From positions 1 to 35,941 of the IMG/VR virus record IMGVR_UViG_3300008266_000716: a DNA stretch of 35,941 nucleotides; one strand, 5' to 3'. This document shows positions 1-35,941 of this stretch, one piece after another. The notes beneath the pieces were generated by a model, which was given only the letters and a program-made list of their open reading frames with translations, searched no databases and had not been told where the DNA came from. Numbering within the stretch: the first letter of the stretch is position 1; each line of letters starts with the position of its first letter. Origin of the DNA: a virus. The translations under genes and the position numbers were made by a program.

Positions 1-459
1 ATAAGTGATGATTTAACAACTACGTTAACTAATAGTGGATTGTTAAACTCATTCAATCAATTACCTATTGGGGTTCGCTCTAGATTCTTTGGTGATTCAA
101 CTAGAGGAAATTTACGTAATGATAGAGGAGTATCACGTCGTGATAATTTATTAGCTGGTTATGGCCACGTAGACTACGTACGAATAGTAGGCCCTAGCGC
201 TATATATGGCATACAGCTAGATTCAGGAAACATAGTAGCATCTATAGTAGCACAACCAGGGAATAGCCATTGGTTATTAACACAAAATAATGCATTCCAA
301 TTAGATAGCCCAGCGAATTTAGTAGCTGCTTTAAGACAACGTAACTTAACAGAGATACGTGATTATATTGTTAATGAATATATGGAACTCAATCCTAATC
401 AAGTTAATGAATTAAAAGACACAATTAAAAAACATATTGAGGAAACTAAAAATAAATAA
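1..459 (+). CDS. Partial unknown protein (5' end outside window)
   Basis: The reading frame is open from the first base of the window, so this is the C-terminal part of a longer gene; the TTG at 40 is a poor candidate for the real start. The visible part is about 152 residues. It has an Arg-rich stretch (RGNLRNDRGVSRRDN, near residues 35-50 of the visible part) and a mixed beta-type middle. The end is a Lys/Glu-rich helix (DTIKKHIEETKNK). No catalytic motif or known family is recognised. It stops 21 bases before the first tagged gene and runs in the same direction, so it may belong to the structural or head-associated set, but that is context only. Confidence 0.6.
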   Translation: MSDDLTTTLTNSGLLNSFNQLPIGVRSRFFGDSTRGNLRNDRGVSRRDNLLAGYGHVDYVRIVGPSAIYGIQLDSGNIVASIVAQPGNSHWLLTQNNAFQLDSPANLVAALRQRNLTEIRDYIVNEYMELNPNQVNELKDTIKKHIEETKNK

Positions 460-466
460 TATTTAT
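459..466 (+). promoter_or_regulatory. ATATTTAT box upstream of gene at 481
   Basis: Exact octamer in the short gap after the stop codon at 459, 14 bases before the ATG at 481, followed by ATAAAAA. One of about 14 copies in leaders; its function (promoter or mRNA element) is inferred from recurrence only. Confidence 0.45.
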
Positions 467-480
467 ATAAAAACAATATC

Positions 481-969
481 ATGAAAATAACTAATAATTT
501 AATAAAAAATTTAATTAAAGAAGCCATTGCTGATCGTATCAAAATGATAGACGAGGCTGGTGATATCGCTGCTTTAGAAGCTAAAATTAACAAAGTAGAA
601 GAAGACATTAAAGATGCTATGGATGTTAAATCATCATTAGTTTCTATGGCTGGTTTAAAATATTATGTTTCTCCTGAAATCGTAGGTGATATGATGGATG
701 ATATGGAAGTTAGTATTAAAGAATTGCAAGCTAAGAAAAAAGATTTAGAAGATCAGAAAAAAGCAATGGCTAAGAATACTAAAGGTCCTAAAAAATCTGA
801 AAAGAAAGAAGATAAAAAAGAGCTAGATGAAAGATTAAAACCCTCTATGGGTGCTGGAGCATATGTTAAAGATTTTAAAAAATCAAAAGCACCACAATTT
901 AAAGGTAAATCAAAAGCTAAAAAACAAGATATGGCTGTTGCCGCTTACTTGTCAGCTAAAAAGAAATAA
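481..969 (+). CDS. Tagged Lys-rich internal/head protein candidate
   Basis: Protein of 162 residues. Residues 1-15 contain the shared tag (NLIKNLIKEAIAD), with a possible prohead-protease site after LIKE (before A16). Residues 30-95 are a highly charged coiled coil. The last 50 residues are strongly basic and include GAGAYVKDFKKSKAPQFKGK. That AYVKDF..S.APQFKGKS-type motif is one I recall from uncharacterised proteins of T4-like phages, and it ends in an AVAAYL helix. A basic coiled-coil protein with a head-targeting-like N-terminus fits a DNA-associated internal head protein, but no enzymatic motif is present. It is followed at once by the next tagged gene (2-base gap). Confidence 0.75.
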   Translation: MKITNNLIKNLIKEAIADRIKMIDEAGDIAALEAKINKVEEDIKDAMDVKSSLVSMAGLKYYVSPEIVGDMMDDMEVSIKELQAKKKDLEDQKKAMAKNTKGPKKSEKKEDKKELDERLKPSMGAGAYVKDFKKSKAPQFKGKSKAKKQDMAVAAYLSAKKK

Positions 970-971
970 TA

Positions 972-1481
972 ATGATAAAATTACTTGATATATTAAGCGA
1001 AGCTAAATTAACTATTTCTGGTACGGATAAAGCAATAAAAATGTTAAAATCTGAATTAAGAAATAATAATGTTGATTTTGAAATAGAAGGAAATAAGGTA
1101 ATAGTTAATGATTCTCCTAAAGCTAAAATGGCTGTGAAGATGGTTAAAGAAAGAGTAGGAATGCAGTCAATAAAATTAGCTGAAGAAATAAAATCTGAAG
1201 CTACATTTACTAAAAAATATGATGATAGTCCTAAATTAAAAGGTAAACAAACTAAATTACCTGATGAAGTGCAAGCTAAAATTATAAAAGAAGGAGATCA
1301 CGAAGTAGCAATGGCTCAAGCTAGTTTAAAATCAATTATCAAATCTGCCGCCCAACTAATGAATAAATTAGGTAATATGGAGCGTGATATTCCAGGCTGG
1401 ATTCAAGATCACATCACAAATGCTGAAAATTATATCGATCAAGCTGCTCAAGGATTTCATGAACTAAAAAACGATGAATAA
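972..1481 (+). CDS. Tagged small protein, probable internal head protein
   Basis: Protein of 169 residues that begins MIKLLDILSEAKL, the clearest match in this window to the T4 internal-protein targeting peptide MKTYQEFIAEA; cleavage would fall between E10 and A11. Residues 14-58 look like a small alpha/beta domain. The C-terminal 55 residues contain a helical segment with ERDIPGWIQDHITNAENYI. This resembles a 'D[IL]P.W[IV]Q.KI..A..Y' motif I recall from many uncharacterised phage proteins. The gene overlaps the next one by 8 bases, so the pair is probably translationally coupled. No specific activity can be assigned. Confidence 0.75.
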   Translation: MIKLLDILSEAKLTISGTDKAIKMLKSELRNNNVDFEIEGNKVIVNDSPKAKMAVKMVKERVGMQSIKLAEEIKSEATFTKKYDDSPKLKGKQTKLPDEVQAKIIKEGDHEVAMAQASLKSIIKSAAQLMNKLGNMERDIPGWIQDHITNAENYIDQAAQGFHELKNDE

Positions 1482-2010
1482 AGCAATATTATTAGAAAAA
1501 TATGTTAAAAAAGCTGTTCAAATAGCTTTAAAGGAAGAAGAACAACAACAAAAACAAGTTGAAAAAGCAATGTATTTTATACATCGTTTTCCTGGTTTAA
1601 AAAATACATTAGAAGAATTAATGTCACCTGCTTTTGGTCGTTATATATCTGATATTTCTTTAATAGCTCCTAAACCAACTACGTTTGGCGTTGGATTAAT
1701 TAATGGACAAGACTTTACAGTAATATATTTAGGAAAAAGTAATTTTGCTGTAAAAGTATCTGGAAAAAAATACAATCCTATTAATATAGGAGAATCTGAA
1801 AGAGCATCACAAGCTATAGCAGATTTACTTGAATTAAATTATGCTCCTAGAGAATCTACAGAAGAATTATCATCACAACGTGATGATAGTATAAAAGCCG
1901 ATTTAGAAGCAGGAAATGCTTCTCAAATACCTGAAACACCACCATCACCACCATCTGAAAATCCTACCCCAGAAGAAACACCAGCATCTAAGAAAACTCC
2001 TGTTACTTAA
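1474..2010 (+). CDS. Tagged protein with Pro-rich tail
   Basis: Protein of 178 residues. The N-terminus (ILLEKYVKKAVQIALKEEE) is a looser version of the shared amphipathic tag. Residues 30-125 form a compact mixed domain without catalytic motifs (GQDFTVIYLGKSNFAVKVSG reads as beta strands). The last 45 residues are a low-complexity Pro/Glu/Ser/Thr tail (PETPPSPPSENPTPEETP). The start lies inside the end of the preceding gene. A probable internal or structural head protein by tag and context; function unknown. Confidence 0.65.
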   Translation: MNKAILLEKYVKKAVQIALKEEEQQQKQVEKAMYFIHRFPGLKNTLEELMSPAFGRYISDISLIAPKPTTFGVGLINGQDFTVIYLGKSNFAVKVSGKKYNPINIGESERASQAIADLLELNYAPRESTEELSSQRDDSIKADLEAGNASQIPETPPSPPSENPTPEETPASKKTPVT

Positions 2011-2055
2011 AATTTGGATAGGTAAAAAATAAGTTTTATCTTTAAAAAAAAACAT

Positions 2056-2793
2056 ATGAGTAAAATAAAAAGACTCTTTTTTGATATTGAAACAAGCCCA
2101 AACATTGGTTTGTTTTGGACAGCAGGTTATAAGTTAAATATAGGTCACGATAATATTATAAAAGAAAGAGCTATCATCTGTATATGTTATAAATGGGCCG
2201 GTGAAAAAGAAGTATACTCATTAACTTGGGATAATAAACAAAATGATAAAAGTTTACTAGAAAAATTTATTAAAATAGCCAACGAAGCTGATGAATTAGT
2301 AGGACATAATGGTGATAAATATGATTTACCTTGGGTTAGAACTAGATGCTTATATCACGGTCTTTCTTTATTTCCGTCTTATACTACGATAGATACATTA
2401 AAATATGCTCGTTCTAAATTCAAATTTAATAGCAATAAATTAGACTACATAGCTCAGTTTTTAGGATTAGGTGCTAAAATCAGTACCGGTTTTAATCTAT
2501 GGAAAGATATTGTTTTAAATAAAAACAAAAAAGCTATGGATCAAATGGTTGAATATTGTAAAGGTGACGTTATATTATTAGAAAAAGTATATAATAAATT
2601 AGCTCCACATTTTCCTGAAAAAACACACGTTAGCGAAGATAAAACAGATTGTCCTACATGCGGTTCAAATAAATGGATTTTCTCTAAACGCAGAATGTCG
2701 GCATTAGGAACTATTCGCGTACAAATGCAATGTAAAAAATGTGGAAGATATCATACTGTATCTGAAAGAACAGCTGAAAATATAGCTTTGTAA
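2056..2793 (+). CDS. DnaQ-like 3'-5' exonuclease with C-terminal zinc ribbon
   Basis: Protein of 245 residues of the RNase H-like exonuclease superfamily. Exo I is FFDIET (residues 8-13), Exo II is VGHNGDKYDLPWV (around 78-90), and Exo III is MVEYCKGDVILLEKVY (around 164-179, Y..xD type), giving the usual metal-binding acidic residues. The last 50 residues hold CPTCGSNKW and, 25 residues on, CKKCGRYH: a four-cysteine zinc ribbon. The likely role is trimming or repairing DNA or RNA 3' ends; the exact substrate cannot be read from sequence. There is no polymerase domain, so this is a free-standing exonuclease. It lacks the N-terminal tag that its neighbours have and has its own A-rich leader (AAAAAAAAACATATG). 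Confidence 0.85.
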   Translation: MSKIKRLFFDIETSPNIGLFWTAGYKLNIGHDNIIKERAIICICYKWAGEKEVYSLTWDNKQNDKSLLEKFIKIANEADELVGHNGDKYDLPWVRTRCLYHGLSLFPSYTTIDTLKYARSKFKFNSNKLDYIAQFLGLGAKISTGFNLWKDIVLNKNKKAMDQMVEYCKGDVILLEKVYNKLAPHFPEKTHVSEDKTDCPTCGSNKWIFSKRRMSALGTIRVQMQCKKCGRYHTVSERTAENIAL

Positions 2794-2800
2794 TATTTAT
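2793..2800 (+). promoter_or_regulatory. ATATTTAT box upstream of gene at 2840
   Basis: Exact octamer overlapping the stop codon of the exonuclease gene (TAATATTTAT), 39 bases before the next ATG. Confidence 0.4.
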
Positions 2801-2839
2801 TGGCAAGATATTTTTATTATCTTTATAAAAATCAATAAA

Positions 2840-3277
2840 ATGAAAAGTCAAATATTACGCCAATTAATTAGAGAAACTATATCTCAATATCTTAAAGAAC
2901 AAGAAGATTTAACTCCTATAGACCCCGGTCCTGGACAAGAACCTGCTAATATCCCTTCACCAGATGAAGCACCATCAGAGGCAGAAACTCCTGAAACACC
3001 AGCAGGAACTATTACCACAGAACAAGCTAAACAACTTATTAAAGACACCAAAGGTAAATTTTTCACAGTAACTTTTATTAAAAAAGATGGATCAGAACGT
3101 GTAATGAATGCTCGTTTAGGGGTTAAAGTTTATTTAAAAGGTGGTGAATTACCCTATAATCCAGATGAAAAAGGATTAATTCCTGTTTATGATGTTAAAA
3201 CGGGTGGATATAGAATGGTAAATGTTTCTACTATTAAAAAATTAAAAATAGGTAATAGTGATTACACCGTACAATAA
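2840..3277 (+). CDS. Tagged small protein with Pro/Glu-rich linker
   Basis: Protein of 145 residues. The tag at residues 1-20 (ILRQLIRETISQYLKEQE) has a possible protease site after LIRE. Residues 22-58 are a low-complexity Pro/Glu/Ala linker. Residues 60-145 form a small, probably beta-rich domain (KFFTVTFIKKDGSERVMNAR...). This tail resembles small SH3-like phage domains with '.F.V.FIKKDGS.R.M..R.GV'; that is recall of a pattern, not a search result. Its stop codon overlaps the next start (TAATG), indicating coupled translation with the 953-residue gene. Confidence 0.7.
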   Translation: MKSQILRQLIRETISQYLKEQEDLTPIDPGPGQEPANIPSPDEAPSEAETPETPAGTITTEQAKQLIKDTKGKFFTVTFIKKDGSERVMNARLGVKVYLKGGELPYNPDEKGLIPVYDVKTGGYRMVNVSTIKKLKIGNSDYTVQ

Positions 3278-6138
3278 TGATAAGATTAGCTAATATATTT
3301 AAAGAGGTAAAAATACAGACCCCCGAAATAACCCCACCTTTAGATAAACAAATATTAAACCATTTAATAAAATCAATAGTTAAGTATATTGAATATGCTA
3401 ATATAGATATGTTTACTTTTTTATTAAATGATGATTATTATGGCGATATAATAAAAGAATATATATATGAACAAATGAAGTATAATCATTATGATTTAGA
3501 AGATATTAACTATAAATCTGATGAAAGTATAGAATCATATATAAAAGAACATCCTGAATTAAAACAATACGTAAACAAAAAAGCACTAGAATATTACCTT
3601 AAATCTATAAATTTAGGTCGAATGGTTAGTGATATTAAAAAAGAAGTTAAAGAAAAAGGATGGTGGAGTGGTTTAATAGATAATTATCTTGATTCTGATC
3701 AAGGACAAGAATTATTTGAACCTTATTTTGAGGATTTTATATATAAGAACTTTGATTTTGAATCATATTTAATAAAAATGTTAAATCAATCTGATTTATT
3801 TACTGAAGTAGTTAAAATTAGTGCTCCTGCTAGAATTCATGATTTAGATAAACCTGGAGTTAAGTTTGAAAATATTAAAATAGGAGATATATTACAATTT
3901 ACTTTATACCAACCTCAAATAGAAACAGTACGCCAAAAAGTAATAGGATTTAAACAAGATACTAATCCAATGCATGATGTAGGTGATATTCTTATATCTC
4001 AAGATTTAGATGATTACGGAGAATTAAGATCAGGAACAGATTATTGGGTTAAATTTTCTATAGAAAACTATTGGGAAGGAAAACCATCTAATATAAAAGA
4101 AAATATAATAAGAGAATACCCTGAAAGTAAAATTAATAGTTTATTAATTAAATGGGGAATAGATTCTACAAAAGACCAAGCTAAAGCAAATATCGCTCGT
4201 CAACTTATTAATAGATTTGACCAAATTAAAGGATCATTAAATGATAAATTAGATATAGTTATAATCCCTAATGAAATAAAAAACAAAGATGTTAAAGATA
4301 TAGATTTATATTCATTTGAAGACTTACAAAAATTAATCAATTCATACCCTGAAAATCCTGAAAAATCTAAAAAAGAAGCAATTAATAGGTTTGTAGAAAA
4401 ATTTGGAATAGATAAACCTACGGCTCAATCATATACGGCTCGTTTTATGGCAAAAAGAGATGCTTTAAAATTTGGAGTAAGAGACGGTATAGAAGAATTA
4501 GGACTTACAAAAGAAGATGTTTTAAGTTATATTCCTAAAAAATTACAACAAAATGATGCTTTTTTAGATCCTCGTAACTGGGGATGGCAAGAATTTGAAC
4601 AAATGCTAGATGCTTTATTCCCATCTCAAAAACAAGTAAGTGGAGAGGATATAAATTTAGCAGAAACAGATGCTGATAAGATATACAATAAAAATGGTAT
4701 AGAAATATATAAAGGAGATGATGTACATAAGTGTATATCATATAACCCTATATCTCAAACTACTAAAAGAAAAAAATATGGATGGTGTGTAACTCAAATA
4801 GGTAATACTAATTATGATTATTATAGATTTGGAGATAAAGCCCCTACATTTTATTTTATATTTGATCGAAGTAAACCATCTACTCCTGAACATGCTAGCT
4901 TTGACGATAAATGGCATGCTTTTGTAATTCAAGTAAATAAAGATAATAATTCATATATAGTAACTAGTGCCAATAACGATAGAGATGCTCCTGCTAAATC
5001 TTGGGAAGATATATCAAACATAGTACCTAAAGACACATGGGAAAAAATTAAAAATTTAAAAGATTATTTTAAACCAATTTCTTTATCTAGTACAGAACGT
5101 GGTAGAAAATTTGCCTCAGGCAAAAATTTATCTTTAGATGAGTTTAAAGAATTATCTCAAGACGAAAAAATACTATATGTTCAAGGTAAAGCATCAAAAA
5201 ATGCACTTACTTCTGAAATTTTAGCTATTTTACCTAAATATAAAATAAGTTTAGAGGGAAGATCAACAACATTAGCTAATGTTGCTATTGATAGTGGACA
5301 AAAATTTCCTTATTCTTTATTAAAAGATTATGAATCTTTAGCTAAACGATATGCTATATTTAGATTTAGACATACTAATTACAGTAAGGATCCAATACCT
5401 CTACCATATGTACAATATTTAGATGAACCTGCTAAAGAAACATATTTATCCAAATTTGGTGATAATGTATCATTTGAATTAATTGACCAATATTTTGGTC
5501 AAAATTTATTAGAGAAATCAGTAAATGAACAGGTTAAAGAATTAGGATTTATAAGTCCTGAATATATTAAATATATTAAAGATCCTAAATTAAGATCATT
5601 ATATGAATCATATTCTAAATTATATGGTAATTGGTTTAAAGGAGATAACTTTAATAATGAAGAAGCAATATCTAACATGACAGATATGCCAGAGCAAGTA
5701 ATCACCCCAGTTTATATAACTTATGATCAGTGGGAAGAATTATCTAGTACAGAAAAAAATACATTATTAAAATTAACTAATAAAGTAAATGGTAATGATA
5801 AGTTTTCGACTTTTCTATATGCTGCTCCTTATATAATTAAAGACGGTTCTAAAGAATATATATTACTTCCAACCTCAGTAGATACATCGGATTATTTACC
5901 ATATAAGACGTGGGTTTTAGTTGATAAAAACAACAATATTATTAAAGATAATATAAACGGTGAGGAGTCAAAAATAGGTGATGAACAATTAGGATATGGT
6001 TATTTTACAAGTAAACCAAAACGAGTATATTCTATGGACGATACTAATTTAGTAACTGGAGAAGTTAATGAAACTGAAAAATTATATGAAGATTGGGATA
6101 AATACCAATTAATGATTAGAGCAGGAATAATAAAATAA
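3277..6138 (+). CDS. 953-aa tagged protein, possible ejected internal protein
   Basis: Begins MIRLANIFKEVKI, matching the shared targeting-tag pattern, with a possible cut after IFKE. Residues 20-200 are helical and acidic. Around residues 470-570 lies a Tyr/Phe/Trp-rich domain with KCISYNP, YGWCVTQIGN, YDYYRFGD, TFYFIFDR, WHAFVIQV and VTSANN. I recall similar '.WC......YYRFG...TFYF..D' segments from other uncharacterised phage proteins, with no known activity. The C-terminal 380 residues show no family I can name. There are no membrane segments or cysteine clusters. Size, tag and solitary complexity recall T4 Alt, a head-packaged ejected ADP-ribosyltransferase, but I see no ADP-ribosyltransferase motif. 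The gene is last in its operon; a terminator follows. Confidence 0.8.
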   Translation: MIRLANIFKEVKIQTPEITPPLDKQILNHLIKSIVKYIEYANIDMFTFLLNDDYYGDIIKEYIYEQMKYNHYDLEDINYKSDESIESYIKEHPELKQYVNKKALEYYLKSINLGRMVSDIKKEVKEKGWWSGLIDNYLDSDQGQELFEPYFEDFIYKNFDFESYLIKMLNQSDLFTEVVKISAPARIHDLDKPGVKFENIKIGDILQFTLYQPQIETVRQKVIGFKQDTNPMHDVGDILISQDLDDYGELRSGTDYWVKFSIENYWEGKPSNIKENIIREYPESKINSLLIKWGIDSTKDQAKANIARQLINRFDQIKGSLNDKLDIVIIPNEIKNKDVKDIDLYSFEDLQKLINSYPENPEKSKKEAINRFVEKFGIDKPTAQSYTARFMAKRDALKFGVRDGIEELGLTKEDVLSYIPKKLQQNDAFLDPRNWGWQEFEQMLDALFPSQKQVSGEDINLAETDADKIYNKNGIEIYKGDDVHKCISYNPISQTTKRKKYGWCVTQIGNTNYDYYRFGDKAPTFYFIFDRSKPSTPEHASFDDKWHAFVIQVNKDNNSYIVTSANNDRDAPAKSWEDISNIVPKDTWEKIKNLKDYFKPISLSSTERGRKFASGKNLSLDEFKELSQDEKILYVQGKASKNALTSEILAILPKYKISLEGRSTTLANVAIDSGQKFPYSLLKDYESLAKRYAIFRFRHTNYSKDPIPLPYVQYLDEPAKETYLSKFGDNVSFELIDQYFGQNLLEKSVNEQVKELGFISPEYIKYIKDPKLRSLYESYSKLYGNWFKGDNFNNEEAISNMTDMPEQVITPVYITYDQWEELSSTEKNTLLKLTNKVNGNDKFSTFLYAAPYIIKDGSKEYILLPTSVDTSDYLPYKTWVLVDKNNNIIKDNINGEESKIGDEQLGYGYFTSKPKRVYSMDDTNLVTGEVNETEKLYEDWDKYQLMIRAGIIK

Positions 6139-6192
6139 AATATAGGTCGATTCATAGCCGATCGCTCGTAAGAGACAACATTATAGAGCTGT

Positions 6193-6226
6193 GGCCCATC
6201 CTTAAAAGGTGGGCCGTTTTTGTTTT
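6193..6226 (+). terminator. Rho-independent terminator after 953-aa gene
   Basis: Stem 6193-6200 (GGCCCATC) pairs with 6208-6215 (GGTGGGCC, one G-T wobble). The loop is CTTAAAA, followed by GTTTTTGTTTT. It is the most GC-rich stretch in the neighbourhood and ends the operon that runs from the window start. Confidence 0.9.
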
Positions 6227-6261
6227 GAAAGTCAAAATAAAATTTATAAATTTATAAAACA

Positions 6262-7572
6262 ATGAATAAAAAAATAGTAATAGTAGGAGCAGGTGTATCA
6301 ACTCAATATGGAGTACTTCACCTTTTAAAAAATGGATATGATCCTAAATTAATAACAATCATTGATAAAGGTAATTCTATCTATAATAGACAACCTGAAG
6401 AAGTAATGACAGGAGCGGGTGGGGCCGGAACATGGAGTGATTTTAAAGTAATCCCTTCATTTAAACAAGGCGGATTATTTCACCCACACTACTGTCAGGA
6501 TGAAGAACTAGCTAATAAATTATCAAAACAATTATATAATTATATAGTTGAATATCACCCGGACCCATCTAAAATAATGTATACTACTCCTGTTGAAGAA
6601 CCTCAATTCATTAAGGATTCACCATTTGAATTAAGACAATCACCTTGCTATCACTTAGGTACAGATTATGGTCAACAACAAGTAAAAAATATATTTGAAT
6701 ATTTTGATAAAGTTGGAGTAAATCAAATATATAATTGTGAAATTACTGATATAAAATTTGATGACCAATTAGTATTTACTCAATTTACTAATACAAATGA
6801 AACTAATTTTATTTATTACGACAAACTTATTATTGGAACTGGTAAATCTGGTATGGATCTACTTACTAAACTAATCAAAGAAAATAATCTAGATACAGTA
6901 CCTAAACCGGCACAATTCGGAGTTCGTTATGAAACTGATGGTAAATATTTTGAAGAATTGAATAAAATAGCATATGACTTTAAATTATATAAAAAATTTG
7001 GAGAAGATAGTGCTCGTTCATTCTGCACAAACAATTTCGCTGCATTTGTAGCAGAAGAAGAAACATATAATATGAAGTCATACAATGGACATGCTCATAA
7101 GGATAAAGACAAATACAATGGTTTAACTAATTTCGGTATATTGCTAGAAGCACGTGGCATAGAAGACCCATTTAAGTTTAGTCAAGATTTAGTACAATTT
7201 TTTCAACTAAACGGTGAAGCTACTTATTATTCTCCAACAAATAGAGAACCTTCATTAACTGATCAAGGTACTAAAGTGCCTGGATATAAAATATCATTAG
7301 ATAAATTTAAAGAAGGTTTTGGTAAGTATGCTGATTATATATTAGAATTTATAGATGATTTAAATACAACGTTCGGTATAAGCGATAACTACATATTTTA
7401 TTGCCCTGAAGTTAAATTTTTAACTAACGAAATATCATTAAACAAAAATAATTTATCCTTACCACAATTTCCTAATGTTTATATGCAAGGAGACGCTGCT
7501 GGTGCTAGAGGAATATATATATCTGCTTTACATGGGTTATATGTTGCTTCTTCAATTCTTCAAAATTCTTAA
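6262..7572 (+). CDS. FAD-dependent oxidoreductase (COG2509-like)
   Basis: Protein of 436 residues. The N-terminal Rossmann signature is KKIVIVGAGVSTQYG (residues 3-17), followed by an acidic residue at the end of strand two (IIDKG). GAGGAGTWSDFKV (about 52-64) is the G-x-G-G-A-G-x-[FW]-S-D motif I associate with the uncharacterised FAD-dependent dehydrogenases of COG2509. The C-terminal YMQGDAAGARGIYISALHG (around 411-429) is the second FAD-contact motif. The substrate is unknown. There is no head tag, and the gene sits just behind a terminator with its own leader (TTTATAAAACAATG). It is a host-type metabolic enzyme in a structural region and so a candidate auxiliary metabolic gene. Redox modification of a small molecule is an inference only. 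Confidence 0.85.
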   Translation: MNKKIVIVGAGVSTQYGVLHLLKNGYDPKLITIIDKGNSIYNRQPEEVMTGAGGAGTWSDFKVIPSFKQGGLFHPHYCQDEELANKLSKQLYNYIVEYHPDPSKIMYTTPVEEPQFIKDSPFELRQSPCYHLGTDYGQQQVKNIFEYFDKVGVNQIYNCEITDIKFDDQLVFTQFTNTNETNFIYYDKLIIGTGKSGMDLLTKLIKENNLDTVPKPAQFGVRYETDGKYFEELNKIAYDFKLYKKFGEDSARSFCTNNFAAFVAEEETYNMKSYNGHAHKDKDKYNGLTNFGILLEARGIEDPFKFSQDLVQFFQLNGEATYYSPTNREPSLTDQGTKVPGYKISLDKFKEGFGKYADYILEFIDDLNTTFGISDNYIFYCPEVKFLTNEISLNKNNLSLPQFPNVYMQGDAAGARGIYISALHGLYVASSILQNS

Positions 7573-7580
7573 ATATTTAT
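7573..7580 (+). promoter_or_regulatory. ATATTTAT box upstream of gene at 7597
   Basis: Exact octamer directly after the oxidoreductase stop codon, 16 bases before the ATG of the tagged lipoprotein-like gene. Confidence 0.45.
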
Positions 7581-7596
7581 TGTAAAATAACAATTA

Positions 7597-8463
7597 ATGA
7601 AAAAATCAGAACTAAAACAAATCATTAAAGAAGAGCTTAATAATATTCGTGAAGAAGAATCTTCAGAATCTAAAAAAGATAAATTAGATACTGCATTACA
7701 AAAAGCGGGTATTGATACCTCAAAAGCTATTAATGTTAAAATAGTTAATAAGACAACAGGAAAAGAACAAGTAGTTAAATATGATGGAGAATCTTTTTCA
7801 AATCCTGCTATGAAAGAAGGATTAAAAGATAAATTAGTAATTGCTGCGACTTGTTTAATATTATCATCAGGTATGATTTCTTGTACAAAAGAAGATTCAT
7901 TAGAACCTAATAAGATTGAAAATTCATTAGAGGCAAACGTAGATTTTTTAAATACACAAGGATTAAATGTACCATTTGAGGTGATAGCAAAAACTATGTT
8001 CCCTCAAAAAATGAAGTATGCAAAAGATAGAGATAGGCAAACCCCTACTTTATCAATGGGAAAAATAGATTCTGTGGTTGTGAATCCAAATACACCATGG
8101 ATAGGATATTGGAAATTTACAGATGATTGCAGATCTAATAATAAGCAAGTTATGATTTGGGTACAACCTGATGATGATCCCATGAGCGGAACTATATATT
8201 TTGGATATCAAAAAAATAATAATTACGACTACGGCTCGATTACTATACAAGGACACAAGTACACTTTAAGTGCATACTCAATCAAAGCGTTTAAGTATGA
8301 TGCAAAAACAGCACGTGCTACCGTAAGTATTTCTTGTCCAGAAGTAGATAGAGGTAAGATTTTTACTTTAGAAATAGATTACTCTGGAAAAACTATGCGT
8401 ATTACGAATTGGGGTGGTGGAAATGCTATACAAGTTAATGGTTGGGGCGGATTTAAATGGTAG
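7597..8463 (+). CDS. Tagged protein fused to lipoprotein-like domain
   Basis: Protein of 288 residues with an unusual order. Residues 1-22 are the shared tag (LKQIIKEELNNIREEE). Residues 23-70 form a charged linker/small domain. Residues 72-96 read like a complete bacterial lipoprotein signal: MKEGLKDK, a hydrophobic stretch VIAATCLILSSGMIS, then Cys96 followed by TKED. The remaining 190 residues are beta-rich and Trp/Gly/Tyr-rich, ending WGGGNAIQVNGWGGFKW. There is an in-frame ATG at 7810 where the lipoprotein part would begin, so a second shorter product (217 aa) is possible. The lipobox plus acidic residues is typical of Bacteroidota lipoproteins. This could be a fusion of a phage tag to a host-derived lipoprotein, or a protein delivered to the envelope. 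Function unknown. Confidence 0.75.
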   Translation: MKKSELKQIIKEELNNIREEESSESKKDKLDTALQKAGIDTSKAINVKIVNKTTGKEQVVKYDGESFSNPAMKEGLKDKLVIAATCLILSSGMISCTKEDSLEPNKIENSLEANVDFLNTQGLNVPFEVIAKTMFPQKMKYAKDRDRQTPTLSMGKIDSVVVNPNTPWIGYWKFTDDCRSNNKQVMIWVQPDDDPMSGTIYFGYQKNNNYDYGSITIQGHKYTLSAYSIKAFKYDAKTARATVSISCPEVDRGKIFTLEIDYSGKTMRITNWGGGNAIQVNGWGGFKW

Positions 8464-8470
8464 TTTGTAA

Positions 8471-8478
8471 ATATTTAT
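8471..8478 (+). promoter_or_regulatory. ATATTTAT box upstream of gene at 8483
   Basis: Exact octamer in the 19-base gap, only 4 bases before the ATG at 8483. If it were a -10 element, the transcript would be leaderless or would serve the internal ATG at 8651. Confidence 0.4.
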
Positions 8479-8482
8479 TAAT

Positions 8483-9070
8483 ATGACTCCTATTACTTTA
8501 ACCTTATCATCTAGGATACCATTTGGTCAATATAAAGGTCGATTAGTATCTGATATTTTAAAATTAGATCCAAAATATCTTAAATGGTTGTGGGTTGAAA
8601 AAAAAGCAATTACTCCCGATAATACATTAAAACAAAGACTAAAAGAAAATATGAAAATTAAACAATTACGTGAAGCTATTAAACAAATAATTCGCAAAGA
8701 ACTAAACGAAAATCAGCCAGCTCCTTCTAAACCAGAAAGAGAAACTACTACTATTCCTGCTAGACCTGGTACTAAAGAAAAACCAGATGAAAAACGTAGA
8801 AAAATCGGCAGACCAGATGTAAAACCAGCTCCTAAAAATTTAAAGGAAGAGGAAATGATTAATAAAATTACCGCTCGTTTTATAAAAGCTAAAAAAACAA
8901 ACGAATCCGTAAATCCTAATTCAAAATATACCCCAAAATTTACTGATGAACAAATCAATAAAATGACGCTAAAACAAGCTGAATTTGCTTTAAAAAGTGT
9001 AATATATGTACCTCAAAATAAAGAAGTTAGAAATAAAATATTAGCTAGAATTAAACAATTGAAAAAATAA
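8483..9070 (+). CDS. ExoX-C-terminus-like/tagged fusion protein
   Basis: Protein of 195 residues from the first ATG. Residues 10-45 (IPFGQYKGRLVSDI ... YLKWLW) match the short 'PFGKYKG..[IL]...DP.YL.WL' module found at the C-terminus of exodeoxyribonuclease X-like proteins and in small stand-alone proteins. Residues 57-78 (MKIKQLREAIKQIIRKELNE) are a canonical copy of the shared tag, which elsewhere is at the extreme N-terminus. A Pro-rich basic linker (about 80-115) and a basic helical tail (FTDEQINKMTLKQAEFAL) follow. An in-frame ATG at 8651 would give a 139-residue protein starting exactly with the tag. Either start, or both, may be used. The stop overlaps the next ATG (TAATG). Confidence 0.65.
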   Translation: MTPITLTLSSRIPFGQYKGRLVSDILKLDPKYLKWLWVEKKAITPDNTLKQRLKENMKIKQLREAIKQIIRKELNENQPAPSKPERETTTIPARPGTKEKPDEKRRKIGRPDVKPAPKNLKEEEMINKITARFIKAKKTNESVNPNSKYTPKFTDEQINKMTLKQAEFALKSVIYVPQNKEVRNKILARIKQLKK

Positions 9071-10104
9071 TGAAAAAACGTTTACTAGAAGTAGAATACG
9101 AAGACATATTTAAACCTGAAACAATGGCTGCCTTAAAAGGCAAATCAGGTGAATCGTTGCGTGCTATGTTAGGTAATAAAAATCTAATGCAAACAATGAT
9201 GCGTTCTCAGGAATTACTAGGTCAAATTATTGAGGCTGAATCTGATTACCATATTGAATTAGCAATGATAGCCGAAATTATGGCTAGAGAAGCTTACCCT
9301 ATTTTAGATTATGCTAATGTAAAAATAGATGCTAAAATAGTAGGTATGGGTCAAGTTCAACAGAATAAAAATATAGCTAAAACAGCTGGAGATGGAGATG
9401 AAATAACTGTAGACGAAATACCATCAACTGATATTGAAGCTATGGAGAAAAAACGCCGTATAATCAACGGTATAACTCAAGGTGCTTCAGTACGTGGTTC
9501 TTTTGGTTTTTTACTATTTAGAGAACATTTAGATGATTTAAGCCCGGAATTAGTTGAAAAATACAACGAAATCATGAAATTGGTTTTCGGTATATATGAC
9601 GATGAAAATGCTATTGCTATGATGTTAGCGGCTCTTGGTCAAAAACAAAATATTAGTGGTGGATCATCTGAAATGGTATATGATGAAGAAAAAGAGCAAT
9701 TTATTATTAAAGCAAGAGCCTTTTGTTTTCCCATGTTATTTCATGAAATAATAAAAGGATTATATGAAATAGTAGGAACAGAAGGATTTGGATCTGATAA
9801 AGAACAGAATAAAGCCATTATTAATAAAATAGATATAGTATCAAATGAACCACGTGATTTTCAATACGGTAAATTTATTTATGATGCTTTATCAAATCTA
9901 TACAATCAAAGTAATATAAGTGATACTCGTGTTCGTGAATTATTCTTTGCTGAAGTATATAAACTAGAAGACAATGAGTTTCTCCCATTCATAGAAAATA
10001 TGATTAATACTACTTTAACCCCAACTCAAAAGAAATGGGCATCTGATACAATGAAAGAAATTGAATCTGATTTGAAAAAAGATGATTTACCTTTTGGAGT
10101 TTAA
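9070..10104 (+). CDS. Unknown 344-aa protein, probably virion-associated
   Basis: Not a family I can name. The N-terminus MKKRLLEVEYEDIFK is short and amphipathic but not a clear tag. The protein is mostly helical and acidic, with few cysteines and no catalytic signature. Residues 128-160 contain a Gly-rich helix (NGITQGASVRGSFGF). The C-terminal third (REFQYGKF... FIENMINTTL-like) is helical. Its start overlaps the stop of the preceding gene, so it is co-translated with it. Length, soluble character and the operon position suggest a virion or assembly protein, but this is context only. Confidence 0.65.
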   Translation: MKKRLLEVEYEDIFKPETMAALKGKSGESLRAMLGNKNLMQTMMRSQELLGQIIEAESDYHIELAMIAEIMAREAYPILDYANVKIDAKIVGMGQVQQNKNIAKTAGDGDEITVDEIPSTDIEAMEKKRRIINGITQGASVRGSFGFLLFREHLDDLSPELVEKYNEIMKLVFGIYDDENAIAMMLAALGQKQNISGGSSEMVYDEEKEQFIIKARAFCFPMLFHEIIKGLYEIVGTEGFGSDKEQNKAIINKIDIVSNEPRDFQYGKFIYDALSNLYNQSNISDTRVRELFFAEVYKLEDNEFLPFIENMINTTLTPTQKKWASDTMKEIESDLKKDDLPFGV

Positions 10105-10141
10105 AGAAAAAGATATTAACTTCCTTTAAAAGAAGTAAAGT

Positions 10142-10384
10142 ATGACAAAGACATTAAGAACAGGAGACGGTACTATAATACATTATAGTGATACAACGGG
10201 AGTAAATAAACTCCATAATTGGGATGGTCCTTCCTTAGTTCCTCAAGGTAACATGAAATTAGCGGAATATTACATTTATGGAATACAATATTCAAAAGAA
10301 GAATGGATAGATCGTAAACGTGATGCTAATGGATTACCATGGTTTAAAACCGCTATTGGTAAAAACACAGGAGCAAGAGTTTAA
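10142..10384 (+). CDS. Small conserved phage protein (WDGPS motif)
   Basis: Protein of 80 residues. It has the pattern LHNWDGPSLVPQGN...EYYIYGIQYSKEEWIDRKRD, resembling the '..N.DGPA......G..EYY.NG..[HY]' module I recall from many small T4-like phage proteins. The reading order of an aromatic-rich beta hairpin followed by a helix (SKEEWIDRKRD) fits that module. No enzymatic residues are evident and the function is unknown. It is followed by a weak terminator. Confidence 0.65.
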   Translation: MTKTLRTGDGTIIHYSDTTGVNKLHNWDGPSLVPQGNMKLAEYYIYGIQYSKEEWIDRKRDANGLPWFKTAIGKNTGARV

Positions 10385-10391
10385 AAAAATT

Positions 10392-10413
10392 GGGTCGTCA
10401 AGACCCTTTTTTT
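10392..10413 (+). terminator. Possible weak Rho-independent terminator
   Basis: Stem GGGTC (10392-10396) pairs with GACCC (10402-10406), loop GTCAA, then seven T. Only five base pairs, so it may act as an attenuator rather than a full stop. Confidence 0.6.
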
Positions 10414-10424
10414 ATCTTTAAAAC

Positions 10425-10655
10425 ATGAAACAATTTACAAGAACGTTTATTAACGATGACGGTACTACTTGTGTTTGGAAATATGATTTAGATAAATCTA
10501 CTAGTGGACCTATCGAAACAAGTACGTCTTACCCTAAAGAATATTTAAAAACTATAGAAAAAACCAAAAATAATAAAGTAGATCAAAAATATCTAAACCT
10601 AAATAATGGAAAATACGTGGGCTATGGTAGAGCAAAAGCATTAGGATTAATATAA
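10425..10655 (+). CDS. Small unknown protein
   Basis: Protein of 76 residues starting FTRTFINDDGTTCVWKYD, a short beta hairpin. Its charged C-terminus ends YLNLNNGKYVGYGRAKALGLI; the last 20 residues resemble the closing helix of small phage proteins with 'K.[VI]GYGRAK.LGL'. No function can be given. Leader A-rich (TTTAAAACATG); next gene 9 bases on. Confidence 0.55.
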   Translation: MKQFTRTFINDDGTTCVWKYDLDKSTSGPIETSTSYPKEYLKTIEKTKNNKVDQKYLNLNNGKYVGYGRAKALGLI

Positions 10656-10664
10656 AAACAACAC

Positions 10665-11186
10665 ATGAAAATAGGATTAGCAGGAACAGTATCAGTAGGC
10701 AAAAGCACTTTAGTTAAAGAGCTAGCTAAATCAGAACAATTTAAAGATTACCATATTGCCACAGAACGTAGTAAGTATTTACGTGATCAAGGAATATCAT
10801 TGAATGATGATTCAACAACTAAAGGACAGTTTGTATTTGCTGCTGAACGTAGTTTAGAATTAATGCATGATAATTTATTAACTGATAGAACAATATATGA
10901 TGTTTGTGCGTTTACATTAAGCGCTAAATCAATTAGTTATAATGATAAGATTAAGTTAATTGAATCGTTTATTACTATAAGGAATGATTATGATTTAATT
11001 ATTTATGTGTCACCTGAGGGTGTTAATATTGAAGATAATGGCGTTAGAACAACAGATGCTGAATATCGTATGAAAATAGATTTTGCTATTCGTGGATTAT
11101 TAAAAGAATACCCACCAGTAAAATTGATAGAAATTAAAGGATCAACAGAAGAACGCATTAATTTAATACTTTCCCAAATAAACTAA
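10665..11186 (+). CDS. P-loop nucleoside/nucleotide kinase-like ATPase (AAA_28/NadR-like)
   Basis: Protein of 173 residues. The P-loop is GTVSVGKST (residues 7-15), followed by a helix. DRTIYDVCAF (about 74-83) is the D-R-[ST]-.-.-D-piece characteristic of NadR-like and deoxynucleoside-kinase-like P-loop kinases. NGVRTTDAEYR (about 126-136) matches the arginine-containing lid region of the same group. The core ends in a conserved IEIKGSTEERI strand-turn-helix. It probably phosphorylates a nucleoside, a nucleotide or nicotinamide riboside; the substrate cannot be told from sequence. It is untagged and so expected to act in the infected cell. Confidence 0.8.
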   Translation: MKIGLAGTVSVGKSTLVKELAKSEQFKDYHIATERSKYLRDQGISLNDDSTTKGQFVFAAERSLELMHDNLLTDRTIYDVCAFTLSAKSISYNDKIKLIESFITIRNDYDLIIYVSPEGVNIEDNGVRTTDAEYRMKIDFAIRGLLKEYPPVKLIEIKGSTEERINLILSQIN

Positions 11187-11193
11187 TATTTAT
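11186..11193 (+). promoter_or_regulatory. ATATTTAT box overlapping first ATG at 11192
   Basis: Exact octamer overlapping the kinase stop region and the first possible ATG (ATATTTATG). This overlap is one reason to prefer the ATG at 11219, which is 25 bases downstream. Confidence 0.45.
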
Positions 11194-11218
11194 GCACACA
11201 GAAATAAACGCAAATATC

Positions 11219-12133
11219 ATGACTCCTAAACAAATACGTGTTTTAGTTAAAGAAGTAATATCAGAAGTAGGATTATTTACCTTAAAAAACCCGGTAGACG
11301 CTACTAAAGGTCTATCAACAGTAATTGATCCTGATGATAACACAGAAAAATCATCTGCTTTTCAACAAAAATACAAGAAAGTAACAGAAATGGCTCGTAA
11401 AGCTAAAGGATACCAAATTGTAAATCCTGAATTTGATACTACACCATATGCTGATAAAACAATAAGTGGGATATCAATGGCTTCTATTATTGATTATATT
11501 AAAACAAATCCCGGTGTAGAAAAAAAAGATATTCAAACTCAATTTAATTTTGTTCGCCCACAGATAGCTAACGCATTGATAAATGGTTTAAAAGATGCTG
11601 GTATTATAGCTAAAATGGGTGAGATAGAGGTAGATGATGAAACAGGAGAAGTAATAGTAACGGATGAACCTGTAACCCAAACATCACGAGCAGGTGCTGA
11701 AGATTTTTTCATTGGTAATAGAGCAAGTAATTTTTTTACATCAGGTGAACCTAGTTCATCAAACGATGAAATAGAATTTCCTGAAGAACCAGAGATGCCT
11801 GAATTACCAATAAATAAATTATCTTCAATAGGAGGATTATCCGACGAGGACTATAATGCTTGGATGGATTATTCTAAATTTAAAGAACGTTTAGCTAGAA
11901 CTAAAAGTGCCTTAATACAAGTTAAAAAAATGAGTAGAGGTAGAGATGATTTATCATTAGGTTCAGATGAAATGGAACGTTTAACTAAATTAAAAGCATC
12001 TCTTGAACAACGTATGCAAAATGTTGTAAATTCAAACGAATATGTTAAAAATAAAGTAGAACAAGAAAAAAATATTCCTTCTGAAAATGAATTAATAGAA
12101 AGATTTCAAAAATTAGCAAACATAGATCAATGA
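11219..12133 (+). CDS. Tagged protein ending in scaffold-like LANI motif
   Basis: An ATG at 11192 opens the frame, but I choose 11219. It puts the shared tag (MTPKQIRVLVKEVISEVGL) at the N-terminus, as in the other tagged proteins, and frees the ATATTTAT box. The product is about 304 residues. Residues 80-140 (after a variable linker) read like a winged-helix fold: SMASIIDYIKTNPGVEKKDIQTQF...IANALINGLKDAGIIAKMGEI. An acidic Pro-rich linker follows (EFPEEPEMPELP), then a coiled coil. The C-terminus ERFQKLANIDQ matches the end of the scaffold protein (SRMQKLANIIK). It could bind DNA and be packaged with it; that is inference. Stop and next start overlap (ATGA). Confidence 0.7.
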   Translation: MTPKQIRVLVKEVISEVGLFTLKNPVDATKGLSTVIDPDDNTEKSSAFQQKYKKVTEMARKAKGYQIVNPEFDTTPYADKTISGISMASIIDYIKTNPGVEKKDIQTQFNFVRPQIANALINGLKDAGIIAKMGEIEVDDETGEVIVTDEPVTQTSRAGAEDFFIGNRASNFFTSGEPSSSNDEIEFPEEPEMPELPINKLSSIGGLSDEDYNAWMDYSKFKERLARTKSALIQVKKMSRGRDDLSLGSDEMERLTKLKASLEQRMQNVVNSNEYVKNKVEQEKNIPSENELIERFQKLANIDQ

Positions 12134-12792
12134 AAAATAATATAATTTCAGTTTTAATAGGAGTTTTAATCGGTTTTATAATTAATACTAAAACATGCAA
12201 TAATTTTTATATAAATAAAAATTTTGAACATATAAATGATAGTTTAGATAAGGTAGTTGATTCGTTAGATAATATCATAATACAAGAAAATCAAACTATT
12301 GCAAAATTAAACAAAAAAGATTCATTATTAATATTAAAAGTAGAAAATTTAACTAAACAAAGAAACGAAGCTAAAGAAGAAGCTCGTAAAAAAGCAAACA
12401 ATCCTAATTTACATAATACTGATACTTTACTTAGTTTTTATGCATGTAGGTATCCAACAGATGATAAAAATATATTAAACTTACCTAAAATTACATTATT
12501 AAATGTTGCCAAAGAATTAATATTATGTGATGGTACTCAAAAAGAATTAAAAATAGCAGATAGTACAATTTTTATTTTAAATGAACGTATTTTTGTTAAA
12601 GATACTACAATAAATTCATATAAAACTAAAGATACTACATATCAAGCTATAATTAAAACTAAAGATGCTAAATATAATAATTTAGATAATGAATATAAAA
12701 CAGTAAAACAATCAAATAACAAACTAAAAAAATATACAGCATGTACATCTATTTGGGCTACTATAATGACGGCTTTATATATTCTTAAATAA
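12130..12792 (+). CDS. Membrane-anchored coiled-coil protein
   Basis: Protein of 220 residues. Residues 4-19 (IISVLIGVLIGFIINT) are a hydrophobic N-terminal anchor. Residues 30-90 and 140-200 are long charged helices with heptad-like spacing, and residues 203-219 (ACTSIWATIMTALYILK) are a second hydrophobic helix at the very end. Two cysteines and a basic pattern surround the first segment. A short membrane segment followed by a coiled coil recalls an inner-membrane spanin (Rz), but a terminal second membrane helix is not usual there. No lysis gene was recognised nearby. It overlaps the preceding gene by four bases. Confidence 0.65.
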   Translation: MKNNIISVLIGVLIGFIINTKTCNNFYINKNFEHINDSLDKVVDSLDNIIIQENQTIAKLNKKDSLLILKVENLTKQRNEAKEEARKKANNPNLHNTDTLLSFYACRYPTDDKNILNLPKITLLNVAKELILCDGTQKELKIADSTIFILNERIFVKDTTINSYKTKDTTYQAIIKTKDAKYNNLDNEYKTVKQSNNKLKKYTACTSIWATIMTALYILK

Positions 12793-12798
12793 TCTTAT

Positions 12799-12806
12799 AT
12801 ATTTAT
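12799..12806 (+). promoter_or_regulatory. ATATTTAT box upstream of terL
   Basis: Exact octamer (TATATATTTATATAC) 22 bases after... the stop region of the membrane protein and 22 bases before the terL ATG; a good candidate for the head-operon leader. Confidence 0.5.
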
Positions 12807-12828
12807 ATACATAGTTTACGTATATAAT

Positions 12829-14427
12829 ATGACAGATCAACAACAGATAAAAGAAATTATAAAGCAAGAATATATTAAATGTGCTACTGATCCAATACAT
12901 TTTTTTAGAAAATATTGTTATATTACACATCCTATGAAAGGTCGTGTATTATTTCATTTATATCCTTTCCAAGCTGATACATTACAAGAAATTAGAGATA
13001 ATCGTTTTAGTATTATCAATAAATCTCGCCAGTTAGGTATATCAACTTTAGTAGCTGGTTATTCTTTATGGATTATGTTATTTCATAAGGATAAAACAAT
13101 ATTATGTATTGCTACTAAACAAGAAACTGCTAAAGGTATGGTTGATAAAGTACAATTTATGTATAATAACCTTCCTAGCTGGTTAAGGGGTAACCAAAAA
13201 CCTGAAACTAATAATAAATTATCTCTTAAACTACCTAATAACTCTCAAATTGTAGCAACATCAGCGGCTTCAGATGCTGGTCGATCATACGCAGTGTCTT
13301 TATTATTAGTAGATGAAGCAGCGTTTATTGAAGGTATTGATAAAATATATACTAGTATTAAACCAACTATTGCTACTGGTGGTGGTATTATAGCTTTATC
13401 TTCACCTAATGGGGTAGGTAATTGGTTTCATAAAATGTATACTTTAGCTGAACAAGGTAAAGGTGATTTTAAACCTATTAAATTACCATGGAATCTCCAC
13501 CCAGATCGTGTAGCACCTATTGATCCAGGTTGGGAAGAACGTGAAAGAGCAAATATGTCTCCACGTGAATTTGCACAAGAATATGACTGTGACTTTTTAG
13601 GCTCAGGTAATACCGTAGTAGATTCAAATATGTTAAGTTTTTATGAACAAACATATATTCAAGATCCTATAGAAAAACGACTAATGGGAGGAGATTTATG
13701 GATATGGCAATACCCAGATTATTCTAAAACTTATATAGTATCTGCTGATGTTGCTCGTGGTGATGCAACTGATTATTCTACTTTTCATGTTATTGATTTA
13801 GAAAACTGTGAACAGGTAGCAGAGTATAAATCTCAAGTTAGTACTCGTGAATTTGGTCATGTATTAGTTTCTATAGCTAGTGAATATAATAATGCTTTAT
13901 TAGTAGTAGAAAACGCAAATATCGGATGGGATGTTGTAAATACCATTTTAGAAAGAGGATATCCTAATTTATATTATTCACCTAGATCATACGGTGAACT
14001 AAATTTAGATAAATGGATGGCTAAAATGGAAAGTAATAATACAGTTCCTGGTTTTACTAACTCTACTCGTACAAGACCACTTGTTATATCCAAAATGGAG
14101 ACGTATATTAGAGAAAGATCTTTTATATTCCATTCTAAACGTTTATTAGAAGAATTACGTGTATTCATTTGGCAAAATGGTAAAGCACAAGCACAGAATG
14201 GATATAATGATGACTTAGTAATAGCATTAGGTATTGGTTTATTTGTTAGAGATACTGGTTTAAAATTTAGTACTCAAGGATTAGATTTAACAAGAGCAAC
14301 ATTAATGAGCATAAGCAACTCTAGTACTCCAGGAATGTATAATAATATTCAATCTGGGTTTCAAAATCCATATCAAATGGATAACGGTATGGGTGGGGTA
14401 GAAAATATTAGTTGGTTATTAGGTTAA
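12829..14427 (+). CDS. terL: Terminase large subunit (T4 gp17-like)
   Basis: Motor that pumps DNA into the prohead and cuts the concatemer. Protein of 532 residues. The ATPase P-loop region is NKSRQLGIST (residues 64-73), aligned with T4 SRQLGKT; the usual lysine is replaced by Ile, a deviant Walker A seen in several terminases. Walker B is LLLVDEAAF (158-166) and the coupling motif is ALSSPNGVGNW (189-199). The RNase H-like nuclease follows: SADVARGDATDYS (D307), VVENANIGWD (E361), NDDLVIALGIG (D461). All are in the T4 gp17 order. The leader is TATAATATG with no Shine-Dalgarno. It starts the head gene run; the portal follows 29 bases later. Confidence 0.97.
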   Translation: MTDQQQIKEIIKQEYIKCATDPIHFFRKYCYITHPMKGRVLFHLYPFQADTLQEIRDNRFSIINKSRQLGISTLVAGYSLWIMLFHKDKTILCIATKQETAKGMVDKVQFMYNNLPSWLRGNQKPETNNKLSLKLPNNSQIVATSAASDAGRSYAVSLLLVDEAAFIEGIDKIYTSIKPTIATGGGIIALSSPNGVGNWFHKMYTLAEQGKGDFKPIKLPWNLHPDRVAPIDPGWEERERANMSPREFAQEYDCDFLGSGNTVVDSNMLSFYEQTYIQDPIEKRLMGGDLWIWQYPDYSKTYIVSADVARGDATDYSTFHVIDLENCEQVAEYKSQVSTREFGHVLVSIASEYNNALLVVENANIGWDVVNTILERGYPNLYYSPRSYGELNLDKWMAKMESNNTVPGFTNSTRTRPLVISKMETYIRERSFIFHSKRLLEELRVFIWQNGKAQAQNGYNDDLVIALGIGLFVRDTGLKFSTQGLDLTRATLMSISNSSTPGMYNNIQSGFQNPYQMDNGMGGVENISWLLG

Positions 14428-14428
14428 C

Positions 14429-14436
14429 ATATTTAT
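14429..14436 (+). promoter_or_regulatory. ATATTTAT box upstream of portal gene
   Basis: Exact octamer immediately after the terL stop, 20 bases before the portal ATG. Confidence 0.45.
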
Positions 14437-14456
14437 TAATATATTAAATATATAAA

Positions 14457-16361
14457 ATGGCAGAAAATAATATAAATAATACAGGATTATTTGGACAATT
14501 AAAACGTCTATTTAGTACTGATGTTATCATTAGAAACGTAGGTGGAAAACAACTAAAAACAATAGATGTTGACCGCATTCAAGCATATGGTAATGTAAAA
14601 ACAAATGCATTGATTGATAGGTTTACTAAACTTCATAGATATGGAGCTAACATGCCTTATAATCCTACGATGAATTATCAAACACTTCGTATTCAGTTAT
14701 ATACTGATTATGAAGCTATGGATACTGAATCTATTATAGCATCCGCTCTAGATATTGTAGCTGATGAAGCCACATTAAAAAATGAAACAGGAGAAATAAT
14801 CCAAATTAGAAGTTCAGATGAAAATATTCAACGTATATTATATAATTTATTCTATGATATATTAAATATTGAGTTTAATTTATGGGTATGGATTAGAAAT
14901 ATGTGTAAATATGGTGATTTTTATTTACACTTAGACATAGCTGAAAAATTTGGAGTATATAATGTAGCTCCATTATCCGGTTATGATATGGTTCGTGAAG
15001 AAGGAACAGATCCTGAAAATCCAAATTACGTATGTTTTAAGATAGATCCAATGGTTATTGCTGCTGGTGGTATTAGTAGTCGCTTAAAAGATAGAGATGG
15101 AAAAATTCAATTTGAAAATTACGAAATAGCTCACTTTAGACTATTAGCAGATGCTAACTATCTTCCTTATGGTAGATCATATATAGAACCAGCTCGTAAA
15201 ACTTATAAACAATACATTTTAATGAAAGATGCGATGTTATTACATCGTATAACTCGCGCTCCAGAAAAACGTATATTTTATGTTGATATCGGAAACATGC
15301 CACCGAATGAAGTTGATGGATATATGGAGCGTTTAAAACAAAAAATGAAAAAAACTCCTTATATTGATCAAAATACAGGTGAATATAATTTAAAATATAA
15401 CATGATGAATGTTATGGAGGATTTTTATATACCTCAACGTGGTGCTAATTCAAATACTAAAATAGATACTATTAAAGGTTTAGAATACAATGCTATTGAT
15501 GACGTAAACTTTTTACGTGATGAAATGTTAGCAGCTCTTAAAGTACCTAAAGCATTTTTTGGATTTGAAAAAGATTTAACTGGTAAAGCTACATTAGCTG
15601 CTGAAGATATTCGCTTTGCTCGTACAGTAGAACGTATTCAACGTATTACTCTATCAGAATTATATAAAATAGCATTAGTTCATTTATATGTTCAAGGATA
15701 TGATGGTGAATCATTAGGTAATTTTGAGTTATCATTGACTACTCCTTCAATTATATATGATCAAGAAAAAATAGCTATATGGAAAGAAAAAGTTTCACTA
15801 GCTAAAGAGTTATTAGATACTAATTTAGTTCCATCTGATTGGATTTATGATAATGTATTTAAACTATCAGAAGACATATACGATGAATTACGTGATTTAG
15901 TAATGGAAGATAAAAAACGTTTATTCCGCTTAGGTCAGATAGAAAATGAGGGTAATGATCCGGCTAAATCAGGTAAATCATATGGAACACCTCATGACTT
16001 AGCCGCATTATATGGTCGTGGTAGAACAGGAATGGAAGCACAACAAAGTGTACCTGGAGGATATAATGAAAAAGCTCCAATAGGTCGTCCAAAAGAAAAA
16101 TCTTCTATTATAAACACACAAAAAGACCCATTAGGTAAGGATAGATTAGGTAAAAAAGGTATGAATACTTTATATACTGCCAATAAACCTAGCAATGATA
16201 TGGAAAATAATACGCCTAAAGGCGGTTCTCCATTAGCATTAACTGAATTACACAAAAATAAACATTTATTTGAGTCTATAAATCATCTAAGAAAAGAAAT
16301 AGTATATAATACTGACTTAGATTCTGACTTATTATCTGAAAAAAATATTAAGGACATATAA
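14457..16361 (+). CDS. 20: Portal protein (T4 gp20-like)
   Basis: Dodecameric portal ring at the head vertex through which DNA is packaged and ejected, and the docking point for the neck. Protein of 634 residues; T4 gp20 is about 524, the extra length being mostly a low-complexity C-terminus. Diagnostic stretches match T4: MLLHRITRAPEKRIFYVDIGNMPP (about 261-284, versus [20 protein letters not shown]) and the following YIDQNTGEYN...NMMEDF...QRGANSNTKIDTIKG region. FLRDEMLAALKVP (about 350-362) aligns with FRQALYMALRVP. The C-terminal 130 residues (G/K-rich, ending KNIKDI) have no T4 counterpart. Confidence 0.97.
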   Translation: MAENNINNTGLFGQLKRLFSTDVIIRNVGGKQLKTIDVDRIQAYGNVKTNALIDRFTKLHRYGANMPYNPTMNYQTLRIQLYTDYEAMDTESIIASALDIVADEATLKNETGEIIQIRSSDENIQRILYNLFYDILNIEFNLWVWIRNMCKYGDFYLHLDIAEKFGVYNVAPLSGYDMVREEGTDPENPNYVCFKIDPMVIAAGGISSRLKDRDGKIQFENYEIAHFRLLADANYLPYGRSYIEPARKTYKQYILMKDAMLLHRITRAPEKRIFYVDIGNMPPNEVDGYMERLKQKMKKTPYIDQNTGEYNLKYNMMNVMEDFYIPQRGANSNTKIDTIKGLEYNAIDDVNFLRDEMLAALKVPKAFFGFEKDLTGKATLAAEDIRFARTVERIQRITLSELYKIALVHLYVQGYDGESLGNFELSLTTPSIIYDQEKIAIWKEKVSLAKELLDTNLVPSDWIYDNVFKLSEDIYDELRDLVMEDKKRLFRLGQIENEGNDPAKSGKSYGTPHDLAALYGRGRTGMEAQQSVPGGYNEKAPIGRPKEKSSIINTQKDPLGKDRLGKKGMNTLYTANKPSNDMENNTPKGGSPLALTELHKNKHLFESINHLRKEIVYNTDLDSDLLSEKNIKDI

Positions 16362-16368
16362 TCATTAC

Positions 16369-16376
16369 ATATTTAT
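16369..16376 (+). promoter_or_regulatory. ATATTTAT box upstream of gene at 16395
   Basis: Exact octamer 18 bases before the ATG, in the 33-base gap after the portal gene. Confidence 0.45.
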
Positions 16377-16394
16377 AGACAGTGCATATTTTCT

Positions 16395-17249
16395 ATGAAG
16401 ATTAAACATAACAAATTTCGTAACACCGGAGTATTATTTGAGCTTTTAACTAGACAAATAACTAGTGATATCATATCTAATAAAGATTCATCAGCAGTAG
16501 GTTTAGTTAAAAAGTATTTTAATAAAACTGAATTAGCTAAAGAATATAAATTATATCAAATTCTTATAAGTTCTAAATCACTTACTGAGAGTAAAGCTGA
16601 AGTATTTATAAATAGTACTTTAAATGCTTCTTTACGTTTAAATAAATCTACTTTACGTAAAGAAAAATATAATTTAATTAAAGAAATTCGCGAACAGTAT
16701 AATATAGAAGAATTTTTTAAAACCAAAATTAATCATTATTCACAATATGCTGCTATTTATAATCTAGTAGAGGCTCAAAATTCAAGTGAATTTATTGAAC
16801 CTAATCAAATTATAAATAATAAAATAACATTGCTTGAACATATTACTCGTAAAGAAGTAAATAAAGACCAAGTTAAAGATCGTATTCTTGAAGAATATGC
16901 TAATATGGATAAAGGTACTCGTTTATTAGCTTATAGAGTATTATTAGAAAGATTTAATAAGAAATATTCTACTTTAAATAATAAACAAAAAACAGTATTA
17001 AAAGAATATATTAATAATATTACTAATACAACTGCATTAAAAGAATTTGTTAATACTCAATATGTTTTAATTACTAAAGAACTAACAGAATTAGTTAAAA
17101 ATGTTGAGGATAAAACAATTCAGATTAAACTAAATGAAGTAGCTACTCTATTACAGCCTATTAGTAAAACTCAAAATGTAAAAGATGAAAATATTATCTC
17201 TTTACTTCAATATCATCAATTAATTAACGAATTAACCTCTATTAAATAA
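16395..17249 (+). CDS. Unknown 284-aa helical protein, head-operon
   Basis: Starts KIKHNKFRNTGVLFELLTRQITSDI and is almost wholly helical and highly charged (many Lys/Glu, few aromatics). In T4 the slots after gene 20 hold the prohead core proteins 67 and 68. The length and composition do not match those, so I do not assign one. I recall proteins with the 'KFRNTGVLFELLTRQIT.D.L' start lying next to the portal gene in other T4-like phages, without a known function. An assembly or core role is inferred. The stop overlaps the next start (TAATG). Confidence 0.7.
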   Translation: MKIKHNKFRNTGVLFELLTRQITSDIISNKDSSAVGLVKKYFNKTELAKEYKLYQILISSKSLTESKAEVFINSTLNASLRLNKSTLRKEKYNLIKEIREQYNIEEFFKTKINHYSQYAAIYNLVEAQNSSEFIEPNQIINNKITLLEHITRKEVNKDQVKDRILEEYANMDKGTRLLAYRVLLERFNKKYSTLNNKQKTVLKEYINNITNTTALKEFVNTQYVLITKELTELVKNVEDKTIQIKLNEVATLLQPISKTQNVKDENIISLLQYHQLINELTSIK

Positions 17250-18040
17250 TGAATTTATCTTTATTAAAATATATTATTAAAGAAGAACTAGCAAATAAAT
17301 TAAAGGAAGCTACTCACCCTTGGTATATATCAGCTGATGGGTATTATAAAGGAACTAATCCTCCATTAAATCCTCCCGGGCCTGTGCATACTGGTAATGT
17401 ATCTCAATACTTAAAACCAAATGTAACAGTATATAATAATAAAGGAGAATCTAAAACAATTAAAACAGTATCAGACTCTCATTTACAATTTTCTGATGGT
17501 ACTGAAGATTATTTTAAGAATTGGTTTCCACAAAAACCAATTAATGAAGAATCAGCAACTGGCGCTATTGGTGTTGGGGCTGGTCCTATTATGACTCCAT
17601 ATGCTTTTGCTAAAAAGGGACAAAAAACTAATAAAGCTACCCAAACAGCAATGAAACAAGGATTTAAAAAAGCATCAGGTATGCCTAAAAACTCTAAGAT
17701 GTTTGATTATAAAGAACTATGGCCTGGTAAAAAATCAGCTATGAATGAAGTACTAACTAATATAATTAAAGAAGAATTATTAAATGAAACTTCATATAAT
17801 AAATTTAAAAATGAAGTTAAATACAGAACTAAAAATGAAATGCTTCATAAAAGTATACGTGAAGTAAAACGTAAATTAGAGGAAGTAGAACGTTTAGTTG
17901 AATATACTACTCGTATTAAACAAGAATTAAGCGAAAATGAAGAGGGTGTAAGTTATTGGAAACGTAGTTTAAAAGCTATTAATGAAATAAGTGAAGTATC
18001 AAATAAAATTAGTAACAAAATAAAATCTATCTATCAATAA
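17249..18040 (+). CDS. Tagged protein carrying a second, internal tag
   Basis: Protein of 263 residues. The tag at residues 1-20 (LLKYIIKEELANKLKEA) is followed by a small Pro/Gly-rich domain. Residues 30-95 include the beta-type stretch NVTVYNNKGESKTIKTV. A stretch of the type TGAIGVGAGPIMTPYAFAKK (residues 104-123) then leads to a second, near-identical tag, MNEVLTNIIKEELLNE (165-180). The end is an 80-residue coiled coil. The internal tag begins at an in-frame ATG (17741), so the gene may be a fusion of two tagged proteins, or may make a separate 99-residue product. A probable internal/core protein of the prohead. Confidence 0.7.
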   Translation: MNLSLLKYIIKEELANKLKEATHPWYISADGYYKGTNPPLNPPGPVHTGNVSQYLKPNVTVYNNKGESKTIKTVSDSHLQFSDGTEDYFKNWFPQKPINEESATGAIGVGAGPIMTPYAFAKKGQKTNKATQTAMKQGFKKASGMPKNSKMFDYKELWPGKKSAMNEVLTNIIKEELLNETSYNKFKNEVKYRTKNEMLHKSIREVKRKLEEVERLVEYTTRIKQELSENEEGVSYWKRSLKAINEISEVSNKISNKIKSIYQ

Positions 18041-18046
18041 TAGATC

Positions 18047-18178
18047 ATGGCAAAATCTAAAACAGAATCTAAAGAATCACGTAAGATAAATTTTGGTCTT
18101 CGCAAAAAAGGCAAAGCACAAAAACGCCGTAATAAACATGATCGATCTGAAAAAAATTATAGAGGCCAAGGGAAATAA
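18047..18178 (+). CDS. 43-aa strongly basic protein
   Basis: A short gene that is easy to miss: ATG at 18047, TAA at 18176-18178 overlapping the next ATG (TAATG). It encodes 43 residues with about 15 Lys/Arg, reading MAKSKTESKESRKINFG, then a basic middle, ending HDRSEKNYRGQGK. I recall tiny T4-like phage proteins with the same plan ('SR...FG.R..G.AKK......KKYRGQG'). It lies between two core-type genes and is tightly coupled, which supports it as real. A DNA- or core-binding role would fit the charge but is not shown. Confidence 0.75.
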   Translation: MAKSKTESKESRKINFGLRKKGKAQKRRNKHDRSEKNYRGQGK

Positions 18179-18564
18179 TGAAAATAACTTACACTCCAGA
18201 AAAAATAGATGAATTTGTAATAGCTGCTGAAAAAGAAAAATTAACAGCAGAAAATATATTTAAAACAATACGTTCAAAAGTATATGATATTAGTATACAA
18301 AACGTTATTGAATTTCCGGATAAATTAAATTCTTTATTAGACAAAATAAAACAAACTCGATCATCTCTTAATAATGTAGCTCAAAAATACTATAAAGTAG
18401 TTGAAATGTATGATGTTGCTTATTATCCAAATAATGTATCTAAGTTAGATGATTTAGTTACTAAATTAGACAATCTAAACGATGATTTTTATTTATTGGA
18501 AGAAGCTGTAGATAACATTATAGAAGCTGTAGATAAATTAAAAGACCAATATTTCACTAAATAA
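18178..18564 (+). CDS. Small coiled-coil protein, head operon
   Basis: Protein of 128 residues, nearly all helical with heptad-like hydrophobic spacing (FIIAAEKEK-type, then LDDLVTKLDNLNDDFYLLEEAVDNIIEAVDKL). It has no cysteine and no catalytic motif. The start overlaps the 43-aa gene. It lies between portal and prohead protease, where T4 keeps its core proteins, so a core or assembly-chaperone role is plausible but unproven. Confidence 0.65.
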   Translation: MKITYTPEKIDEFVIAAEKEKLTAENIFKTIRSKVYDISIQNVIEFPDKLNSLLDKIKQTRSSLNNVAQKYYKVVEMYDVAYYPNNVSKLDDLVTKLDNLNDDFYLLEEAVDNIIEAVDKLKDQYFTK

Positions 18565-18568
18565 CACA

Positions 18569-18576
18569 ATATTTAT
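18569..18576 (+). promoter_or_regulatory. ATATTTAT box upstream of gene at 18581
   Basis: Exact octamer only 4 bases before the ATG in a 16-base gap. Confidence 0.45.
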
Positions 18577-18580
18577 ACGT

Positions 18581-18949
18581 ATGAAAAGTGTAAAACAACA
18601 ATTTATAGATTTAAAAGAAGGTAAAATGACTCAAGCGCAATTTATGCGTAATATTCGTATGTCTTTACCTCAATATGTCACTAATGTATCTTCATTTGAA
18701 GACACAATAAAAATTTTAAAAAATAAAGCTATCTTAAATGAAGCTGATATTAAAGATAAAAATCAAGAGAAATTAGAACAATATGATCAATATACTTATA
18801 CCTTAAATGGTAAAGAAGTATTTCCTGAATTAGCTTTTTTTAATAACATACTAAAAGCAGAATTAGACGATAATATATATAGAATATCAGAACCTGTTAA
18901 TGGTGTTGTTGAATTAAATCCTATTAAAGGAAAGAATAGATCAATTTGA
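18581..18949 (+). CDS. Unknown 122-aa protein, head operon
   Basis: Starts MKSVKQQFIDLKEGKMTQAQFMRNIRMSLPQYV. The helix-turn-helix-like N-terminus (QFIDLKEGKMTQAQFMRNIR) is a pattern I recall from small proteins encoded near gp21 in other T4-like phages, but no function is known. The C-terminal half is mixed, ending IKGKNRSI. It contains a NEADIKDK segment after a NKAILNEA helix, loosely like the tag region. Core/assembly role inferred from position only. Confidence 0.6.
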   Translation: MKSVKQQFIDLKEGKMTQAQFMRNIRMSLPQYVTNVSSFEDTIKILKNKAILNEADIKDKNQEKLEQYDQYTYTLNGKEVFPELAFFNNILKAELDDNIYRISEPVNGVVELNPIKGKNRSI

Positions 18950-18968
18950 ACTTAATTTTTTAAAAAAA

Positions 18969-20096
18969 ATGTATTCTAAAACACCAACTGAAAAACTTAA
19001 AAAAATGATTGATGATTTAGAGCAAAGAATGTCATTGAATGAATCTTATACTACTAATACTAGCGGCAAAGAATTATATTCTAAATTTTCTGAAATCAAC
19101 AATTTAAACGGTCAAGAAGTTTTAATCGGCATAGATTATGAAATGATAAAAAACTGCGATTTAACCAAAAATGAAGCGACAAAAATCGTAATTAAAAATT
19201 TAAAGAAAAACCCAATTTATTATACAGCACAAGATATGTCAGCTGTTGAAAATTATGAATTAAAATATATTGGTGGAAAATCAGCAAATGCTGAAGCTCG
19301 CCGTATGCAACCATATGCTGCCGATAAAGTAATAGATAAAAAAATGGGAATGCAATTAGTAAAAGGTGTTGAAAAAGTTAAAGCATCTTCTAATAAAGCT
19401 CATAAAGAAACCAACAAACCAGAAGGTACTATTAAGATGATGTCATTAGTTGCTAAATCATCACGTGGTGTTAAGAAAATGGATGCTACAGGTGAAAAAA
19501 TGAAAAAATTAGCATTAAAAGAAAACCAAGACGTTGATTTAAACACACTTAACAATATGTTAAATAATCATGATTGGTATTTTGAAATGTCTGATGATGA
19601 AAGAGCATATAGTGCTGGTAAAGCAATGGAAACTAAATTACAAACGCTTGCTAGAAAATTAGGACAAGAAGGAGTAAATGCTTATAATGATGTACAATCA
19701 AAAATATTTCCTACCAAATCACCATTAACCTTAGAAAAACCATTAAATACATTTAAAAAAATTAAATCTAATGAACCATCTAATCCAAAATTAGATGCAT
19801 TAAGAGATAAAATTAGTAAAATGATAATGAAAGAATATTCAAGATTAGCTGGTGGTGATAATATGACCGACACAGCAGGTCATATGATGGATACTTCAAC
19901 TAATAATGATCTATTTGAAGTTAAAGCAAGTTCATTATCAATAGGTGATAAATTTAAAATGGCAGCTGGTTTAGGTAAATTTGTAATGGGTGAAGAAGTA
20001 GAAGTAAGTTCTATAGAACCTTTTGGAAATGATATTAAATTAGTATTATCAAACGGTAAAGATAAAGATGATTTTTATTTAGATAGAAATAACTAA
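18969..20096 (+). CDS. Unknown 375-aa protein upstream of prohead protease
   Basis: The N-terminus is KLKKMIDDLEQRMSLNES, a coiled-coil segment loosely like the tag region of its neighbours. Residues 95-175 are basic and Lys-rich (AEARRMQPYAADKV, then KGVEKVKASSNKAHKE), and residues 185-300 are helical. The last 60 residues are a small beta domain (LSIGDKFKMAAGLGKF... EVSSIEPFGNDIKLVLSNGKD). There is no catalytic motif. A leader of AAAAAAATG without Shine-Dalgarno precedes it, and the prohead protease follows 7 bases later. Its domain order (charged helices then a small beta domain) and location fit a core or internal head protein. Confidence 0.6.
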   Translation: MYSKTPTEKLKKMIDDLEQRMSLNESYTTNTSGKELYSKFSEINNLNGQEVLIGIDYEMIKNCDLTKNEATKIVIKNLKKNPIYYTAQDMSAVENYELKYIGGKSANAEARRMQPYAADKVIDKKMGMQLVKGVEKVKASSNKAHKETNKPEGTIKMMSLVAKSSRGVKKMDATGEKMKKLALKENQDVDLNTLNNMLNNHDWYFEMSDDERAYSAGKAMETKLQTLARKLGQEGVNAYNDVQSKIFPTKSPLTLEKPLNTFKKIKSNEPSNPKLDALRDKISKMIMKEYSRLAGGDNMTDTAGHMMDTSTNNDLFEVKASSLSIGDKFKMAAGLGKFVMGEEVEVSSIEPFGNDIKLVLSNGKDKDDFYLDRNN

Positions 20097-20103
20097 TTAT
20101 AAT

Positions 20104-20718
20104 ATGAATAAACAATTATTAATAGACCATATTCCTTTTAATGTAGCTAAACTACAACCCATTAACGAAGGTAAAACACCTAGTGATGGGATGATGCGTA
20201 TTAAAGGCAAATTACAAGAAGCCAATAAAAAGAATGGTAATGGACGTGTTTACCCGTTAAAAACATTAAAAGTACAAATCGACAAATACATGAATGGTCC
20301 TATGACCTCTAGAACATCAACTGGAGAATTAGACCATCCTGAATCATCTATTATTAACTTAAGCAATATATCCCATTTAATTACAAAAATATGGTGGGAA
20401 GGTAATGACGTAATGGGTGAACTAACTTTATTAAACACACCTTCTGGTAAAATAGCACAAGAAATTATTAGAGCAGGTATACCTTTAGGTATATCATCAA
20501 GAGGTATGGGTTCAGTTAAACAAATTGGTGAAACTGTTGAAGTACAAGATGACTTTGAGTTACTATGTTGGGATCTTGTAAGTGTACCTTCAACCCCTGA
20601 AGCCTATATGACATTAGCTGAAGGAAAACAATATAAATCTATTAAAGATTATACAAAAGTAAACGAATTAATTACAGAAATTATATGTACTCAAACAGGA
20701 GTATGTAGTTTATGTTAA
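20104..20718 (+). CDS. 21: Prohead core protease (T4 gp21-like)
   Basis: Serine protease that matures the prohead by cutting scaffold, capsid precursor and internal proteins. Protein of 204 residues; T4 gp21 is about 212. The catalytic His lies in TGELDHPES (His78) and the Ser in PLGISSRGMGS (Ser131 or Ser132), in the order and spacing of the T4 His85/Ser140 pair. FELLCWDLVSVPSTPEAYM (about 151-169) is the conserved strand-loop seen in this family. The C-terminus ends CTQTGVCSLC. It is flanked by core-like and tagged genes, which are its expected substrates. Encoded just upstream of scaffold and capsid as in T4 (21-22-23). Confidence 0.95.
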   Translation: MNKQLLIDHIPFNVAKLQPINEGKTPSDGMMRIKGKLQEANKKNGNGRVYPLKTLKVQIDKYMNGPMTSRTSTGELDHPESSIINLSNISHLITKIWWEGNDVMGELTLLNTPSGKIAQEIIRAGIPLGISSRGMGSVKQIGETVEVQDDFELLCWDLVSVPSTPEAYMTLAEGKQYKSIKDYTKVNELITEIICTQTGVCSLC

Positions 20719-20725
20719 AATAATA

Positions 20726-20733
20726 ATATTTAT
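20726..20733 (+). promoter_or_regulatory. ATATTTAT box upstream of gene at 20738
   Basis: Exact octamer 4 bases before the ATG of the tagged gene following the prohead protease. Confidence 0.45.
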
Positions 20734-20737
20734 AATT

Positions 20738-21082
20738 ATGAAAACACAATTAAACGAACAATTTAAAAGAATGCAGCGATTAGCTAATATTACTGAAGCT
20801 GCCGATCAAAAAATGCAAGATATAGCATTAAAATTTTCTAATACTGCCCCAAATACACCTCCAGGTGCTAAAGCAGGAGAAACTCCTAAAACAAGTGATG
20901 TAACTAATTTAACTAAATTAATGACAACTAATACATCTCTTTTAAATAGATTAAAAACAGTTAATAGTAACAATGAAATAATTGAATTTTTAACTTATAT
21001 CTTAAATACCATTAATCCTAAAGTAACAGGAGTTAATAGATCTGCTTTAAAAAAGATAATTGACGATAGATTTACCCAATAA
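20738..21082 (+). CDS. Small tagged protein with LANI motif
   Basis: Protein of 114 residues that begins TQLNEQFKRMQRLANITEA. The MQRLANI piece matches the end of the scaffold (MQKLANI), and ITE followed by A is a plausible prohead-protease site. The middle is a low-complexity Ala/Pro/Thr linker (NTAPNTPPGAKAGETP), and the end is a helical bundle of about 50 residues. No catalytic motif. A probable core or internal protein processed by the protease encoded immediately upstream; its stop overlaps the next start (TAATG). Confidence 0.7.
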   Translation: MKTQLNEQFKRMQRLANITEAADQKMQDIALKFSNTAPNTPPGAKAGETPKTSDVTNLTKLMTTNTSLLNRLKTVNSNNEIIEFLTYILNTINPKVTGVNRSALKKIIDDRFTQ

Positions 21083-21918
21083 TGATTAAACTATTAGATT
21101 TATTAAAAGAAATTAAACTTGGGGAAGCCATAGTAAAAGTACCTCAGGAAATTTTATCTAAATCTAAAGAAGCATTTAATTATATTAAGCAGTATTTAGA
21201 AGATTTAAAAACTAAATCACCTAAAAGTTATCAAAAACCTTATATTGATTCTAAATTTAAGGATTATTTTAAATTTAAAGATCTTAAAAATCAAGACTTA
21301 ATTATTAGTATAGGATTATATAATGATCCTGAGGACGCGGGAGCTGGAAGAATGGATACTGTTAATGATGTTTTATTAATTAATTTAGCCTATTTTAATC
21401 CTGAAGATTTAGAATCTTTTGAAGATATAATAGAACATGAATTAGTTCATGCTATGGATCCTAAAGTTAGAGATAAAAAATTATTTGGTGCTATGTATGC
21501 TAAGAAAGGAGCAGAACCCAGTGGTAATAAATTAAATTTATCTAAAAGTGGAGGTAAATCCGAATATACTACTAATTTTGAAAAGTACCTAAAATCACCT
21601 TGGGAATTTGATGCTTTTACAGCACCATTAATTAATACTATTAAATTTAATTTAAATAAATTCCCCAATGATAATACCTATAGGAATTTACTAATCCAAT
21701 TACTATCAGATATAAAAACTAAAAGTATTGAGCAGATTGTTAATGATAGCAAATATGAAAAATTACCTTGGTTTTTTAGTAAAAAAGAATGGGATTCAAA
21801 AAATTGGGATACTATAAATAATGCATATCAGTCCGAATTATATAAAATGAAAGCTTGGTCAACTAAACCAACTTTATATCAACGTTTTACAAAAAGATTA
21901 GGACAGGAAATAACATAA
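21082..21918 (+). CDS. Tagged HExxH zinc metallopeptidase-like protein
   Basis: Protein of 278 residues. The N-terminus MIKLLDLLKEIKLGEA is a near-perfect shared tag, with a possible cut after LLKE. Residues 110-127 contain the zinc site EDIIEHELVHAMDP: H119-E120-x-x-H123. The third ligand may be Glu175 in SPWEFDAFT (171-179), as in peptidases with 'HE..H ... [WY]E.[DE]A' spacing of about 50 residues. It probably hydrolyses peptides in a Zn-dependent way, but the target is unknown. It lies between protease gp21 and scaffold, and it has its own downstream dyad and terminator. The tag suggests packaging in the head, so it may act in the prohead, or in the host after ejection. Also possible: it degrades core fragments. 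Confidence 0.8.
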   Translation: MIKLLDLLKEIKLGEAIVKVPQEILSKSKEAFNYIKQYLEDLKTKSPKSYQKPYIDSKFKDYFKFKDLKNQDLIISIGLYNDPEDAGAGRMDTVNDVLLINLAYFNPEDLESFEDIIEHELVHAMDPKVRDKKLFGAMYAKKGAEPSGNKLNLSKSGGKSEYTTNFEKYLKSPWEFDAFTAPLINTIKFNLNKFPNDNTYRNLLIQLLSDIKTKSIEQIVNDSKYEKLPWFFSKKEWDSKNWDTINNAYQSELYKMKAWSTKPTLYQRFTKRLGQEIT

Positions 21919-21930
21919 TAAATTAACCAC

Positions 21931-21951
21931 TCTATCGATAGTATCGTTAGA
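21931..21951. repeat. Near-perfect dyad before terminator
   Basis: TCTATCGATA, a central G, then TATCGTTAGA: 9 of 10 positions pair. Such a tight palindrome is more like a protein-binding or cruciform site than an RNA hairpin (no loop). It sits between the metallopeptidase stop and the terminator. Confidence 0.4.
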
Positions 21952-21954
21952 CAG

Positions 21955-21986
21955 ATGCCTCCCCTAAAAAGGAGGTATTTCTTTTT
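21955..21986 (+). terminator. Rho-independent terminator before scaffold gene
   Basis: Stem 21955-21962 (ATGCCTCC) pairs with 21971-21978 (GGAGGTAT, one G-T wobble). The loop is CCTAAAAA and the tail TTTCTTTTT. It separates the protease/metallopeptidase genes from scaffold and capsid, which therefore need their own promoter. Confidence 0.85.
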
Positions 21987-22011
21987 GCGTTTTTTGTTAT
22001 TTGCATATATG

Positions 22012-22019
22012 TATATTTG
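22012..22019 (+). promoter_or_regulatory. Possible Bacteroidota-type -7 element upstream of scaffold
   Basis: TATATTTG matches the Bacteroidota -7 consensus TAnnTTTG in the 177-base gap between the terminator and the scaffold ATG (76 bases away). The -33 TTG candidates upstream (ending at 21987 and 21996) are spaced 24 and 15 bases away rather than about 19-21, so the call is tentative. The rest of the gap (22020-22095) is AT-rich with no ORF I can support. Confidence 0.35.
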
Positions 22020-22095
22020 ACCACAATGAGCTAATACACATTCTACATTATAGCTCGGTATTAAATATAAAAATACTATTAAGATTTTTAAAACA

Positions 22096-23280
22096 ATGTC
22101 AAACAAAAAACTATTTGAAGAGGCTATCGTTGACGCTAAAGCCGTTCGCGAAGCAGCATTATTAAACGCAAAAGAGGCCCTTGAAGAAGCTTTAACTCCA
22201 AGTATTCAAAACATGTTAGTTGCAAAATTAAACGAAATGGACATGGATGATGAATATATGGAAGAGGAACAAATGGAAGGCCAAATTGATGAAGAAGATT
22301 ACATGCAACCACACGACACTGCAGATGAAATGGGTCAAATGGGGTATGGTAACAAAGAACAAGGCAAACCCGGTCATAGAGATACTGGTCTTGAAGAAGA
22401 ATTCGATTTATCTGCTATTCTAGCTGAATTAGAAGCTGAAGAAGCTAATGAAAACTTAGCCGAAGCTAAAAAAGGTGAAGAAGAAGAAGAAGAAGAAGAA
22501 GAAGGTGAAGAAGAAGGTGAAGAAGAAGGTGAAGAAGAAGAAGAAGAAGAAATGGAAGTAGGCGACATGTCTGTTACTGATCTTAAAAACCTAATTAAAG
22601 ATATTGTATCACAAGAATTAGAAGCTGAAGAAATGGAAACACCTGCTGACGAAGAAGCTGAAATGGACATGGATATGGACATGGATGCTGAAATGGGCGA
22701 TGAAGAAATGGAAATGACTGATGAAGAAGAAATTGACCTAGAAGAGCTATTAGCTGAATTAGATTCAATGGATGGTAATATAAACGAATACGCAGAAACA
22801 CAACCAGACGAAATGTTAAGAGCTATTTGTAATGATTACCCACAACATGCTTCATGTAAAGGACTTAAAGAAGCTCGCAAAATCCAAAAGATTAAATCAA
22901 AACCCGTTATGACCAATAAGGATAAAGGAGAAATGAAAGAAGCTATTAATGTAATTAATGTTCTTCGTAAAGAACTTAACGAAACTAACTTATTAAATGC
23001 TAAGTTACTTTATGTTAATAAAATTTTCAAATCTAAAAATTTATCTGAATCACAAAAACTAAATGTGATTACATCATTTGATAAAGCAACCACACCTAAA
23101 GAAGCTAAAATGGTTTATGAATCATTAGAAGCTAATTTAAGTGCTGTTAAAAAGAAATCACCTATTAAGGAATCTTTAGGATTTGCTTCAAAAGCAGCCG
23201 GTATGGCTCCTAAGAAACAAATCGTAGAATCAAATGACGTTATTTCACGTATGCAAAAACTAGCTAACATTATTAAGTAA
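22096..23280 (+). CDS. 22: Prohead scaffold/core protein (T4 gp22-like)
   Basis: Protein of 394 residues, assigned by position (21-22-23 order) and composition. The N-terminal helix is FEEAIVDAKAVREAALLNAKEALEEAL. Residues 127-153 are an almost pure Glu stretch broken by Gly, and residues 185-225 are rich in Asp, Glu and Met. The C-terminal half is a Lys-rich coiled coil with KNLSESQKLNVITSFDKA. It ends SRMQKLANIIK, a motif shared with two other proteins of this window. Scaffolds of this kind form the prohead core and are then degraded by the gp21 protease. No sequence motif beyond this is diagnostic, so homology to T4 gp22 is inferred rather than seen. The gene follows a terminator. Confidence 0.8.
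   Translation: MSNKKLFEEAIVDAKAVREAALLNAKEALEEALTPSIQNMLVAKLNEMDMDDEYMEEEQMEGQIDEEDYMQPHDTADEMGQMGYGNKEQGKPGHRDTGLEEEFDLSAILAELEAEEANENLAEAKKGEEEEEEEEEGEEEGEEEGEEEEEEEMEVGDMSVTDLKNLIKDIVSQELEAEEMETPADEEAEMDMDMDMDAEMGDEEMEMTDEEEIDLEELLAELDSMDGNINEYAETQPDEMLRAICNDYPQHASCKGLKEARKIQKIKSKPVMTNKDKGEMKEAINVINVLRKELNETNLLNAKLLYVNKIFKSKNLSESQKLNVITSFDKATTPKEAKMVYESLEANLSAVKKKSPIKESLGFASKAAGMAPKKQIVESNDVISRMQKLANIIK
22474..22551 (+). repeat. GAA/GGT triplet repeat in scaffold gene
   Basis: Twenty-six in-frame codons, almost all GAA (Glu), interrupted by four GGT (Gly). Such a microsatellite could change length by slippage, in steps of a residue. Confidence 0.85.
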
Positions 23281-23303
23281 CAAATTAAATTAATTTTAAA
23301 CAA

Positions 23304-24914
23304 ATGAACATTCAACAATTATTAGAATCCTCAAACCAATTTAAATCGGTTCAGGATGACGCAAAACGCCTTCAAAACAAATGGAGGAAATCAGGCCTAT
23401 TAGAAGGTCTAAAAGATGACCATAGCTGTAACACAATGGCTATGTTGTTAGAAAATCAAGCAAAACAATTAGTAGTAGAAACCTCTACTACAGGTAATCA
23501 ATCAGGTGGTGCTGGAACGTACAGCGGTGAAAGCTGGAATGGTGTTGCTTTACCATTAGTTCGCCGTGTATTCGGAGAAATCGCTGCTAAAGAATTCGTT
23601 AGTGTACAACCAATGAACTTACCTTCAGGTCTTGTATTCTATTTGGATTTTAAATACGGTACTGGTGTTAAACCATTCACTAATAATGGTTCTTTATATG
23701 GTGCTAATGCAACAACAAACGTAACTGATATCGCATCCGCTTCATTATATGGTGCTGGAAGATTTGGTTATTCAATCAACCAGTTCTCTGCTTCTGCAGT
23801 TGCTGTTACTCAATCAATTGCTTGGTCTGACTTTAACTTAGATTCTGACTATAGCTCTTCATTCTCTACTTACAAGAAAATTGCTGTACCTCTTCCTTCT
23901 AGTGCTGATACTAATGGCGTTCGCGCATTCGTTTTCACTTCAGGTTCAATTACAGGTGCTGAAATTTTACAAACATACACTACAGTAACTAATAATACTG
24001 CTTCATTCGTTATCACTGGTTCTGCCGTTAATGGTACTGCTACTGGTCCAGTTTTAAGTGGTGGTGTTGTATTATACTATGATGTAGCTCCTACTACTAC
24101 TACACGTGGTGATTTCGAAGATGCTTCAAATGCTGGTTACCCTAACGCTCAAAGCAATACTACAATTGCTATCCCAGAAATTAACATTCAGTTAAAATCT
24201 GAAGCAATCGTTGCTAAAACACGTAAATTAAAAGCACAATGGACACCTGAATTCGCTCAAGATTTGAACGCTTACCATAGCGTAGATGCTGAAGCTGAAT
24301 TGACTGGTATTTTATCTCAATACATTTCAATGGAAATTGATTTGGAATTGTTGGATATGTTGATTCAAAACGCTTTTACAGTTGATTACTGGTCAGCAGT
24401 TAACAACCAAGCAGTAACTTCTACAGGTGTAAGTAATAATAACTTAGGTTTCTATAATACTCAAGGTGGTTGGTTCCAAACTTTAGGAACTAAGTTACAA
24501 AAAGTATCTAACAAGATTCATCAGTTAACAATGAGAGGTGGCGCTAATTTCTTAGTTACTTCACCTACAGTTGCTACTATATTAGAATCAATCCCTGGAT
24601 TTGCTTCAGATGGTGATGGCGAGAAAATGGAATACAATTTCGGTATCCAAAAAGTTGGTACTTTAAACAGCCGTTACAAAGTATACAAAAATCCATACAT
24701 GACTGAAAATATAATCTTGATGGGTTATAAAGGTGCTCAATTCTTGGAATGTGGTGCTGTATTTGCTCCATATGTTCCGTTAATCATGACTCCATTGTTG
24801 TACGATCCAAACACTTTCACACCAAGAAAAGGTTTGATGACTCGTTACGCTAAGAAAATGATACGTCCCGATTATTATGGGAAAATCTATGTAGCTGGTT
24901 TGAACACTATCTAA
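23304..24914 (+). CDS. 23: Major capsid protein precursor (T4 gp23-like)
   Basis: Main shell protein of the head; hexamers form the icosahedral surface. Protein of 536 residues; T4 gp23 is 521. The N-terminal 59 residues are a helical, charged propeptide (LLNKWRKSGLLEG-like region, NKWRKSGLLEGL at 25-36), probably removed by the prohead protease after QLVVE (E59/T60). The mature part shows the gp23 landmarks: LVRRVFGEIAAKEFVSVQPMNLPSGLVF near 87-114 and the block with KSEAIVAKTRKLKAQWTPEFAQDLNAYHSVDAEAELTGILS. GTLNSRYKVYKNPY... ILMGYKGAQFLECGAVFAPYVPL closes it, leading to KGLMTRYAKKMI. Codons here are less AT-extreme than in neighbours, as for a highly expressed gene. Confidence 0.97.
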   Translation: MNIQQLLESSNQFKSVQDDAKRLQNKWRKSGLLEGLKDDHSCNTMAMLLENQAKQLVVETSTTGNQSGGAGTYSGESWNGVALPLVRRVFGEIAAKEFVSVQPMNLPSGLVFYLDFKYGTGVKPFTNNGSLYGANATTNVTDIASASLYGAGRFGYSINQFSASAVAVTQSIAWSDFNLDSDYSSSFSTYKKIAVPLPSSADTNGVRAFVFTSGSITGAEILQTYTTVTNNTASFVITGSAVNGTATGPVLSGGVVLYYDVAPTTTTRGDFEDASNAGYPNAQSNTTIAIPEINIQLKSEAIVAKTRKLKAQWTPEFAQDLNAYHSVDAEAELTGILSQYISMEIDLELLDMLIQNAFTVDYWSAVNNQAVTSTGVSNNNLGFYNTQGGWFQTLGTKLQKVSNKIHQLTMRGGANFLVTSPTVATILESIPGFASDGDGEKMEYNFGIQKVGTLNSRYKVYKNPYMTENIILMGYKGAQFLECGAVFAPYVPLIMTPLLYDPNTFTPRKGLMTRYAKKMIRPDYYGKIYVAGLNTI

Positions 24915-24939
24915 TCTAATTTAATCTAATACCAAAAAG

Positions 24940-24971
24940 AAAGGTCGGACTTGTTAGTCCGGCCTTTTTTT
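24940..24971 (+). terminator. Strong terminator after major capsid gene
   Basis: Stem 24941-24950 (AAGGTCGGAC) pairs with 24957-24966 (GTCCGGCCTT, one G-T wobble). The loop is TTGTTA and the tail seven T. This is the strongest hairpin in the window. Confidence 0.95.
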
Positions 24972-24974
24972 CGT

Positions 24975-24982
24975 ATATTTAT
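24975..24982 (+). promoter_or_regulatory. ATATTTAT box upstream of HNH gene
   Basis: Exact octamer between the capsid terminator and the HNH ATG (6 bases before it), the only leader sequence available to that gene. Confidence 0.45.
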
Positions 24983-24988
24983 AAGTAT

Positions 24989-25558
24989 ATGAAAACATGT
25001 AAAAGATGTAATATTGAAAAATCACCAAATCAATATTGTAAACGTAAAGGTGAAAAAGATGGATTACATCGCTATTGTAAAGAATGCTTGAATGTTGAAT
25101 TTAAAGACTACTATCAAAAAGTAAAACCCGAACACAACGCTCGTAGTAATAAATGGGTTAAAGAAAATAAAGAAAAACATTCTAAAATGGTAAACAACCA
25201 CTATCACTCTAACAAAGATTACTACCGCGAATGGAATAGAAACAAAATGGATACAGACCCACTATTTCGCCTCCGCCACGCAATTAACGCTCTTATTAAT
25301 CACCACCTTAAAGAAGGTAAAAACCAACGTACTATAGAATACTTAGGTTGCACAATACAAGAATATAAAACATACCTTGAACCTAAATTTACACCAGAAA
25401 TGAATTGGGATAATTATGGTTTATATTGGGAAATAGATCATATTTACCCTTTAGCTAAAGGAGGATCATTCCACTATACCAACACACAACCTCTTACAAT
25501 AAATGATAATAGAGTAAAATCTGATAAAATACTCGTATATTTATCACAAACAATATAG
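24989..25558 (+). CDS. Free-standing HNH endonuclease
   Basis: Protein of 189 residues. The N-terminus is a zinc-finger-like CKRCNIEKS..QY...GEKDGLHRYCKEC (residues 3-31). A Lys/Arg/His-rich middle probably binds DNA. The C-terminal HNH nuclease contains YWEIDHIYPLAKGG (about 149-162) and, after a loop, QPLTINDNRVKSDK with the Asn and the final residues of the beta-beta-alpha-metal fold. It is a likely mobile endonuclease gene: it sits on its own between the capsid terminator and phoH and has no link to virion function. The phoH start lies 3 bases after its stop. Confidence 0.9.
   Translation: MKTCKRCNIEKSPNQYCKRKGEKDGLHRYCKECLNVEFKDYYQKVKPEHNARSNKWVKENKEKHSKMVNNHYHSNKDYYREWNRNKMDTDPLFRLRHAINALINHHLKEGKNQRTIEYLGCTIQEYKTYLEPKFTPEMNWDNYGLYWEIDHIYPLAKGGSFHYTNTQPLTINDNRVKSDKILVYLSQTI
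25537..25544 (+). promoter_or_regulatory. ATATTTAT box inside the HNH gene end, upstream of phoH
   Basis: Exact octamer in the last codons of the HNH gene, 17 bases before the phoH ATG. Confidence 0.35.
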
Positions 25559-25561
25559 TAT

Positions 25562-26230
25562 ATGAAAGAACCAAATCGAGTAAGAAAAACTGAAATCAAA
25601 TCTATCAATGTATTACAATTAAACGAAGAACAAAAAGACGCAAAACGTCTAATAGTTGAAAACCAAATAGTTATAGTAACAGGAAGAGCAGGATCAGGAA
25701 AAAGTTTAGTATGTGCTCAAGCAGCATTAGATTTTTTAAAGAAAAAACAAATAGATTGTATTTACAATACTCGCGCCGCTATTGAAGTAGGTAAAAGTCT
25801 AGGATTCTTACCAGGAGCATTAAGTGAAAAATTTGATCCATATATGGAAGCATTAGTAGAAAATCTAATGAAATGTTGCTCAGATAAAAGCGAAATAGCC
25901 AAATTAATTCAAGATGAAAAAATTAAAGCACTACCAGTACAATTCATTCGTGGTAAAACAGTAGACGATATTCTTATAGTTGAGGAAGCACAAAATCTTA
26001 CTAAAGCCGAAATGTTAGCAATATTAACTCGTTTAGGAAAAACAGGTAAAATTGTTATAAATGGCGATAATGAACAGACTGATATAAAAACACCCGATGG
26101 ACAAATGAATGGATTAACATATGCTATTGAATTGTCTAAAAAAATAGAAGAAATAAAATGGGTTAAATTAAAAGAAAACCATCGTTCAGATTTAATAGGT
26201 AAAATATTAGATTATGAATATGGAAAATAA
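25562..26230 (+). CDS. phoH: PhoH-like P-loop ATPase
   Basis: Protein of 222 residues. It has LNEEQKDAKRLIVEN, then the P-loop VTGRAGSGKSLV (residues 40-51). Next come the RAAIEVGKSLGFLPGALSEKFDPYM segment typical of PhoH and Walker B ILIVEEAQNLT (about 138-148). The sensor is INGDNEQTDI (about 167-176), and the end is KENHRSDLIGKILDYE. PhoH proteins are widespread in T4-like phages and are often called stress- or phosphate-related; the actual activity (ATPase, possible RNA helicase/RNase association) in phage is unsettled. The assignment to the family is firm, the role is not. Confidence 0.95.
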   Translation: MKEPNRVRKTEIKSINVLQLNEEQKDAKRLIVENQIVIVTGRAGSGKSLVCAQAALDFLKKKQIDCIYNTRAAIEVGKSLGFLPGALSEKFDPYMEALVENLMKCCSDKSEIAKLIQDEKIKALPVQFIRGKTVDDILIVEEAQNLTKAEMLAILTRLGKTGKIVINGDNEQTDIKTPDGQMNGLTYAIELSKKIEEIKWVKLKENHRSDLIGKILDYEYGK

Positions 26231-26239
26231 TATTTTACA

Positions 26240-26247
26240 ATATTTAT
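26240..26247 (+). promoter_or_regulatory. ATATTTAT box upstream of fibre cluster
   Basis: Exact octamer 13 bases before the ATG at 26261, leading the run of fibre-type genes. Confidence 0.45.
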
Positions 26248-26260
26248 AATTAAAAATATT

Positions 26261-26665
26261 ATGGCAGCAGGTAAATATAATTTTATAATTGAACAAGGAA
26301 CAACGGTAGATTTTGAAATCCAATATAAAGATTCTAACAATACTCCAGTAGACTTAACGGGATATTCTGGAAGAATGATGATAAGATCTAATTTTGCTGA
26401 TAGTTCCCCAGCACCTACTACATATTTAACATTATCTAGCTCGTTAAATCCTGATGGAACTGGATTAAATTTTAGTGGTAGCAGAAGTACTAACCCACCC
26501 ACTAGTGGGTCTATAGGTATTTATATTTCAGCATGTACCTCTTCTGCACTTACCTTTACAACAGCAAGATATGACTTAGAAATTTATTCTGGGAGCGGAG
26601 CTTGTCCTTATACAGTAAGATTATTAGAAGGACAAGTAAACATAAGTAAACAAGTAACAGTATAA
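26261..26665 (+). CDS. Small beta-rich structural protein
   Basis: Protein of 134 residues. It starts AAGKYNFIIEQGTTVDFEIQYKDSNNTPVDLTGYSGRMMIRSN. 'F.IEQGATF...I.Y.D..G.PVDLTGY..RM.IR' is a pattern I associate with the first domain of baseplate/adsorption proteins of many phages (an immunoglobulin-like beta sandwich). The rest is Ser/Thr-rich. Its end overlaps the next fibre gene's start (TAATG), so it belongs to the fibre operon. A fibre-attachment or baseplate role is inferred. Confidence 0.75.
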   Translation: MAAGKYNFIIEQGTTVDFEIQYKDSNNTPVDLTGYSGRMMIRSNFADSSPAPTTYLTLSSSLNPDGTGLNFSGSRSTNPPTSGSIGIYISACTSSALTFTTARYDLEIYSGSGACPYTVRLLEGQVNISKQVTV

Positions 26666-28089
26666 TGTCTACAGTAAATATTAATACAACAAATAATACA
26701 GTATCAGTTATAGATACAAATCAAACAGTATTTGTAACAGATAATAATAAAAGTACTACTGTATCTATTACTCAACCAAATACTAATGTAGTTCAAGTAA
26801 ATACTCCTGGTCCACAAGGTTCACAAGGTGGAAGTGGTACTCCCATTAACACGGGTTCATTTGCAACTACAGGAAGTAATGTATTTGATGGAAATCAAAT
26901 AATAACCGGTTCTGTAAATGTATCTGGCTCTTTAAACGTAACTCAAGGAATAACAGGATCTCTACAAGGAACAGCATCATATGCTATAAATGCTTTAAGT
27001 TCATCTTATGCTGCAACCTCCTCTATAACATATGTATCATCTAGTAACTTTTCATTATCTGAAATAGAGGTAGCTGATTATGATAATAATACTGCCGTAA
27101 CATTTACTAATGGACGATTAAAGTTTATATTTGGAACACCAACATTACCATCAGCCCCAATAGCTTCATTTAATAGTACCTTTGCAACAGATAGATTTAA
27201 TGCTGTTACAGATGCTTATATAATAACTGGTACTATAGCAGTTGGTGGATATACTTTAATAAGTGCTTCTTTATATGAAGGTACAACTTTATTAGCAAGT
27301 ACGGGTTCTAATGCTACATCCTTAGTATATAATACTACTACAACAGGCAGCCATACCTATACATTCCAAGTAACTGCTAGTAGTCCATTAGATAATTCTA
27401 TTAATGCTCAGACAGTGTCATTAGCAGGGACATTATCTAAAGTAGCACCAGGTGCTCCAACGATTACTCCAACAGCAACTGTTCAATTAGGATCTACATC
27501 AAATCAAATAGAACAAGGAGCTACAGGAAGTATAACATTTACTTCAGCCTCAGGTGCTAGCAATGGGTGGGTTCATACTTTTACTTCAACGAATGTATCA
27601 TCTCCTATATTTGTAACGGGGTCCGCAACAGGTTCGGCAAGTATTACTGCAACTGCTACATCAAATTATTCATCATCAGGAGTATTAGGAGCTGATAATA
27701 ACCCGCCATTAACTACTACATCTACCAATTCATTTACTTATACAAAAATAAGAAGTTTAAGATATGGAGCATCCACTACTGAAAGCTTTACCCAAGCTCA
27801 ATTAGAAATATTAAGTGATTGGGATACAACATTAGGTGGGTCAATTGGTACAATATCAAAAGGAACAACAACAGCATCTGGACAAACATTAACAATAACA
27901 TGGACAGGAGATAAATTTCATTATATAGCTTATAATAGTTCGTTGGCAAATTTAACAAATATAACAACGGGAGGATTTGGAGTATTTAGTTCTTTTACAT
28001 TAATAACTATAGGAAGTTATAAAGTATATAAATCAAATACATTACAAGCCGGGGGAGCAGGGACAAGTATAACATACGTATTAACATAA
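26665..28089 (+). CDS. Fibre-like protein 1
   Basis: Protein of 474 residues, Thr/Ser/Asn/Gly-rich and low in charge. An N-terminal TV/NI-rich beta domain (about 1-48) is followed by a short collagen-like PGPQGSQGGSGTP (50-62). Then comes the fibre repeat TGSFATTGSNVFDGNQIITGSVNVSGSLNV (68-97) and TGSLQGTASYA, all shared with the next two genes. Two Ig-like or FN3-like stretches follow (about 160-260 and 265-350). The C-terminus has a compact domain (SQAQLEILSDWDTTLG-like) resembling a receptor-binding knob, but that is a guess. Host recognition is the likely role. Confidence 0.8.
   Translation: MSTVNINTTNNTVSVIDTNQTVFVTDNNKSTTVSITQPNTNVVQVNTPGPQGSQGGSGTPINTGSFATTGSNVFDGNQIITGSVNVSGSLNVTQGITGSLQGTASYAINALSSSYAATSSITYVSSSNFSLSEIEVADYDNNTAVTFTNGRLKFIFGTPTLPSAPIASFNSTFATDRFNAVTDAYIITGTIAVGGYTLISASLYEGTTLLASTGSNATSLVYNTTTTGSHTYTFQVTASSPLDNSINAQTVSLAGTLSKVAPGAPTITPTATVQLGSTSNQIEQGATGSITFTSASGASNGWVHTFTSTNVSSPIFVTGSATGSASITATATSNYSSSGVLGADNNPPLTTTSTNSFTYTKIRSLRYGASTTESFTQAQLEILSDWDTTLGGSIGTISKGTTTASGQTLTITWTGDKFHYIAYNSSLANLTNITTGGFGVFSSFTLITIGSYKVYKSNTLQAGGAGTSITYVLT
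26851..26910 (+). repeat. Fibre repeat module copy 1a
   Basis: Sixty bases nearly identical (5 differences) to 28320-28379 in the next fibre gene; codes TGSFATTGSNVF.GNQIITG. Confidence 0.85.
26926..26985 (+). repeat. Fibre repeat module copy 1b
   Basis: Sixty bases related to 28758-28817: the first 45 bases are nearly identical, then the copies diverge. Codes GSLNVT.GITGSLQG.AS.A. Confidence 0.8.
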
Positions 28090-28097
28090 GATAAGAA

Positions 28098-29555
28098 ATG
28101 GCAATTATATTACCTAGTGGTTTTAATATCACGAATGTCGATCCAATAGATTCAAGATTTACTGTTGCAAATCAATCAGCAAGATTAGGATTTTCTGCTG
28201 CCAATGTATATGAAGGTCTTGTGGTATATCAACAAGATACAAATGAACTATACGTATTAATTAATACAGGTAGCTACAATTTATCTGCAGGTTGGCAATT
28301 AGTAGGCAGAGATATTGCAACAGGCTCATTTGCAACTACAGGAAGTAATGTATTTATTGGAAATCAAATTATAACCGGTAGTCTATCAAATGGTATTAAT
28401 GCTATAGCATCAGGTTCTTATTCACATGCTGAGGGGCAAAATACAACAGCAAATAAAGTAGCATCCCATGCAGAAGGTGATTCTACAATAGCAAATGGAG
28501 ATTATTCTCATGCTGAGGGGCAAAATACAACAGCAAATGGAGTAGCATCCCATGCAGAAGGTGCTTCTACAATAGCACAAGGAAATTGGTCACATGCAGA
28601 AGGTATAGGAACAATAGCATCGGCTAACTACCAACACGTACAAGGTCAATGGAATGCTACATCATCTATCCCTGCAGCTTTTATTGTAGGTAATGGGACT
28701 GATAATGATAACAGAAGTAATCTTATATACGCCGCGGGGAATGCAGTGCAAATAACAGGTTCTTTAAACGTAACTAATGGTATAACAGGATCTCTACAAG
28801 GAAGCGCTTCGTTTGCAATTTCTTCATCACGTGCTGTTTCAGCATCATATGCTAATACAACAGATTTTGCTAAAACTATATTTCCATTTATTGGAAATGC
28901 GGTTATAACTGGCAGTTTAAATATGAGGGGGTCTAATAATATTATTAATGTAACAGGATCAGTAAATGTTCATGATGGTATTATTCGTATAACTAGTAGT
29001 TCAATATCTAGTGGAAGTGAAGTGTTATTAGATAATAAAAGATTAAAAATTGAAGATCCACTAACACCACAATTAAATCCAACAATCGTATCAGCAGGGT
29101 CAATAGAAACACCTATAATTAGTTCTCCCGTATTACAAACACAATCTGGTTCGTTTGTTACATTACCTGCTGCAGAAACTCCTCCATCAGGTGCAGTATT
29201 CCTGCCAGCTGAAGTTTTATTATTTGAATTTGACACTACAAAGTATTTTGGAGTAATAGCAGATGTATTTGTAAAAAATAATAGTTCTGAAGTATTTTCT
29301 ATACTAACTTCATATGTAGTTGGATATTATGACGAAATTCCGGGCGAAGGAGGTACTTTACAATCAACATTCACGTTAACAGATAATGTAGTGTTTCCAG
29401 ATGGTAATACTGAAATACGAAATAATGTAATAATAGGCCCCGCGAGTGCTATTTATCAACCACCAAATTCTCCTATTATGTATATAGTTGCTCAAAATAA
29501 TAATACCGGTTCAAGCTATACAGTAGATACTATAGTACGAGGCTTTACAAAATAA
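28098..29555 (+). CDS. Fibre-like protein 2 with YadA-like SHAEG head repeats
   Basis: Protein of 485 residues. Residues 1-75 form an N-terminal domain shared in style with phage fibres ('LGF...YEGLVVYQQDTNELYVLI' type). Residues 76-95 are the TGSFATTGSNVF.GNQ module. Residues 108-175 hold five 14-residue units of the type SHAEGxxTxAxGxx, the left-handed beta-roll repeat of trimeric autotransporter adhesin heads. The TGSLQGSASFA module follows (about 225-235), then a C-terminal domain of 200 residues ending IVRGFTK. Trimeric, probably a tail fibre or spike that binds the host surface. Start 8 bases after the previous stop. Confidence 0.85.
   Translation: MAIILPSGFNITNVDPIDSRFTVANQSARLGFSAANVYEGLVVYQQDTNELYVLINTGSYNLSAGWQLVGRDIATGSFATTGSNVFIGNQIITGSLSNGINAIASGSYSHAEGQNTTANKVASHAEGDSTIANGDYSHAEGQNTTANGVASHAEGASTIAQGNWSHAEGIGTIASANYQHVQGQWNATSSIPAAFIVGNGTDNDNRSNLIYAAGNAVQITGSLNVTNGITGSLQGSASFAISSSRAVSASYANTTDFAKTIFPFIGNAVITGSLNMRGSNNIINVTGSVNVHDGIIRITSSSISSGSEVLLDNKRLKIEDPLTPQLNPTIVSAGSIETPIISSPVLQTQSGSFVTLPAAETPPSGAVFLPAEVLLFEFDTTKYFGVIADVFVKNNSSEVFSILTSYVVGYYDEIPGEGGTLQSTFTLTDNVVFPDGNTEIRNNVIIGPASAIYQPPNSPIMYIVAQNNNTGSSYTVDTIVRGFTK
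28320..28379 (+). repeat. Fibre repeat module copy 2a
   Basis: Partner of 26851-26910; 55 of 60 bases identical by eye. Confidence 0.85.
28422..28621 (+). repeat. 84-bp tandem repeat coding SHAEG units
   Basis: Two full 84-base units (from 28422 and 28506) and a partial third from 28590. Each full unit encodes two 14-residue SHAEG repeats. Copy number could change by recombination, which would lengthen or shorten the adhesin head. Confidence 0.9.
28758..28817 (+). repeat. Fibre repeat module copy 2b
   Basis: Partner of 26926-26985; the ACAGGATCTCTACAAGGAA core is shared exactly. Confidence 0.8.
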
Positions 29556-29567
29556 TAAAAAAATAAT

Positions 29568-32273
29568 ATGTCATATAATATACGAACAACCCTAGATGTA
29601 CAAGATAACTTAAATATTGGATTAAATGCTAATATTAGTGGAAGTTTATCTGTTACGGGAAGTATATATGGGAATTTAAATGGAACGGCTACAAGTGCAT
29701 CATATGTATTAAATGCTGTAAGTAGTTCATTTGCAAATACATCTTCATATGCTTTAAATGGGGGAGTAACACAATTACTAGCAGGGCCAAATGTAACATT
29801 ATCACCAACCAATGGATTAGGACAAGTTACAATTAGTTCAACTGCAGGTGGTGGTTCAAGTTTTAATACGGCAACTGGATCATATGGATCCTTTTACGAT
29901 ACAACCACACAAACCAATCCTGTTGCAAACATACCTCGCTCAATGTCTCTTAATACAACAGACATTACAAACGGAGTATCAATATCAGGATCAACAAGCC
30001 CTTTTAACACCTACATTAAAACAGAAAATGCTGGTGTATATAATATCCAATTTTCTGCTCAATTAGACAAAACTGATGCAGGAAAAGATGAGATATTAAT
30101 ATGGCTTAGAAAAAATGGAATTGATCTAACTGATACTGCTACCACTGTAACATTGACTAATAATAATGATAAGGTTGTCGCTGCTTGGAACTGGTTTGTA
30201 AACTCAGCAGCAAATGATTATTACCAAATTATATGGTTATCTGCTGATACTAATATAAGATTGCTAGCAGAACCAATCTCAGGAACACATCCAGGTATCC
30301 CTTCTGTAATAGTAACAGCAAATAGAGTAGACCAATTCTTATCAAATACTGGATCATTTAGTGGTTCATTTACAGGGTCATTTTCAGGTTCAGGTGTAAA
30401 CCTAAACTCAATACCAACCTCAGCAATTACTGGGAATTTTTCTCAAATAGCAACAGGTTCTGTAACAGCATCTGTTACTCCAACACAATTTAGTGTAGTA
30501 AGTGGAAGTAACACTGAACTTATTGTAAGAGGTACCGGCGTAACAATAGGTAATATTATAACAGATTCACATACAGTTACAGGGTCGTTAGGTATATCAG
30601 GTTCTATTTCGTCAATTGGTACTAATATATTCATCGGGAATCAAACAATAACTGGCAGTTTAACAGTATCTAGCTCAGCAAATACTCAATTATTAATAGG
30701 AACAAATACATTATTTATTAGCAGCAGCAATAACGTAGGTATTGGAACTATAACACCTGGCGTTAAATTAGATGTTATTGGAGAGATTAGAGCTAGTACT
30801 ACAATGTTTAATAGCACTACACAAACTAATAATATTCAATTAAGTTCCGCTACTAATTTACGATTCCTTTCTGCTTCAGTAGAAACTGCAAGATATGATA
30901 ATAATGGTTGGGGATTTTTTAACACTGCTCCTACTGCTAAAGTCCATATAAGCGGGGCTTCAGCAGATTCACTATTACGAGTAGGTTCACCAACACAAGC
31001 AAATGCTTTATTTGTATCAGGTAGCGGTAACGTAGGAATTGGAACTGCAACACCTGCATATGACCTAGATATTCTTACCCCTTCAGGCGATACAAATTAC
31101 TTACGTGTTGCAGGTAATGGAGTATCAACTACAAATGGAAATATAACTTTAGGAAATGTTACCGGAACGGCAGGAGTATTTGCTCCATTACTTTCTAGTA
31201 AAAGTAGTAACTTATCATATCCTGGAATGTATTTTATTGGAGATGGTGCATCAGGTACAGATAGCGGAACTCAACCTATGATAAGGTTTGATGGAAGAAT
31301 CAACAATGGAACAGTAGCTACTAGACCGCTTATTGGGTTTGCTAATGCAGGGACAGATTTAGTGACTATACTTGCTAATGGTAGAGTTGGTATAGGAACA
31401 ACAGCACCATCAGCAATATTGCATGTAAGAGGAGCTACTTCCGGAAGTGGTACAACTGCATTTAGAGTTGAAAATTCAAACTTATCTGCATCATTAACCG
31501 TTACCGATTTTGGTACAGTAACTACTGGCGGGCCTTTAGTTATAGGTAATACTGCAGCATTTCCAGTTAATGGGTCTGCTACAATACAATCGACGTTTGG
31601 TAATCATGTTGGGCAATTTGAAATACGTCCTAATAACTTATCATCACTTATTTATTTTTCAAACGGAGGTTCTGGAGGTGGTATGTATTTAGGAGTATCG
31701 AAATATTTTTCTACTCCATTTTCAGTATATGCATCGGGTAGTGTAATAGTTGGAGATTATAGTGGTTTTGCAAATAATACTGCAGCGCCTGCTAGATTTG
31801 CAGTATCGGGGTCAGGAGCACAAACATTAGTAAATGTTGAATCTCCTGGTTCTTCTAGCATATTTAATATAAGTGGCAGTGGCGTCGTAACCATTAATGG
31901 GTCAATACCAGTAACTAGAAATGCAACAGGATATAATGTAACTAGATTTACTAATTCAGCATCATTTGATAATATTCGTGTAGCAATATCATCTAGCGGT
32001 AATCCGGTAGCAAGTTCAGTAAGTGGAAGTGTAAATGTATTTTATAATACAATATCTTCCGTAGTTGGATCTGCTATATCAAGTAGCATTAATACAGGTA
32101 CTATATTTACGACAGGGAGTTGGTCAGTATTAACATCTGCAACATTAGGAAGTGGCGGTGATACAATAACATCTCATATTCAAGATCAAGATAGAGGTAG
32201 ATTGTATAGAGCAACATTTATACAAACAGCAGGGCCCACTAGTGGATCTGTAGTTATAGAAAGATTAATTTAA
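29568..32273 (+). CDS. Fibre-like protein 3 (901 aa) with VGIGT repeats
   Basis: The N-terminus has a third, weaker version of the fibre module (SGSLSVTGSIYGNLNGTATSASYVLNA). Residues 60-260 form a C1q/TNF-like beta jelly domain (FNTYIKTENAGVYNIQFSAQLDK ... IWLRKNG.D...T.). That is the 'NG...Y.I.FS.Q' style common in phage adhesin tips. Several SGSFSGSFTGSFSGSG repeats then lead to at least three NVGIGT..P...LDV / RVGIGTTAPSAILHV units (about 393-405, 486-500, 605-620). These are common in phage fibres just before a peptidase S74 chaperone. No S74 domain is visible here; the protein ends RLYRATFIQ...VIERLI. A host-attachment fibre. Confidence 0.85.
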   Translation: MSYNIRTTLDVQDNLNIGLNANISGSLSVTGSIYGNLNGTATSASYVLNAVSSSFANTSSYALNGGVTQLLAGPNVTLSPTNGLGQVTISSTAGGGSSFNTATGSYGSFYDTTTQTNPVANIPRSMSLNTTDITNGVSISGSTSPFNTYIKTENAGVYNIQFSAQLDKTDAGKDEILIWLRKNGIDLTDTATTVTLTNNNDKVVAAWNWFVNSAANDYYQIIWLSADTNIRLLAEPISGTHPGIPSVIVTANRVDQFLSNTGSFSGSFTGSFSGSGVNLNSIPTSAITGNFSQIATGSVTASVTPTQFSVVSGSNTELIVRGTGVTIGNIITDSHTVTGSLGISGSISSIGTNIFIGNQTITGSLTVSSSANTQLLIGTNTLFISSSNNVGIGTITPGVKLDVIGEIRASTTMFNSTTQTNNIQLSSATNLRFLSASVETARYDNNGWGFFNTAPTAKVHISGASADSLLRVGSPTQANALFVSGSGNVGIGTATPAYDLDILTPSGDTNYLRVAGNGVSTTNGNITLGNVTGTAGVFAPLLSSKSSNLSYPGMYFIGDGASGTDSGTQPMIRFDGRINNGTVATRPLIGFANAGTDLVTILANGRVGIGTTAPSAILHVRGATSGSGTTAFRVENSNLSASLTVTDFGTVTTGGPLVIGNTAAFPVNGSATIQSTFGNHVGQFEIRPNNLSSLIYFSNGGSGGGMYLGVSKYFSTPFSVYASGSVIVGDYSGFANNTAAPARFAVSGSGAQTLVNVESPGSSSIFNISGSGVVTINGSIPVTRNATGYNVTRFTNSASFDNIRVAISSSGNPVASSVSGSVNVFYNTISSVVGSAISSSINTGTIFTTGSWSVLTSATLGSGGDTITSHIQDQDRGRLYRATFIQTAGPTSGSVVIERLI

Positions 32274-32286
32274 TATAATAAATAAC

Positions 32287-32574
32287 ATGGCAATACAAGT
32301 AACGGGATATTATAAACTCCCATCAGAATTAATTTGTGAGTCACCTTCAGTAACATTAATTCCTCGTTTAGAATATAAAGGAGCAATTAACTTAGAAGTG
32401 ATTATCGGTAATCATGCAATTCTTCGATATGATGTTGATAAAAATACATTAATATATAAAGAAGAAATTACAGACCCTTATTCTAAATTAATAGATGCAT
32501 TAGAAATATTTGTGATTAACGAATTACAAAATTCTAATGAATTTAATTTAAAGGCTACGTACGAGCATATATAA
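32287..32574 (+). CDS. Small unknown protein after fibre genes
   Basis: Protein of 95 residues, mixed alpha/beta, reading IQVTGYYKLPSELICESPSVTLIPRLEYKGAINLEV...; it lacks low complexity and cysteine clusters. It starts 13 bases after fibre 3 and precedes the neck genes. It could be a baseplate, connector or fibre-chaperone protein, but nothing in its sequence decides. Confidence 0.6.
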   Translation: MAIQVTGYYKLPSELICESPSVTLIPRLEYKGAINLEVIIGNHAILRYDVDKNTLIYKEEITDPYSKLIDALEIFVINELQNSNEFNLKATYEHI

Positions 32575-32600
32575 ATCTAATATTTACTTATAGTTTTTAC

Positions 32601-32617
32601 ATATTTATATATAAATA
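32601..32617. promoter_or_regulatory. ATATTTAT box within a 16-bp palindrome upstream of gp13-like gene
   Basis: ATATTTAT (32601-32608) is followed by TATAAATA (32610-32617). Together TATTTATATATAAATA (32602-32617) is a perfect palindrome, 6 bases before the ATG at 32624. TATAAATA is the T4 late promoter -10 sequence, here in the forward direction as well as reversed. Confidence 0.45.
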
Positions 32618-32623
32618 AAAATA

Positions 32624-33778
32624 ATGAATATTCCTATTTGGCCAGGATCATCATCCTTCTTTCCAGGTTTAACTCCATTTGGATTTTATGATAACGATTA
32701 TCAATTTCAAACTGAAGCTGATAAAGTAGCAAACTGGTGTGCTCGTAGATTAGGTTATCCATTAATGGAAATTGAATTACAAGACATTAATTTCTACACA
32801 GCTTTTGAAGAAGCAGTTACAGTTTATGGAAACGAAGTATATCAATGGAAAATACGTGAAAATTTCTTTTCAATGCAAGGAAATTCAACCGGTTCTTCTT
32901 TTAATAATCAAGTAATTACTCCTAATTTAGGTAGTACAGTACGTTTAGCTCAAACTTATGCTGTTGAAGCAGGATCAGGAGGTAATGTTACTCAATATAC
33001 AGCTTCATTTGACATGATTCCCGGTGTTCAAGATTATGATTTAAAAGCAATTATGTCTAGTTCATATGGTATTACATCATCTATTGAAGTTAAAAAAATA
33101 TTTTATGAACAAGCACCTGCTATTGTAAGATATTTTGATCCATATGCTGGTACAGGTACTGGTATTCAATCATTACTTGAAACATTTGGATTTGGTCAAA
33201 TGTCTCCAGGTATTAATTTTTTATTAATGCCTATATATTTTGATGTTCAGAAAATTCAAGCAATTGAATTAAATGATCAAATAAGAAAATCCGCATATTC
33301 ATTTGATTTAATAAACAATAAATTAAGAATATTTCCTATTCCTAACCATGATTCGAAAATGTTTTTTCATTATATATTAGTAGATGAAAGAAATAGTACA
33401 ATTCCTCTTAGTGGTAGTGGTTTAGGTCCGGGTAAAATAACAGATGTTTCAAATGTTCCATATAATAATCCTGTATTTGGTCTTATTAATACAGTAGGTA
33501 GACAATGGATATACCAATATGCTTTGTCTATATGTAAAGAAATGTTAGCTTATATTAGAGGTAAATACAGTACAGTTCCTATTCCTGGAGCTGAAGTTAC
33601 CTTAAATCAAGCTGATTTATTAACAGATGCCAGAACTGAAAAAGAAAAATTATTAGAAATTTTAAGGGCTACGTTAAGTGACGCCTCTCGTAAAACTCAA
33701 TTAGAAAACCAAGCATTGGAAGCTGAAAATGTACAAAAAACATTAAACAACGTACCAATGGGAATTTATGTATTTTAA
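32624..33778 (+). CDS. 13: Neck protein (T4 gp13-like)
   Basis: Head-completion/neck protein that seals the portal vertex and connects head to tail. Protein of 384 residues; T4 gp13 is 309. Residues 32-62 (ADKVANWCARRLGYPLMEIELQD...AFEEAVTVYG) align with [35 protein letters not shown] of T4 gp13. The C-terminal WIYQYALSICKEMLAYIRGKYSTVPIPGAEVTLNQADLLTDARTEKEKLLEIL aligns with the T4 tail WVKDYATALAKELNG...PGG...RLIEEARLEKEALREEL. The extra 75 residues are spread through the Gly/Ser-rich middle. It is followed by a tagged gene, then the gp14-like gene. Confidence 0.93.
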   Translation: MNIPIWPGSSSFFPGLTPFGFYDNDYQFQTEADKVANWCARRLGYPLMEIELQDINFYTAFEEAVTVYGNEVYQWKIRENFFSMQGNSTGSSFNNQVITPNLGSTVRLAQTYAVEAGSGGNVTQYTASFDMIPGVQDYDLKAIMSSSYGITSSIEVKKIFYEQAPAIVRYFDPYAGTGTGIQSLLETFGFGQMSPGINFLLMPIYFDVQKIQAIELNDQIRKSAYSFDLINNKLRIFPIPNHDSKMFFHYILVDERNSTIPLSGSGLGPGKITDVSNVPYNNPVFGLINTVGRQWIYQYALSICKEMLAYIRGKYSTVPIPGAEVTLNQADLLTDARTEKEKLLEILRATLSDASRKTQLENQALEAENVQKTLNNVPMGIYVF

Positions 33779-33780
33779 AT

Positions 33781-34134
33781 ATGATTAAACTAACAGACAT
33801 ATTAAATAAAAATTTATTACTTGAATCACTTGCTATATATGAAGTAGAAGTAATGATTAAAGTAGAAAGACAAGCAAATAAAGTAGATATATATAATGAA
33901 ATTAGAGCTATTGAAGGAGTAGTTGTTGTTAAAGTAGAACAAAATACTTACCTAAATACTTTAATTACAGATCAAACTGAATATTCATTATTACATATGA
34001 AATATTTAGTATACACTGATCCAATTGATGCTATTAAAGAGATTAAAACTAGAGCAATATCTTCTGATAAAATATCTGGTTTATTAAAATTTATCCCTAG
34101 ACTAAAAACTCTAGAAAAGAAAACTGTTTTATAA
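33781..34134 (+). CDS. Tagged 117-aa protein between neck genes
   Basis: Starts MIKLTDILNKNLLLESLA, a variant of the shared tag in which the critical Glu after ILN is replaced by Lys, with LLLES a few residues on. Residues 20-65 (EVEVMIKVERQANKVDIYNEIRAIEGVVVVKVEQN) look like a small alpha/beta (ferredoxin-like, ACT-like) fold. The end is basic (RLKTLEKKTVL). Its location between the two neck genes and the weaker tag make an internal-head role less certain than for the others. Overlaps the next gene by one base (TAATG). Confidence 0.65.
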   Translation: MIKLTDILNKNLLLESLAIYEVEVMIKVERQANKVDIYNEIRAIEGVVVVKVEQNTYLNTLITDQTEYSLLHMKYLVYTDPIDAIKEIKTRAISSDKISGLLKFIPRLKTLEKKTVL

Positions 34135-34670
34135 TGAGTTTATTCGGAGCAAATAGAGATATAAGTTTATTTAGACACATAAATAGAGAGTTAATTAATG
34201 ATATTATTGAGCAAAAAGTAGGATATTATAAAATAGTATTAGATCGCTCTATACCTAATATATATGGAGAATCATTAAAAAAAATATATAACGATCCTGT
34301 ATTACTTAATTGTTTAATAGAAAGAGGAGACACCAATCCATTAACAAATGAGTTTGGTATGGACATTACTCGTAACATAAAATGCCGCTTTTTACGCGAT
34401 GATCTCGCGGGTATTGATTTAAGCACCGAGCTCGGCCCAGACGCTAGAGGCTTCGCATATAACATAGTACCTGAAGTAGGAGATGTTGTATTATGGAATA
34501 ACGATTATTATGAAGTTAATAATGTTAATGAAAACCAATTAATAGTAGGAAAAGATCCTGGTTATTCTTATTCAGATAATACAAATAATTTTGGTTCATC
34601 GTGGTCTATTATTGTAGAATGTTTTTACATAAGACCAGAAAAAGTAAATATTGCTCAAGTAAGATTATAA
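34134..34670 (+). CDS. 14: Neck protein (T4 gp14-like)
   Basis: Protein of 178 residues; T4 gp14 is 256. Residues 35-75 contain an IPNIYGESLKKIYNDPV segment, aligned loosely with the T4 'VSPDLIFGEDLKNKF' region. Residues 115-140 (VPEVGDVVLWNNDYYEVNNVNENQLIVGKDPGY) parallel T4 '[31 protein letters not shown]'. The position after gp13 supports the call. Probably forms part of the neck that joins head and tail. Shorter at both ends than T4 gp14. Confidence 0.75.
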   Translation: MSLFGANRDISLFRHINRELINDIIEQKVGYYKIVLDRSIPNIYGESLKKIYNDPVLLNCLIERGDTNPLTNEFGMDITRNIKCRFLRDDLAGIDLSTELGPDARGFAYNIVPEVGDVVLWNNDYYEVNNVNENQLIVGKDPGYSYSDNTNNFGSSWSIIVECFYIRPEKVNIAQVRL

Positions 34671-34677
34671 TACTTAT
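34670..34677 (+). promoter_or_regulatory. ATACTTAT box (variant) upstream of gene at 34682
   Basis: One-mismatch version of the octamer, 4 bases before the ATG at 34682; supports that start over the upstream one at 34601. Confidence 0.3.
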
Positions 34678-34681
34678 TAAC

Positions 34682-35041
34682 ATGATTAAATTATTAGACA
34701 TAATAAAAGAAGTTGAAATTCCTGTAGTAGGAATAGGTGGTGAAAAAATAGCTGCTTTTAAACCTAAACAAGATGATGAAGCTTTTAAAAGAGGATATAA
34801 AAGTATAAAAACTTCTATAAATCCTGAAACAGGTACTTTTACACAAGAATTTGAAGCTCTTCCAAAGTTTGAGGAAATAAAAAAAAATATTCTTAAATAT
34901 AGAAAAGAAATTCAAGTATTTAAACATTCAGCTAATGAAGATATAGCTAAAGTAGCTAAAGAAGCTAATAATCACTTATATAAAGCATCTCAATCTATAT
35001 TAGCTTTAGATAAAATGTTAGAATTACAAAGAAAACAATAA
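34682..35041 (+). CDS. Tagged 119-aa protein
   Basis: The frame is open from an ATG at 34601 that lies inside the gp14-like gene. The ATG at 34682 gives the tag MIKLLDIIKEVEIPV at the N-terminus, so I take 34682. The tag fits the shared pattern very well (cut site after IIKE). The rest is a charged helical protein with an FKPKQDDEAFKRGYKSIKTSI segment and a C-terminal coil. No catalytic motif. A probable internal or structural protein; gp15-like gene follows 2 bases later. Confidence 0.75.
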   Translation: MIKLLDIIKEVEIPVVGIGGEKIAAFKPKQDDEAFKRGYKSIKTSINPETGTFTQEFEALPKFEEIKKNILKYRKEIQVFKHSANEDIAKVAKEANNHLYKASQSILALDKMLELQRKQ

Positions 35042-35043
35042 CA

Positions 35044-35901
35044 ATGACTATACCTCTTAAACCCATACCTAAAAATGCAGCTGATATTAGTCAAGAACAA
35101 GTTATTCCTTATTTAGCAAATCAAGGAAAACCAGTTAGTGACACTGTATTTTCTAAAAATAGAGGTAAAGATTTTTCATTTGATAAAGACACTGTTAAAG
35201 ATGTAAGTATAGGATTAGAAGACTTAGACTATGCTGTACTATATTATTTTGAAAATATTATAAAACCTTCAGTAATACAAAATGGACAACAATTAACAGT
35301 ACCCGTAATATATGGATCTCCAGAACGCTGGAAATCCGTTCAAGCAGATGGATTTTATCGAGACGCTAGCGGTCGTTTAATGGTTCCTTTAATAATGTTC
35401 AAACGTGAAAACGTTGAAAAAAATAGAACCTTAGGAAATAAATTAGATGGTAATAAATCTCATCTATATCAAGTAATAGGCACAAGATATAATATACGTA
35501 ATGCATATGATAGATTCTCAGTAATTAATAATAGAATCCCATCAGAACAATATTATATAAGTGCGGTACCAGACTATGTTACTTTAACATACAGCTGTAT
35601 TATATTTACAGATTTTGTAGAACAAAATAATAAATTAGTAGAAGCAATTGAATTTGCTTCTGACTCATATTGGGGTGATCCTAATAGATGGAAATTTAAA
35701 GCTAGGATAGATAATTTTACTACAACAACATTGTTAGAAGAAGGTACTGATAGAGCTGCTAAAACTTCATTTAATATTACCTTAAACGGATATATAATTC
35801 CAGATACAGTAAATAAAGATTTAGCTGTAGCTCGTAGCAAATTTTATACTACATCCCAAGTAATTTTTGACGTAGAAGTAGTTTCTCAATTACCTAGTTA
35901 A
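35044..35901 (+). CDS. 15: Tail terminator/sheath stabiliser (T4 gp15-like)
   Basis: Caps the tail tube and sheath and joins them to the neck. Protein of 285 residues; T4 gp15 is 272. Residues 85-155 (IQNGQQLTVPVIYGSPERWKSVQADGFYRDASGRLMVPLIMFKRENVEKNRT) parallel the T4 'RVPITYASKEHFMMKLN...LPRINLHLVDF' block. Residues 180-225 (YVTLTYSCIIFTDFVEQNNKLVEAIEFASDSYWGDPNRWKFKARIDNFT) parallel 'MIYELSIFTRYEDDMFQIVEQILPYFQP'. The final third (FNITLNGYIIPDTVNK) parallels 'WSLTFEVNGWMYPPVDD'. The gene order 13-14-15 supports it. Confidence 0.85.
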   Translation: MTIPLKPIPKNAADISQEQVIPYLANQGKPVSDTVFSKNRGKDFSFDKDTVKDVSIGLEDLDYAVLYYFENIIKPSVIQNGQQLTVPVIYGSPERWKSVQADGFYRDASGRLMVPLIMFKRENVEKNRTLGNKLDGNKSHLYQVIGTRYNIRNAYDRFSVINNRIPSEQYYISAVPDYVTLTYSCIIFTDFVEQNNKLVEAIEFASDSYWGDPNRWKFKARIDNFTTTTLLEEGTDRAAKTSFNITLNGYIIPDTVNKDLAVARSKFYTTSQVIFDVEVVSQLPS

Positions 35902-35941
35902 AATTTAAAATCTAGTTTGGATATCTAAAGAAAAATTATAT

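Follow-up and report, generated by a model that had tools for sequence, protein, structure and literature searches.

In phage T4, only the first 10 residues of internal protein IPIII are needed for capsid targeting, according to the available part of PMC9026906, and an IPIII altered at position 10 is reportedly packaged but stays uncut; in P1 the first 30 residues of DarB suffice to direct a reporter into heads (PMC9024508, available sections). Giant phages such as SPN3US package many ejection proteins, as described in the accessible text of PMC5694885. How a capsid-targeting sequence (CTS) is recognised is a question to which we found no answer in the portions of this literature available to us. 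Here we analyse a 35,941-nucleotide viral stretch from IMG/VR (the window), for which a sequence-only reading had reported a shared N-terminal tag on 13 genes and proposed import of their products into the prohead, followed by proteolytic cleavage.

Phage context and prohead protease

The window corresponds to the block of head genes of a phage from the far-T4 group, a relative of Flavobacterium phage immuto. Its major capsid protein (MCP) is 58.9% identical to that of immuto, 49.1% to that of Mel-JY01 and 39.0% to that of RM378, and ~25-28% identical to the listed T4-type proteins of Aeromonas, Klebsiella, Vibrio and Campylobacter phages. Judged from sequence, a T4-type head block with a divergent gp23 nearest to Bacteroidota phages and RM378 identifies it as a far-T4 member. 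A gp21-like protease had been proposed at 20104, and this was borne out by a near full-domain S77 match (profile positions 19-190 of 198) and by the motifs ELDHP (20326-20340) and GISSRG (20488-20505), which correspond to ELxHP and GxSSRG as in T4 gp21. Our literature search returned no proteomic study of virions from this group of phages and nothing on immuto virions or such tags; the terms 'internal protein', 'prohead' and 'scaffold' are absent from a far-T4 paper (PMC4360716).

Tag classes

Checking the translations confirmed a short amphipathic N-terminal peptide at all 13 listed starts. Two tag types had been claimed; we retained both as classes A (consensus MIKLxDILxE) and B (xLKxIIKEEL), and separated a third, class D (INExKRMQxLAGIxxE), represented in the window by 20738 alone (Table 1). 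A fourth, class C (NFDLKKFLVEN), was found in relatives. The original wording was too strict in one respect, as MIKLLDI[LI]xE[AVI] fits only 972 and 34682. Of the 13 tagged starts, 10 have [LI][KRS]E, the ending ascribed to most tags, among their first 30 residues, and 12 have [LI]xE. The starts at 8651 and 34682 are in-frame ATGs within longer ORFs (8483 and 34601), and in relatives genes start exactly at tags matching these internal ATGs. Some tags are internal or C-terminal in proteins rather than N-terminal.

The downstream parts are dissimilar, as had been stated. When 150 tagged cluster representatives were aligned, just one Leu and one Glu reached 90%, both within the tag; because the representatives were picked by tag regex, this means that they have nothing else in common. 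Synonymous codon differences among the class A window genes indicate that these did not arise by recent DNA duplication.

Table 1. Features of the window, with tag classes as sorted by us; all lie on the + strand
Position	Strand	Feature	Further detail
481..969	+	class B tagged protein (NLIKNLIKEAI...)	homologues: B 8/9, unclassified 1
972..1481	+	class A tagged protein (MIKLLDILSE)	C-terminal module with A, C or D tags in relatives
1474..2010	+	class B-like tagged protein	A-tagged homologues exist
2840..3277	+	class B tagged, WYL_2 (Sm-like) domain	two homologues with D instead
3277..6138	+	class A variant (MIRLANIFKE), 953-aa protein, no assigned function	
7597..8463	+	class B tagged, internal lipoprotein-like segment 7831-7884	one B-tagged homologue
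8651..9070	+	class B tag at internal ATG of ORF 8483-9070	similar stand-alone genes in relatives
11192..12133	+	class B tag 11219-11272 and scaffold-like C-terminus 12098-12130	
17249..18040	+	class B tagged conserved head-block protein	second, internal B segment 17741-17788
20104..20718	+	prohead protease, Peptidase_S77 (T4 gp21 type)	PF03420 6.7e-29, phrog_207
20738..21082	+	class D tagged protein	tag 20738-20797
21082..21918	+	class A tagged zincin-like protein	HELVH 21436-21450
22096..23280	+	scaffold (gp22 position)	B-like internal segment 22567-22620; D-like C-terminal motif 23239-23277
23304..24914	+	major capsid protein	propeptide [LIVMF]xE at residues 8, 34, 50, 59
33781..34134	+	class A variant (MIKLTDILNKNLLLE)	own cluster (21 members) all class A
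34682..35041	+	class A tagged protein (MIKLLDIIKE)	start within ORF 34601

Recurrence of the tags beyond chance

The tags are not chance occurrences. Across 1222 distinct ORFs from five large phage records and the window, with 3632 internal Met positions as the control, the class A regex matched 19 starts versus no internal position, class D 14 versus 1, class C 4 versus 0, and class B 27 versus 13, with five of those 13 internal matches (at four sites) being the scaffold internal segment. A search of IMG/VR with a class A DNA pattern gave at least 120 matches, compared with 0 contigs for a permuted pattern of the same codons. Similarly, the tag regexes matched 125 of 963 ORFs in protease-anchored loci of relatives versus 2 of 844 in neutral viral loci. 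Unsupervised N-terminal similarity, in which the counts also include other common starts such as signal peptides, grouped 24 of 215 immuto ORFs and 29/232, 23/222, 18/214 and 14/208 ORFs in four large related records, against 0 to 4 of 141-157 internal-Met controls in these five genomes.

RM378 counts against a capsid-targeting role: it carries no A, C or D tags and a single B match genome-wide, despite having an S77 protease and a scaffold with a similar end motif, and its unsupervised count (4/148) stands against 4/113 in the control. The T4 genome has no regex match for any tag class. In Mel-JY01 there are three A-tagged starts, which by eye are paralogous and ART-like, and a Pfam scan of two of the three proteins gave no match. 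A tblastn search of 50,697 phage records with the D, B and C consensus peptides (E up to 10), which has low sensitivity for queries of 20-25 residues, matched only the four immuto records.

Scaffold resemblance and the cut motif

The new observation here is that D and B tags resemble the scaffold. A class D profile derived from 38 N-terminal tags, with no scaffold sequence among them, beat 95% of shuffles in all 57 of a set of positional scaffolds, always at the extreme C-terminus; since these scaffolds are homologues of one another, the match concerns essentially one ancestral element and not 57 independent ones. In the reverse direction, a scaffold profile gave 62 hits (i-E up to 1) in ORFs other than scaffolds, and 48 of these hits were N-terminal. 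The class B profile, with 61 seeds including 13 from the 11192 family, matched 50 of the 57 scaffolds at a fixed internal place. At the level of these profiles, class D copies the scaffold C-terminus, followed by an additional putative cut site. Class B resembles the scaffold internal segment.

Other candidate resemblances were discarded or are weak. As a full-length scaffold mimic class A matched only 4 of 57 sequences, and as an MCP mimic none of 43 MCP N-termini; the first 40 scaffold residues gave a weak signal with both A (41/60) and B (47/60). Class C, with three seeds too small for a profile, scored 3 of 47 in an earlier comparison. An earlier set of 65 scaffold sequences, at least two of which belonged to the 11192 family, was superseded by the positional set. 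The N/G variant of LA[GN]I does not track the scaffold across phages.

Among 45 MCPs, [LIVMF]xE occurs at four places in the propeptide (kept in 43, 45, 44 and 45 of the 45), the last of which aligns with FLTE|A of T4 gp23. The related motif [LIVM]xE falls within the 8 residues following 59 of 64 D tags, compared with 11% of random windows, and [LIVMF]xE ends at residue 10 in 43 of 58 M[IVL][KR]L starts, against a background of 53/2018. In Flavobacterium phage immuto_2-6A (host Flavobacterium sp. LMO8), cuts are predicted after IDLLTE in CDS 24569 and after AGIITE in CDS 25061 and 111675; for the tagged CDS at 102294, 102880, 113188, 117631 and 118632 they would fall somewhere in residues 1-30. 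By itself the motif discriminates weakly, since 13 of 27 other window genes also have [LI]xE this early in the protein (first 30 residues; versus 12 of 13 tagged; p = 0.007). Class D and A tags usually end in [LI]xE, the motif conserved at what is, by alignment, the T4-like MCP cut site.

Tagged proteins and tag exchange

The expectation that the tag could predict further members held across the genome and its relatives, where matches fall into ~200 protein clusters without detectable homology to each other. The total is 246 tagged clusters. A number of these stem from internal starts, one being a scaffold cluster of 39, and distant homologues may be split among clusters; 209 have A or D tags, and 83 occur in loci that were not selected by tag. 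The tag also behaves as the portable module that had been suggested: homologous cargo bears different tag classes in different phages in 9 clusters, those surviving a strict pairwise test out of 17 mixed-tag clusters found by connected components. These include homologues of window genes 972, 1474 and 2840. Swap clusters 59 and 15 were not counted as window genes, as direct comparison gave no match of cluster 59 to 7597 and only E 0.004 for cluster 15, an A/B swap, with 33781.

Cargo includes superoxide dismutase, ADP-ribosyltransferase-like, zincin-like and 2H-phosphoesterase-like proteins, and the 150 cluster representatives matched ART, Zeta-toxin/AAA, Acb1/2'-5' ligase, thioesterase and ParB models. 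In the superoxide dismutase, alignment with the bacterial enzymes starts at about residue 29, which marks the tag as an add-on.

The 26 homologues of 972 comprise 9 with A, 5 with C, 2 with D and 3 with B tags, the last judged artefacts of truncated starts, and 7 unclassified. Among the homologues of 1474, 28 of 48 were unclassified by the tag regexes, and 14 of 15 homologues of 3277, which match only parts of the protein, were not called tagged; such 'untagged' calls are unreliable, many of these proteins visibly beginning with a tag missed by the regex or the start choice. An ExoX-like C-terminal segment precedes the 8651 tag within its longer ORF, and 45 of 47 homologues of 11192 have a scaffold-like A[GN]I end motif. 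The predicted structure of the zincin-like protein (pLDDT 69) falls below 50 at tag residues 1-17, while that of 11192 (pLDDT 67) is confident at about residues 70-140 and 220-290 and has a C-terminal helix at 298-308; Foldseek gave no match to either model at E below 0.001.

Association with the S77 protease

It had been reasoned that the tag should not be equally frequent in phages lacking a gp21-type protease, and it is not: of 39 tagged contigs with a length of 40 kb or more, 24 encode S77, as do 12 of the 13 that reach 100 kb, versus 5 of 27 neutral contigs. A T4-type capsid gene was present in 22 of the 24 tagged contigs with S77 and in none of the 15 without it, which are thus most simply fragments lacking the head block. 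The sole tagged contig of at least 100 kb without S77, a 124-kb record (G042), also lacks MCP and terminase matches. Against this association, a C-like tag is present on a single neutral contig that lacks S77 (L404, 44.6 kb).

Discussion

We propose, with a probability of roughly 0.78, that the tags are interchangeable capsid-targeting propeptides, at least two classes of which mimic docking motifs of the scaffold. The tag would dock its protein into the prohead core during head assembly, so that cargo of any fold would be enclosed when the shell closes. The S77 protease would then cut after [LI]xE near the tag end and free the cargo, which would remain with the DNA and probably be delivered into the next host. 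Given their resemblance to scaffold elements, D and B tags probably act by replacing the scaffold motif that they imitate.

That the tagged proteins are instead disposable core proteins (like T4 gp67 and gp68), which assist prohead construction until the protease degrades them and are never delivered, seems unlikely. The 17249 and 11192 families would suit such a role, being conserved in the head block and having multiple tag-like segments or a scaffold-like end, and gp21 fragments T4 core proteins (PMC9026906, available part). However, the superoxide dismutase, ART-like, P-loop and zincin-like cargo look like folded enzymes and each occurs in few of the loci examined, which is not expected of scaffold fillers. 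Amphipathic helices can dock to many partners, and [LI]xE is frequent in this genome, as might be expected if the tag docked proteins elsewhere, to a different phage assembly or compartment (baseplate, membrane or replication site), and its ending were incidental; the D match to every scaffold C-terminus, the S77 link and the cut motif in register make this very improbable. We give almost no credence to the common starts being a by-product of gene duplication or mobile gene-start modules with no targeting role: several tagged genes do adjoin each other, but class A codons differ synonymously, ~200 clusters bear tags, and classes are swapped on homologous cargo, yet the hydrophobic positions and Glu persist.

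If the tags are targeting propeptides, the scaffold C-terminus copy offers a direct, testable idea of recognition, namely that cargo is enclosed since it poses as scaffold. More tentatively, the classes may form an address code, with D mimicking the scaffold C-terminus, B an internal helix and A possibly the N-terminus, such that tag choice could set core position and copy number; if so, the tagged clusters would be a readable catalogue of far-T4 injected proteins. The tag is a search key, usable from sequence alone, for the many proteins, most of them lacking annotation, that these aquatic phages probably inject. These probable injected proteins (ADP-ribosyltransferase-like, zincin-like, phosphoesterase-like, superoxide dismutase and many unknowns) are candidates for host takeover or counter-defence, and several portable tags with a defined release site could be useful for loading proteins into phage heads.

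Comparison with known systems

The proposed packaged set had been called unusually large, which is apt relative to T4 (three internal proteins and Alt), but giant phages such as SPN3US also package many. P1 DarB is similar in having an N-terminal packaging signal within its first 30 residues; for the P1 Dar proteins, in contrast to the tags here, BLAST by the authors found no N-terminal consensus (PMC9024508, available sections). SPN3US and phiKZ share with the proposed system several inner-head proteins cut by a gp21-related protease, but several of their propeptides exceed 100 residues, and the accessible text of PMC5694885 mentions one common N-terminus, that of gp53 and gp54. By eye, the T4 tag FIAEA resembles the N-terminus LIAEA of the scaffold gp22 in the T4 record. 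Closest is the T4 CTS (IPI-III and Alt), likewise a short N-terminal peptide on dissimilar proteins, with an [LI]xE ending, in a phage with a gp21-type protease; Alt is an ADP-ribosyltransferase, and ART-like proteins are also among the cargo here. The tags described here differ from the T4 CTS in sequence, in comprising several interchangeable classes on many more cargo clusters, and in resembling the C-terminal and internal elements of the scaffold.

Tagged genes and their head block

The window, a virus contig of 35.9 kb, contains a T4-type head block that includes a T4 gp21-type prohead protease (Peptidase_S77; S77). The closest isolate, judged by the major capsid protein (MCP), is Flavobacterium phage immuto, at 58.9% identity; RM378, a far-T4 isolate of long standing, reaches 39.0%. 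An Endonuclease VII/HNH-like gene, possibly a homing insertion, sits between the MCP and PhoH genes. Record G006 has a tandem pair of T4-type MCP genes, and in G036 the MCP match is interrupted by one in-frame TAA, attributable to an intron, recoding or assembly error.

The sequence-only reading had listed 13 genes as beginning with short amphipathic peptides, and these were seen at all 13 starts, which we sorted into class A (MIKLxDILxE; five genes), class B (xLKxIIKEEL; seven) and class D (INExKRMQxLAGIxxE; gene 20738). Immuto carries A, B and D plus a class C (M..NFDLKKFLVEN.LT), with 14 ORFs matching by regular expression. Among nine protease-anchored records searched, four of 171 to 183 kb (G002, G005, G007 and G009) gave 10 to 16 matches each, counts that contain a few evident false matches; the exonuclease at window 2056 and its G002 homologue are false matches of this kind. 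Tags also occur within single ORFs, one with two D copies and one that begins with A and has a D further in, as if tagged units had been fused into a polyprotein. In phage Mel-JY01 (L484), three adjoining A-tagged genes look paralogous and by eye share an ART-like RVWH[LV]T pattern; a Pfam scan of two of them gave no match. Behind its tag, protein 7597 carries a lipoprotein-signal-like stretch, KLVIAATCLILSSGMISC (residues 79-96); one possible reading is that the protein, once delivered, inserts into the envelope of the host.

Positions of the features discussed
Feature	Record	Position	Remark
Terminase	window	12829	head block
Portal	window	14457	head block
S77 protease	window	20104	PF03420, 6.7e-29
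Scaffold-position gene	window	22096	head block
MCP	window	23304	head block
Endonuclease VII/HNH-like gene	window	24989-25558	
Lipoprotein-signal-like stretch of 7597	window	7831-7884	
Tandem MCP genes	G006:C1	61213-64403	
MCP match with in-frame TAA	G036:C1	42196-43707	
Two D copies in one ORF	L051	9439-10506	
A start and internal D in one ORF	L018	10611-12122	
A-tagged trio	L484	276-923, 923-1102, 2056-2715	Mel-JY01
ORFs with C-like and B-like starts	L404	773-1312 and 2997-6899	neutral control
ORFs with class C starts	L507	9746-10717 and 1802-2806	G018 head block
Tagged superoxide dismutase	L297	8750-9451	10-kb viral contig

Comparison with chance

Tagged starts are more frequent than chance allows. 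Class A matched 19 of 1222 starts versus 0 of 3632 internal methionines, with corresponding counts of 14 versus 1 for D, 27 versus 13 for B and 4 versus 0 for C. Tag-matching ORFs made up 125 of 963 in protease-anchored loci versus 2 of 844 in neutral loci, which were picked by a neutral 16-mer. The class A DNA pattern had at least 120 matches in IMG/VR and its permuted form none. An unsupervised comparison of N termini, which counts every shared start, signal peptides included, found 14 to 29 ORFs in each large record versus 0 to 4 internal controls, and 7/39 versus 0/31 in the window. The same comparison gave 18/232 versus 2/190 in Mel-JY01 (many being paralogues or non-tags by eye), 4/148 versus 4/113 in RM378 and 11/246 versus 6/168 in T4; among the T4 starts are several of segB-like type and the two MKTYQEFIAEA tags, which are identical. 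In one 44.6-kb neutral control without an S77 match (L404), two starts resemble tags: MDNFDLRKYLAENKL is like class C and MKNFKRLIKEAL like class B.

Association with the protease and its cut motif

Of 39 IMG/VR contigs that carry tags and measure 40 kb or more, 24 have S77; from 100 kb upward the figure is 12 of 13 (the protease search had also brought up four of the 13). Among neutral contigs S77 was present in 5 of 27, and in 1 of 4 from 100 kb upward, the last match barely over the cut-off. A T4-type MCP accompanied 22 of the 24 tag-bearing contigs with S77 and none of the 15 without. A terminase match was found on two of these 15. The G030 match lies at the contig end; in the first 14 kb of G018, the terminase and portal genes and those that follow them in the head block, accompanied by tags of classes C and D, run toward the contig start, which truncates the block about where the protease would come next. 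No complete tagged head block without S77 was thus found in this sample. The proposed tie between tag and protease is supported: tags were not equally common without it. The G018 head block (L507) has class C starts MADFDFKKFIVENKL and MADNFDMKKFLTENKL; the first ORF listed occupies the position of gene 11192 in relatives and would be a further tag swap.

In 45 MCPs (window, relatives, Mel-JY01 and RM378; T4 not counted), four [LIVMF]xE sites are conserved in the propeptide, at residues 8, 34, 50 and 59 of the window protein, with Glu in 43, 45, 44 and 45 rows and P3 hydrophobic in all; residue 59 aligns with T4 gp23 FLTE|A. Of 64 D tags, 59 have the motif [LIVM]xE no more than 8 residues behind them (random windows, 11%), and [LIVMF]xE ends at residue 10 in 43 of 58 M[IVL][KR]L starts versus 53 of 2018. 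Within the window alone it discriminates weakly (12/13 tagged versus 13/27 others).

Resemblance to the scaffold

All 57 scaffolds, chosen by position or, without an adjoining MCP, by BLAST to the window scaffold, and never by motif, end in an R[MWF]QxLA[GN]I-type motif plus 0 to 5 residues. A D profile seeded with 38 N-terminal tags and no scaffold scored above 95% of shuffles in 57/57, at relative position 0.98. Conversely, a profile built from scaffold ends found 62 stretches in other ORFs (i-E ≤1), 48 N-terminal, 8 C-terminal and 6 internal. The B profile exceeded 95% of shuffles in 50/57 scaffolds at a fixed place, ~0.43 of length (type M[ST][VI]xDLKDLIKDI), and the A profile in 4/57. The family of gene 11192, near the terminase, combines a B-type start with an end that is scaffold-like in 45 of 47 homologues. 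The Mel-JY01 scaffold ends in RMKKLAGIVK (D score reached by 2/500 shuffles) and that of RM378 in RIKRLAGL (51/500, weak); the B profile was not significant on either (76/500 and 23/500). RM378 lacks A, C and D tags, from which we infer that the tag is probably a copy of the scaffold motif, which would be the older of the two.

Portability and cargo

The tag had been described as a portable module, and its distribution bears this out, with many separate downstream clusters and classes exchanged on homologous cargo. Grouped by downstream homology, 791 tagged starts in the loci analysed formed 246 clusters, of which 209 include an A or D tag; loci not selected by tag gave 271 starts in 83 clusters. 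Because clusters were divided at E 1e-4, distant homologues may be split among them. Strict swaps, with different classes on homologous downstream regions, occurred in nine clusters (10 class pairs), three being families of window genes: 2840 (B or D; one pair 78.6% identical over 98 residues), 1474 (B or A) and 972, whose C-terminal module has 26 homologues (A 9, C 5, D 2, unclassified 7). Three apparent B calls among these 26 were judged truncated starts.

Pfam matches among 150 representatives included SOD, ART-PolyVal, Tox-ART-HYD1, Zeta_toxin/AAA, 2'-5' RNA ligase/Acb1, thioesterase, methyltransferases, ParB, WYL_2 and LRR, each from a single member and several under the curated cut-off; only 22 models matched overall, so most cargo members are without a model. 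HE[LM]xH motifs appear in four clusters, window 21082 among them. One cargo protein, a superoxide dismutase, aligns to bacterial enzymes from about residue 29, preceded by a class A tag and linker; this phage may bring its own antioxidant enzyme.

Proposed mechanism and known systems

The tag would dock in the core, D and B presumably through the scaffold's own contacts, and the shell would then close. S77 would next cut behind [LI]xE, as the motif suggests, and the cargo, by analogy with T4 and P1, would stay with the DNA and be delivered. In T4 IPIII, according to PMC9026906, residues 4 and 7 are important for targeting, and residues 8 and 10 for processing, which fits the layout here of hydrophobic positions followed by Glu; the same paper gives T4 Alt as an ADP-ribosyltransferase. 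T-even internal proteins are described, in PMC3012670, as diverse defence proteins with only the conserved capsid targeting sequence (CTS) in common. Tags of such function are already known from T4 and P1. What appears new here, as read from sequence, is that about two hundred clusters bear tags of several interchangeable classes, apparently copies of scaffold elements; our search of the open-access literature found no report of such a set.

Follow-up and report, generated by a model that had tools for sequence, protein, structure and literature searches.

A tag-bearing, predicted zincin-type metallopeptidase as candidate head cargo in a T4-like phage contig

Introduction

T4 brings its internal proteins into the head by means of a short tag and injects them. 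This tag, an N-terminal capsid-targeting sequence of 10-19 residues, anchors the proteins in the core and is cut off by gp21 behind L/I-x-E (PMC9026906). In T4 IPIII, replacing the Glu of the cut site by Asp is reported to stop cleavage while leaving targeting intact. The injected zincins described in PMC5512222, such as the MPTase domains of P1 DdrB and the N4 virion RNA polymerase, are domains of large polyproteins; the same work describes the zincin core and its phage-type variation, in which HExxH is followed three residues later by an Asp. Both the delivery of internal proteins by a tag and the injection of zincin domains have been described before. In the open-access literature that we searched, we came across neither a family of free-standing zincins delivered by a tag nor a cargo slot between the gp21 and scaffold genes.

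The gene described here lies in a 35.9-kb phage contig with a T4-like head block (35,941 nucleotides; this whole stretch of analysed DNA is called the window below). Like T4 IPI, IPII, IPIII and Alt, its product opens with a peptide of about 10 residues that ends in L/I-x-E and is followed by a globular body, and as in T4 the context is that of gp21 and a core, with a patchy, accessory and variable set of candidate cargo (PMC9026906). Also as in the T4 type, this peptide recurs on several phage proteins that are otherwise unrelated. It differs from the T4 proteins in the sequence of the tag, in that packaging and cleavage are here predicted from the genes, and in its body, which is metallopeptidase-like whereas those of the T4 internal proteins and Alt are a small basic protein or an ADP-ribosyltransferase. 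With the P1 DdrB and N4 zincins it shares the description of the core fold, with HExxH and a helix-borne Glu, the phage-type Asp and, as predicted here, a head-packaged, injected context (PMC5512222). The polyvalent MPTase, however, is one domain of a multidomain injected polypeptide, whereas the window peptidase is a free-standing protein of 278 aa, and none of the Pfam or PHROG models for metallopeptidases, the polyvalent/phage type included, recognizes it.

Results

Genomic organization

The head block of the window is arranged as follows.

12829, terminase-like ORF
14457, portal, gp20-like
20104..20718, + strand, prohead protease gp21 (Peptidase_S77; PF03420 E=6.7e-29, phrog_207 E=1.5e-52)
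20738..21082, + strand, second slot protein of 114 aa with a class C tag (LNEQFKRMQRLANITE)
21082..21918, + strand, tagged, predicted zincin-type metallopeptidase of 278 aa with an ATG start (28 relatives; AlphaFold2 mean pLDDT 84.8)
21953..21980, + strand, terminator-like hairpin 3' of the run of gp21, tagged ORF and peptidase
22096..23280, + strand, acidic gp22-like scaffold between gp21 and gp23, its C-terminus RMQKLANIIK (23248-23277) matching the class C tag
23304..24914, + strand, major capsid protein gp23 (PF07068 E=1.3e-78)
25562, PhoH-like

This head gene order equals that of the annotated Flavobacterium phage Immuto and Microcystis phage Mel-JY01, which also hold the best-scoring annotated gp21 relatives (about 45% identity). 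The initial annotation had placed a zinc metallopeptidase next to the prohead protease; the zincin-type assignment stands but the direct adjacency does not, the 114-aa ORF at 20738-21082 lying between the two. That ORF and the peptidase start overlap by one base (TAATG). The terminator-like hairpin was the single one found, against 1.1 expected by shuffling, and the RNA fold z-score for 21915-21995 was -3.15. The T4 late promoter TATAAATA was dropped as a candidate signal, its 17 occurrences against 16.4 expected being no commoner than chance.

Compared across loci, the space that separates gp21 from the scaffold is a slot with variable candidate cargo. Among 69 distinct gp21 loci, 38 have no ORF of at least 60 aa in the gap and 31 have one to three. 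An N-terminal tag of class A or C was found on 37 of the 44 slot ORFs and on 37 of 914 other ORFs of the same strand, a contrast whose Fisher p of 7e-39 is overstated because the loci are relatives of one another, some of the 914 are spurious ORFs, and the patterns were drawn post hoc from some of these loci. The peptidase itself occupies seven of the 69 slots, some of them near-identical pairs, and the other 62 have no copy there. In the closest relatives (loci L002, L006 and L008) it stands beside GroES/GroEL-like genes, with clamp-loader-like genes also in the neighbourhood, and retains its tag. No peptidase match came from a 171.7-kb record, of unknown completeness, whose gp21 is 84% identical.

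The peptidase and its family

Three features of the gene bear on its predicted function.

21082..21111, + strand, class A tag MIKLLDLLKE, with a presumed gp21 cut after Glu10 (L-K-E), from the recurrence of the tag and the motif of PMC9026906
21436..21450, + strand, HELVH motif, His119 to His123, followed by A-M-D126-P127 (invariant in 29/29; helix 110-125 of the model)
21604..21606, + strand, Glu175, putative third zinc ligand (invariant in 29/29 and outside every search pattern; helix 173-192)

Sequence conservation and the predicted structure support the identification of the 21082-21918 product as a zincin-type metallopeptidase with Glu175 as its likely third ligand. The tag joined to HELVH (119-123) that had been read from the DNA is borne out, the ORF starting with MIKLLDLLKE and carrying both HELVH and Glu175 (within KSPWEFDAFT); and Glu175, put forward earlier as a possible third ligand, is now a likely one, being invariant although never selected for and lying on helix 173-192. 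His119 and His123 are the only histidines of the protein, its HELVH is the only HExxH among all window ORFs, and HExxH arises in 0.05% of shuffled versions of its sequence.

We aligned the window protein with 28 usable relatives from scans of IMG/VR, all on uncultured phage contigs and 18-75% identical to it. Across the 29 rows the invariant columns are H119, E120, L121, H123, A124, D126, P127 and E175. Part of the relatives had been collected with the DNA pattern HELxHAxDP, which covers every invariant residue except E175, so the invariance of HELxHAxDP is partly selected, whereas the conservation of E175, absent from every search pattern, is an independent result.

Most family members are free-standing tagged proteins of about 255-300 aa, and clear fusions occur in L026/L027, L133 and L145. 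In L026 and L133 the peptidase is joined to a module that in L053 is a tagged protein of its own (56% identity with the L026 module, counted from the tag onward), and a second tag with an ITE site lies between peptidase and module. The L145 gene (6588-7757, - strand, 390 aa) has tandem HExxH domains, an N-terminal one reading HELTHHRQ...ENEAN and the family's own HELVHAVDP domain, with at least six tagged ORFs in a row close by.

The window peptidase gave no Pfam, NCBIfam or PDB sequence match above cut-off, the PDB sequence search returning chance-like matches only (for example, to a His-rich stretch of YcdH), and its weak PHROG match, phrog_16532 (E=0.004), is of unknown function. The PhageMetallopep model was weakly matched by three of the 29 family members (best 1.3e-4), the window protein not among them, and the curated IrrE/ImmA M78, SprT and M76 models gave weak matches only, with the window protein below every cut-off. 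A tblastn search at permissive limits of 50,697 phage records, using the window protein, four relatives and the L026 fusion as queries, found no peptidase relative; its one notable match was in Mel-JY01, which encodes a relative of the L026 C-terminal module. GTDB genomes yielded 10 motif matches, none of them a peptidase relative, and PADLOC gave no convincing defence family.

More sensitive comparison pointed to Salicola phage SCTP-2, a cultured jumbo phage. A profile-profile alignment (hhalign) of the family with three SCTP-2 proteins had a probability of 95.7% and an E-value of 8.9e-9, with HExxH and the Glu aligned, and the HExxH proteins of this phage, including PBI_SCTP2_56, are remote homologues of the peptidase. 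Like it, they have a short N-terminal peptide ending in [LI]xE; where checked, they are annotated 'hypothetical protein'. They are 16-25% identical to one another, and their genes are scattered over the 440-kb genome and not next to gp21. Genome-wide, the N-terminal motif is weakly enriched in SCTP-2 (20% vs 15%). Five [LI]xE-tagged HExxH proteins were seen in the SCTP-2 genome (MF360958), at 40414-41715, 47818-48798, 102214-103308, 243353-244204 and 380172-380921; the phage also has a SprT-like protein and another HExxH protein without the [LI]xE N-terminal peptide.

Predicted structure

An AlphaFold2 model of the window peptidase, built on an 18-sequence alignment, has a confident zincin topology (mean pLDDT 84.8, pTM 0.84). 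The core is mostly above pLDDT 90, residues 1-10 average 45 and residues 5-15 fall below 50. The elements follow in the order helices, strands within 63-101, the HELVH helix 110-125 and the Glu175 helix 173-192, and the order of the DSSP elements in the model agrees with a helix, a putative three-stranded sheet and two active-site helices. With this order and with Asp126 the predicted peptidase fits the zincin core described in PMC5512222. A Foldseek search of the PDB put zincins first (selecase, PprI/IrrE), at a best E-value of 0.24 and none below 1e-3. The likeness to IrrE/PprI (M78), SprT-like, M76 and selecase proteins is weak in fold or below threshold in sequence. The BFVD fold search gave three matches below 1e-3, two with the lengths of the 326- and 284-aa SCTP-2 HExxH proteins, an assignment made from protein length and accession prefix. 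The model of the 503-aa L026 fusion was uninformative (mean pLDDT 52.8).

N-terminal tags

Other class A proteins of the window are listed below.

972..1481, + strand, 169 aa, MIKLLDILSE
3277..6138, + strand, 953 aa, MIRLANIFKE, without a Pfam match and with the largest body of any tagged window protein
33781..34134, + strand, 117 aa, MIKLTDILNKNLLLE
34682..35041, + strand, MIKLLDIIKE, starting inside ORF 34601-35041

Three tag types stand on unrelated window proteins, with the consensus MIKLxDILxE (class A), M..LKxIIKEE (class B) and ..NExxRMQxLAxIxxE (class C), and most of them close with [L/I]-x-E, the motif behind which gp21 cuts. Neither the class B and C tags nor the gp21 motif is long, and [L/I]xE often arises by chance. 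A loose N-terminal regular expression proved over-permissive on long contigs, and a controlled count of starts against internal Met residues was used in its place. By this count the class A tag opens 4 of 37 window ORFs, a fifth ORF having its start masked, and is found at none of 216 internal Met residues. Separately, [LIVF]xE falls within residues 6-15 in 15 of 35 window ORFs, the share among internal windows being 13.5%. The scaffold C-terminus repeats the class C motif, as RMQKLANIIK here and as variants elsewhere, and keeps it in most related loci; covariation between class C tag and scaffold C-terminus at the R-x-Q residue was sought and not found (permutation p=0.84). Taken together, MIKLLDLLKE resembles a capsid-targeting sequence, and it probably loads the peptidase into the head.

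The flavour of the tag appears to track lineage, a suggestive pattern in small numbers. In one 206-kb record the peptidase begins MKNIIKTLLRES and other genes begin MKKRIKQLLREN and MKPTIKQLLRER, and the N-terminus that is repeated in Immuto, with FxxENKLT, is another one. An Immuto gene annotated as a cob(I)alamin adenosyltransferase (L159:1972-2973) has the N-terminal peptide FLTENKLTKNAQLLKE, very like the FLVENKLTTNSKILKE of the next gene.

Further proteins also have tags or tag-like motifs. Window ORF 11192-12133 resembles class B at its N-terminus (RVLVKE) and class C at its C-terminus (RFQKLANIDQ), and so has a tag-like motif at either end. Two class A tagged proteins without a Pfam match recall known folds by eye: one of 536 aa (L121:8217-9824, - strand) has a GIY-YIG-like stretch (YVGLTNDPNRRYGEH), and one of 223 aa (L154:111-779, + strand) has an ADP-ribosyltransferase-like start (IWYHGS). 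If real, this last one would parallel T4 Alt. A tagged P-loop protein (MIRLIDLLMEAAMPQNKMIIMAGGAGAGKSTLIN; G001:138893-139726, - strand) is possibly a nucleotide-binding head cargo.

Discussion

We propose that the protein is a free-standing, accessory zincin carried as head cargo, trimmed by gp21, ejected, and cutting a protein in the new host, a reading to which we assign a probability of roughly 0.55. From the recurrence of the tag and the genome context, the first 10 residues would dock the peptidase in the prohead core in the manner of a T4 capsid-targeting sequence, and by its motif match gp21 would clip behind Leu-Lys-Glu10, so that the mature enzyme is set free within the head. Invariance and the predicted fold suggest a zinc site formed by His119, His123 and Glu175, with Glu120 as general base. 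The enzyme would then leave with the DNA and may cut a protein of the newly infected cell, most plausibly one of host defence or regulation; this is the step that we hold least firmly. The analogy of T4 Alt and IPI, and that of the effector role considered for phage zincins in PMC5512222, make a host protein the likeliest end point.

The initial annotation had offered two roles, action on a host protein or help in clearing the core. Our results favour the first and disfavour the second: the gene is patchy, absent from 62 of 69 slots, mobile around the genome and not found in the close 171.7-kb relative (G002), all of which makes core clearing less likely. The accessory distribution, the shifting location and the retained tag likewise speak for head cargo over an enzyme of assembly.

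A packaged helper of head maturation, acting within the prohead on core or scaffold fragments or on tagged cargo and not directed at the host, is nevertheless the most serious competitor, though an unlikely one. The gene lies between prohead protease and scaffold and is probably co-transcribed with gp21, given the gene overlap and the terminator-like hairpin; PMC5512222 suggests that polyvalent phage zincins process their own proteins while in the head; and L026 and L133 place the ITE-bearing second tag just where peptidase and other module meet. The fusions L026, L133 and L145 would fit self-processing too, which counts against our preferred reading. Against such a helper, most related slots lack the gene, in T4 gp21 already clears the core (PMC9026906), and the closest peptidases, those of L002, L006 and L008, adjoin chaperonin-like and not head genes. 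Inside the head, the peptidase may yet process a partner cargo.

Those same GroES/GroEL-like and clamp-loader-like surroundings, and class B-like N-termini outside head clusters, would suit an unpackaged peptidase of the infected cytoplasm whose tag serves some other end, for instance association with the membrane or the replisome. We consider this quite improbable, as the tags are strongly enriched in the gp21-scaffold slot, those of class C carry a motif identical to the scaffold C-terminus, and the tags end in gp21-type [L/I]xE. We give least credence to a packaged zincin-fold protein whose catalysis is unimportant and which docks in the core or associates with DNA as T4 IPII and IPIII do: T4 internal proteins are abundant, dispensable and partly uncertain in function (PMC9026906) and no substrate is known for the peptidase, but Glu120, a general base and no metal ligand, is kept with both His residues and Glu175 in 29/29 sequences down to 18% identity, which implies selection on catalysis, with the reservation that E120 was part of one search pattern.

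Beyond the accessory, ejected zincin that we prefer, we hold only tentatively, at less than an even chance, a wider proposal: that the gp21-scaffold gap would be a loading site with interchangeable, lineage-specific tags, one of them matching the C-terminus of the scaffold itself, and that its cargo would include a new family of free-standing, injected zinc peptidases, which would cut defence or regulatory proteins of the host as infection starts. With remote homologues in SCTP-2, which is cultured, the question can be put to the test. If true, a family of free-standing peptidases delivered by a tag would be a simple injected protease, and the tag pattern together with the slot offers a sequence-only route to listing probable head cargo among the hypothetical genes of T4-like phages.
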